A stretch of DNA of 64,000 bases from Taxawa tesnikishii (nom. ined.) (lineage: Eukaryota; Ascomycota; Dothideomycetes; Dothideales). Shown here piece by piece: positions 1-64,000 of this stretch. Under the pieces are notes generated by a model. That model did not search any database, was not told the DNA's origin, and saw nothing but the letters and a program-made list of their open reading frames with translations. The stretch spans positions 186,001-250,000 of the forward strand of contig JAPDRO010000017.1 of assembly GCA_030247885.1 (NCBI GenBank), written 5' to 3'. The first letter of the stretch is position 1; each line of letters starts with the position of its first letter. The translations under genes were made by a program, and so were the position numbers.

Positions 1-66
1 CGTGCGCGACCGCCGACCCGGTAGGACCTTGGGTACTTGCAGGTAGGTGGTGGTATTGCTCGGCAT
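1..66 (-). CDS. possible N-terminus of a gene running off the window
   Basis: On the minus strand an ATG at 66 opens a frame of 22 codons (begins MPSNTTTYLQVPK) that stays open to the window edge. The residues look like ordinary coding sequence, but 22 codons are too few to name a family and the frame could be open by chance. No intron or upstream coding exon is seen. Treat it as a weak partial-gene candidate only. Confidence 0.2.
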   Translation of the reverse strand, partial: MPSNTTTYLQVPKVLPGRRSRT

Positions 67-1732
67 CACGAAGCGGGAGTTGCAGCCGATCTGCTTGGCG
101 CTGGGATGGGTTCTGGTACCGGCGGTGTTTCGCAGTCGCCTGTGCGGGAAAATGGAAGTAGATTGTTGTAGCTGAGAGTGACACGAAAGAGTAAAAAGAA
201 TTGTAGTGATGTAGGAATGTAGGAACGTAGAGGTAAGGACAGATACCTCTGACGTCTGAGAGTGACACGGCACGGAAGGCAATCTAAGAGTTCCAGCGCA
301 GCCGCATTGGATATGCTTGACACTTTCAGCGCGTATGCTGGATGTAACAGGCGCCCGTGATGACTACATGAGTTCGCAGGGGAGTGGGGCCTGAGTCCGG
401 ACAAGATGGCGGAGGCCCGAAGCTTTGCTAGCAGCACGGCTTGATTCGATCCAGCTAATACACCAGAACATGCCAATGCCAGTGGAATGCATTATTTCCA
501 AAAGGAACGTAAGCCCTTTTGGCCGAATCGAGGCGTCGTTGCTAAGAATATTGATTTTCTGCAAGGCCTCGCCGCGTGCCACCGAAGGATGGGGAACTGC
601 ACGACATCGCATCAGCTCTTTCTTCGTGATCGGTGCAATGTTGCGGGAACGCTCTGAGCAATAGTCGTGCTTAGCACTTGCGGATGAGATGGCATAGGCA
701 AGTAACCTCAGGCCGCCTCCACTCATTTCTCCGGCTCTTGCGGCAAGCAACGTCCAGGCCCTAACCCTGCAAACCACTCATGGTTTAGCGGTCGGGGCTG
801 AGACACGGAGAGGAAAAAGGCGCTGTGCGAGCAGTGGGTGCGGAGAAAAGAAGAAAAGAAAGAGGCGTGACAGACGGGCCGTTTGCAGCTGCTGCGAACT
901 CGCCTCCGGACATTGACTGCAGCGGTAAGCATGTGATGGCCATGCGATATGGTATGATGTCGGTCACGAGCGTCCTTCGGGGAATAGGAGATATCGCTTT
1001 GACCCTCTCTCTCTTCCTTCTCCCCTCCAGACCTCGGGTTCACAAACTCGCGGGCTTGGCTTATCTTAGCTGTGCACAACAATGCACCTCGCTGATCGGA
1101 TGGAGCTGAGTGCGTCAACCCAATTTCTAAGCAGCAGCGAAGTGGAGTCTCGGAGCTGGCATTGTTCCGCCCTGTGAATGTGAACATGACAGGGGTCAAG
1201 CAATTGCGAAGATCGGCCGGCGGCGACGGTGTGAGCCAAGGTGAGGAGAGCGGAAGATACGGCACCACTGGTGGACGTTTTGGCAACGCTGAGCATCAAG
1301 AGACGGAGAGATATACGAAGCTCCTCGCATCCTTTGTCAATTCTCCCTTGTCGTCTTCCGGCATCCAGCCACTCTGCCTCTGAATCTAAGGCATATCATG
1401 CAACGTGACTGCATCTTTGCATGTGAAGGCACTGGAGCGGGAGAGAAAAAGTGGGTAGCTATGGAGTTACCCCTCATTACGACAACAGTCTGGTCCTCTC
1501 TGTAAGCAGCCTGAAGTGAGGGGCATCCTGGAGGTATAAAACGACACTTTGCTTGAGCCTCAATCCTTCCTTGCTTTTCTTCAGTCAATCGAATTCTCCA
1601 GGACAGGAAGAAGCATTTTTGTGTACCTCGTCGCCCTCTAGCTGGGTGCGAAAGGGCAGGCTGACTGACCGTGAACAGGAAACCCATCATCCGAACGGTA
1701 CGATCTGCTCCAGCGGCAGCATCAACGCCAAC
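67..1732. other. gene-free stretch upstream of THI4
   Basis: No frame in this 1.7-kb stretch shows family resemblance, splice-site-linked exons or coding-like composition; the open frames present are short and overlap on both strands. A short GAATGTAGGAA-type repetition lies near 210-230. The last few hundred bases presumably hold the THI4 promoter and transcription start, which I cannot place. Confidence 0.5.
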
Positions 1733-1796
1733 ATGGACGGAGTCATGGACGCCTCTCGGGTGGTGATATCTTGCAACGATCAAGTTCATATTCAAG

Positions 1797-3180
<1,384 letters not shown>

Positions 3181-3739
3181 GTCAGCAATGACGGATGGAG
3201 GTCGTTTTTTCCATAGGAGGCGGCACCGTGCGTACACAAAACGGTCTTTCGAGGATGATGGGGAACATGCACGCTCTTTGACGAATGACGGAGGAGATGT
3301 ATAAGCACATGAAATGAAAAGCCATCAGTCCACTACCTCAGTCAAACTCCGTCTCCTATGCTTGTGATTGTAATCTTCTCGCTCATCTATTGTTAGAATT
3401 CCCACATTCGGCTCTGGTACGTTGCCTTGATCGATATGATCTCGAGAACGGAACCCAGGATCTCGCATGGTAACACAGCAAGCGCGGGAAGTTGGGCATG
3501 AGCGTCCGGCAGTTCTCTATCCATGCCGCAGCTTCAAACTGGTCAACGGTCGCTGACCTTCTTGGCCGATGTTCGTTGGCAGACAATGCGATGTGATCAG
3601 CGCAGGCAACAAATGGGATCCGAGGTCTCGGTTCAATTTGAAGCGCGACGACATTGAAAACCATCCCTTCCCGTAGTTCGATGAGATGAACACAGCCTGA
3701 CGACAAACAGTAGGAAGTTTGCCTGAAAATCACGAGCAA
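3181..3739. other. convergent intergenic region, THI4 and MFS transporter
   Basis: This 559-bp gap separates the 3' ends of two convergent genes and should contain both polyadenylation regions. I see no coding frame, RNA gene or repeat in it. Confidence 0.5.
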
Positions 3740-5287
3740 TCAAGGCAATCGGTTGGTCTTGATCCGTCTTCCCACAAAGCTCAGTCCTCCGCACAGCGCG
3801 CTAGCCCCGGTAAAGACAATCAACGCGCCATACCCCGTCCCATACCCCAGGCTTCCGCGCGCAAATCCGCCATTGCCGTTCTTCCTGCCCTCGTTCAGAG
3901 CGAGGAGAGCCTCACTCAACGGTCCGCTAGCCACAGCACCAATGCCCCTGCCGACGCAGAACAGGCCGAAGACAGTACCGCTGTCCGCTCCCCCAACCTT
4001 GGCGGTCGTTTCTTTGGTCATGCCGATATACGTGCTCGTAAAGCCGCCGGCGAAAGCACCGTATGCGATCGCAAAGATGATCAACAGCGGAAACTTGGTC
4101 GCCGTGCCCCAAAACGCGAAAGTGGCGAGCGAAGAGCCCGATGCTGAGATGAGCATGACGGTCGATACGGGCAGACGGTCGACCAGGTAGCCGAGACCCA
4201 GTTGGGAGAAGACGGAGGCGATGTTGACGAGGGCGATCAGGAGCGAGCCGATGGAGCGACTGAATCCCAGCTGTTGCGCGTATGTGCTGAGATAGATGGC
4301 TGGCATGAAGTAGCCGAGTCCGTGCAGGATGTTGGCGCCTTGGTATAGCCAGAATGTTGGCGTGAGTATGAAGCGGTAGCTGACGTGCCGCGGTTGCGCG
4401 GACTTGGGCAGTGGAATGCGCGGTTTGAGGAAGGGTAGGAGGGGAAGGGTGAGGACGGGGATGATCACGGCCCAGCTGCGCAGCGTTGTACGATAGGAGT
4501 ACTTTGTCAAGGACCAGTCTAGTATGAATGGGACGGTGGCGCCGGCGACTCCTGTTATTCCGTTGTTAGTGTGGTGGTGGGGTGAGTGCTATATGTGGAT
4601 TACGCCCAAGGCTCTTACCGTTCCCTGTACAGAGGACTCCAAAGGCAAATCCCTTCCGTTTGATGAACCAGCCGTCAAGGAAGTGCACAGAGGTATACAG
4701 CAACAAGCAGCCTCCAGCTCCGAAAATGACGCCCTGCGTCAGGATCAACTGCCAGACGGTGTTTGCGAACGAAGCAAGAACGAGTCCGAGGCTCATCGCA
4801 CAGACGCCGATGAGCGGAGAGTACAGCTGAACAGCAGGAAAGCGGTTGATTGCTGCGTAGACGACAGTACCGCCCAAATAGAGTATTCCTGTGGCACAGG
4901 TTCCGACTATGGCAATACCGTCAGGGTGCAACGAGATGGGAGGCGTTTTGCTGTAATAGTCTTGGAAGACTCCGTACGAGAAGGGAAGCGCTGAGGATGT
5001 CAGCCACGGTCGACAACTGATGCATAAAACCATCACAGCAGATGAACCAGGTGTAACCTACCCCAGCACATAGCCTCAACCATAAAGCATGCGCACAGGA
5101 ACAGAGAAGCTGCCTTTCCGCTGTCGGGCTGGGGCAAATCTGTCTGTTCGATCTCATGTTGCGGACCGTCTCCTTCATGGCTCACAACGCCCCCTGAAGC
5201 AAGTTCGATCTCATCACCAGTGGACGGGTTTGTATCAGGCCTGAAGCCGGCGAAGGAGCTATGTCTGGTCAGGTCATTCGACTGCAT
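3740..5287 (-). CDS. MFS transporter of the fungal monocarboxylate-permease type
   Basis: Three exons on the minus strand (5287-5062, 4990-4619, 4551-3740) join in phase to 469 residues; the introns are 71 and 67 nt with standard GT-AG ends. After a hydrophilic N-terminus of about 60 residues comes the family signature (DSGKAASLFLCACFMVEA then PFSYGVFQDYY), followed by about 12 membrane spans with a central acidic/basic loop and a further six-span half starting near residue 220. This layout matches the MCT-like (MCH/Esbp6-related) permeases of fungi, which carry monocarboxylates, riboflavin or unknown small acids; the substrate cannot be read from sequence. The ATG at 5287 is chosen because residues upstream in frame do not resemble the family. 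It is divergent from the 766-residue protein gene. Confidence 0.85.
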
Positions 5288-5856
5288 GCCTGAATATGCG
5301 GCTTGACCGTTGACGAGCGTACACAATAAGCCTGAAGCGCAAAGCTGCACAATGTTGTTTTCAAAACAAGAGAGATATGGACGCATTGCAGGAAGAGCAA
5401 TGTGTATATGTACTCGGTACGCAAGAGGGGTAGTTGTCAATTTTGCTTGTACCACGCCCTACCGGTTTACTTTTGTAAAGAGCAAACTCCACGGCGCGAG
5501 CACTCGTGACAGAACGCGAAACAACCCATGGCTAGTGACATACAGCCTGAACAAAGGACTCTCCGCCTCGGAACTGTCTTGTAGACGAAGGTCAGGGAAG
5601 ATGGAGAGTCTGAGACTGACACGTACAAGGCAAAGGCAGGGAGCCGGATCTAACCAACAAATCCGGATAAGATGGTGGCTCGTGTCGATGTCCCAAAAAT
5701 AGCATCCTAGTCTAGTTAAGGCTTCAATCTCGCACCTGTTCGACTGTCTCTGTCTCGCCTTGACTCGCGCTGCTTGGCTATAGATTCACATGGCTTCCCT
5801 ACACGGCCTTCCATGTCCTTTGCTGACACTGTCTGCTTCGCTCTCTCCCGGCTAGC
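5288..5856. promoter_or_regulatory. divergent intergenic promoter region
   Basis: A 569-bp gap lies between the divergent starts of the MFS transporter (-) and the Cys-rich membrane protein (+). Pyrimidine-rich tracts stand before the plus-strand ATG, usual for a fungal leader. No coding frame is evident. Confidence 0.45.
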
Positions 5857-8157
5857 ATGGCGGACGAGCACGACAACTCCGCACCCTATACCGATGAGCC
5901 GGACAAGTCTGCTGTGAAGGTTGACGTCGACCAGGAGACTGGACTCGATGACCAAGTAGAATACGCTGAAGAAGAGGACGGCACGGACGAAGACCAAAAG
6001 CCTACGTGGGCAAGGCTGTGGCCCTCCATTCGAATAGTCTGCATATCCCTAGGCCTATGTATCCTCTTCGTTGCCGGCTTCCTTGCTAGCCTTCGAAGCC
6101 GCCGTCACCGCCGACCCGACTATGCGACTTCCAAGCTTTATGCCGACTCCAAGCCCGCGCCGGCTAAAGCCATCAACTGGAGACTCAACTTTCCACAGCT
6201 GTACCCACAACTGGGTGAACCGTCGCCGGAATGCCAGGCAGCCTGGGCATCTCTCACGTCCGTACCATGCCACGAGAAGATCTTCAACAGAGGATGGGAC
6301 AATGGTACCCACTTATCACTCTTCGAACCGGAACCCATGCGATACTGTCCTCAACTCTGCGACGAGACGTGCAGAACCGCATTGTCTGAGGCGTACACAC
6401 TCATTCGCGATGCTTGTTCCGGTACACACTTCCAGACGGACGGCTACAGCGGCACGTTCAACACTACATGGCTGGAACCAGGGCCAGTCGAAGCCTTGGG
6501 AGTGCTGTTACGGCGCAACACACACACGTGCAGAAAGAGCGAGGCCGGTGACAGCGAGTACGAATACTGCATGATCGAGCTGTACGAACGCTGGTACATT
6601 CTGGATGGGATGAACGCAGGAAATCTGGAAGGCATTACCCGGTTCGTGCAGGACACCGACAGGCCCGGGAGGGAGATGGGAGGCTGGCGAAGCGGAACCC
6701 GCGGCTCCGGCACTGATGGCGGTTGGAAACAATCCTACAAGATCAAGGTTCCCGAACGTACCTTTGGACCTGGAAGAGGCGAGACCACCTGCGGCTGGTG
6801 CACCTTGGCATGGTTTGAGAACAAGTTGAACGCATGGCGGGAAGGTGCTGTCATAAGTCCTGACAGCGGCAAGCCAGTATCGCTTCCGGAGTTTATACAC
6901 CGTATAAGAGACGCGGGCCAGCGCTGTGAAACTGCACAGTGGAATGCGATTTACGAAAAAGCAATCATGAAGTACCAGGAAATGGGTCTTCTGGAAGCCA
7001 ACTGGGAGACCGGACAATCTGGAGACCTAGAATATCTCATCACCCACGGCGCCGGGCCAGGTGACGAGCCAATCCCATCTATCGATACCGCCATTGCGAA
7101 ACTTGATGCAAGTCTCGACAGCCACCCTACCAGGGAAGCGAGCCGAGCAAAAGCATGTCTGGAAGAACTGTCCACGCATATTCAATCTTTACCCTGCTAC
7201 ATCCACCTCGACAACAGCACGATAGAATCAATGATCGCGCCAGTGACCCTACGAACTCGAAACAACCTTTTCTCCTCCTACTGTAGCGAAGAGTGCAGCT
7301 CTGCACTGGGCAAAACCCACGGCTCCTCGCCAGCTTTCAAGTACTGCAAAACCAGTGCGGCGTTCCACCCGCTAGTGAAGCCATACTGGAAGACTTACCG
7401 AGCTGCACACAAGATCCGCCAAAACGTCTGCCACAGAGTCGACCGGTCGACGAAAACCGAAGATCAACAATGCGCGTCCGTCTTCCATAACAACGATCCT
7501 GAGTGGGTCTGGGAAGGCCGCCCATCAACACCAGAATTCATCGAGGCAGTGTCTCAGCAATTGGCCGCTCTCGAAGCGACTCCCGTGCCGGATGTCGTGA
7601 CTGCTGCATTGGGTAAAAGCTACCACGACCCAGAGTCACAGGCGCTACGCAAAGCCCTACCGAAGTGGGAAGAAGAGCTGAAGAATGGCATTTGTTCCGC
7701 TTGTGTCTGGCAATGGATCGTGGGCGAGGGCACAACACCAACACCTCTTTCCTATCTCCAAGACGCCGTCGACGCGAACGCGTACGTCGACTTCGCGGAG
7801 CGCATGTTCAAGACCTGCGCTGCTCGAGGCGCAAACTGGCTCGGTGGACTACCCTACGGTGGCGACGACGCCGTGTGGCGGATCCAAGAGGCCAACGGGA
7901 AAGTTTACCGCTACTTTGAGGAGGATGCCAATAGCTGGAGTTGGACGAGGGGGCGGTGGCATATGGGGGACGAGAACCCGGACACCGCCAACGGAGGTCA
8001 TTCGATTGCGAGAGGCAAGTGGGGCAGTCTTTGGCACTTGAGGGTGGCGTTGAGGGAGTTCAAGGCTAGAGGAGAAGGACGGTGGGGGAGTGGAAGATGG
8101 AAGAGACCAAGCATCGGGAGGAGGAGGATGCGAAGGTTTGGAGCGTGGACAGCTTGA
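5857..8157 (+). CDS. Cys-rich type II membrane protein, function unknown
   Basis: A single uninterrupted exon encodes 766 residues. The N-terminus is acidic (residues 1-50, many Asp/Glu), followed by one strongly hydrophobic segment at about 63-85 (CISLGLCILFVAGFLASL) flanked by RSRRHRR, which predicts a cytosolic tail, one membrane span and a large lumenal or extracellular part. That part contains spaced cysteines in a recurring pattern, C-x(about 10)-PC...YC-x3-C-x4-AL, seen near residues 127-175 and again near 430-480, resembling Cys-rich modules of fungal secreted proteins including some LysM proteins, though I see no clear LysM domain. CxxC-type pairs (CGWC, CSACVW) occur in the middle and C-terminal parts. 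I do not recognise the family and assign no activity. The ATG at 5857 is the first in frame. Confidence 0.8.
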   Translation: MADEHDNSAPYTDEPDKSAVKVDVDQETGLDDQVEYAEEEDGTDEDQKPTWARLWPSIRIVCISLGLCILFVAGFLASLRSRRHRRPDYATSKLYADSKPAPAKAINWRLNFPQLYPQLGEPSPECQAAWASLTSVPCHEKIFNRGWDNGTHLSLFEPEPMRYCPQLCDETCRTALSEAYTLIRDACSGTHFQTDGYSGTFNTTWLEPGPVEALGVLLRRNTHTCRKSEAGDSEYEYCMIELYERWYILDGMNAGNLEGITRFVQDTDRPGREMGGWRSGTRGSGTDGGWKQSYKIKVPERTFGPGRGETTCGWCTLAWFENKLNAWREGAVISPDSGKPVSLPEFIHRIRDAGQRCETAQWNAIYEKAIMKYQEMGLLEANWETGQSGDLEYLITHGAGPGDEPIPSIDTAIAKLDASLDSHPTREASRAKACLEELSTHIQSLPCYIHLDNSTIESMIAPVTLRTRNNLFSSYCSEECSSALGKTHGSSPAFKYCKTSAAFHPLVKPYWKTYRAAHKIRQNVCHRVDRSTKTEDQQCASVFHNNDPEWVWEGRPSTPEFIEAVSQQLAALEATPVPDVVTAALGKSYHDPESQALRKALPKWEEELKNGICSACVWQWIVGEGTTPTPLSYLQDAVDANAYVDFAERMFKTCAARGANWLGGLPYGGDDAVWRIQEANGKVYRYFEEDANSWSWTRGRWHMGDENPDTANGGHSIARGKWGSLWHLRVALREFKARGEGRWGSGRWKRPSIGRRRMRRFGAWTA

Positions 8158-8284
8158 GTGGTGTGCAGTGGTCGGGATGACCAAGGGAAGAAAGGAACAG
8201 AGCGCAACGCTGAAGAAGAGGAGATGTAGAGGTAGGTAATCTGACCAATACGAGGTTTTGTGGCAACACTACTACTGTTCGTAC

Positions 8285-9180
8285 TCATGCTTTCCATTCC
8301 GTTTTTCCCCTCTCCTTGCCTCTTGCATTCCTTTTCCTCTTATTCTTTCCATGGTGGAATCTGGCCTCGAGCCCTTTGCTCCTCAATCGGCGGTTCAAGC
8401 GCCAATATTGCACATTAGCAAGCGCCATGCAAAACAGCGACAATGACACTAGCGCCACGATTGCAGACCAGCCGACAGGGTAACACGGCACGTCTCTTCT
8501 CTGGAAAAGGCTGCCTGCCAATGATGCCCGAAGTATTGGCCGACATGATAAAGATGGCTAAGACGACAGAGCGCTCGCTTGCGCTCTCCGCATTCAGAGC
8601 CATCCACGACCCATTCACGGGGATGCCAGATGCTAGAGAAGGCGTACGTGACCATGAGGAACCACGAGAACCGCTTGCTCGTCTCCTTACGCTCGTAGAA
8701 CCGCGTAATGGTGTACAGGCCAGCAGGAATGAAACCGGACTCGCATAACACGAGCAACAGTCTCGTCGCCATGAACGCTCCTGCGCCATGTTGGAACGCC
8801 TGGAACGTTCGATACAAGGCCCCAAGCGATGATCTGACCGCTGATCCAGAGCGACGGTCCGATCCGGTAGAGAATGAAATTGCTTGATATCTCCAGCAGA
8901 ACAACGCCTAAGGAGACACGCTGCTGTCCGACGTTGAATTGGTCCTGTGTGATACCTACGTCCTGGAAGAAGAAATCGGCAAGTACGTTTCCGATGTTTC
9001 TTCTGTCGAGTTGCAGTGCGAAAAAGCCAGCATCAATAGGCTCTTCGATTCTGTCCAGTCTGCCACCTCGCTCGGCGAAGGTGATACCGCATCGTCCTCG
9101 TCGACGTGTGGTGTAGAGAGCTTTTTCTCTGATGGTAGTTGGAGGTCTAGGAGGCCATGTTCGTATGAAGCCATGGCCAT
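8285..9180 (-). pseudogene. decayed Dal5-type MFS permease
   Basis: Minus-strand fragments match allantoate-permease (Dal5-like anion:cation symporter) proteins in the right order but in different frames. They are LQLDRRNIGNVLADFFFQDV plus the following GITQDQFN (about 9050-8930), the TM3-4 part with RIGPSLWISGQI (about 8870-8830), TFQAFQHGAGAFMATRLLL with CESGFIPAGLYTITRFYERK (about 8800-8680), then directly the TM10-11 part NAESASERSVVLAIFIMSAN (about 8605-8535) and the TM12 part WSAIVALVSLSLFCMALANV (about 8465-8400). The central half (TM5-9) is gone and at least four frame changes separate the pieces, too many and too large for missed introns. The intact paralogue type sits at 29.0 kb. 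Start near 9180 is only a guess from an acidic N-terminus in a further frame. Confidence 0.8.
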
Positions 9181-9803
9181 AACTGGATCGTTGGTCTTCT
9201 GAGCAGCTACTGAGTGGGGCTGCTCCTATTTGACCCACTACTCCCCGGCATAACACGCCCATCGCGTGCTGACGCGCAAGTTCTGAGCCGAGCCTCGACG
9301 ACTCATGTATTCAGGTGTAGCCATCCCCGGGAGACTCACTGTAGGTCTTATCACGTGACGTCCTCTCCGCAATTCCCGCTTCGAAGCAATGTTGCCATTG
9401 CTGTTGCAATAGCTGCAAGACGTCGCGCCATCGCTCCGCCGCACCAGTGGTATGTTTACGTTCACCATCCCCACTGCCACATGGCGATCGACATGACTTT
9501 TAGGGTTGCGATAACGCCCATGTCGTGCTTCAGTATTGCGATTCCGCCGACAGCACCAGCCTCCTCCGTGACTCGTGGACGTAAAGAATTTCCTCAACAG
9601 CTCTAGTAGCTCAGACATCAGACGAGCAAGTCGGAAGTCGGCATGACGGTCATCCCAATGAGCGGTAGCGAGAAGGTGGTGGTCTTGGGTCTTTCATACA
9701 AATACCGACCGTTGGACCGTCAATCCCAGGCTCGTCCGCCGCGATACTCTGTATCCTGTCAGTACTCAGTTGCATACTCTTGTCGTCGCCTACCTCAGTC
9801 AAC
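9181..9803. other. intergenic, upstream of the dioxygenase
   Basis: A 620-bp gap between the permease pseudogene (-) and the dioxygenase (+), presumably including the latter's promoter. No coding frame, RNA or repeat is recognisable. Confidence 0.45.
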
Positions 9804-11317
9804 ATGGCTCATCTCGAGGCGCGAAAGCATGTCTCGCCGGATTCCGGGTTTCCTGTTGCCATCCATCCAGCCTTCAACCCCAGGATCCGGAACCATGTGC
9901 CTCCGGAGCCAGTGAGATCTGTCATCGAAGTGGAAAAGGATCGGGCCTCGTTTGCAGATCCGGAGAAGAAGAGCCTCTTCACAGTGGCCAAGCGTGTTGA
10001 TCTGACAGAGTCTATCGGTACGTGGTACCCAACAAAACACGTTCGATCTTCTCCACGGGCCGTCGGCGGAATGGCGAGTGCTTGCCGAAACGCAAGTATA
10101 TGGCAGTCTGCCTAGGCAAAGGGCAGCTCCCCGTCAGCAGATTTCCCCTCCATCGACCGCGTCTTCAGAGGGACCTTCACATGCTCGACGGCCCGTAGAG
10201 AACACCGGCGCATGCGTCTCGCCTTGCATAACCCCAAGTTGTGATAGTATCTTATGCTGACCCATTCCCAGGTACGCTTCTCGAAGGCGTTCAGCTATCT
10301 CAGCTCTCCGGGCAGCAGCTCGACGAACTCGCCTTACTGGTCACAGAGCGCGGCGTCGTTTTCTTCCGCGATCAAGACCTCACCACAGAGAAGCAGGTCG
10401 AGCTCTTCCAGCACTACGGTATCCTAGACCGGCACCCTGCACAAAAAGACCAGAAGCACGTCACCATCAAAGGCAGCACCGAGGACCATCGGGAAATCGC
10501 CGCCTACACCCCCTGGCCATCGGGGGATTTCCACGCGGATACATCCTTCGAGGTGAACCCGCCCTCGTACTCGATGTTGCGCATGGAAGAGCATCCGGAC
10601 GTCGGCGGCGACACCGCTTGGGTGTCTCAGTACGGCCTGTACGACGCGCTCAGCGATGCGTCGAAGCGGCACGTCGACGGTTTACATGCCGTCCATACCT
10701 CGAGGCTGCAGTACGACACGATCCTCGACCTTTGGGGTACGGGGCCGAACAGACCGCCGATCGATACGCACCACCCGGCTGTCCGGACGCATCCGGTATC
10801 CGGTCTCAAGGCTCTCAACGTCAATCCGGGCTTCGTGACCGGCTTCGCGGAGCTGAAGAAGAAAGAGTCCGGTACGCCCTCGCTGCATTGAATCGGCGCT
10901 TCTTCAACGGTCATTCCGGCTGTCTGACTGACTGCTATCGCAATGCGACTACATGGCTATGACGGCGCTATCGAGGCCTGAGTATCTGGGCCTCGTTGCC
11001 TCTTCAGCTGCGGTCAAGCATCAGGATCAGGCATGACACGGTCCGCATGTGTTTTGCATGCGGGCATAGCGGTGATGCCGTTGCCTTGTGGTAGCCGTCA
11101 GTCAGTCAGTTGAATCGACTGCCGAGAACGCTGCACCATATCAGGATTGTACGAAACTAACTGTTCGGTAGATTATCTCCTCCAGTTCTTCGATTACCAC
11201 ATCCACTCCGCAGACGACCACCTCGTCCGGTGGAAGTGGACGGTAGGCAGCGTGGCCATGTTGCTTCTCCTGGAACTCCACTTCATACCTGCTCAGTACC
11301 TTGGCTCATTGCGTTGA
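9804..11317 (+). CDS. TauD/TfdA-type 2-oxoglutarate dioxygenase, C-terminus not recognisable
   Basis: Non-haem Fe(II)/2-oxoglutarate dioxygenases of this family oxidise sulfonates such as taurine or related acids. Exons 9804-10017, 10272-10871 and 11172 onward join in phase. Recognisable parts are the start of the fold (LSGQQLDELALLVTERGVVF), the first metal-ligand motif HAD in SGDFHADTSFEVNPPSYS, the TAWVSQYGLYDALSD segment, and DHLVRWKWTVGSVAM near the end. After that the expected WDNR...H segment with the distal iron-ligand histidine is missing; the frame runs 16 codons of unrelated sequence to a stop near 11317. The two introns (254 and 300 nt) are unusually long for this genome. The gene may be truncated or broken; an unrecognised 3' exon is the alternative. 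A 5S rRNA gene lies just downstream. Confidence 0.65.
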
Positions 11318-11567
11318 GAGTGTGATCTATACGTGCTTCAGGAGACGTACCTGGTGTTGTTGCAATTCTCCATCGCCAGCTATCTTGCGCTTGATTTTCC
11401 TTCTGTAGCCGTCGACCGGGTCTTCAGAATCTCCGCCATATGTAATTGTCGACTCACTCCAGGTAAGGGAGTCAGCGAGCCAGCCTGTCCGGGCGCAAAA
11501 ACAACAAAAGAGCGAAAGGAAACGGTAAAAGCAAAACGTTTGAGCGGAGGAAGACAGTGAGAGCAAA

Positions 11568-11686
11568 ACGTTCAACAACCAGGATTCCCATATGGTCACC
11601 CACTATAGTACTAACTGGTCGGTCGACTGCTTGTGTATGGCAGAGCGGACGGGATGCCCAATATTCAGCCGCCTATGGTCGAACGT
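11568..11686 (-). rRNA. 5S ribosomal RNA
   Basis: Read on the minus strand, 119 nt show the eukaryotic 5S signature: GACCATAGG near the 5' end, GGGCATCCCGTCCGCTCTGC in the first third, AGTTAGTACTATAGTGGGTG then ACC in the internal control (C-box) region, and GGGAATCCTGGTTGTTGAAC at the 3' end. The ends pair (ACGTTCGAC with GTTGAACGT, one G-T pair), closing helix I, and a T-rich run follows, as expected for RNA polymerase III termination. Length is normal for fungi (118-120 nt). Isolated 5S genes scattered among protein genes are usual in filamentous ascomycetes. Whether this copy is expressed cannot be told, but the control region looks intact. Confidence 0.92.
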
Positions 11687-12205
11687 GACAGGATTGCAGG
11701 ATTTAAAATAATATAGTCAACTTGTCAGCATCCATCTCTGTTCATCGGCGAGGACCCGACCTGCCGGAGGTTATCCCGGCTGTTGCAAGGGTTGAGTAGA
11801 CAACAAGGCAGCAACAGAGATCAAACAGATTCGCTTGCGTAGCCCCCGGCATAACATTTACGCTTATGTAGCCGGTATCCGTCGACACGACACAGGTGTA
11901 AGATGGCGAGTGAAGTTCGATGCACGAATAACAAAGAAGAGATAATAGTTCAGTGTTGATGTCATACAATGCATGAATTATCCATATTCCTTTGATATTT
12001 GACTTTGGTTCGTCGGGTATAATCGTGAAGCAAATCCTTCCCACACCAGCAACCGAAACCAACACCGTGCCAGACCAGAAACAAAGGAAACCGTGATACA
12101 GTACACATCAACTCGTCAGAGGGCGACCAGCGCCTATCGTATGCATCATGCAAAGGGGTAAAAAGGAAAAGACAGTCTCCGTCGGGAGGAGTGAGAAACG
12201 CTTTC
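11687..12205. other. intergenic, 5S gene to small conserved gene
   Basis: This 519-bp stretch lies upstream of the 5S gene (-) and downstream of the next gene (-). It is AT-richer than its surroundings near 11700-11720 and 11930-12010. Nothing else is recognised. Confidence 0.4.
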
Positions 12206-12806
12206 TCACATCGACACCTTCCTCGGCATGTCGTTGTGCTCGAGGGAATCTGCGATGCTATCGACGACGCCTTCGCTGTCGGTGCTGATGCGGCGGCGCT
12301 TCTGATGCTTGAGCTGCATTTCCACGTCCATGAGACGGCTCTGGACCCACTGGCGCATGCGGGCGTCATGTCGTACACTCTCGATGTTCAGGAGAGTGGC
12401 CAACGTCGTCTTAATCTGCTTGTTGATGTCGAAAAGCTTGTCCTCGTCGGCATCGACTGGACTTGGCAATGAATCCTCGAATGGCTCCTCCGGTATCGAG
12501 GTTCCACGGAGAGAGGGAGGGAAGTTGCCATGCCGCCGGTGCTAGGGGTGACAGGGGACAGTGTCGGACTCCAGGAGCGGGAGGCGGAAGCGGAGCGCCT
12601 GACGGGTGATGCGGTGGGAGAGGTAGGCGGAGAGGAGCTTTTGTGGATACGTCTGCGGACGTTGGTTTGTTGCGAGTTAAGCATCATGTAGGTTGTAATA
12701 AGAGAGGCCTACCGATTGAAGAGGTCAGGCGTTGCATTTTTTAATATGTGTATCGGATTAAAGATATGCTTACCCGCGATGGACTACCGTCCTGAGAGTC
12801 AGACAT
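12206..12806 (-). CDS. small conserved fungal protein, frame broken once
   Basis: An 11-codon first exon (MSDSQDGSPSR, 12806-12774) is followed by a clean 65-nt intron (12773-12709) and a second exon starting ASLITTYMMLNSQQTNVRRR. This exon continues through a Ser/Pro-rich part into a helical C-terminal region with LFDINKQIKTTLATLLN, VRHDARMRQWVQSRLMDVEM and a basic HQKRRR. The two halves of exon 2 lie in frames that differ by one missing base, with the seam around 12495-12515. The pattern resembles a small conserved ascomycete protein I recall without a name or function. Because both halves look conserved, a sequence error is as likely as gene loss. The chosen start is the only ATG followed by a perfect donor. 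Confidence 0.6.
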
Positions 12807-14080
12807 GAAGAGCCGGGCCATTGGTGTGAATCGTATTCGAAGTTTGCCTTGTGACCTCTGATGGGGCGAGGTCCCGAATGGGATGTGGTTGTCTATATAG
12901 ACCAGACGCTCTGATAAGCGTAGGCAGAACGATCGGGGTGTTTGGATCCTTCAGGGGATTATTTGATTGAAACGATGGGTGAGCGTTGTGAACGTTGAAC
13001 AGTGCTCGAGCTTCGAGGGGTAGCAATGACGATCCTGCTCTTTCCTGTTCAGTGGCTAATGAGAGCGTTTGTATGCGAGCGTTCGTTCGTCTTAGTGCTG
13101 CTGTGCCTGCTGGACGATGGTGCCAGGTGGTAGCTTCGATGGGTGCGAGTGGCTTGTATATAAAAAAGTAGGGTAAGGGAAGGCTCAAATAGGGGATATA
13201 TAGGTACTAAAGTAATAATAATGTTGATATCCTCCCGGCTGCGGCTCCGTGGTTATTTTATCTTCGGAGCATGACGTGCCTCGCTCGCAGTCGTACGTAC
13301 CCTGTTTGCCCTGTTCCATGACCTGAAACTCCAAGGATCGTGACTTGGCGCCACGACGGGCAAATCGGAGCTAGAGCCATCAAAGCAGGTTTGGTGGAGC
13401 AAGAGCCACTGTTGGACGCATCGGCCAGCAGGGCTCGATTTGCGCAGGTGGCGCGATCAGAAAGCCCGTCGCGCTCGTTCAACTCTTCCATGTCGTCGCG
13501 CGTCCCTGGTGATCCGCTGCCCACTTTCGCCTCGTAAGCCGGGATTCAATTAGGCAGTTAGCTAACCCCGGCCCACGCACCGCGAACCACGGCTAGCTAT
13601 ATGTGTCCTCAGCCTGACGTTTGGATTCTTTGCTCTTCCCCTTTGAGTCTAGCCGACGCTGTCCAATTTGCTGTTAGGCGAAGGCGGGGTCGACAGAAGA
13701 AAGAATGAAGTCATGCGCTCGTAACCTCCTCCGCCTGGCACCTCGGCGCTCTTGACCCTTAGCACATGCGCGCGGAGAGCAGTGACCCATTCTTACTCTA
13801 TCAGTGGTGGTGATGGGTGTGAAGGAGGGAGGATGGGATTCAACAGATCATGCTGTCTCCGAACGATAGGAAAGCTACCCAGCTGATGTTACTATCCCAT
13901 CACCAGGATCGTGTGCGAGCCACAACTCATTCCGATGCCGATTTTGCCGTGCGATCCTTGATCCCTTCACAGCAACAGAGAAGGGCACCTTCTCGCGGAA
14001 CAGAAGCCGCCGCAAACCATCCTCATCCAGGATAAGTTATCCTCAATCTCAATACCTAACGGCGCCCCAGTCGCCCAAGT
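12807..14080. other. gene-free stretch
   Basis: About 1.3 kb with only short overlapping frames on both strands and no family resemblance. The right-hand 300 bases before the minus-strand gene start are probably its promoter. The rest (13.2-14.0 kb) shows nothing I can name. Confidence 0.45.
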
Positions 14081-14162
14081 ACATCTGTACCAGATTTCGT
14101 AATGGCTGTCCCGCAGTGCCTACATCTGTACAAGATCTCGTAACAGCTATCCTGCAGTGCAT
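14081..14162 (+). repeat. 41-bp imperfect tandem duplication
   Basis: Two adjacent 41-bp units (14081-14121 and 14122-14162), each starting ACATCTGTAC, match at 34 of 41 positions; five of the seven differences are transitions. The unit is not part of any recognised gene. Confidence 0.85.
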
Positions 14163-14287
14163 TCCCAGTGCGCCGTCGAAATCCCCTGGGCGGATAAAAC
14201 GGCCAAAACCGACAGCGGCAGAGGCGCAGAATTCCACCATCATGCAGCAGCTCACCAACCGCCACATGCCGAATGCTGGGAGGCAGG

Positions 14288-14557
14288 CAGGGGTCGGATT
14301 GAGCTGCGTGGAGTGGAGTCGACACGCAGGCAGGCATTGTGTGCGTGCAATCACGGAGTCGCTTCCAGCGGTAGAGTATTGCTCCGACAGGTGAGCTTGT
14401 CAACAAATCCCATCCGTCGCTATGCGACATTGCCGAACAGGCACAGGCATTTGACAGTGACAGGGGTCGACATGAGTGGAGTCCACGAGCAAGCAGGCAT
14501 TGCATGCAGGTAAGTAACCACGGAGACGCTTCCAATAGGGGAATGAAACCCCGACGG
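14288..14557 (+). repeat. diverged direct repeat of about 100 bp
   Basis: Segments 14288-14391 and about 14460-14557 run parallel: CAGGGGTCG, then GTGGAGTC, CAGGCATTG, CACGGAGNCGCTTCCA and CCGACNGG occur in the same order and spacing in both, with many substitutions and small length changes between. Together with the 41-bp duplication just upstream this marks a patch of old local duplication or an eroded repeat family member. No terminal inverted repeats or coding remnants are visible. Confidence 0.65.
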
Positions 14558-14830
14558 AGCATGTTCCGTGTAGAGGAGACGGGAAAGCCCACCGACCAGG
14601 ATGTCCGACTTCGTCAAAAGCCGCATCTCGATTCTTGGTGCATTTTTCGAATCGCCATGATCCACTTTCGCATCCCGAGAACCGCATTCTCGACTCCGCT
14701 ATAACATCGCCGCCAGGCCCGCCACTTCCGCGCATCGAAGAATCAACACTATATCTCTCGATCCCAACGCTAGTTCTTCGTACACACTGCCCACAAGAGC
14801 CTCACCACAAGAGTCTCATCAGCTTTCGGA

Positions 14831-15645
14831 TTAGTCCACTCGCGCCGTCCCGCTCTCACCACTGGATCCACCGACTCCATCAGCCTCATCACCACCTCCG
14901 CCGACCTCATCAGCATGACTCCTTCCCCTCCAGAATCCCTTCCCATAACTCACACAAATCTCCTCCCCTTCGCAACCCCAGCCTTCCACTTCCCACTCTT
15001 CCCCTCTCCCATCACAAACACTCCAATCCTCCTCTCCCACCCTCCCTCCCCGACCCTGACCCAGCAATCCCTAAATTCCGCATTCGGCCTATCTCTGATC
15101 CCCTGTAATCGTTCACAAACCGCGCCTCATTCCCCTCCCCGTCGCATCCACACTCAACCCCGTCCCGCTGCCGCCAACATCCCTCTCCAAGCTCAAGTCG
15201 TAGTCGGACTCGGGATCCGTATCCCCGACCGCGTCCGTGTGCACGCGGCCCAGGTAGTGCAGGACGAAGGATCCCGGCGGCAGATGGCGCGTTGCGAAGA
15301 GCCCGCACTGCCCGTACGCCGGGTGCGCGGCGTCCGTGATCCTCTCTATCCTGACGAGCGGACACGGCTTGGCGAGCTCGGCGTCGGCGGTTTTGGGCAG
15401 GGCGGCGGTGGCGCGCGAGGGCGTGTTGAGGAGCTTGAGGAGGAGCGGGTCACGTGGGGAGAGCTGGTCGGCTGGGTTAGGTAGGTGATGCCCGACGAGG
15501 AAGGCCAGTTGATGGGCAGGGCTGGACGTGTCGGACGTGCTGTGGGAGAATGAGCGCTGGGAGTGTTTGGGTTTGGAAGAGGCTTCGGGACTGTGTATTT
15601 GGCGGTGCCGTCGACGCTCGATGATTTGGAAGCTGAAGACGGCAT
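14831..15645 (-). CDS. SET-domain protein, reading frame broken in several places
   Basis: Minus-strand pieces follow the order of a fungal SET-domain (methyltransferase-like) protein. They are an N-terminal part with KYTVPKPLPNP and PALPINWPSS, then CPLVRIERITDAAHPAYGQC with GLFATRHLPPGSFVLHYLG (about 15325-15235), SDYDLSLERD, NEARFVNDYRG, RPNAEFRDCWVRVGE, and finally EEICVSYGKGFW near 14960. The NEARFVNDYRG part corresponds to the cofactor/pseudoknot motif of SET folds. Frame changes occur near 15465, 15134, 15102 and 14967. The last three each fall in a run of four G (C on the plus strand) where a fifth base would keep the consensus frame. I therefore suspect assembly errors over true decay. 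The substrate is unknown; the start at 15645 is the only ATG in the first frame. Confidence 0.6.
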
Positions 15646-16504
15646 GGCTTGCGTGTGGTTGAAACTGTTTCTCACTGGAACTGTGACCTTCTTGAACAGA
15701 CGCTTGCCCCGTTTGGACTTGGAGCCGCTTTTGCCAGTAGAGAGGGTGGGCTGTCCGGATGCTGCTGCACCCTTGGTAATCCGCACGCGAGAACGCAACG
15801 AGTTTCGGTAGCGACTACGCGCAGAGGAACCGTTCTCCTCCGTATGGTAGTACGAACCGCGTGATGTTCTTGCGGCCAGAAGATGCAAATACGAACATGT
15901 GAAGGGATTATAGATGTGAGAAAAAAGGTCTTGCGCTATCTGAGATGGTAGGTGGTGTTTTACATGGTTGTGATGGCCCACGTCCGCGTCTGGATTTTCC
16001 CACGGATATTTCTCGTCCAACGCAGCAACTCGTTGAACTTATCGTTTCCAGAATCGATGATACTAGGGAATTTAACGACTCGATGCACGCAAAACTGATC
16101 TAGATGCAGGTGTTCAGGTTCTAGAAAAGTAATTGGAATCCTGTCGCACGACAAACGCCTGCTCTTGGCGTTGGTCACGGTGAGGGTCTGACGTTTCTTG
16201 TGTTCGTTCAAGCCCGCACGCTCCTGCTGCTTGATAAAGATGAGGTTATGGTTTGCAAATTGTATTCATCTCATTTCAAGCCAACTCAGGTGCTCAAGAG
16301 GCCTTTGTCATACCTACCGGTCTTTCACGATATCAAACACAGCAACAAGGAATGAATAGGTAGCGGTCGAATGCTTTTTCCAGCCTTTTCGGTTCTTCGC
16401 TAAGTCATCATTATTTACATAGACACATCGTATTTTCGGCCTTCCCCGCGACTCCGCAGGGAGGCTCCATATCATATCCTTCTCATTCCGACAGGATGGT
16501 TCCT
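15646..16504. other. intergenic, SET gene to mannitol dehydrogenase
   Basis: This 860-bp stretch contains the region upstream of the SET gene and the 3' end of the mannitol dehydrogenase gene (both -). The first 200 bases continue open in the SET-gene frame and read basic (KSGSKSKRGKRLFKK), so the SET protein may start further upstream through a missed exon. No other feature is seen. Confidence 0.4.
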
Positions 16505-18234
<1,730 letters not shown>

Positions 18235-20016
18235 ATGTATTCAACCCGTCAAGTAGACGATCAGGTCCTTATCCTGCGCCAACGCGTACAAGACGCCGAA
18301 ACCCAACTGCGCGACCTGAAACTACAACTCCAACAAGCCGAAGCACAAGCTCAAGCCGCCCACGACCTGAGTCAAGCCTACGAGGGCGGACTACCTTTGA
18401 CTGGCAAGATGAACTGCACGCTGTACTCTCGCACAACAGCACCTATGTTCCAGAGCCCTCGACCGCCGCCGCTGCCTCTACCGGCAACGAAGAACCAATC
18501 AAGCACGAGCAGCCATGGTCGTGGCCGCTGACAGCAGAAGATTACAAGCGTTATGGCCGCCAGCTCATCATGCCTGAAATCGGACTACAGGGCCAACTCC
18601 GCCTGAAGCGCGCGCGTGTGCTCCTAGTCGGCGTAGGCGGTCTGGGATGTCCTGCTGCCGCATACCTAGCCGGTGCGGGCGTGGGCACGCTGGGGTTGAT
18701 AGATGGGGACACGGTCGAGGTGTCCAACTTGCATCGACAGGTCGCGCACTCGACGGAAAGAGTCGGGATGAGTAAAGTGGATAGCGCGATTGAGTATCTG
18801 CGGGCGTGCGTGTTGTCCTCCCTCTCTTTTCCATCCTCTGCTCCCGCCCGGACATCCGATACTGTACCGACGGACTCGTTTTGTCGAGTTGTCCCGGCAA
18901 GAGAAGTAAGACCAAGAGCAGGTGAGCTAAGACTGTAGCAATAGGCTGAACCCCAACCCCACATACATCCCCCACCGCTACCACCTCGTCCCTCAAGACG
19001 CCCTCGCCCTCTTCTCCGCGTACGACCTCGTCCTTGATTGCACCGACCACCCAACCTCGCGCTACCTGATCTCAGACGCGTGTGTACTGGCAGGCAGACC
19101 GCTCGTCTCAGCGTCTGCACTGCGCTCAGAGGGACAGCTCATGGTGCTCAACTGTCCCGCAAAAGCTCCCGGAGCAGGCGACGGCGGGCCCTGCTACCGC
19201 TGCGTATTCCCCAAGCCTCCACCCGCGGAGAGCGTCGTCAGTTGCGGCGAGGGCGGCATCCTAGGACCCGTCGTGGGCGTCATGGGCGTGCTCCAAGCGC
19301 TCGAAGCCATCAAGGTCATCGCGCGAGGCGCGCTGGACCCCGTCGACGTCGACACCCCCATGAGCGACGGCAGTCCCAACCTCACCACCACCACCTCCGC
19401 CGGACCCGGACCCGGACCCGATCCGAAGCCCGCAGCGCCACCGGCGCCGCCCTCTCTGCTCCTCTTCTCCGCCTTCACGAGCCCGCCCTTCCGCACCGTG
19501 CGCCTGCGCTCCCGACGCGCGAACTGCGTCGCTTGCTCCGCGCACGCCATCATCACGGCCGACAGCCTGACGTCCGGCAGTCTGGACTACGTCGCCTTCT
19601 GCGGCGCGACGAAGCCCGTTTCCCTGCTCGGGCCCGAAGAGAGGATCTCCGCGACCGACTTTGCGACGCTGGTGAGCCGGCAGGAAGGGATCGAGGACCG
19701 CGTGGACGGGGGTGAGAGAGTGCTCGTCGACGTGCGCGACGCGACCCGCTTCGAGCTCGCGCACTTGCCGGGCTCGGTCAATATCCCCTGGAGCGGGTTT
19801 GCGGACGCTGTCGCGGCCAAGGAAGGCGAGGGCGACGGGGACGACGCGAGCAGCTGGAAGGGTAAACAGGTGTTTGTCGTCTGTCGCCTCGGAAACGATT
19901 CGCAGCTCGCGGTCAGGATGCTCAAGGACAGTGGCGTAGCAGGCGATGCTCGCGACATCGAGGGTGGGTTCAGGGCATGGAGGAATGAAGTCGATGGCGA
20001 ATGGCCGGATTGTTGA
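18235..20016 (+). CDS. UBA4: UBA4/MOCS3-type adenylyltransferase-sulfurtransferase
   Basis: The protein activates the ubiquitin-like Urm1 for tRNA wobble-uridine thiolation and protein urmylation, and its MOCS3-type relatives also serve molybdopterin synthase. The N-terminus is a coiled coil ([20 protein letters not shown]). The E1-like domain follows with [19 protein letters not shown], the acidic loop [13 protein letters not shown], zinc cysteine pairs CYRC and CVAC, and the transfer cysteine in SCGEGGILG. The C-terminal rhodanese domain carries the active-site loop CRLGNDSQ. One intron (18806-18944) joins in phase. The coiled-coil part and the E1 part are one base out of frame, with the seam at about 18381-18390 (GAGGGCGG); restoring one base gives a normal protein. 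This is an essential-type housekeeping gene, so a sequence error is the simplest reading. Confidence 0.92.
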
Positions 20017-20817
20017 GGCTCGAAAATGACGTGTCGTTGCTCCTTTGATCATCCAGTGGTGTTTCCGCCGGAGAGGTTCGGTGGCATCTCCGATGAGAGT
20101 ACACAGGGGGATGTGTGGATTTGGAATGACTACTTCGAGATTCGCCAGCTTGAGAGGACTGTCTGAGGAGACAGTATCGGTTTTGCGGTGCCTGGAGTTG
20201 TCGCTGCGAGTGTGACGATGCGGGATACGTGTAAGTGCGCAAAGAGTCTGGAGAGAATTGTTGGAGCATTGATGAAAAGGCGCTTGGTAAGAGATGCGGT
20301 TTATTCGGACGGGGTTGATCGGGATGTGTCGACAAGAGCTCAGTCACTTTGCACAATGGATACAGCGAGAGGATTAGATGCCGGGCCAAAAGTCGGACCG
20401 CCGGCAGCGCATAGTTTTGTTTGAGATAGTCGGCCGTGAAAGCACGATTTATCGTACAAAGGATATCTATGGCTGGAAGCACATATTGACAGCAAAAGTC
20501 CGATAAAAACATCCGCGCAATGTTTGGTAAAGAGAATTAATTGGTTGAGAAAGAGATGATAACCCGCCGCAATGGACAGAACAAAGAAGGCTCCCTCGAG
20601 ATAAAACTCATTAGCAGGAGAGAGATTTTGAAATCTACGAAACCGATCAAAACGTGTGAGCGAAAACGTCGTTGTGCCCCGAGTCGTGAGAAAGCATACA
20701 GGCCCGGACGCCTGATTGCTAATGTTGTCGTGACCCCGTTGCCGAATCCATCACCCCTCATCCCCATGTCTTCACATCAGGCCATAGAGGCTAGACGCGA
20801 GCCCACGGACGAGACGC
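20017..20817. other. convergent intergenic region
   Basis: An 801-bp gap lies between the 3' ends of UBA4 (+) and the cell-wall protein (-). It has a low-complexity AT-rich part around 20440-20640. No coding or RNA feature is recognised. Confidence 0.45.
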
Positions 20818-21396
20818 TTAGAGAGCGAAGGCGGCAAGACCGAAGATGGCGGCAAGACCAGCGCCAGAGATGGTGGCCTTGCTGGCGGCACCAGTGAATG
20901 GAACTGGGGAGCTAGAGGAGCCAGTGGTAACGCCAGTGCCAGAGGCAACTGGGCCCTTGGTGGTGGAAGCGGTGCCGTTGGAGTAGACCGGGGCAGTGGT
21001 TGGGATGACTGGGGCAGCCGGGGTGCTGGCGCTGGAAGAGACAGAGACAGCAGCAGCTGGGGAGCTGGAGCTAGAAACCTCAACTGGGGCAGCTGGGGAG
21101 CTGGAGGCCACGACGGCGGAGGAGGTGGCCGGCTTGGTGATGGTGCATGGGCAGTCCTGGTTCTGTCAGCATGTTGCGGTTGAAGTTTACGCAAGAGGAA
21201 AACTCACGGTGATGGTCAGGGTGGTGGCCTCAGACACGGTGTAGGTGACGCCGTTGTGGGTGAGGGAGGTGGCCTCCGGGCAGTAGGTGGTGAAGGCAGT
21301 GACGACCTCGGTCACGTAGACTGGGGCAGTGCCGTTGGAGTAGGCAGCGGCGCCAGTGGCGGCAGCGACGGCAGCGGCAGCGACGGAGAAACGCAT
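20818..21396 (-). CDS. small Ser/Ala-rich cell-wall protein with GPI-type ends
   Basis: Exon 1 (21396-21208) begins with a signal peptide ([20 protein letters not shown]) and a conserved head with [18 protein letters not shown] and [11 protein letters not shown]. Exon 2 (from 21156) opens with DCPCTITKP and then a Ser/Thr/Ala/Pro-rich stalk to a hydrophobic C-terminus ([15 protein letters not shown]), the usual GPI-attachment signal. Total 175 residues. The pattern (signal peptide, two or three conserved Cys, glycosylation-rich stalk, GPI tail) is that of abundant ascomycete wall proteins; no enzymatic motif is present. The acceptor could lie six bases earlier, adding Asn-Gln. The long pyrimidine-rich leader suggests strong expression, which is inference. 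Confidence 0.85.
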
Positions 21397-23738
21397 TTTG
21401 ATGGTATTAAGGTATTAAGGAGTATAAACTCGTAGATTGTACTGTTGCGGAACGGGTGGTAGGAGAGAGTCGTTCGACGTGGGTGCTGAAAGCGAATGTA
21501 ATCGGTGAAACCGGGAGGTGCAGGTGGCTTGTCTGTGAACGAGAGAGTGTGTTGTGGGATGGGAAGGGAAGACTGGAGGTGCGAGGACGAAATGGTTTAT
21601 ATCCGCGGGCCAGGCACATGTTGGCCGTGGGTCCTGCGGCTCCTGCCCTGAACGCCTGCAACGGACCGACCAACCAAATCACGCTGCCCCTGACCGAAGT
21701 GGACATGGAGGCTTGCGCTACGCGGCGGCTACCAAACTCGGTTTTCCCCGTACGAGGAAAGGGAGATTAATATCGGCCGCACTCGACTTCAATCTTAGTT
21801 GTCGCCTCTGACTGGCCGCGATATTTGGCACGCGATAATCTCCTCTGGCGCTGCCCGCCAATGGAACGGTTGGAAAGAAGCGTGGTAGCCTTTGTAACGT
21901 ACCAAACGGTTGACCGGCCGCCGTGATCGTGTGCTCCCTCTTTCTGCGCCAAGGACAAGAGCTCGACTATCAGCGATAAAACAACTGCCTGCGTTGCGTG
22001 CGTGTACGCCACGGCTCGGCGTCCAGCTGCCGTGCGAATTGCTGAATGTAACCATAGGGCAAGATGCTCCGGAGGCTCGTCGTCTTGCTCCGAGCGTCCT
22101 GTTTACCCTGAACGCCGCGCATGTGCAGTTCTTGGTCTCTTCCAATAGCCAACGCCATGATACCGCATGATTTACTAAGCGATTGTTCTTGCGATTGCGA
22201 TACGAAGCCGCAATCGATCAGCGGTCACTGAAGAGTTTTGTTCTGATGCAAAGCGACGGAGAGTCAAGTTTCAGTGTGCTACCCGACCGGCATAAGAAAC
22301 GCACACATTGCCCACTCGTCCTGTACGACACCAGCCCCAACTCTGCCGCAACATGGCCGGAAGCGTCTTGCTGTTTGTTTGCGTCTCATTACTCCGCAGC
22401 TAGCCTTACCACTACCACAAGCGCCGTTTGCCGCCGTTCTGAAAGCAAAAGCCCGACTCCCGTCGATCAGCTTCCTCCCTTGCGTGGGCGCGAGCATCGA
22501 CCACTCTGGTCACTCTGGTCACTCTGGTCACTCTGGTCACTCTGGTCGACCACTGTGGCCCGGTACGTTTACTCCGCGGTACCTGCGCAAGCGCAAAAGC
22601 AGTGACGTACCAACTACACCAAGCCGTTGAACTTGGTTATCTTGGAAGATTGCGTACACGACAGGAAACACGCATCTGTCATGACTCAATCCCTCTCACA
22701 TGCGCTCGGTCTGTGGTCTGTTAATCCAAGCGTTATGGGTGTGCGTAAGAGCAGAGGCAGCTGCCAGGCCGTGGCAAATTGCCGTGGAGAACTGCGCACC
22801 AGCTGGCTGTGCGAGCGAGGACCCTTTGAGGTCTAGGTGTCCTGGCAAGACCCTGTTTATTTCCGTACCTAACCGCGTCTCTGTCGTGCTACACCGTCTC
22901 CTGACAGTGCCCTCTGTTTACATACCAGTGTATAGCACATTCATTTCTTTGCTGGCCTGTTTGATTCTGGATCATACCCAGTACGTACCACGGACTCTTC
23001 CTCCTTTACAATCATACGGATTACGAATCATGCTCTAGCAGCGATAATAGACTATTGCACGTTGCAAGGGGCAAATGGTCCTCGATGCCGGAGACCCGGA
23101 CCACATTGCTTCAATAACGAACAGGCACTTCCTTCTTATGAATGCTGGCAGGGAGACGTTGCCACGCACTGAATCCTTGACCTGATCACACATGACGCTG
23201 CGTCTTTATCTCTACCAATGCAAGGCATCTGGCATATCCCGACAAACGTTCGAATCGCAGTATATCAACGCCCATGAGATCCTGCTGCTGCGGGGTCTTT
23301 ACTTTACTGGCCTTTTCGGGGTTTGATTGCTTGCGAGCGAAGGTAATGCAAGTGGTTGGTTTGGACACGATGCAAGGAGCAGATGAACCAAGTCGCAGCA
23401 TCGCCCGTGACCGCAGGCTCTCTCCTGCGAGAACCATCAGATGATGGCACATCACAAAGGACTGTGAGCCAGCCTATACTCCTGGTCGTTTCACCGTGTA
23501 CAGGGTGCGCAGCACCACAAATTCCCTATCTGTGAGATCAGGTCGTTCAAGACACTTCGGCAGCTTGTTCCAGAGGATACATACAATGCTCTAGGGACGA
23601 AATTGTTCTTTTATCCTTCGGATCGAGTACTCCCTTACTAAGCACAATGGCACGCTATACGTTCTTGACGCTTGAAAGTGTGGTGAACGGGCCTCCGTCA
23701 TGAAGTTCATTATCGTCACGATCATGAGAAGACATCGT
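21397..23738. other. 2.3-kb gene-free stretch
   Basis: No frame here shows conserved motifs or paired splice sites. The first 300 bases are probably the promoter of the cell-wall protein. A five-copy 9-bp repeat lies at 22502-22546. The rest is unremarkable mixed sequence with frames on both strands no longer than about 140 codons. Confidence 0.5.
22502..22546 (+). repeat. five perfect copies of a 9-bp unit
   Basis: The unit CACTCTGGT is repeated five times without change. Nine is a multiple of three, so any frame across it stays open and reads as a three-residue repeat (for example HSG); this explains the open frames here without implying a gene. Confidence 0.9.
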
Positions 23739-25087
23739 TCAGTTAGGACGCACGTTACCCAAGAAGACAACAAGTACAGCACAATATCTGGTCCAACGTT
23801 AGCAGACGACGATGTGGGCTATACAAGAACTTACGCAGCTGCAGCACCGAGGATCTCATGCCGTCTTGCTCGGGTGAACAGGGACAGCACAGCGGAAAAC
23901 AACAGCGTGAAAACAAGCAAAATTCCAATGCATACTGCGTTTTCTTGTCCAGTCATAACACCGTTCACTGTACCGTTGACCAGGTGGTAAAGCAGGTATA
24001 TCGGCAAGATCAACAGAACCAGGATCCCGATCGTGATGATGAGCGTGGCACAGAGCTCGATCCGGCTACGAGTGTAGTATACCTCATTGGCACCGGCTGA
24101 TTTTTTCCGCGTTTCCTGCGATGCAGGGTCAACATCTCTCGCAGCAGAAAACAGTGCGCTGGGAAAGAAGAACTCACTTCAGAAGAAAACAGCGTGTGCA
24201 CCCACAAGAACGGACGTCTGTGTAAGAGGTGCAGCACGTTCTCGATCGACCTATCCAGCCAAGCATGTTCGCGGCCTGGCCGGAGCGTGACAAGATCCTC
24301 TCGGTGTAGGATGTACGATCTTTCGTCATCTGTGACGGGCTTCTCATTGTCGAGGTAGTTAACGACGCTCCTATACTCGGACGCACTGGGTCGCTTGAAT
24401 GCCATAAGCTGCTGCGCGGCCGTCAAAACGGTAGCTTTGGAGCAGTCAGTCAGTCAGCCAGCCACGGCGGATGGGATTGAATGGAAGCGACTTACAGTAC
24501 TCGCAGAATTTGAGCTTGATCTTTGCGAGCAGTTCCCTCCGCTGCGCAGCATCCTTCTCTGGCAAGGCCCGAGTTAGTAGCCTCTCGAGGTGTTCCGCCT
24601 CGTCCTTGCGGTCCATGGCGTCCAACTGCTCTTCAAGCTGCCGCATCTCGTCTTGCAAATCGAGAAGCAATCGTGCTTGCAGATAGCCGAACCGTCGGTA
24701 TAGCATGAAGCATTCGCTGCTGTCCTTGAAAGCTGCGAGATTGGGGTATCCGTCTTCAAACTCTTGTACTGTAAAACAAACGTTATTCACAAAAGTCCTT
24801 CTGTTGCTTTGTACCCAGCACTAAGGAGCCCACGAACAGCTTCTGATTCTCGTCTCCGGCAACTGCTTTCGCTGCGGCCAAAGCGATGAGAGCCTCTCTC
24901 GCAGTGATCCTTTCGAACAGTCGGCGTCTTGCGTCTGGCCTGTTTCTGCGGGCAATTGCTCCGTCTTGGGTTCTTCGCTCTTGAATGTATCTGCTCTCAG
25001 CGTCGAGCAAGTGTAATCACTCTGGGTGGGCGAATGGGCGATGCCTTCTTCCAGCCTTCGAGCGTCATGCTTTTCGTAATCGACCAT
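23739..25087 (-). CDS. DUF6594 membrane protein
   Basis: Exons at 24768-24496, 24434-24178, 24115-23835 and 23787-23739 join in phase, preceded by a first exon starting with the ATG at 25087. The core opens EFEDGYPNLAAF and continues YRRFGYLQARLLLDLQDEM, a coiled-coil EQLDAMDRKDE, then SYILHREDLVTLRPGREHAW. It ends in three membrane spans (IITIGILVLLILPIYLLYHL; ILLVFTLLFSAVLSLFTRA; AAYCAVLVVFLGNV). This is the fungal DUF6594 layout: a helical N-terminal region and a C-terminal membrane anchor. The domain's function is not established. The first intron is uncertain. A donor after RIRS keeps the upstream frame, whereas a better-looking 49-nt intron (GTACAA...AATAAC...TTTTACAG) would need the preceding exon one base out of frame. 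Confidence 0.8.
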
Positions 25088-25321
25088 CGTATCAGGCTTA
25101 CGCTGACGAGATCCTTTTCTCAAACAATAACGCTCAGTTGGTGTCTACGTATAGGCAGCACTTCAAACATTTATCATTAATCAACTCAGCCTCTCTGTCG
25201 GCACCATCTTCGGCAAGCCTTGCACTCTATGCACGCGCAGCTGCATGCCATCCAAGGCCGCCCATTCCCCACCCCGCCTTCGCCTCACCGGTGACACAGC
25301 CACAATCATCATCCCACCGTC

Positions 25322-25729
25322 TCACGCTCTGGATAAATCATGACCAGAGATCCAAGCGCCGCCATTGTACAATTCCGTGGTCCTACCCCTGTACAGCTGA
25401 TAGTGTCTCTCGCCACCAATATTCTGGACGGCTGCGACGGTCATTTCCATAGTATTGGAGGGTTGGCCCGGTGGTGTGTATATCACGACCTGAGACGGGA
25501 TACGAACTTCCTTAAAACGAACGATGAGCATACGACGGTACGGTTCCCGCTACGCATTCAGGGAGTTAAAACCTACTGCTTTCTTGTTCTTCGCATCCTT
25601 TACCTTGTCGCGGTACTCAGGCGGTGTGATGTCCCTTTTCTTACGCTGCTCCAATCTCAGCCTCGGAGTTCAGAATCGCGCGCGCCGTACCGCACGAGAA
25701 TCCTGTTCAAGTCTTACCTGGTCCGTCAT
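25322..25729 (-). CDS. 90-residue protein of unknown function
   Basis: A four-codon first exon (MTDQ, 25729-25718) is followed by an intron ending ...GGAGCAG, a short exon RKKRDITPPEYRDK, a second intron (GTAAAG...GCGTAG), and a third exon starting REPYRRMLIVRFKEVRIPSQ and running to the stop at 25322 with VVIYTPPGQP, MTVAAVQN and RHYQLYRGRTTELYNGGAWI. Splice sites and phases agree, which supports a real gene. I do not recognise the family; the basic N-terminus and strand-rich remainder suggest a small globular, possibly nucleic-acid- or protein-binding fold, but that is speculation. It lies between the DUF6594 and caspase-like genes on the same strand. Confidence 0.55.
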
Positions 25730-26405
25730 GGTGATAGGGTTTGACAGCGGTTCGCACAACAGTGGCTTTTTTTGGGAGGGGCGGGGGCCAAGTACCTCGT
25801 CCGTTGGAAGCGCAGATAGACTGGGCGCTAGATTGTATCTGTTGTGAGACGGGTGCTGCAAGTCTGCCTTATATGGTCATGCTTGAATAACGGTAGATCT
25901 CTCTTAATGCTGCTTGACCGGTGCGAGGCCGCAGTCCTGTGGGAAACAGGACGGCACGATGAGGCAGTGTGCCGAACCACAGCAGCCATGGCACGCTAGA
26001 GGTTTCCAAACGGGGCACTGCATGTTGTAGAGGAGGGGTGGAGAGAGGCACAGCACCACATATGGGGCCAAACGGCCCGCAAAGACAGTAAACCACCTGC
26101 AGCCTTGCGGGACTTGCGTGCGGCTGAACTGGTGCCAAGGCACTCGAACAATCATACGATAACGAAGCCGACAGCTCCAGAAAGAACTCGGAAAGGGTGA
26201 TGCTGACAAACGAGTTTACGACCTGTATGTAGGTTGCAAGGCTACCCGCAACCGTCAGAAGGTGAACACAATTGAGAAGCATTAGATCAGCACTACAAGA
26301 GTATACCATGATATTCCGCCGAAATCAATCCATGCCGAAGAGTGTATGCTTCGCTCTGTACGCCGCCACCTGGTTACACTAGGGCCAGATAACAGATCGG
26401 GTATA
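25730..26405. other. intergenic, with one open frame of doubtful reality
   Basis: A minus-strand ATG at 26309 opens a 146-codon frame to 25869 with a hydrophobic start and many Pro/Leu/Ser/Cys residues. It has no motif, no intron and no recalled relatives. I see nothing else here besides the presumed promoter of the 90-residue protein gene. Confidence 0.35.
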
Positions 26406-27959
26406 TCAAAAGGACGTGGTCCGGCCCTTGCTATTTCTCCTTCGACCGAGGCATCGTGCCTGAGCTCTGAGCAACGCTTGCACGGCGTCGAAGACCGATC
26501 TAATGATGCCTCCGTCGGGTAGTTCCTCCTCTCGAGAGGGTTGCCCAGCGGGTTTCCCTAGGAGCAAAGGTGTCACTTCATCTGGTTCTGCTGCACCGCC
26601 GAGCCTAGGGGTCGTTACACCGGACAGAGGCTCCTCTGAGATTGGACTGTCAGTGATTGGACCAACTGTTGGTGGTTCGAGACCTCCGTTCGAGTGTGCC
26701 GCAGGGGTTTTGCTTGTGAGGGTTTCGCGTCTCCTGCGCGCTTGCGAGACCCCGTGCCTCCACATATCCCAAGCCCAGTGCTTATACGCATGGTGGCTGT
26801 GCTTTCCTAGAAGCTGGATATGCCGATACTCGAGCGTGCTCGTCCGTTTCAAATGCTTCAGAGCTTCGCAGATCTTCCTGATGTCGCCTTCATCCAGCTG
26901 CCGGTCAAGATGGAGCCGGATATCGAGAAACTCTTCGGCATCAGGCTCTTGTTCATCACGAAAGTCTCCGATGGGCGTTTCAGCGTCCTCGTCCCCTGGG
27001 AGCATGGGTGCGATGAAGATGAGCTCCAAAGACGTTTCATAGCGAGAACCGTAGAAGACAGGGCTCTGCTCCTTGGGAAAGTCGGGCGCCTCCGTGATCA
27101 TACGCCACAGCTCAGTAACAGGGAAGTACTTTCGGCCGGCGAGTTGTTCAAGGGCCCAGATCATAGCGCTGGTGAAAGAATCTCGGCCAGCTCGCTTAGT
27201 GCGGCTGCGTTCTCCACAAGCACCAAGATACTGAAAGCAGCGTCGTGATCCACGGGCCATTGCAGGCCTGCAAAGAAGCCCGGCATGGCAGCAGTCGAAA
27301 ATTACCAACACATCGGAATTTGTTTTCGCAATGGCGTTCTCGACGTGTGACCAATCGATACTCTTTGCCTCATCGTCATCGCCGCCGTACAATTGATTGC
27401 TGGAGGAAGTCAGCCGTGACCTACGGGTATGCAGGAGGACCAGATACTAACGCGGAGAGCTTGATGTTTCCCGTGTCATCGGCCTTAGAATAACCATGCC
27501 CAGCGTAGTACACGATTAAGAGACCATGCTCAGCATCCTCTTCGCATACAAAATCCAAGAGATACTTGAAGGCCTGCAGTTCTGGATTCTGGCTTGTGTC
27601 CAGTGACTTTGAGTGCACCTTGAAGCCGTATCTGTTTCTGAAGACCTCTGATAGGCTCTTCACCTAGAGACGGCGTCAGACGTCCGATCGTCGTTCATGT
27701 CAACATATTCGATGCTTACTTCTTTTTCTACGCCGAGGTCGTCTTCTTCAGGCTGCCACGACAGAGTGAGTACGGACGTCTTGACGTATCGTACAGGTTT
27801 GGTGGCGATGCCCATTTGTCTATCCCAGAGCATTTTCCATCGGACCTGCTCTGACTGGGCACGCTCTTTCTTTGAATCTTTCAGTGTTTGCACATGAGAC
27901 CGCGTCGCCGGCTGGGTAATCAGGGTTGGGTGTGGTTTGGATGCATTGATGCCGGACAT
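26406..27959 (-). CDS. caspase-like peptidase (family C14 fold)
   Basis: Exons 27959-27720, 27663-27452 and 27399-26406 join in phase to 481 residues. The fold starts near residue 70 (VLTLSWQPEEDDLGVEKEV), with KSLSEVFRNRYGFKV, the catalytic His in LLIVYYAGHGYS and the catalytic Cys in VLVIFDCCHAG, followed by DSFTSAMIWALEQLAG. Both dyad residues are present, so the enzyme may be active. The C-terminal half is a helical region (FLDIRLHLDRQLDEGDIRK ... HLKRTSTLEYRHIQLLGKHS) ending in a disordered Ser/Pro/Gly-rich tail. It lacks the N-terminal Pro/Gln-rich and zinc-finger part of type I metacaspases and any NACHT/NB-ARC domain. In fungi such stand-alone C14 proteins are often linked with non-self recognition or cell-death genes; that role is inferred only. 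Confidence 0.85.
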
Positions 27960-29027
27960 ATCTTTGTCGCACCCAACGGGCTCGTAGTTCAGACTGCAAC
28001 AGGAACTGTTGGCTCGTTTGTAGACCAATTGCTGCTGCTCAACGGATCAAGGCGAAATGGGCACAGATGTTGCGCGACGTATCTAGGAACCAGCTCGCGA
28101 ACGTCGACAAACCATTGACTCCTGAATCATGGGCGATTGGAACATACAGATCCAGCCTGAGGAACACGGCAAACAAGGCATCAAAGCCAGTAAATACACA
28201 GCCACATTATCCGAGTCTATTGGAGAGGCTGTTTACAACACCGGCAGCAGCAGAGGCACACACACACCATACAAGTATTTGGCAAAGATTGTGGAGGCGA
28301 GGTGCAGGAGCGCGTGACGGGATAGCGCGAGATGGCTTGACGAACGCACACCAACTGACAGGGGAGCCATTTCAAGAAAGAGGCCGCCCTTCTGTCGAGT
28401 CGAAGAAGTTGGAACGCAGCATCCCCGTCAGCTTGTATTCCATCTGAGAGAGTGCAGCCGTGCCTCTGAGCAGTGAAGTCCAAGGAAGCGTTTCTGTCGC
28501 AGTCTTGTCACACACTCTTGCCGCGTCTTGTTTCCCTCCCGCGCGCCTCTCCGCACTCGGGCTTGGCGAGACCCTGCAACGCCAACCCCCAGTCATCAAC
28601 CTTTTTTGCTACCTTCCACATCAGGAAGGATTACCGCCTATCTCGACGATTTCATGTGTCAACACGATGCAGGCTGTCACGCTTTCTTTTCCTCCGCACG
28701 CCATGCCACATGCCGCGAGGTCCGTTTCCGCCGCCAGACAGCGGATACGGGGTATCTGAGACGCTTATCTCGGCCTATCGGTGATGTTGTTCGTCTTGGT
28801 ATGGCGAGTGATTGCGGAGAAAAGATAGCTAAGTAGATATGGTAGGAGGGTGTTGCATCCCGGGTTATTCCCACCCATTGGAGACTGAGTTTTTGGGACG
28901 CCGTTTATATACAGTGGTTGCTCTCTTTTCTTTCCCTTCTGTCGCGCTTGCTGTTCCATCTCCTTTCCCATCTCACCCCATCTAGGGTCTCCGTAGCTGC
29001 ACCCTTTCGAGGCGTTGAACGAGCACG
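27960..29027. promoter_or_regulatory. divergent intergenic region, caspase-like gene and Dal5-type permease
   Basis: About 1.07 kb separates the two starts. The permease side (28.8-29.0 kb) is pyrimidine-rich as expected for a promoter and leader. I see no coding frame or RNA. Confidence 0.45.
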
Positions 29028-30729
29028 ATGTCTTCAGAAGACGTAGAGAAGAAAGGTCACACCGACCCGAATATCGAAAAGGACCTCCCAGCACCTCTCG
29101 CAGATGCGATCCGCACCGGCAGCATTGACGCCAAGATCCTCGAGCATTCTCACGATGCAGACGAGGCTATGAAGGCCTTCATGGGCCGGGAGGGTCAAGT
29201 CATCGAGCTGGACGAGGCGACGAACAAGAGGCTTCTGCGACGGATTGACTGGAACCTCATGCCCGTCATGTGTGTCGTCTACGGTTTGAACTATCTCGAC
29301 AAGACCACCATCTCCTACGCCTCGATCATGGGCATCAAGAAAGACATCGGACTTGTCGGCGATGACTACCAATGGCTTGGCTCCATGTTCTACTTCGGCT
29401 ATCTCGGTATCGTTGTTCTCCTCGATTTCCGGAACATTGGCTAACCTAGTTTTACAGCATGGGAATACCCAACCAACCGTCTCCTCCAGCGCCTGCCACT
29501 GGGCAAGTACTCGGCCATCAACATCATCATGTGGGGTACAACACTTTCCTGCTTTGCTGCGGTCAACAACTTCGCCGGCGCCGTCGCCGTCCGCTTCTTC
29601 CTCGGTGTCTTCGAGGCAGCCGTAACACCTGGCTTCGCCCTCTTCACATCCCAATGGTACACGAAGAAGGAGCAAGGCACGCGCGTGGGAATCTGGTTCT
29701 CATTCAACGGCTTTGCGCAGATCTTTGGCGGCCTGGTCGCATATGGCATCGCTCGCGGAACAGCAATCCACGGCTCTGCCATCGAGCCCTGGAAAATTGT
29801 GTTCCTTGTCACCGGATTGCTGACGGTCGTTATCGGAATCATCTTCCTGTTCACCATGCCGGACAACCAGATGAACGCACGCTGGTTGAAGAAGGAAGAC
29901 CGCATTCTGGCCGTTGAACGTGTGCGCATCAACCAACAGGGAATCGGCAACAAGCACTTTAAAATGTACCAGCTGAAGGAGGCGCTGATCGACCCATTGA
30001 CCTGGGCCTTTGTGTTCTACGCGCTCGTGGCCGATATCCCGAACGGCGGCATCTCGAACTTCTTCTCACAGCTCATCACGTCCTTTGGATACACGGCCGA
30101 GGAATCCCTGCTCTACGGCACTCCTGGCGGTGTTGTGGAAATTGTCATGCTGATCCTATGCGGCTGGCTCGGTGACAAGCTCGGCAACCGCATCCTGGTC
30201 GCCACCTCTGGCCTGTTCATCTCCATCCTGGGTATGCTGCTCATCGTGTGCCTGCCATTGGCCAACAAGAACGGCCGATTGGGAGGATACTACCTGACGC
30301 AGGCGTCGCCCACCCCGTTCGTGGCCTTCCTGTCGCTCATCTCCTCGAACGTCGCCGGATACACCAAAAAGACCACCGTCGCGGCGCTCTACCTGATCGG
30401 ATACTGCGTTGGTAACATCATCGGTCCGCAGACCTTCAGGCCCAAGGACGCGCCCCGGTACGTGCCGGCCGAGATCACCATCATCTGCTGCTGGGGCATC
30501 TGCTTGTTCGACATGTTCTTCATCTACTGGTACTGCAGGCGCCAGAACAAGAAGAAGGAGGTTATCAGGGCGGACCCTACTTACGTCAAGCTCGAGAACC
30601 AGGAGTGAGTTTCCCCCCTCTCTTCTTTCCCGCCACAGGGACATCCAGGTGCTGCAGACATACTGACCTCTTCACAGATGGCTCGACCTGACGGATAGAG
30701 AGAATCCGGAATTCGTCTATACCTTGTGA
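29028..30729 (+). CDS. Dal5-type MFS permease (anion:cation symporter)
   Basis: Three exons (29028-29406, 29458-30604, 30678-30729) join in phase to 525 residues. After an acidic cytosolic N-terminus of about 75 residues come twelve spans with family marks: RRIDWNLMPVMCVVYGLNYL in TM1, LDKTTISYASIMGIKKDIGL, YLAWEYPTNRLLQRLPLGKY across the first intron, GVFEAAVTPGFALFTSQWY in TM4, and EITIICCWGICLFDMFF near the end. The allantoate/nicotinate/pantothenate permease group imports anionic vitamins and nitrogen compounds; the substrate cannot be assigned. The gene looks fully intact, in contrast to the decayed relative at 8.3-9.2 kb. The 3' exon encodes only 17 residues (WLDLTDRENPEFVYTL). Confidence 0.92.
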
Positions 30730-31442
30730 AAAAAATGGATGGATTCCGGCGTGATTGCCCTTCGACCTCGTTCCTCCACAAGTGGGGGCGACGGTACGTA
30801 GGAGAGAACAGAGCCCCCCTCCTTCCCCGATTTTTTATGATATGAATGATAAATATATACATATACCACTTGAACCGACAAGAACAAGACCTTGTTGTCG
30901 TGTTCAACGAACACGTTATCCACGTATGTCCGTAGCAGATGACAACCGGCTCGTAATCGTCATCCGCTGTAGTAGCAGTCTTGTCAGATGTCGAACAAGC
31001 CAGCCAATCGCGTTCCCTGCCCTTCGTCTTCCATCTCACTGTATCTGCGATCAACCCTTTCCCTGGGTTACTCGCCATCGTTTTTGCAGGAGACTACAGG
31101 GTACTTCGAACCAGAAGGCGAGCAGCGAACCGACACAACATCATCATCACGAACGAAAAGGCCCCGATTGCCAAAGAAGCGATTCTGCCGTCATACAACT
31201 CATACAACCACTCAACCCAGGTGCCACCCGTATGGCCCAATGTTCTAAAAACAAAACGAAAAAAATAGAAGAAAAGAAAAACACGCAGCCCAAGCGCCAT
31301 GCTGTGCGACAACGAACAACAAAAGGCACACATAACATGACAAAACGCGTCGGTGAGAGTAACCATCCCAGATGCAACAGCCAGCGCTCCTCACGTCGCC
31401 TTCTTCCCCTGCCCTTGACGCCGCCCGCGATCCCGAAGCGGC
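30730..31442. other. convergent intergenic region
   Basis: A 713-bp gap between the 3' ends of the permease (+) and VAC14 (-). A-rich tracts near 31250-31330 are compatible with poly(A) sites. No gene is recognised. Confidence 0.45.
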
Positions 31443-34400
31443 TCAGACTGCTCTTCCCTTTGCGTGACCCTGCACGCCCGCTCCCGCACCGCCACCGGAC
31501 GCGTCTCTATCCCTATCACCCCTTGCATCCGCCCTCCCCACGCCCGCCGGCATGGTGTTGCTGCGATGCATGCTCGCCGCACTCGCCGGTCTCAGCCCGC
31601 CCGCTCTGCCCACCACGCCCGCCGACGCCGGCTGCGCCATGGGTCTGTCGTCCGCACCACGGTCGGGTTCGTCGAAGGTCAAGCTGAGGCCGTTGGGCAG
31701 ACCCATGCCCGCGGTCGTGGCGGCGGGACGCATGGCCGCTCTCCGAGCGCGGTCCTGGGTGGCGCGGAACTTTTCCAAAAGTTCGGTCCACTTGATTCCC
31801 TGCGCGTCTTCGCGGCTCTTGAGTCGGTTGGGCCGGTCGCCGAACGTGCTGATGGCGGAAGGCGTGCCGGGTTGCGTGCGCGGTGCGATGTGGAGGTAGC
31901 CGATGGCCGAGACGCTGTTGAGCCTGTTTTTCAGGGCGGCGAAGGCGGAGGACTGCGGAAGCAGCATGAGCAACCCGTAGAGACACTTGTAGAGGTGTGG
32001 GAAGCGTTCGGGTTCTAAAAGTTGAAGACGGAGGTAGGTGAAGACGGGTGATTCGAGGAGTTGGACCAGTTTGTCGATCTGGATGAGCATGTTGACCGTC
32101 ATTTCGAGGTCTGCGAAGATTTGGAGGAGGTTGTAGGCTTGCTCATAGGCTTGGGCGAGCAGGCAGAGGGAGAATGTTGCGACAGCGTTATGGCACCAAG
32201 AGCGGAAGAGAGCGACGAAGAAGGTTTGGCCATCGCGGGTTTCCAAGTTGCGTAGTCTCTTTCGCAAATCTGCAAGCTCAGGTGCCGTGATGAGATTGTT
32301 GTTGAGATTCTGTACCATGATACTTGCAAACTCGACATCCTGTATATCGTTTAGCAGACAGTCACGACACCGAGCGGTGCATCGACTCACTTCGTCCTTC
32401 TCCAGGCAGTCGGCAAGCGTGCGGTATATCCGCTCTGCACTCAGATTGAGGCAAAGCTGCCTTATGATGAGGTTGCCTCTCGTCTCCAACAATCGTCGAT
32501 CGGTGCAGAAGAGCTTCAAAAGGTTGACCATGAAGGAGGTGAAGTAAGAATCGTCGCTGTTCCTCGAAATCTGCGACAGCAACACGAGGTCACGAATCAC
32601 TACAGCTTCTGCGGGATCACTAAGCGTCTTCAGAAGAGCTGGGAAGGTGCCGTCGTTAATTGCGAGGATCTGTTACGGTCAGCAAATTACCAATCAAACG
32701 AGGACGCCTGGAGACATACCTTTCGCGGCGACAGCTTGTGCAGCATGATGAGCCACCCGAGAGCGGCAACTCGGGTAGATTCGTGCTCGTTCAGAAATTG
32801 CAGGGTCAGCGCGTTGACAGCAGCCTCGTAATCGAGATCTGTAGACGACTTGGGAGAAGGCGAGCGTTCCGGGGCATTCTCTGCAGCAGGAGGTGGAGGA
32901 GGCGTCTGAACTTCTTGACGTGCCTTCAATCCATCTGCGGGATCGGGGCTAGCTGTCGTCTTCCGAGTTCTCGATGGCGGCATGGACTGTCTCCTTTCAG
33001 CGCCGTCTGCATCTTTCGACTCCTTTGTTGTCGCAGGAGTCTGTTGACCGGATGGCGCTTGAGCAGGTGGTGCAGCCACAACTCTGTTCGGATCCTCCGC
33101 CAAAGACATGACATAGGCCATGAGTGCTTGATTGACACGGCTCGCGGACTGCTTCACCTGCTCCACATCGTGAGAGAGGGCAGGCAAAACCTCCGACAGC
33201 AGACGCGGCACGAATAGCAGTATGTCCTTGGGGCAGATTTCGAAGAAACTCTCGATCCAGCGAAGAGTGGTGATCTGAATCTCTTCTTCTGTACGCTTGT
33301 CAGATACGCATATGCTCAATCGTTGGCGTAGTTGCTTACCAGACGACTCGCTAAGAAATCTAACGAGGATGTCCAGTATCTTTGGATGGTCGACCTGCAC
33401 ATCCTGACCAGGTATCCACTCCTCTCCCGCATCGTCCTCTTTTTCGTCCAGCGCAGTACTCGATAGCGATTCCGAGGCTGCCGAATCTCCATCTTCATTC
33501 TCGTTCTCGCCTTCCGCGCGTGTGCCGTCCTCGTCGTTCCCCTTTGTGCTGGCGGCTCCGTCCTCGCTCCTTGCACTCTTCCCACTCCTCGCGCTTGACA
33601 CTGATGGCTTGCGCGCGCTCTCTCCATGGCTCCTCCTGCTTTCAGCAATCCCTTTCTTGATGCCAGCAATCTTCTTGATCTCGGCTAGGAATCTGTCCAA
33701 TGCGACTTTGGTAGTGGTATGGACGTCCTGGTTCGGGTCGGAAAGGAATTTTAATAGACCACCTAGGAAAGAAGGGAGATAAGCTACAAGTTCAAGGTCG
33801 GGAATCGAATCCAGTAACGTAATCCATGACACGAGAAAGGTGCGGGTGAACGGGTTGATGACATGTATTCGCTCCTGGAGCAAGGGTATAAAGCGAGGTA
33901 ATGAAAAAGCAGTAGGCGGTTCGTCCAAGTCATGCTGGGCGTCTAGGACCGAGCCTGGTGGGAGGACGTCCGGGTGCAGGATGGAGACGTAGGAGGCCGC
34001 CGATTCGGAGACAATGTCTTTCACTAGACGATCCAAGAGTTCTGCACCGTTTTTGACAGAAAGTTCCGTATCCGCTGCGAGCTGCGCTGCACATCAGAAC
34101 CTGCCGAACTGAGCATGTAAGAGGGCCGAGGGTACCTTGCACAGCGCATCAAAGATATCGTTGAAGTATATGAGTATCTCTCCCTTTGCTACTTTTGCTA
34201 TGTTGTACATGCTCTCGCATGCGTAGTATCTGACCCTAGCATCTTGATCGGAGAAACAGGCGAGGACCGGAGGAACGATCTCGCGGAGGTAGCGTGCGAC
34301 ATCCTGCTTTCTCGCTCAGCGGCTGTCGCTCACATGAGAGCAAGGAGATGTTGGGAAGCTTACACCACCCAGAGCGATGGCAGCAGCGGCCAAGCCAATG

Positions 34401-34756
34401 AGACCTCCATTGCGGGCGTGAGGCTGGTGGACGGCGTAGGCATAGTCGTGGCATAGCTGGTGAACGATCTTGGCTATTCTATCGTGATCGTTGGCAGTCA
34501 GAGAGTCGCGGATAATGTTTTCAAGCCTACAGCGCTCCTTGGTCAGCTTCTTGTCGTAAGCGTAGGCATGGTCGTGCTTGGGTCGGCCAGGAATTCGACC
34601 AGCTTCTTGAGCGGTTCGAGGTGCATTGTCGCAGAGTGTTGCAGGTACCGAGGGGTGGAATGGAATGGAATGGAATGGAATGGCTTACTCTAAAGCGCCG
34701 CCTTTGCGTCGGTCGTAGAGCTTGTCGCTCAGCGCTTTCTGCACGCTGACATCCAT
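31443..34756 (-). CDS. VAC14: VAC14, scaffold of the PtdIns(3,5)P2 kinase complex
   Basis: Vac14 scaffolds the Fab1 kinase and Fig4 phosphatase on the vacuole/endosome membrane. Exon 1 (34756-34689) reads MDVSVQKALSDKLYDRRKGG. Exon 2 (34526-34364) gives the conserved AYAVHQPHARNGGLIGLAAA. Exon 3 adds REIVPPVLACFSDQDARVRY and NDIFDALCK, and later exons give the HEAT-repeat body (LDSIPDLELVAYLPSFLGGL; RWIESFFEICPKDILLFVPR), an acidic Ser-rich loop, and the conserved C-terminal part (SWCHNAVATFSLCLLAQAYE, EQAYNLLQIFADLEMTVNML). About 950-1000 residues. The tail after residue 830 is disordered and Ala/Gly/Arg-rich. Exon borders after exon 3 are set by reading, near 34136/34084, 32721/32670 and 32396/32342. 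No frame break is seen. Confidence 0.93.
34655..34682 (+). repeat. GGAAT pentamer repeat inside the first VAC14 intron
   Basis: About five copies of TGGAA lie just inside the donor of the first VAC14 intron (ATTCC on the coding strand). The intron runs about 34688-34527 and is longer than the neighbours' introns. Confidence 0.85.
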
Positions 34757-35514
34757 CTTGTTTGCTTGTGGTTTGGTGCAGGCAGTCACGGCATTCACTG
34801 TCACTGAATGCTTTCAGCTTGCAGAACCCTCTGTATTGGGAAGGCGCCAGGCCTCGTCCAAACAAGGTACGTGTATTGCAGGATCTTGGATGAGAATTGC
34901 GGAATCATCGAGTATACAAGAAGCGAGAAGGGTGGTTCATGTCGTTTGTGGCATATCACGTCGTGCGCCGTTAGACCGGCAATTTCGTGTGGGTTTGGGC
35001 AGCATGCAAGAAGCAGGTCGAGGAGTGCGACGATAAGGACGCACGTGTCTGGCCGCTCCAGAGGGTTGTTTACTTCACACACACGGGAGGGAGAGCTGTT
35101 GCCGTGCGGAGAACAGAAGCCAGAAGCCAGAAGCCAGAAGCCAGAAGCCAGAAGCCAGAAGCCAGAAGCCAGAAGCCACAGCCTGCACAGCCCTGAGGGA
35201 AGCTTGTCGCGGACCCGTTTGAAACGATGCCAACTCGCCCATCATTATAAAGGCCGTTCTAGCTGCTCGGGCTGCTCGCGCTTGCCGGACCGCCTTCGCT
35301 TGCAGTACTGCTTGAACCCCGGGACGTGGACCGAGAACATCCCATCCCACTATCGCGTGGGGCTGGCTATCTCAGGTCAGGGTCAGGATCAGAGTAAGAG
35401 TCAGAGTCACATTCACCGACTCAATTTCCAAAATTTATTAGGAACTCGTCCCGTCGTCAAACAAAGCACCACCACATACCAACTGCTTCAGCAAACACTC
35501 TCACTCTGCTCGCC
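34757..35514. promoter_or_regulatory. divergent promoter region, VAC14 and AspRS
   Basis: A 758-bp gap between two divergent starts containing a nine-copy 7-bp repeat (35114-35176) and a GGTCAG/AGTCAG-rich patch near 35375-35410 before the AspRS start. No coding frame is credible. Confidence 0.5.
35114..35176 (+). repeat. nine perfect copies of a 7-bp unit
   Basis: CAGAAGC is repeated nine times without change. Seven is not a multiple of three, so it is most unlikely to be coding; 63 bp of perfect repeat points to recent slippage expansion. Confidence 0.92.
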
Positions 35515-37439
35515 ATGGCGGACGCAGACAAGAAGCAAATATATATTGACGAGGAAATTGGACGCGATTCTTCTGAAGCAACCGGCTCAGGTACGTGGGC
35601 ATTCGAGCAGCCGACGTTGAACTCGCGCCGACCCGTATCACAGAACAGGCTCCATTCAAGTCGCTGCAACACGCCTACCTCCAGCACACCAACACTGTCG
35701 AGTACCTCGTCAAGAAGCGCGAAGCCGAGCCAGCTGTCGACGGCGCAGAACCTATAAAGAAGGAGGAATGGAAACCCGCCGCCAAGGCTGCCTTGAAGAA
35801 GGCTGCCAACTTCGCTGACCAGCAGAAGAAGAAGGACGCCAAGGCTGCCGAACTTGCTATTCGGGAAAAGAAGCTTGAGGAGGAGAGACAGAAAGTGCTG
35901 GAGGAAGCTAAGAAGATTGTTCTCGAAGAAGATACCAGCTTGCCCAAGGCCGTACGTCTACCGCCTCTTTCAAGAATAACATCGAGAGAGACTAATTGGA
36001 ATAGGTTCGCATAAAACTGGATGAGAAGGATCCCGCCATCGTCAAGTTGCGGAAGGCGGGTACCAAGGACAGCAAGGATGTCGACCTCAAGAGCGACCAA
36101 CGAGGATCCAGAGTGCGCGTCTTCGGTCGCGTGCACAGATTCCGCAACCAGAAGGAGGTCCTCTTCATCACACTGCGCGACGGCTATGGCTACCTCCAAT
36201 GTGTCTTGACCGGCAACCTGGCCAAAACCTACGACGCCCTCACTCTGACACGTGAGACTTCCATGGAAATCTTCGGTGAGATGTGGGAGGTTCCTGCAGG
36301 CGCCCACGCACCCGACAACCGCGAACTGCACGCCGACTTCTTCAGGATCAACAAGGGCTGGAAGGCACCCGGCGGTGACGAGGCTATCACCAACAAGGTT
36401 TCTGCTGGCGGTGATGCACAAACTCTTCTTGATATGCGCCACCTCACCCTTCGTGGTGAGACTGCTAGTGCCGTCATGTTTGTGCGCGACGCCGTCGAGT
36501 TCGCTTTCCACCAGACCTTTAAGGAGTTGAAGATGCGCAAGGTTTCGCCGCCTGCACTGGTCCAAACCCAAGGTTTGTTCCAGATCACCACTCGAAAAGC
36601 ATACAGCTAACGGTTTTGTAGTGGAGGGAGGTGCGACCCTTTTCAAGTTCGATTACTACGGCGAACAGGCTTTCTTGACCCAGAGCTCGCAACTCTACCT
36701 GGAGACCGTGCTGCCCAGCATGGGAGACGTGTACTGTATCGAGAAATCCTTCCGCGCCGAAAAGTCCCTCACCCGTCGTCATCTGTCCGAGTACACCCAC
36801 ATCGAGGCAGAGCTCGACTTCATCACCTTCACCGACCTGCTCGACCACCTCGAGCACGTCATGTGCCGAGTCCTCGAGATCACCATGTCCGACCCAGTCA
36901 TCGCACGCTACATCTCCGAACTCAACCCCGACTTCAAGATGCCCGAACGGCCCTTCAAGCGGATGAAGTACTCGGACGCCATCCAATGGCTCGTCGAGCA
37001 CGACATCCCAAACGAGGACGGGCAGCCGCACAAGTTCGGTGACGATATCGCCGAAGCTGCCGAGCGCAAGATGACCGACATCATCAACCAGCCCATCTTC
37101 CTGACCCATTTCCCCGCCGAGATCAAGGCCTTCTACATGCAAAAGGACCCCGAGGACCCGCGCGTGACCGAGTCCGTCGACTGCCTCATGCCCGGCGTGG
37201 GCGAAATCATCGGCGGTTCCATGCGCATGGACGACTGGGACGAACTGATGGCCGCCTACAAGCACGAGGGCATCCCCGCCGACCCTTACTACTGGTACAC
37301 GGACCAGAGAAGGTACGGCACCAGCCCTCACGGCGGCTACGGCCTGGGCCTCGAGCGCTTCCTCGCTTGGCTGTGCAAGCAGCATACCGTCAGGGACTGC
37401 TGTATGTACCCGAGATACATGGGCCGCTGCAGGCCTTAA
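35515..37439 (+). CDS. DPS1: cytosolic aspartyl-tRNA synthetase
   Basis: Charges tRNA-Asp in the cytosol. Exons 35515-35590, 35644-35951, 36005-36572 and 36622-37439 join in phase to 589 residues. A Lys/Glu/Ala-rich N-terminal extension (AAKAALKKAANFADQQKKKD) of the kind that binds tRNA in yeast DPS1 precedes the OB-fold anticodon-binding domain (VRVFGRVHRFRNQKEVLFIT). The class II catalytic core shows GEQAFLTQSSQLYLE, motif 2 (FRAEKSLTRRHLSEYTHIEA) and motif 3 (GYGLGLERFLAWL) close to the C-terminus. No mitochondrial presequence is present. Length and motifs are normal, with no frame breaks. The gene shares a promoter region with VAC14. Confidence 0.97.
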
Positions 37440-38116
37440 AGCGGGGTTTGAGACGCTTCTTGCTTCCCCACTTCCCGCGGTCGGTATCAGGAGTTCGGGG
37501 CTCCTGTATCCTTTGCATCATGGACGAGACGGGCTGGGAGGAAACGAATTCTAGTCTCTTGGTTTCAGCGGGTGCGGGGAGAGGCGACAGTCGAGTGCAA
37601 TGTAACCCGATCAAAAAGAGCGATGTCGGCATGCCCGAGTAGGCGTCACCGCGTTCTGTTAGCAGGAGCGGGAGGGGAAGGGGGGGGTGTGAAACTGCTA
37701 TGCAGTGGCAGACGAGCGGACGTAGAATCGGCAGTAGCACGCCGAATACACGCAAAAAGTCAGAGAAATCCGAAAAAGAAGTTTTCAACACCACCATGTA
37801 CTCCAACTGTTTCCAGAACGAGAAACAACAGAAAAAAGAAATCGCACTTTGCATGGCAGTGATATCTTACACCTAATATGCACAACCCTCTTCTCCTCAA
37901 AACCCCCGGATCTCCTGGGTTTGGGGCCGAAACCACGACTGTTGCCCAGCTGACGAAAGGGGACAACCCTCCCCAACCTTTCATTAATCCTCCCCCCATC
38001 TCCTTTCCCACTCTCCTTATTTGTCTGTTCTTTCCGCCCCGTTTTTCATTTCTACCCGGCACGCCACATTCGCTCCCTTCGCCCCCTGCCAAATACTCGC
38101 TACCGTGAAGTCGCGT
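37440..38116. other. convergent intergenic region
   Basis: A 677-bp gap between the 3' ends of AspRS (+) and dihydrolipoyl dehydrogenase (-). It holds a G-rich run near 37675-37690 and a pyrimidine-rich part near 37960-38080; no gene is recognised. Confidence 0.45.
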
Positions 38117-39844
38117 CTAGTAGTGGATAGCCTTTCCATAAGTAGCCATAGCAGCCTCCTTGAACGCCTCGGCGAGCGTCGGGTGTGCGTGGGACGTCCT
38201 TCCGACATCCTCGGTGCTAGCACCGTACTCGAGCGCCAGGGTGCCCTCGGCGATCATCTCGCCGGCGTTGGGGCCCACGATGTGGATGCCCAGGATGCGG
38301 TCGGTCTCGGCGTCGGCGATGAACTTGACCATTCCCTCGGTGTCCAGGTTGGTCTTTGCGCGCGAGTTGGCCGAGAATGGGAAGCTGCCGGTCTTGTACT
38401 TGACGCCGGACTCTTTGACTTCGGCTTCGTTTTGCCCGACCCAGGCGACTTCGGGGTGGGTGTACATGACGGATGGGATGGCGTTGTAGTTCACGTGGCC
38501 GTAGCCCTTGGTGATGTACTCGATGGCTGCCACGGATTCTTCCTCGGCCTTATGGGCAAGCATGGGACCGAAGGTGCAGTCACCGATGACACGGATGTGG
38601 GGGATCTTGGTGCGGTACTCCTGGTCGATCACAAGGCGGCCGCGCTTGTCGGTCTCGAGGCCGATGCCCTCAAGGTTCAGGCCGGCGGTGTAGGGACGGC
38701 GGCCGATGGCGACGAGAACGACGTCGGCGTCGAGCTGGGAGAAGTAAAGTTAGTGAATACTGTACTGAGTGGATGTACGATTGGAATGCAGTGTACTCAC
38801 CACCTCCTCCTTTCCACCCTTGGCGGCCTCAATGCTCAGCTTGACAGTCGCGCCGCTGTCATCACCCTTGGTGACCTTGGTGTTGGTCTTGAACTTGATA
38901 CCCTGCTTCTGCAGAATCTTCTGGGCCTGCTTGGCGATGTCGGCGTCCATACCAGGTCCACCAATCTGGCCAAGGAACTCGACAACCGTAACCTCAGCAC
39001 CCAACCTGCTCCACACACTGCCCATCTCCAAACCGATGATACCACCGCCAATGACAACCATCTTCTTGGGCACCTTTCTCAGGGCGATCGCGCCAGTGCT
39101 GGTGATGACCTTCTTCTCGTCAATGGTAAGACCTGGGAATGGAGTCGCCTCACTGCCAGTCGCGATGATGATGTTCTTTCCGCGCACGGTGGTCTCGCCG
39201 CCCTCAACCAGGTTGACAGCCACGGTGTGCTCGTCCACGAATGCGCCAGTTCCCTTGATGTATTCGACGTTGTTCTTCTTGAAAAGGAACTCCACACCCT
39301 TGGTCAAACCAGCGACGGAGGTGTCCTTGGCCTTCATCATCTGCTCGAGGTTCAACTTGACATCACCGACCTCAATACCGCGCTTTTTTGTGTCGTGGAG
39401 GATCTGGTGGTAGAGGTGGGAGTTGTTAAGCAGGGATTTCGAGGGAATGCAGCCGACGTTCAAACAGGTACCGCCCAAAGCGCCGCGCTTTTCTATGCAT
39501 GCGACCTGTGGACACACTCTTCAGCTTCCGGTTCTTGCAATCACATGTGGGCGATATTGGAGGGAGAGAGCGCACCTTCAAGCCCTCTTGGCCGGCCTTG
39601 ATAGCAGCGACGTAACCAGCGACACCACCACCAATGATGACGAGATCCCTCTCCTCTAGTAGAGTCCGTCAGTCTTTCCTCAGGTCGAAATGTCCGTGAA
39701 TAGCATACCGGCCTCGGTGGCGTAGCCTCTCCTGTACTGTGACCGGTCGACGAGGTAGAGTGTGGATGGAGTAGCGCGGAAGGTGTTGCCCGCTGGGCGG
39801 AGGAGCTGCCTCGAGGAGGCGCGAGGTATTAACTTGCTGAACAT
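38117..39844 (-). CDS. LPD1: dihydrolipoyl dehydrogenase, mitochondrial E3
   Basis: E3 reoxidises the lipoyl groups of the pyruvate, 2-oxoglutarate and branched-chain dehydrogenase complexes and of the glycine cleavage system. Four exons (39844-39709, 39655-39576, 39505-38801, 38734-38117) join in phase to 512 residues. The first exon is a mitochondrial presequence ([20 protein letters not shown]). Then follow the FAD motif [10 protein letters not shown], the redox pair in [18 protein letters not shown], the NAD motif [30 protein letters not shown], and the C-terminal catalytic His-Glu part [15 protein letters not shown]. All elements are present and the length is normal. A long antisense open frame over this gene is a codon-bias shadow. 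Confidence 0.97.
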
Positions 39845-40300
39845 TGCGAGCGACGGCGAGAGGAAGATGGAAGGCAGGGGAGCAAGAAAGGGTAGAGCGA
39901 TTGTGGTATGGGTATGGAGGGAGGTTGAGATGAGGCGTTTGATGATGCTTTTGGGCAAGCTTGAGCTTCTCTCCTCTCCTCTCTCTCTCTCCGATCTGGC
40001 CGCGTCAAGCCGCAAGAGAGCCGAAGCCTACCACAACCGAACCGAGCGGGCAACCCGAAGATCATACTGCACCCTACTACACCCTCTATACACCTTACAT
40101 GCACCTGCAGATGCCATGTATATCTGTATACGCATGATCAAAGGCGATTGAAGTAACAGTGAAATTCGTCCAGTCGGGTATCTGCTGCTCCGTCCACCAA
40201 ACGCCCGCACCCAATGCCCATATCATCACACGTCCAGCGAATCCGGTCCATAGCCAGCTAACGAGAAAACATTACGACATGAGGCTGCCAAACATGTCCA
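39845..40300. other. intergenic, LPD1 promoter and condensin 3' end
   Basis: A 456-bp gap holding the presumed LPD1 promoter (a CT-rich tract on the plus strand near 39970-40000) and the 3' untranslated region of the condensin gene. No gene is recognised. Confidence 0.45.
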
Positions 40301-43300
40301 TCAAGCAGCAGCTTGTACAACCTTGTACCCCTCAGCAACGACCTTTGCAATCTCCTCGTCCTTATGTTGCAGCAAACCAAGCGCGTACGCGACATCGCTC
40401 CACTGGCGCTCACTCTCCACCCTCGCCAACCTCGCCGCAAGCTTGTTAGCCAACTGCTTCGCATGTTTGTCCTGCGACATCCCAACGTTAGCACTATGTT
40501 GCCAGGATAACTTCCCCGACATGGATCGTCAGGACTCACCTTCTCGATAAACCCAGCCAAGAATTTGACAATCTTCCTAAACTGGTCTTCCTCCAGCGCC
40601 TCATCCATACTGAGCAAACTGAACATGTCGACGAAGTGGTTGTAGACGGCGTTGTCCTTGCCAGCTAGCTCGCTGAAGAACATCCTGCTCATCTCGCGCA
40701 CGCGCTCGTCACCGTCTTCGACGCACTTGGCCATCTCACCCAGCTGGCCCTTGACCTTAACCTGTCCTGCCAAGATTAGGAACGTAAGCGTCATGAGACA
40801 GGTGCGCTTGACCGGCAGCGACGGATCCGAGAGGCGGCGGTACAGGTAGTCCGTGTTCTCGTCGATGAGATGGTTAAAGCATACGGCCATGTCGCCGAGC
40901 GCTACCACCAGGTTGCTGCGCGTTGTCGCGTCTTGGCTGCGCTCCAGGATGGTGATGAGGAGCCCGAGGTTTTGCTCGCAGTACTCGGAGCTGACGCACA
41001 TGAGCTTGGCCATGCAGAGCGCTGCTTGTGCTTGGAGGTCTTTGTTCGGGTACGAGGTGTTGTTGCTGCAAATCTCCATCACCAGCGGACCGAAGTTGGA
41101 CAGCAAGGATTGCGATCCGTACAGCAGCTCGCGCTCTCTGACGTGCGCCATAGCTTCGGTGAAGTCGTCTTCTGTAGTGCCAGCGATGAGGTCCAGTTCA
41201 TCCTGCTCCTCCTGCTTTTGGGCGTCGCCCTTCTTGCCGGAAGCCTTTGACCCTTTCTTGACTGGCGACGCTGAAGCGGCTGGCGCGGTCTTTTCCTTCT
41301 CAGCTTTCCTGCGTTTGAAGTCCTGCTCACAGAGCTCAAGATGTACGATCTGTTTGATTGCAACGTGACCGACCGTGAAGAGCAATTGGGAGAGTGCGAG
41401 CGCTGAGTCACCCTTGCCGGAACACTCTTCGGTGGCGGCTTTCTCTCCAGGCGGTGGCGACGGTGGAGCGTTCTCCCCTTCGTCGACATCCATCATGTCC
41501 ACGTCTTCGGATGGCTTGGCTGCTTGTGGTGCAAAGACGGCCTTTGTCTTGCGCCTTATGATTTCAGTGCATAAAACGTCCGGGTGCTGCGACAGGGCAT
41601 AGATGGCACCAATGACCTGCTCCATGAGTCCATACCACTCTTTGCTCGACGACCGTACCTCGCTCATGGCAGCCAATCGGACAAGCACGGCATGGTCGTT
41701 CGGTAATCTCGTAGTAGCTGGCGCAGCAGTAACACCTTTCGTCTGTTTGCTCGCGTTCATACGCATCAAAGCGATGCAGGTGTATCTCGCCAAACCGAGA
41801 TCCGCCCTGCCCAACGAACCGAGACCAATTCGGAGACAGATCTCCATCTCTTTGACGATAACCTCCGGATCGGCGAGCCCAAGCATTCCGAGGACGATGA
41901 TGGCGCCGCGACGTTGGTTCTTAGAGATTTCTTTACGCTGCACTCCATACACCTGCCACAACTTCTGAATGACCAACTCGCTGATCAGTTCGCCCTTCAT
42001 CATCGTACTCAGCAGTTGTTCTAGGCTGGTCAGTTCAGCGGAAGTGGCGCCAAAGGTAAGACTGATCATATTCCTTGCGACATAATTCGCCGCATCGTTG
42101 GGCGAGAAGCCGTCCGGAGCGTCGAAAAAGAGACCTTTGTAGCATTCGATGAGGTGGGTTTGGACACCTTTCCCTTCATCGCTGTTGCCCTTGGTCCAGA
42201 TTAGGCGTAACATACGCCGGATGCCGGAACGCGCAGTCTCTATCTTGTACGCATCGGCAATGACGAAGAAATCCATGGCTTCTATCACCTCGGACTTGTT
42301 CTTGGATGAAAGCAGCTGCACGACGATTGGCGAAGCTGCGTGGATGACCTCGATGAAGCGCAGGGCTTCGATGTAGTATCGCCGGGTAAGCTGGAGCTTG
42401 TTTGCCAACTCCGCATTCGCAGCGTCTTTGACGGCTTTTTCGTATGCTGCTTGCCGTTCCTCCTCGGACATCGGGGCGGAATCTTTCGTAGGTGAAGCTT
42501 GCGTAGCATCTTCAAGAAGTTCTTCGTCTACTGTTGCTTCGGTCCTCTCCTGCAAACCTGTCTCCTCAGGAGGCTTGAGAGCGTTGAGTTCCGCCTCGCA
42601 ACCCTGGAGTCTCCCGTCCCACTCGGCGAAGGAAAGCTGGCCACCATGAAGCACAGCAAACGGGTGAGTAGAAATGAGTTTTCCCAGGAGCTTGATCGCG
42701 TTTCTCCGGACATTGCTGCTTTTATCCTCCAAACTCCGCGTAGCCAGCTCCGCAGCCGTGTGTCGTCGCTTAGGGAATTTAGTTTCCAGATCGCACAGCT
42801 TCATGTATACCTGAATGGCGCGACATCTGCAGTACGGGTTAACGTCCAGGAAGCGCTCTTCGAGTACATCGAAGAATGCGTTGATCTGGCCTTTGTGGTT
42901 TTCGCTTCGCTCTTCGCTTTCTTGCTTGCTAAGCATGCCAATAAGGTTGCCGCACACCTCAATGATGGCGCAGCGGAGAGTATAGGACTAGTCCTCGTGT
43001 CAGTTTGCGTTCTTTCCATGTGGGTGAGCGTCCATACCTCGCTGTCCAGAAGCTTTGCGAGCAACATTACTTGCTTGATCACGATTCGTGGAGCAAGCTC
43101 AGACAGCCTTGCAATGAAAGTCGAGACAGACTTCGGTCCCTTCAAGTCATTGCTATTGAACTCCTTATTGCTGAGCTCACGAAGCACCTCCTCAGCTAAT
43201 TGCGGGTAATCGTATTGTTCAGACAGGATATGGAGGAATTCGGCCATGGGTTCCGACAGGTGCTCGAAATATGTCAAGCTCTGGATGATGGATGTTTGTG

Positions 43301-44171
43301 CGCCTTTCTATATGTTAGTTGCGGCTCTTGCAAATCGAGTAGAGCGCATCTCACCATGCGCATGGCCGTGATGCTTGACGGCAACACAAAGAAGCTTGAA
43401 TGCATGCATTCGCATAGCGGTACTCTTGACCCTTGTCTCGTTCTCCAGCATGAGATATACCGGGCGTGTGAGCAAACCTATGAGGGTGTCTCTCTCCGAC
43501 GTCGTGACGAACACCTTTGACAACTTCAACTTCATCACCTTCGTCATGGTGTCTAAAGCAGTCTGGATCTGCGACGAAGGATCCCAGTTGGCTTCTTTGT
43601 TTCCGGCATTCTTCGCCTTAGGTCCCTTCTTCCCTCGCGCGGCGGGTATTGCTGACTTCTCAGAGGCCTTGGCTTCCACAGCTGCTAATGACCATTGTAG
43701 CAAAAAGGCAAACATCTCCAACAGTTTTTTGTGCTGCTGTAATGTTTCCTGCTCTTCCGCCTCGATGTCATTGTTGATTATTTCTGCTTCTGCGCCGATG
43801 CCAGAAACCAGCAGATCCAGTATTTTACTGAGGGTAGTAGAAGGAACAGAGGATGATTGCCTAGATTGGGCGAAGAGCTCGCAGTCAGGCACGTGTATAT
43901 ACGGTTGAGACTCAAAAGGAACGGTGGGTGCGCACTTGAGAAGAAACTGCAAAGAGTCAAATATCTGGTTGCGCGCAAGCGCTTCTGGGTTTTCCGCAAC
44001 CGCGTCCACGATCGGGTTGAGCACGCCGTTAACCAACGCGCCCGTCAAAGACTCCGGATCATGTTCACAGTCGACCAGCTCTGCATCGGCTTCCGGTGTT
44101 GTGATCGAGAGAGGGTCGTCCTGGTATCTCTTCAGAGTCTCGTTGATGTCGAAATCGATAGAGGACTCCAT
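40301..44171 (-). CDS. condensin complex subunit 1 (Cnd1/Ycs4/CAP-D2)
   Basis: A HEAT-repeat subunit of condensin, needed for mitotic chromosome compaction. Four exons (44171-43355, 43303-43038, 42987-40540, 40471-40301) join in phase to 1233 residues, the usual length. The N-terminus reads MESSIDFDINETLKRYQDD. Recognisable parts include SLTYFEHLSEPMAEFLHILS, the region around SYTLRCAIIEVCGNLIGML with FFDVLEERFLDVNPYCRCRA, the HEAT segment SLEDKSSNVRRNAIKLLGKL, the central GDMAVCFNHLIDENTDYLYR region and the near-C-terminal RMFFSELAGKDNAVYNHFVD, all hallmarks of Cnd1. The last exon reads DKHAKQLANKLAARL. No frame breaks. It is divergent from CDC7 with only 282 bp between the starts. Confidence 0.95.
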
Positions 44172-44453
44172 ATTGGGCAATGCGCGCAAAGCGCTCCTGG
44201 AACTGGTCGAGATGGTCGCTGTTGGTTCTGTATACAGACGTATCAGAGTGGGATGTAATGTTTGTTTACTCCTCGGTACAGCTTCCGGATGGGGCAAAGT
44301 GGTTGCAGATTAGCGCGGGATTATCGCGTTCGAGCGTAATTAGATGGTCGAGGGAAAGCGCACATCAAAACACAACAATAATATCACGCATGAACTTTCT
44401 GTCGGAGCAACCTGAATACACGAAGCTCGGAGGAGACTGAAGTGAGAGTCAAA
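44172..44453. promoter_or_regulatory. shared divergent promoter of condensin subunit 1 and CDC7
   Basis: Only 282 bp lie between the two start codons, so the core promoters must be compact. TTGTTTAC at 44262-44269 matches the forkhead-factor consensus (RTAAACAA on the other strand). No MluI-type ACGCGT box is present. Confidence 0.5.
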
Positions 44454-45905
44454 ATGGCAACCGTGAAGCGGATGAGGATGACCACCAACGAAGTCGATGT
44501 TCACCGAGACCAGCGGGAGCACGTGTACGATGAGGCTGAGACGGAAGAGGCAGAGCAGATGGACGAGTCCCGGGGACCCCTAGAAGAGAGCGGCTGTACT
44601 CATGACGGCGAGAGTGAGGAAGAGGTTGAGGAATGCGTGGCCGAAGACATGGAGCGTTTTGAGCAGTCGTTCAGGAACATCACCCAGCGTTATAAGCTCA
44701 TCAACCGTATTGGTGAAGGTACGTAGCGTCATGTACCTTTTTCCATAGTTGTAACCGTTGACTCCTTCCAGGCACCTTCTCTACTGTCTATAAGGCAGAG
44801 GACCTATTGTACGACCGTTACCAAAACGACTGGAACCAAGACGAGAAGGCCTTGCCACACAGCAAGCACGCCGCAGAACCCCAGCGCAAGCCGAAACCGC
44901 GTTATGTCGCCATCAAAAGATTTACGTGACATCCTCACCCATGCGCATTTTCAACGAGCTCGAACTCCTCTACGACCTCAGAGACTCACCCAACGTGTGT
45001 CCGCTCATCACCGCCTTCCGCCACCAAGATCAAGTCATCGCCGTACTCCCCTACTTCCAACATCGCGACTTCCGGGAGTACTTCCGGGACATGCCAATAC
45101 CAGAGATGCGATATTACTTCACCTCTCTCTTCACCGCCGTCGCCGCCGTGCACGAAAAGCGCATTATCCACCGCGACATCAAGCCGACAAACTTCCTGTA
45201 CTCGCCTGGCTCGCGGCGGGGTGTGCTCGTCGATTTCGGACTCGCTGAGCGTGAAGGTACAGACTGGTATGCCTGTAACTGCAGCTACGACCCTGAGGAC
45301 AGACGGCGGCGGATCCAGCACTCCGCGTACGCGAAGACGAAGGCCCACCACCGCGCCATGGACCGCGACGCACCGATCATGTATCCCAAGGAAGACCAGC
45401 GGCATTCGCGGCGTGCAAACAGGGCAGGAACAAGAGGCTTTCGCGCGCCGGAAGTGCTGCTGAAGTGCACGGCGCAGACGTGCAGCATCGATGTGTGGTC
45501 GTGCGGCGTCATCCTGCTGACCCTACTCTCTCGGCGGTTTCCTTTTTCCACAGCGCAGACGATATCGATGCGTTTATCGAACTGTGTACCATATTCGGCA
45601 AGCGTCGCATGCAGGAGTGCGCGTCCCTGCACGGCCAGGTGCTCCAGACTACCATCCCCACCATCTCGGAGGGCGGACATAGCTGGGAGAAGATCTTGCT
45701 GTGGTGCACTAATCGCAACAAGAAAGAGCAGGGTGGCGGATTAACAGCTGAGGAGACAGAGGCCGTGGAGTTCATGCGCTGTTGTTTGGAGCTGGATCCG
45801 GCCAAGAGAATCACCGCAAACGACGCCTTGAGGCATCCATTCCTTCAGATCAGGGAGGGCGATGATGAAGAAGACGGCATGGATCGTGGTTCGCAAGAGA
45901 AATGA
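44454..45905 (+). CDS. CDC7: CDC7/Hsk1 protein kinase (Dbf4-dependent kinase)
   Basis: The kinase fires replication origins by phosphorylating MCM proteins. An acidic N-terminus (DEAETEEAEQMDESRG) precedes the kinase domain: YKLINRIGEGTFSTVYKAED across the intron 44719-44771, VAIK, ELELLYDLRDSPNVCPLITA, catalytic loop IIHRDIKPTNFLYS, DFGLAE, a family-typical insert, GTRGFRAPEVLLK and DVWSCGVILLTLLSRRFPF, then ELDPAKRITANDALRHPFLQ. The frame breaks twice by one missing base: at AAAA 44915-44918, where one more A gives the family's IKKIYVTSSPMRI, and at TTTTT 45543-45547, where one more T gives FPFFHSADDIDAF. Both fixes restore invariant sequence in an essential gene, so assembly error is likely. 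Confidence 0.94.
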
Positions 45906-46903
45906 ATCGTGGTCTAAGCGAAGAGGTTGCGGAGCTGTACAAGTGTACGATTGGGCACGAGCAGGCGTGACGGCGAGGTGGTGTTGAGGTTGGTAAGGAG
46001 TTTCTCATGTTGCTCGCATATTCTTTGCTGCGTAAGGCTGGCATGCGCGATACCCCTCAGGAGAGAAAAGAAGAGGTCTACAAGGCTTTGTTTTCGCTAT
46101 CAAGGAGCTATGTGTTCTGCTGTACTATACCCAGATATCCATCGTTTCACACCCTCCGTCGTCCCCAAACGGTACGTGGGAAGACTTCCCGAGTCCAAAC
46201 AAAGTAACCTGGAGTAAATATGGAATTAAGTCTTTTCACAGGTCATATTGATTTCGAGTCCATAGGCTGTGGAAATCCTAATGGTAGCACTATCAAGCAG
46301 ATTTGAGCAAGTACAGATCGTGTCTTTCCCTCCTATCCACAATGGCCGGTCTTCCATCCGCAAGGGATTTTGACAGGGTTTCTACAGATCATCCTTAGGG
46401 CATACGTGCAGAGTACTTGTTCATCAAACATGTGCAGTGTCGAAAATACAGGTCTACAAGATTCGGTGCCATCCAGCTTTGTTCGCATCAGCACACCATT
46501 GCCCTACCCATCTTCTCAGGTCGGCTTCTGAAGACACGTAAAGAACCGTTGATTGGTATAGACGTAATCATTGTGACTGAATGTACTTGTCTAACGGACG
46601 GTTTGGTCAAGAACGACCTCTTCACTCTTCGTGTAGGAGCAGCAACATTAGAGCTGGGCTCGCCTAGCCGAAGTACGATATTACTACTCTTGGACGTCCT
46701 TACCCACTCCGTTCCCCTCTCCGATCACCACAACGGCCAGTGTGGTGAGAAGCTGACGATTGCTGTCACAACACACAAGAATGGCAGCTAAACGGCAGCC
46801 GCTCGATGGAAGCATGTCATAAAGAGCAATCTACTCAACTAGGGTACAAGATCGTAAAAGTGGACCAGGCAGTGCTGGGCGCAGCTCATAGATCCCCGAG
46901 CAT
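45906..46903. other. convergent intergenic region
   Basis: About 1 kb lies between the ends of CDC7 (+) and acylphosphatase (-). Short frames exist on the plus strand, but none has motifs or splice partners. Confidence 0.45.
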
Positions 46904-47329
46904 CTACTGGGAAAAGTCGCTTTCTCCCTGCTTAGTCGAGATCTCCTTCGTGTCGACCTTGGAGACCTTGGCGGCCGATGGGCCCTTGTTGAGGTGCTGT
47001 ACGAACTTGTCGAGGGCGCTGGAGTCGCCTTGAGCTTCGCCAGTCACCTGTAACGGACCATCAGCTCCACTATGATTTTATTGAAGTTGGGTGTACTGAC
47101 GGAGCCATCAGAGGCATTCTGAACTTTGCCAGTGAGGTTGAGACCTTGGGCTTGCTCCACGGCAAAAGACCTTTGTCCCGTTAGCCTACGCCTGTCTGAT
47201 CGAGAGACTGATGCACATGCCTGAAGTTGACCCCCTGAACCTCACCCTCGACCTTGAAGGAAATCTAACATGTAATTAGCCGTGACGTTTTCCCCATCTG
47301 ATAGACCAACGGCGTACGCGTTTCGACAT
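46904..47329 (-). CDS. acylphosphatase
   Basis: Hydrolyses acyl phosphates such as 1,3-bisphosphoglycerate in the cytosol. Four exons (47329-47318, 47264-47221, 47170-47101, 47047-46904) give 89 residues, the family length. Exon 1 encodes only MSKR. The signature VEGEVQGVNFRSFAVEQAQG carries the phosphate-loop and the catalytic Arg (in NFRSF), and the catalytic Asn lies in VQNASDGS. The C-terminal part LDKFVQHLNKGP also fits. The second intron appears to use a GC donor (AG|GCATGT...CTAACGG...AAAG): all other boundaries join in phase and the protein sequence across it is the family consensus, so this is better supported than a frame break. Confidence 0.92.
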
Positions 47330-47987
47330 GATGCGGGCTGTGGTGGTGAATCTCCTCATTCACGAATCTGTCGTTTAGATATGGGTTGTGCAAGATAAAC
47401 CAGAGCTTTGCGTGCTGTAGTTCAGGCAGATAATTGCCTCTCATCATGGATGAGGTCGTGTGGACAGCTGTGGCGAGAATGCAGGATGATGTCATTTGTT
47501 TATCCCAGGGACCGTTGTTTGTTAGTTCGAGACTTTCTTCTGATTGAGTTGTCTGCCTCCAACCGTCTTTTCTTCATGTCCGTAGGCTATGCGATGCAGA
47601 TACACTTGCTGCAGCATTCTGAATTCGCTATGTCGAATCGGGCCCGTTACCATGCTCCTGCGCCTTCACGGTTGCCACATGTTGTGAATGCGCTGGCCGG
47701 GGACCGTGCTCGCGTTTCAAATTAGAGCAGCTGGAGATTGTCTACCAGCCGCGCGTGCCCCTTTCCACCACGCTACGATGCTGTTGCCCGGACTCAGAGA
47801 CACCGACCGCATCTCCACGTAAAGCACAGGGCACCCAGATGAGAGAATAGAATATTCACATGTCTGTCACCCGACTCCCAACGGGAACAGGAGCGGAAGC
47901 GAGTTAACACTCGAGGATCGTCTACCGAGAACATATTCTTTCACGGAAGCATTCGACTACCTCCACCTCCACCTCCACCTCCACACC
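47330..47987. promoter_or_regulatory. divergent intergenic region
   Basis: A 658-bp gap between acylphosphatase (-) and the next gene (+). A CCTCCA hexamer tract (about 47959-47982) stands directly before the plus-strand ATG and is probably in its 5' leader. Confidence 0.45.
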
Positions 47988-49534
47988 ATGGCTGATATCA
48001 GTCCGCCGATGAGCAGCAGCAACTCCCCGTTCTGCGGCCGGGTTCTCCCTCACCGAGTGTCTCGCCTTCGCTGGCCTTGGGAGCTTGTCCACTCCTCGAC
48101 CGCTCTGTCTCTGCGAATTCTACCGTGTCGACACAATCAGCACGATCCGTTTCGGAAGGTGGAACGCGTCGTCGAGGATACATGCGTCCACAGGGGACGT
48201 CATTTGCAGACTCTGCACGCAACCGTGACAGCGTGATGAGTCTTGGAAGCATAGCCCACATGCAATATTACTTTGCCAGGACGGGCTTGTTGGACGGAAA
48301 AGGTGCACAACTAGCAAGGGAGAAGAGGAAGACGTCAGGAAGCACGACCATAGAGCCGGTCATAGTCACCGAATCCGACCCTATCACACCGCCCTTGTCA
48401 ACAGATGGTTTGTCGGTATACGGAGGCTTGGGTATAAGCAACCCGGACCAACAAGGCTTCGTCAGCAGTCCCACAGACATGCATGCTACCGAAGAGCCCT
48501 GGAACGACTCCCTTGAACCCATGATGCTGCCACCGACTGTGAGCACGTACAAGCACAAAGAACCGTACCTGCAACCGCTTCCGGACATGCCGGTCCTTCG
48601 ACGAGAACTCAGAGAAACCCTGGAAGATGCTCGAAAATTGCTCGAAGAGTCAAATGATGGGCAAGTGGGTGAGTCTGGAAAATCAAGCCCAACAGCCTCG
48701 CCCAAACCATCGGAGAAGGAGAAGCAGGGGTGGTATGAAGTTCAGGGCATGCACATGCTGGACATTGTAACGCTTGCCATTCGAGCCGCGAAGAACTACT
48801 ACACCTCACACACCCACCCGCAGAAGCTTTACGCCGTTCGATCGGAACGCGAGATACGGTCTGATCTCTACCAGGTGCTGGAGATCCTCAAGCGGACAGC
48901 GAACAGAGAGTTCAGAGGAGGGATCCGACAGACGGAGCGTCAGGGCATTCTAGGCTGGATTGAGAGCATACACACTCTGTTGTCACGCGAGGAGGAGCAG
49001 GAGCGAGAAGAGCGAGTACATCGTAACCAATGGCAATGGCAGAGTGGGCATTGGGAAGGTCGCGAACGTGAGCGGGAATGGCTCTTCCTCAACACCTTCG
49101 ATACGAACGACGAGCCCCTGCCGCAATGGACTGAGCTGCCGGAAGATGGACCATCGCCGTTTCTCGAGGTACTCAGCAACGGCTTGAGGCTCGTATGCCT
49201 CCACAACGAGATCATCGAGCGGTCCAAGCGGCGGTTCAACGAGGTCAAGACATTCCACACAGATACCGCCAAGCCTTACCGGTGCGCGGACAACCTTCGA
49301 TACTGGATCAAGGCTGCCGAACTACGATGGGAGATCAAGTTGACCGTCAACGTCATGGACGTGGTTACGGGCAAGGACGCGGCTGCATGGAAGCAATTCG
49401 ACGAAGCAGTGCTGGTTTGGTGCAAGGGCGTGAGGGAAGAGTTCGTCAGGGAGTGGGCAGAGGCAGAAGCCAACGCGGAGAGACGGCCACCGGAGCTGCT
49501 CGTCCAGGGTGTTGAAGTGCAAGCGGAACACTGA
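47988..49534 (+). CDS. conserved fungal protein, function unknown
   Basis: The ATG at 47988 opens MADISPPMSSSNSP; after one missing base at CCCC 48025-48028 the frame continues VLRPGSPSPSVSPSLALG and then uninterrupted to 49534, about 515 residues in all. The first 210 residues are Ser/Pro-rich and disordered; the region around SLGSIAHMQYYFARTGLLDG is strongly conserved in character. The rest is a helical domain (DIVTLAIRAAKNYYTSHTHP, EIRSDLYQVLEILKRTANRE, CADNLRYWIKAAELRWEIKL) without catalytic motifs. I recall similar uncharacterised proteins in many ascomycetes but no function. The alternative start inside the second frame would need MGACPLLDRS at 48077, which is not preceded by a better context. 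Confidence 0.75.
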
Positions 49535-50563
49535 TGGCCCAGAGCGTTTTGTGTGTGAAGCGGTGGTTTGAAAACTCTCGTTCCATCTCGCTGTTCGTTG
49601 TCAGCGATGGATTGTTACGGATACCCAAGTTGCTAGTCATGTTCATAGCCTTTCTATCTTTCGTAATGCTAGTGGTGTCTGATACGATCATACATGCATG
49701 CTTCCGACCTCCCATCGACCATTCTGAGTTTACACCCTCCTGGCTTCTGCTTTCTCGCGGAACAACGGTCAGGGTGTAGATGTCTCGGGAGGGGCATATA
49801 GTTCATGTAAACGGCCCGGACAGTGTTCCAGAAAAACGACAGGCTTGGCACGTCTCCCGTAGAGCAGGGGCTAGGATGGGGATCGTTCTGCATGTCCGCA
49901 TCACCGCCTTGTCGTTTGCTGTTGCCTTATTGACCGTTTCGTAGTCGCTGAATGGGTACACAATCCCACTGGTACAGAGACGTTCATTTGGAGTCGATCT
50001 ACCGCACTGCAGATTGCGCTTGAGCTTGAGGGAAAAGGAGATCGTTCTCGTTCCGGGTTTGCATCGTCACGGCACAGAAGCCCAACCCCGGGGCGCGTCA
50101 AATCCATGTGAAACACGTCAACAATCAACAACCATCAGCCACTCACTACACAACCAGCCTGGTCCTTCGGACTGCCGCGAGATTGGACGACGGCGAAGCT
50201 CGACTTTGCGATTGCATTTCGACTCTTCCCTCATCCATACCTTCTTCAACCTTCGCCGAAAATAGACTTCGGAAGCCACGAGTTAGCGGGTCGAACAAGC
50301 TATACTCCGCTCAGCTGTTACTTTGACCTCCGGGTAGCGTAACGGCGTCTATATCATGAATGTACAGCCAAGCGCAATCCGAGACCGTTTTCGGTAATTG
50401 CAGCACGTGGGAGTTCATTTCGAGAGCATAACAGGAGTCAGAGATAGATCAGGCATCGCAGTCCAACGTACCAGAGGGCTGGCTGCCATTGCCCAAGCGT
50501 AACTTCCTCGTCCGGCCCCCGGGTTCCAGGTTCCAGGTTTCGCTCTCTTCGGCAGGCACAGCA
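49535..50563. other. intergenic, upstream of KAR9
   Basis: About 1 kb between two plus-strand genes. Nothing codes convincingly. A short stretch near 50335-50350 (GGGTAGCGTAACGG) looks like a tRNA A-box but has no partner B-box or acceptor stem. Confidence 0.45.
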
Positions 50564-53166
50564 ATGGCGCACCCGTTCTTTCATGGCTCACTGGACTATG
50601 CGCACGCACTTGAGGACAACAGGGATCTGGCGAGCGACCAGTCGTCAATCATCAGTTTAAGCGAGAGGATGGCCGACACGGACGTTGAAGAGGATACGAG
50701 AAAGTATAGGCTTCCGGATATAGGAAAGACGAGACTGCACCTACACACCAAGAAGGAGTTTGAAGACGTCTCTTCCGCTACTCCCTTGTCAATCTCAACG
50801 AGCGCATCAGGAACCCCAGACGCCGGAGCTACTCCAGGCGCGACGTCACCTAGGCCTCCTGTCTCGGACGGCGATGCAAGTGACAGCGATTTCGTTGCCT
50901 CGGGCATATCCCGCGCTGCCTCCATCTACACTCTGTCCAGAGTCTCCCTTGCAAGCCAGCTGTCACAACTCACCTCGATCCAACTCCCGAACGCCATTTC
51001 TCTGTCATCCAGGATCACTTCGATTTCGACTTGCGTTGCAGCTTCAAAGGCCTTGTCAGACGCAGCGGAACAGATACGCCTATGGATGAAGAAGGCTTCG
51101 GATGTCCTCAATGGCTTGGACGCGGAGGATGACGTTGAGTGGGCCGCAGCAGGAGGAAGAGATGGGCTGGAAGAGGTGGACTCGGCTATCAGCCGGTTCG
51201 ACACCATGGTTAGGATGTACATCATCGCGATTGAGGAACTCCAGATGCGAACGGACATTTCTGACTTATCTGCTGAACAACTTCGCGCAAATGTCGAGCA
51301 GATGGAGGGGATCCTCAAGGAATGGCAGAAGGTCAAAGAAACGTTGAGGGGTGTGAAAGAGCAGGTAGAGGTTGCGATGGAGTGGGAGGAGCTATGCAAC
51401 ACCGTCTTAGGCGAGATTGGACAGGAGCTAGATGAGTTGGGGCGGTTGGTCTTTGAGATGGAAGAAAAGAGGCATCGGTCCGTAATAGCTGAAGCCTTTG
51501 CCGAGGCAGCGAACGGTGTCGATATCAATCACCTTGCGACTATTGTGGAGGAAAAGCCTTCGAACCGCAAGTCAGCAGTAAGCAACCGCTTCAGTCTGCC
51601 GCCGTTCTCGCCTACGTCCCCAGTTCGCTCACCGCCAGCTTCCAACGACAAAGACGACCAGAATCTTCTGGCACTGTTCGCACGCATGCAACCCTTGAGA
51701 GCTTCTCTAGACTTTCTGCCAATGAGGCTCTCTGTTTTTCATTGCAGAGGAAACCCAGTCTTTCCCACCGCCTGCATAGAACTCGAGAAGAGGCGAGATG
51801 CGCTAGAGGAACAGTGGAAGAAACTTGAGGGCGATGCTGAGGCTTTAAGAAGAGAGCTTGGCGAGGACCGCTGGGTACTGGTGTTCCGCAATGCTGGGCG
51901 ACAGGCCCTCAAGATGTGCGAGTCGGTCACCCGCAGTCACGACAAGCTGAAAGAGGCTATCGGAAAGGGCGAGCAACACGCCAACATGCCTGTTGTGGCC
52001 AGGATGATTGAAAGCTACGAGGCTAAGAAGACCCATTACGGACCGGCCATTGAGCGTGTGCTGGCCATCATTGACAGGGGTGTCCTTGACCGGTTGACCG
52101 TCAACGGGGAAATCCTCAGACTGCAATCAGACATGAAGCGGCGATGGAACGCGCTCGAAGCGGACATGCGCGATCTGGACATAAGCCTGGAAGAGATCAC
52201 TGCGAACTCGAGAAACCAGCAACTCCGCGACTCGATTTCTACCATCCTCTCCTCTGAGCGGTCTCTAGCCAGTAGCGCCATTGATACCCCAGGGAGCTCA
52301 CCTGCATCGTCGGTGGTTCTCACCAGTCGCAAAAGCAGCTTTCATGATGCGTCTACACCCATCGGGTCTGCTAAGAAAGCCATCAGTACTCCTGCAAAGC
52401 GCACTACAAGCTTAGGTTGGCAGAGCAGCATTCCGCGCAGGACGCCGCTTTCGGCAAGGTCAACAGCTTCACCGGCGAGTTCAATACGGAGCGTCTCGAC
52501 TCCACTATCCCCAACGAGGCCCATCGAACCCTACACCAGCACACCCTCCCCCTCCTCCGCGAATTGAAGCAACCGGCCGGCAAACCACGCTTCTCAACCT
52601 CGACCAGCGGCTCCGCCAGTGTCGACTTCCTCCCCCTCTCCGCCCTGGAACCCTCTCGATACCGCAAAACACCCGTGCCCCGCCGCACCATCACTCCACG
52701 CACCCCAGCCTCACAGCTCGCCACCCCGAGCCCCTTAAGCCGCAACGCCACCTCCCCGACCCCACCAAAACCAACATCCCCCTCCACCCCATCCTTCGGC
52801 CGCCAACTCTCCGCCTCCGCGTCCAGTCCGCTCGCGCCACCCAGCACCACCCCTCTGGCGGCTGGGCGGTCTCCGTCCTCGTTGGCCAGTTACACAAGAT
52901 CCCGCATCACCACACCAGCATCCGGCAAGCAAGCCGCAGCGGGCACGAGGCGGAAAAGCCTTCTGGGCCCGCCGCTTGCGGATGAGAACGACGCTGACAC
53001 AGAGACCAAGTATCGATCTCGCCCGCCGAGCGCGTTGGCCACGCCAAGCGGGAGGAGGAGCAGCAGCGTGCTTCCGCAACCGAAGGCTAGAGAGAAGGGC
53101 GGAGGAAGGGACAGCAGGCTTGAGGGGAGCGTGCTGTCGGTGAAGGAGAAACCGCGGTGGCGTTGA
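50564..53166 (+). CDS. KAR9: KAR9-type spindle-orientation protein
   Basis: Kar9 links the microtubule tip protein Bim1/EB1 to myosin V to position spindle and nucleus. The ATG at 50564 (MAHPFFHGSLDYAHALEDNR) opens about 860 residues. The family core includes TRKYRLPDIGKTRLHLHTKK, IYTLSRVSLASQLSQLTSIQ, DVLNGLDAEDDVEWAAAGGR, VKEQVEVAMEWEELCNTVLG with VFEMEEKRHRS, and coiled coils to about residue 600. The rest is Ser/Pro/Arg-rich with SxIP-like pieces (SSIPRRTP; EB1-binding type) and ends EKPRWR. Near CCCCC 52548-52552 one missing base moves the frame. The downstream frame (LLRELKQPAGKPRFSTST ... RPPSALATPSGRRSSS) carries the conserved tail, so the stop at 52567 is probably artefactual. Confidence 0.9.
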
Positions 53167-53532
53167 CGGGGTTAGGGAGGGGGGGGGAATTTGGGTCCCG
53201 CTTCATCGCAAGGTCCTTTGGCGGCTTGTGTCCTTGGTGTTCTTTTGATGACCATTAGCATGTTTATTTGGCGAGGCGTTCCGGATGATACAACGACTGG
53301 GTTCAAAAATGCTGCGTTGAGTACATATGCAAGCGTTGTTGGGATATAGTCAAATGACTTTGTATACCAGCATCGTCTTCTGTTTGTTGGGCACGCGTTC
53401 TACCAAGCGCGCTTTAGCTGCCCTAAACTTTTCCTGTGCCCTGCATCTATATCCTCGCTTGTCCCTGCAAAACATTTCCCAGTCACGCGACTTCCGAGAG
53501 GGCAAAGAAAAAACGTCCCGGCTCGCCCGTGT
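53167..53532. other. convergent intergenic region
   Basis: A 366-bp gap between the 3' ends of KAR9 (+) and the helicase (-), with a G run near 53180. No gene is recognised. Confidence 0.45.
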
Positions 53533-56500
53533 TCACCGTCTCGCGCCATCCGCATTCCGCTCGAAGAGCTTGTAGAAAACCTCCATCCATTTCTTCTGCC
53601 TCTCACTCGGCTCCCTGCCGGGGTTCTTCAGCGACCGTGCCAGCACATCCCTCGCCTTGGCCCTTAGCGTCTTGAGCACAATCATGGTCCGCCAATCACG
53701 GACCTTGAATCTCAACCTGTTCCCGTCCACGATGATCACGCCGGCGTACATGTTGAACACGGCATCGCCGGCCAACAGCACGAGCGCGAAGTCGGACACG
53801 GGGCTCGTTTCCTGCGCGTTGGTGAAGCGCGACGAGGACTGCATGATGCTATAGAAAGACAGGAATCTCGCATCGAGGGAGGCGCCTTTGTTGACGGACG
53901 ACGGGTGCAGGCTGACGGCTTGGTTGTTGGCGATGTTGCGCCAGCCCTTGCCGTCCCGTGCCAGCACTTTGGGGTAGAAGGACCAGGCGGTGACGGAGTT
54001 GATCAAGAGGTCGTTGTTGTCCGCGAAGTTTTGACCGGAGGGGACGGAGACGAAGGTCCTGTTGCGGCCGGACTGTCGAACGCGCGACAAGGCGGCACGC
54101 TCCCCGGCTTCGAGGCTCACGAAGCCCGCGTCGGCGAGTGAGGATAGCAGCTGGCTCTTCAGATCCTCGATGTTGGCAAGGTTTTGGGGAGACAGGAAGT
54201 TCTTCTTGCAGAACTGGAACTCTGAGGAGCCGGGCGTTGTGCAGACACGACGCCAGGCCAGGTATGCATTGTAGGCGGTCAGAAGGTCCGAGTCGCCGCG
54301 CTTGAAGCCAAGCCGCACGCTGTCGGCTTGCTTCTTGGCGTTCATGGGTGCGAGGAAGGGCGATTTGGAGGACAGGATGGCGGCAGTGGTGAGGGCGAAG
54401 TCAACGCAGCCGTAAGTGCTTCCGAGCAGAATGAGTTTTCCCAATTGAGCATCTAATGGCAATTTGGCCAGTTGTAGACCAAGAGGGGTCAATTCTTCTC
54501 TCGACGTCAGTGCATTGACTTCAACCAACGCATCGATAGCTCGTCTGATGTTCTTGAGTGAAGGAGGATCCAACGCCGCTGACAACGCCTGCTCGATGTC
54601 TCCGAGGTTGCAAATTTTGACCCGCATGACAAGGTCCTGCAGCGATAACCGCAACATCTCCGGAGTTTGCTGTTCAGCCATGATCTCATCGTGCCGATAC
54701 TTGGTGAAGAGGTGGAAACAGATGCCTTCTTGTACACGTCCGGCTCTGCCGCGCCTTTGCTTGGCGTTCGCCCTCGAGATGAATGACTGGATCAACCTTG
54801 ACAGCTGCCGCCGCTCATCGAACCGCATCTCCTTGTGCTTGCCAGTGTCGATGACACATGTAACGTCAGGGATAGTAACCCCAGTCTCAGCGATATTAGT
54901 AGCCAGTACGATTTTTCTCACACCGGGAGGGGGTATGTTAAACGCTGCCTGCTGCTCTTCACTAGAGAAAGAAGAGTGCAAAGGATACACCAGCCAGCCT
55001 TGTGAGAAGGACGGATGCCCGGTGAGCATTTCATTGAGCTGCCGGATTTCAGCGATGCCTGGGAGAAAAACCAAGATTGCTTTGCTGTAGTTGCTGTACA
55101 GCTGATGGTAGGCCACCTTCTCCAGAAGTCTGAGAATCAAGCCGTAATCCACCCTATACTCATCGTAACTGGCCAAAGTCTTCACTGTCTTGGGACTGTA
55201 TCCGACAAGGTGCTGCTGGGTTGTTGATGAGGTCTGTTGAGCCATGTCGTCGTCGGCCTCATCGTCGTCATCGTTTCTTTGAGCGTTGTTCGAGTCGTTT
55301 TCCGGAGAGTAGCCAGTCAGCTCGATGGCATCCTCGAGAAATTTGGCCTGCACGGGGAAGGTACGGCCAGGCACCGTCACAATCGGGGCATTGTCAAGAT
55401 ATCTCGAGAAGCGATCGGCGTCTACAGTAGCGCTCATAAGCACGACCTTCAAATCAGGGCGCCTTGTCATAAGACTTTTCAGGACGATTAAAAGAAAGTC
55501 GGTGTCGATACTAAGAAAGCGTGAGAAACTACCCACCCCAATCGTGGTACGTTAGCTTACCTGCGCTCGTGTATCTCATCTATGACGAGGTGTGTGATGC
55601 CGTCAAGTTCCTTGGCTGACTCAAGCATTCGAAGAACGATTCCAACCGTTGCGTATACGAGACGGGTCTGCGCCACGGTCTGCGATTCCAGACGAATAGC
55701 ATAGCCAACCAGAGAACGTGCAGTTCCCACAGATCCCCTGCCCTCACCGAGTTCTTCGCTTACTCGCTGAGCAAGGGATATGGCCGAGATACGGCGGGGT
55801 TCTGTACAGTACACCTTACAATGTCTACCACGAGACAATTCATGTTCAAGAATGAAGGCGGGCATCTGGGTGCTCTTACCGCAACCCGTCTCTCCACACA
55901 GGATTGTGACTTGGTTATGTTCAACAGCAGCAAGAGCAACATCCCGGAATTGGTACATTGGCAGGTTCATACGGCCGACGAGCATCTGTTGGTAGGCGGG
56001 CGTAGACGTCTTTCTGGCCCAAAGGTCTTGTAGCGCGGGGAGACATCTGCTTGGCCTCTGCCAGCCGTCTTATCAGAGCTGACTGGAGTGGAAACTCCGC
56101 TTGTACCTTTACTTCTGTTTCTGAAGCTTGCAGTGAGCACAACGTCTTCGTCTTCTTCTCTCTCCACTTGTTCCCGTATCAGTGTCCGCAGAGACTTTAC
56201 TGTCTCACGATCCGTAGTATCTGTTCGTTCTTTCTTCGCATTTACGAACTCTTGCCAGAGATCCCTGAAAGCAGGTGGAAGACGCAAAGCAGCCTTTTCT
56301 TCTTTCGGAGAGGTAGAGAATAAGAGGAAAAGGGCGGCTGTTGAGACATATCCTTCGCTTTGCGCAACGTCGGGGGTCGCAATCTTGGTCATCATGATCG
56401 TCGTAGAGCGAGACACTGAACGAACAGTCACGTCTAGCATGAAAGACGCGTCAATGGGTTCCTGGTCTTTAGACCAATGGATAGTAACGGAGTGTCGACT

Positions 56501-58020
56501 TGAGTATGTGGTTGGGGAAATCATCTTGAACTGAAGCCTTGCACCGGGGTCCCTCGCACGACAGGCTTCTTCCAGGATTCTTCGAGCACTCATACCTGGC
56601 AGCTTTCCGAAATTACGCTTGGTGACGCCCACAGTGTCTGTTAGTATCTCACTTGCTCCATCCGAACCGGGCTCTGCCGGCGCGTCAAACATGCCACTTA
56701 GAAAACCAGAGTCACCATCTGCATTGCTCTCCCGAAGAAGTAGATTGGCCATCTCCTCCGCTTCTTTCATCACATCATCCGCACGTGTTTCCTCGATGGC
56801 GACATTTGAGTTGCCATTGCTCTGTGGCTTCTCAGTTTCCTCCGATATCTGCAGCTTCTTGCGTTCGGATTGATCCCGGATGATGTCGAGCCTCTGTTCA
56901 GACCATTTGTGGTCCGCCGCTTGCTGATCGAACAGTACATCGGACTCGATAATCTTCAGTCTTTGCAAAAGTTTTGTCTCGCCACGAGAAGCTTTCGGGG
57001 AGGCTTTGCTGCATTGCTCTGTCGCTTGCGTGCCTTCTTGTTACCAGAGCCACCGTCGCTCTCGATGAGATCAGAGTTCCGCTGGTATAGCCGAGTCTTG
57101 ATTTGTAGGTACTTCGAGAGCATCTCGTCAGGGTCAAGGTCGCTCTCGAGGTCACTGACTTCAATGTCATCATCGGATGACTGGTTGATCTCGGTCGAAT
57201 TTCTGGCCTCTTCTTGCTTCTTTTGCGGGTTGGCCGACGAAGTTGCATCTGGGCTTGCCTCCTCTGGCATTTCAGGCTCTCTAGATGGGCCATCTGTCGA
57301 ACCAGGCTTAGGCCTCGGGGTCGCATCGTAATCGAGAAGTTCGCCACTTGCGCTATGCAAAGGGAGCCAATCAAGCGCTTCCGTTAGGCCCCAAGACAGA
57401 TTACCACTTTCTTCTTGCGGTGGATGTGCTAAGATGTATTTGATTGCCTCGTTAACGCGCTGTTGTGATATGCCCAAGTCGGAAAATGTAAGGTACAGCT
57501 GCCATATCTTTGACAACAAATCATCTTCCGGAATGCTCTTGGCGGTTGTAGGCTTGTCGTTATGGAAAGGGGTTCCGAGGTGTTCTTCTTCCTCTATGAG
57601 ATCCAAAATCTGAAGCATAAGCTCTTCCGGCAGCCAGTCCCGAACAGTCAGGTTGTCAGCTTGCCCGCGGAAGACTCTGCGGTCAGTCTGTAGCCTCGCG
57701 ACTTGACGTGCTGATTCCTTTCGAACCTTCGGCCCTTGTTGGTCGATGACGTTCTGCAGCTCAGAAGTCTCAAGTTGCTGTTCGAGCTCCTCCGGGCTTA
57801 ATTCGTGAAGCTCGCGTGACTTGTCCTTGGACGGTGATGATGCTATGCGATCTTCGGACGTCACAGAAGTCGGCGCAGTAGCTATCGAAGCAGTCTCTGA
57901 TGCATCAGTACTCGCATCATTGGTCTTTTCCGGTTTTGGTTTTGAGGCGATCGAGGTAGTAGCGAAACCTCTCGCAGGATTAGCGGCGGGCTTTGTTTTC
58001 TTCTTCTTCCCTCCCGCCAT
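53533..58020 (-). CDS. DExH-box RNA helicase of the DHX29/DHX57/YLR419W type
   Basis: About 1480 residues on the minus strand. The N-terminal third is Lys-rich then helical with acidic patches (MAGGKKKKTK; EELEQQLETSELQNVIDQQG; WGLTEALDWLPLHS, a UBA-like piece). The helicase core shows motif I CGETGCGKST, Ia TEPRRISAISLAQRV, II DEIH, III SATVDADRF, V TNIAETGVTIPDVTCVID and VI QRRGRAGR, then the helicase-associated and OB-fold C-terminus. One 50-nt intron (55511-55560) joins in phase. Two frame breaks by one missing base occur, at GGGG 56997-57000 (before ETKLLQRLKIIESDVLFDQ) and GGGG 56037-56040 (before LQDLWARKTSTPAYQQMLVG); a fifth G (C on the coding strand) restores each. The family acts in translation initiation or ribosome-linked RNA remodelling. 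Confidence 0.9.
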
Positions 58021-58509
58021 ATCTCAATATCCAAGCAGATGCAAATGTGCTGAGGGACCCTTGGCTGCAGAGCGACGTCGTGAGAAGGTAGGTTCTGTAT
58101 TGCGACTTGGAACAAAATGAGGACGTGGAACGCGCGCGCAGTGAATTATTGAACCCCTCGAACTGACGGGACTGACGTATGGAGCCGCAGAACTATGGGA
58201 CATCAGATGTAGAGAATGAGGTAGAAGTAGATATGGATATCTCTCCAGGCAGCCTACTCATGCGGAAACACCGCAATTCCGCATGAGAACGTCTCGAACA
58301 AGCCGAGTACAAGCCGAGTACAAGACGATCGACGTCTTTGTTCGGTCTTCACTGGGGTTGAGAAGATAGCATGCTCAAGGTATCCAGCGACTTGTGGTGT
58401 TAAGCGAGCTTCGGGAAAAACTACCTTCTGGAGATACCGCAGCACTGGGTTTAACACTCTAGCAAGCCATCTGCGGCAAGCCAACAGGTGGCACACTTCA
58501 CCTCAGGAA
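58021..58509. promoter_or_regulatory. shared divergent promoter of the helicase and GCN1
   Basis: A 489-bp gap between two divergent starts, both probable translation factors. An imperfect doublet AAGCCGAGTACAAGCCGAGT lies at about 58303-58322. No coding frame is credible. Confidence 0.5.
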
Positions 58510-61500
58510 ATGATGGCGGACGGCGTGCTGGATGGCGAGCAATCTCTGGATCTGAGAGTCTTGCGCCGGACGCTGCTCGGAAATTCCACAAACAGACGGA
58601 GTGTCGAGCTCCAGAGTCTCAGCGAGAGGATTGACAGTAAAGGTAGATCGGTGGGATGAGATTTCTGTTTCACTCGCCAGCGACTGACTGCGGCATGTAG
58701 ATGTAACTCCCGATCAATTCTCTCCTATATTAGACATCGTCTTCGACACATACCCGCTCTACATCGATTCCAAGTCCAGGCAAGCTGCCGAGCAATGCCT
58801 GTTCAGCATTCTTCGCGCTCCCGGCGCCGAAGCGCATGTTCCAAAGTTCATTGGAGATGTTGAGAAAGAGACAGGGAAGCCTGGCATAGCCCCTGCGAAC
58901 GCCTTTGTGTTGATAAGGTGGTGCAGCCTTCTGCTCCAGCAATATGGACAGAACAGAGCGCTGTGGGATGCTTGGGGAATCAAGACTGTACATGCGCTCG
59001 CTAGGGCGACAACCACTTTTCTGAGTTCCGGACCCCGAGAGAGCACCAGGCAAACTTCTCTACGAGTAACGCGCCGTGGCTTCCGGAAATTGTTCAGCTC
59101 AGACTTTGGAGAGGAACCTTTGAATCAATCCGTTTCGGCTCTTGCGGCCAAGGCGGCTTCCCCAAGTCCTCATAATGCTGTTATACTTGGGTTCATTGCG
59201 GGAGTCTCGAGCAGGCTGCCTAGCCGTCGTGATGCCTTACAGTCGCGCAAAGCGGATTACAACGCCTTCTATCTTAGAGAAGTCATTGGGTCAAGAACGG
59301 CGCTACCCGCTTATATTGCAGACGGCTTGCACGATTATTTCTGCAGCTTCGTTTCCTTAGAAGACCTCAAGAGAGAGATTGTTCCTGCCGTTGAGAAGGC
59401 GTTGCTAAGAGCTCCAGAAGTCGTTCTGAATGACCTCGTTGCACCTATGATACAGTCTCTACCTGAGGAACTTGATCTCTCGGACATCCTTGTCAGCAAT
59501 TTGTTGAAACCGCTCACTGCCAACGTCAAATCCACGAATGCTGTCATCCGATCGGGAGCCCTGCGGACCTTCAGCACTACTGTTTCCCGTTGCTCTGACG
59601 AGAAGAGTTTGGAAAAGGTGGCAGATGAACTACTCACACCCTTGAAGCAAGGAAAGGTTACTGCCGCGGATCAGAGAACGTCTTTCTCTCAAATGCTGAG
59701 TGCTCTCAAGAGCTCGCCTGGTCTGGCGACGAAAGTTCCCACTGGGCTTGCGCCTGTCGCTGTGAAGGAAGCGAACGAGGCGGCTGCAGCGGCGGAGACA
59801 GAAGCGATCTCTAAGCACTTGCAGTACGGCTTGCAGCATGACATCGCCCCGGATGCCGCTACAACCGATGCTTTTGTCAAAGGACTTGGTGAAAAACGCT
59901 TGCCTTTCCGGAAATTGTGGGGATTGCGCCTGGCAGAAACGCTGTGGCCGCTCAACGAGGATCTTCTACAAAAACCGCATGTTGCACCTCTCATCGATGC
60001 CACTGCCGGCAAGCTCATTGATATATGGAATGAGGTTCTCGCTAATCCTATGCCGGCCATACAAACCGGTCAAGTATCTGTGGCATGCGCTGCAACAGCA
60101 CTTAGTCTATCCAAGTTAGCCAAGCTTTCCGGCCTGAAATGCGCGTCAACACTGAAGAAGGTATCCATTTCCGATCGCGTGTTGGCCATGCAGCCAAAGC
60201 CTTCATTCCTGCTCAACGCCCGTGTTTACACCAAACTCACTGGTACTGACGATCTGACCTGGTTTTTGAGAGCACTAGCGGCTTCCGCAGATAACGCGCC
60301 GGCTGTCTTGCAGTCTCAGGAAGTGGCTGAGGCATGGGCGCAAGCATACATCTATCTCATTGCGGCCTCAGGCGTTCCTGCGTCCGCCAAGAGCGAGGCC
60401 AGCAGGACTCTCCGCGAGCTATATCTCGCACAGCCAGCACCCATTGCCAAGCTTGTCACAGACGGCATCTCACGTTGGTGTATTGACGTCGAGCAGGATG
60501 CCAAGGAAAGTGCTGCAGTGGCGTCTCGTGCGGGTAGAAACGACCTGTACAAGGTTGTCCGTTGCGTTAGCGTGGCTAAGGAAGATGCGGAAAGGGCCAG
60601 CACAGTCAGTCAGGATATCCTGGACAAACAGCTTGTTGATCTATTGATCGTTTGCCGTTCGGACCTGGTCCCTAGGGCTGAATGGATAGAAACTTGCCTC
60701 AAGACCGGAACGGATCCTGGCGATCTCGTGAGAAGATCTAGCGCAGACTGCATGAAGGCGATTATAGCTGTCACCGAGGTAAATGATAAATACTCTCTAC
60801 ATCATAGACATACTAATGATCAACAGGATTCCACCCTTGTTCGCATACCAGCCTTCCAGACTGCGGCATTCAATGCTGCTGCCGATTTGGCTTTCGTAGC
60901 TCCAGATACCTTAACTTCTGTTGTATTGGAACAAATATCAAACGATCTCGATCCCAGACAGCTCGAGTCAATCGGGCCGACTGAGGCCGCCATATTCCGG
61001 ACCCCTGAAGGCACTGCATTCGTTGATGTTCTTGCCAAGCAAACAAAAGCCCAGCCTCCAAGCAAGAACAGCAAAGACTACGATACCTTGAAGTGGGAAG
61101 AAGAACTTCGCGCTCAGCTGGCTCAGAAGAAGGGTCAAACAAAGAAACTCACCTCTGACGAACAAGCTAAAGTGAACGCACAGCTAGCCAAGGAAGCCGG
61201 CATACGGCGTGAAGTCGCCGGAGTGGAAGCCAGATTGAGACGTGGCATGGGCATAGTTACTAGTCTTGTTTCTGGTCCGCCGACCGAAACTGAAAGCTGG
61301 TTTGGACCTGCGACAACACGCCTCATGGAGGTCATAGACGCTGGCGCAGGACTTATCCTCGGAGATGCTGCAGCGCTGACATACCTGCATTGCGCCCAGA
61401 GGACATCAAGCCGGTTGGGCCCCATGCGACCTTTCGTTGGTGTTGCCACTCTAAGAGCAGCAGATATCAGCGTGCTTCCAGCAAACATGCAAGAGGAACC

Positions 61501-64000
61501 TCTAGGCGACCTCATAACAAGAGTTCTGTATCGCCTGAGGTTCTTGGGCGAACAGCGTCCCTTCGATGTTGCTACCTTGAGTTATATTTTACCGCTGATA
61601 TTCCTGGTTTTGGAGAAGGGCGGAGTAGGAAGACCTGCCGGCGAGGAAGTGGATGAGCAGATTGTGCTCGCTACAGAATTCTTGACATTCTCTACGCAGA
61701 CGTGTAGCGACATCAGGCTTCCTCGTCAGCGTCTCCTGTCTGTGTTGATTTCATCTCTCCAAGCCTATCAACAGCACTTTCGCCCTATCAGGGATTGTTT
61801 TACGGATCTGTGTCGTTCCATTGCATCGAATGCCACAGAATCCGAGCTTGTTGTCGTGGTCAAGGGCACCATCGTTCCAGAAGCGGCAGTGCGTACTGCA
61901 GTACTACAAGCCATCAGTGCAGAGCTAGACCTTACGGATCATGACTTCTACGAAGGGATATGGCTCGCCAAGCACGACGATCTGGAAGAGAATGTGGACA
62001 TCGCGGACGAAATCTGGGAGGAGAACGACATGAAGACGTCTCCGGACGCTGCTTCTCTGATGCTACCACACCTGGAGTCTACCGACGCGCAGTTGAGAAG
62101 AGCGGCAGCTCGCTCGCTTGCTGGCCTAGTAACGGAGCATCCCGTTACATTCAAGAGCGTGCTCTCGCAATTGAAAACTATCTACAAGGACAGAGCGAAA
62201 CCAAGGGTTCCGGAGCGGGATGAATACGGTATGCCTCGGAAAATGGATCTCGCAGACCCGTGGCAAGCTAGACATGGTATCTCGCTTGCCTATAAAGAAC
62301 TCGCATCCATCTTTGTTGATGACGAACTGGTGCCTTTCATGCAGTTCTTGGTTGTGGACGGACCTCTGGGTGACAAGAACGGCAATGTCCGCGATGGCAT
62401 GGTCGATGCAGCTACTGCTGTTGTCACGCTCAAGGGTGGTGTCAAGGTAGAAGAGTTGATGAAGTTGTTCGAGGATACTCTTGCAACTTCCGACAAGGGC
62501 TCCCAAAACCAGGACCAAGTCAACGAGGCTGTAGTCATCCTCTACGGAGCTTTGGCGCGGCATCTCAAGGCAGGCGACTCGAGAGTACCAAAGGTCGTCC
62601 AGCGTTTACTCTCAACGTTGAGCACTCCTTCCGAGTCTGTGCAATATGCCGTTGCACAGTGCCTTCCCCACTCGTTCAAGCATCTAATCAGGAAGCCAGC
62701 CGATACGTCAAGCAGATGATGGACGAGATGTTGCAAAGCAAAAGTACGCCTCGCGCAGAGGTGCAGCGTATGGTCTGGCAGGTATCATCAAAGGCAGAGG
62801 TATTGCCGCCCTTCGAGAGTTCCGCGTCATGCCAACGTTGGCGGGTGCTGTTGAGAACAAGAAGGATCCAAACCAACGACAGGGTGCCTTCTTGGCATAC
62901 GAGTTGCTGTCACTCGTCCTCGGCCGTGTATTCGAACCTTATGTGATCCAAATCGTCCCACAGCTGCTTGTAGGGTTTGGCGACACCAGCGCGGACGTCC
63001 GAGAGGCTTGTCTCGATGCTGCCAAGACATGCTTTGCCACTCTCAGTTCCTTTGGTGTCAAGCAAGTCTTGCCAATGTTACTTGAAGGTCTGGACGAGCA
63101 GCAGTGGCGCAGCAAAAGGGAGCATGTGATTCTCTGGGTGCCATGGCGTACCTTGATCCACAACAGCTCGCCCTCAGCCTGCCTGAAATCATTCCACCGC
63201 TTACTGAAACCCTTAACGACAGCCACAAAGAAGTCAGAACTGCGGCCAACAAGAGTTTGCAGCGTTTCGGTGAGGTCATCAGCAATCCCGAGATCAAGAG
63301 TCAGGTCAATATCTTGCTCAAGGCTTTGAGCGATCCGACAAAGTACACAGATGAGGCTCTCGATGCATTGATCAAGGTCAACTTCATCCACTACTTGGAT
63401 GCTCCATCACTAGCCCTAGTGGTGCGCATTCTCCAACGCGGACTGGGAGACCGGTCTGCAACCAAGCGCAAGGCATCTCAAATCATTGGAAGCCTTGCCC
63501 ACCTTACGGACCGCAAGGATCTAGTCTCTCATCTACCTATCCTTGTTGCTGGTTTGAGGGTCGCTATTGTCGATCCTGTTCCCACAACTCGTGCAACCGC
63601 TTCCAAAGCACTCGGCTCCACTATTGAGAAGCTCGGCGAAGATGCACTACCTGACCTCATCCCAAGTCTTATGGCTACGCTCAAGTCAGACACAGGTGCC
63701 GGCGATAGACTTGGATCTGCGCAGGCACTCAGTGAGGTCCTGGCTGGTCTCGGAACTGCTCGTCTTGAGGAGACTCTACCAACTATCTTGCAGAACGTCT
63801 CTAGTTCCAAGGCATCCGTACGCGAAGGATTCATGTCTCTATTCATTTTCCTGCCAGCGTGCTTCGGCAACAGCTTTGCCAACTACCTTGGCCGTATCAT
63901 CCCTCCTATCCTGTCCGGTCTAGCAGATGACATCGAATCCATCCGCGAGACCGCGTTGCGTGCAGGTCGTCTGCTTGTCAAGAATTTCGCGACACGCGCC
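58510..64000 (+). CDS. GCN1: GCN1, translational activator of the Gcn2 kinase (partial)
   Basis: Gcn1 is a giant HEAT-repeat protein that sits on ribosomes with Gcn20 and relays uncharged-tRNA or collision signals to Gcn2. Exon 1 (58510-58642, MMADGVLDGEQSLD) joins in phase to exon 2 at 58701. A 48-nt intron with a TACTAAT branch lies at 60779-60826 and keeps the frame open, so it could be missed. About 1810 residues are in the window; the gene runs off the right edge near two thirds of the usual 2670. The EF3-like region reads RRGAAYGLAGIIKGRG and GAVENKKDPNQRQGAFLAYE. Three single-base losses break the frame near 62690, at AAAA 62740-62743 and at AAAA 63114-63117; each repair gives invariant sequence (LLQSKKYASRRGAA-type; RSKKGACDSLGAMAYL). 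Assembly error is likely. Confidence 0.95.

Follow-up and report, generated by a model that had tools for sequence, protein, structure and literature searches.

Nanopore sequencing offers the closest described counterpart to the damage reported here. According to the portions of a published error profile drawn on here, nanopore reads render homopolymers rather well up to a length of 5 (4 in human and in high-GC bacteria), while beyond a length of 4 to 5 run length tends to be underestimated, with deletions predominant and a worse outcome at high GC (PMC8486125). The same portions report some strong overestimates of run length and a dependence of read accuracy on the bases that flank the run. 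In a nanopore-only assembly of Drechmeria coniospora, excerpts of the report state that homopolymer errors broke the reading frames of conserved genes and that short-read polishing corrected them (PMC7500977), and the abstract describing Kastor states that frameshifts and stops make genes look like pseudogenes (PMC12007338).

The locus analysed here shows the same kind of damage, in conserved genes and at homopolymers, as the Drechmeria coniospora assembly, although the excerpts of that report describe polishing that left more insertions than deletions, whereas every step placed here is a loss (PMC7500977). It shares its length threshold and its direction of loss with the nanopore read profile, but that profile, in the portions used, measures reads, whereas what we describe is a consensus, and one without overestimates (PMC8486125). 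Kastor and Homopolish, as their summaries present them, target systematic errors of draft assemblies like those encountered here; they are correction tools, whereas nothing was corrected in this work (PMC12007338, PMC8011154).

The window, by which we mean the whole stretch of 64,000 nucleotides that was analysed, spans positions 186001-250000 of contig C9 in a genome of 29.37 Mb and 34 contigs. It contains fungal-type genes with short introns and one 5S gene at 11567-11686. A sequence-only reading of this stretch had listed 16 frame breaks and attributed every one to the loss of a single base, mostly in runs of four. Fifteen of the 16 are indeed −1 steps (Table 1), and all 15 steps that could be placed, with the frames flanking each site entered by hand, run in that one direction. 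The sixteenth, near 12505, has ambiguous frames, and the two pieces around it gave no match when searched against families. It lies in an unnamed minus-strand gene (window 12210-12710) whose ambiguous frames allow for either a loss or an intron. At a −1 step the sequence is short of one base or, in formal terms, carries two extra, and judged from the reading frame rather than from reads, the 15 steps would be deletions. Three of them sit about 10 to 40 bases from where they had first been put.

The expectation that most losses fall in four-base runs was borne out: 11 of the 15 steps lie at runs of four, two at runs of five (45543 and 52548), one at a run of three (18396) and one at no run (15503), which places 13 at runs of four or five and two elsewhere. 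The affected runs comprise all four bases, in genes on either strand. Steps were assigned to tier 1 where the junction is backed by a database alignment or profile and to tier 2, which holds 6 of the 15, where it is backed by open frames, by a family on one side or by matches below cut-off. Pfam scans covered part of the combinations of frames and regions in the window, and a coding-bias frame model gave coarse help only, because codon bias is weak. By our own tally, which leaves out open frames without a family, losses occur in 8 of the 14 window genes inspected, with at least one each in SET, mannitol dehydrogenase, UBA4-like, CDC7, the unnamed gene at 48 kb, KAR9, DHX29-like and GCN1. A non-exhaustive look at Thi4, the 29-kb transporter, VAC14, AsnRS, a pyridine nucleotide-disulphide oxidoreductase and a condensin subunit saw no loss. 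For an MFS transporter on the minus strand (window 3899-4333), the N-terminal part alone was matched; introns or additional losses may have put its remainder into a different frame.

Table 1. Placed −1 steps in the window, with the homopolymer run at each and the evidence for the junction.
Gene	Position	Strand	Run	Evidence	Tier	Sequence-only position
SET gene	14965..14968	-	C4 (G4 in gene)	joined-piece profile	1	
SET gene	15100..15103	-	C4	joined-piece profile	1	
SET gene	15132..15135	-	C4	joined-piece profile	1	
SET gene	15490..15510 (near 15503)	-	no run of at least 3	by eye, weak	2	near 15465
NADP mannitol dehydrogenase	16697..16700	-	G4	Pfam frames and structure match	1	
UBA4-like gene	18396..18398	+	T3		2	near 18385
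CDC7 kinase	44915..44918	+	A4	upstream side by reading only	1	
CDC7 kinase	45543..45547	+	T5	alignment and profile	1	
Unnamed gene starting 47988	48025..48028	+	C4	open frames	2	
KAR9	52548..52552	+	C5	downstream side by reading only	2	
DHX29-like helicase	56037..56040	-	G4 (C4 in gene)		2	
DHX29-like helicase	56997..57000	-	G4 (C4 in gene)		2	
GCN1	62666..62669	+	C4	alignment to 8i9x_LR	1	near 62690
GCN1	62740..62743	+	A4	alignment	1	
GCN1	63114..63117	+	A4	alignment	1	

GCN1 is the cleanest case among the window genes. Its first piece aligned to PDB chain 8i9x_LR through residue 1357, the second starts at residue 1370 of that chain and the third at residue 1495; for a short stretch between the steps at 62666 and 62740, the comparison with the printed chain was visual only. 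The entry labels 8i9x_LR a ribosomal protein, but its identity as a GCN1 is supported because pieces 2 and 3 match 7nrc, which is named GCN1. A PDB search with a wrong-frame GCN1 piece returned no match.

When the four pieces of the SET gene were scanned singly, no SET match was obtained; once linked by X across the breaks, they matched PF00856 over profile positions 2-105 of 105, with a score of 23.7 that is narrowly above the cut-off of 22.4 bits. In the mannitol dehydrogenase, one piece matches adh_short_C2 and the C-terminal piece matches 7krg and also 3gdf. The middle piece of CDC7 aligns to 7p5z, named Cell division control protein 7, and the last piece matches the end of the kinase profile; the first (N-lobe) piece, upstream of 44915, gave no match when scanned alone. 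Among the tier 2 genes, the UBA4-like gene has a ThiF match downstream of its step only, the upstream side being by reading only, the upstream piece of KAR9 matches KAR9 and its downstream piece nothing, and the pieces on either side of 56997 in the helicase match DHX29 domains below cut-off. A profile search of the unnamed gene starting at 47988 found no relevant family. Directly before its ATG lies a short CTCCAC-type tandem repeat (window 47955-47986).

Frame changes at about 32680, 42971, 36012, 36593, 55557 and 44700 were weighed as additional losses but dismissed, since by eye they have intron-like borders; such borders occur in VAC14, AsnRS, the condensin subunit, CDC7 at 44.7 kb and the helicase at 55.56 kb. 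The sequence-only reading had left these changes out of its list, rightly so on the appearance of their borders.

We asked how apparent shortening depends on run length within coding-like intervals of the window, which were drawn by hand, amount to about 30 kb and include some introns. As read, runs of four number 179 in these intervals, runs of five 26 and runs of six 2. Grouped by likely former length, with losses assigned by hand, 11 of 35 five-base runs appear shortened, while the count is 1 of 169 for runs of four and 2 of 4 for runs of six; on these hand assignments, the difference between four- and five-base runs has a Fisher P of about 9e-9. With about a third of hand-assigned five-base runs affected, loss is partial, as had been proposed from intact A5 runs in GCN1; such runs are present, at 59892 and 59970 rather than exactly at 59930. 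In a larger sample of 264 kb (the window together with 20 stretches of 10 kb), the chance that a G/C run grows by one base is about 0.20 from 3 to 4, about 0.14 from 4 to 5 and 0.08 from 5 to 6, with no further fall above five, where counts are tiny, while the chance for A/T runs stays near 0.20 throughout, without depletion.

Shortened A runs are preceded by C and followed by G at all three window sites (44915, 62740 and 63114) and at 3 of 4 sites elsewhere, while 2 of the 10 unshortened A runs with at least five bases in the coding-like window have these flanks, a contrast of small numbers that was noticed after the fact. Either lysine codon pairs or flank-dependent base-calling may account for it. 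The 5S rRNA genes, dispersed over 47 places, of which 44 span exactly 120 bases, were considered as a control. The sequences of the 20 copies that were aligned differ much and their consensus has no run above four; their diversity and their scarcity of long runs make these copies unfit for a test of loss.

The same signature extends beyond the window. Seven Pfam families were searched across the genome (29.4 Mb), and 154 of 263 match rows were used, namely those for which inspection by eye suggested a neighbouring match (CCT, 24 of 24; HSP70, 17 of 20; SNF2, 11 of 35; kinase, 73 of 141; tRNA-synt_1, 4 of 9; adaptin, 15 of 19; kinesin, 10 of 15). Among the 84 pairs of neighbouring matches compared, nine, located without recourse to run information, have an excess of less than 40 bases, which is smaller than every intron size observed in this work; each of the nine is a −1 step, and none is +1. 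In 45 pairs the excess is 44-65 bases, as is usual for introns here (18 are −1, 24 are +1 and 3 are 0); these pairs were classed by length of excess alone. The 30 pairs with an excess of more than 65 bases comprise 20 in frame, 10 at −1 and none at +1; these ten −1 pairs may hold introns or further losses. One of the 45 pairs of intron size, a kinesin on C23 with an excess of 44 bases, is, on a reading of the DNA, a tenth −1 step, with no intron border seen.

At nine of these ten junctions, a run of four or five lies within 6 bases of the junction interval, compared with 2.1 of 10 expected by chance from resampled coding-like window sequence (P about 1.8e-6; hits were scored by hand, and the junction intervals range from 4 to 76 bases). 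The exception is SNF2 on C30, whose closest run stands about 40 bases away; in SNF2 on C12, a long junction interval contains two runs, which leaves the exact place ambiguous. Breaks thus occur on C9 (the window), C1, C3, C4, C7, C12, C14, C23 and C30, in unrelated genes on either strand. An eighth family, DEAD-box, showed by eye no junction below intron size among 39 rows. A search of this kind misses many breaks; the kinase rows, for example, show neither of the breaks in CDC7, and matches with internal stops may hide others. One tRNA-synt_1 match that was left out (C1, 572421-574634) reads through eight stops and has a second match nested in it in another frame; it may hold introns or further losses.

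Kinase matches on C2 (about 91-966 kb) fall into look-alike groups. Those at 413883, 810272 and 878577 are 753 bases each, with one TGA and one TAG, and further look-alike pairs lie at 446460 and 965342 and at 91522 and 543198. Such grouping is suggestive of a repeated element. Of the 20 stretches sampled for run growth, the two from C2 have the lowest G+C.

We considered several ways in which the frame breaks could belong to the organism itself. Unrecognised introns could produce frame changes, and others in the same genes do look intron-like by eye, namely the six rejected positions and 16797-16857. At the listed sites, however, two frames abut with no spare sequence between them, and the excess at nine junctions outside the window is less than 40 bases, which makes introns an extremely unlikely source of the breaks. 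The frames of conserved genes are truly broken in the sequence as given, as they would be in real pseudogenes or in a decaying set of copies within a hybrid or duplicated genome. Yet a search with the GCN1 piece located it once in the whole genome, with no second copy (a test that covered GCN1 only), and the same signature is found outside the window in CCT chaperonin, HSP70, kinase and SNF2 genes. Moreover, pseudogene decay should also yield insertions, longer deletions and stops, whereas +1 steps are absent below 40 bases of excess, and we regard decay as very improbable.

It could also be that the one-base losses are real in a living genome and that many essential proteins are recovered through slippage, ribosomal or transcriptional, at short homopolymers of whichever base. 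A −1 slip could in principle supply the missing base, and A-run losses have common C/G flanks more often than intact A runs do. However, all four bases occur among the affected runs, which speaks against one motif, a C before and a G after an A run is what a lysine codon pair following C gives, and, in the portions of PMC8486125 used here, flanking bases are reported to affect read accuracy and the length threshold is that of sequencing error. The relatives 8i9x_LR and 7p5z, for their part, align across the sites as one chain, and we give slippage during expression hardly any credence. Mismatch-repair-deficient strains gain one-base changes in runs, which is what real homopolymer slippage in a mutator strain would look like. 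But about a third of the coding-like five-base runs would then be shortened, with CDC7, which is essential in yeast, among the genes hit, and a haploid in that state should not live. Mutator slippage is, in addition, expected in both directions, whereas +1 steps were unseen; a mutator strain therefore has only the slightest chance of being the cause.

Instead, a sequencing and polishing artefact of the documented kind almost certainly explains the frame breaks. The assembly would under-call homopolymers, such that a true run of five or more identical bases would often appear one base short in the consensus; polishing would have left the shortened runs uncured, and each loss inside a gene would shift the reading frame by −1. 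The uniform −1 direction, the dependence on run length, the involvement of all bases on either strand and the published nanopore profile all agree with the original proposal of deletion-biased long-read error with incomplete polishing, and they point to the reads rather than the organism as the cause and to nanopore as the platform. This kind of artefact is already known, and the value of the present case is as a warning.

In the organism itself, the genes are very probably intact. Given that the lost bases are very probably an artefact of assembly, the broken genes should not be read as dead, and the caution that frame-broken genes in this stretch are not to be taken as pseudogenes is supported. 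Automated annotation is likely to split or truncate many conserved genes of this genome or to call them pseudogenes, and claims of gene loss based on it are unsafe.
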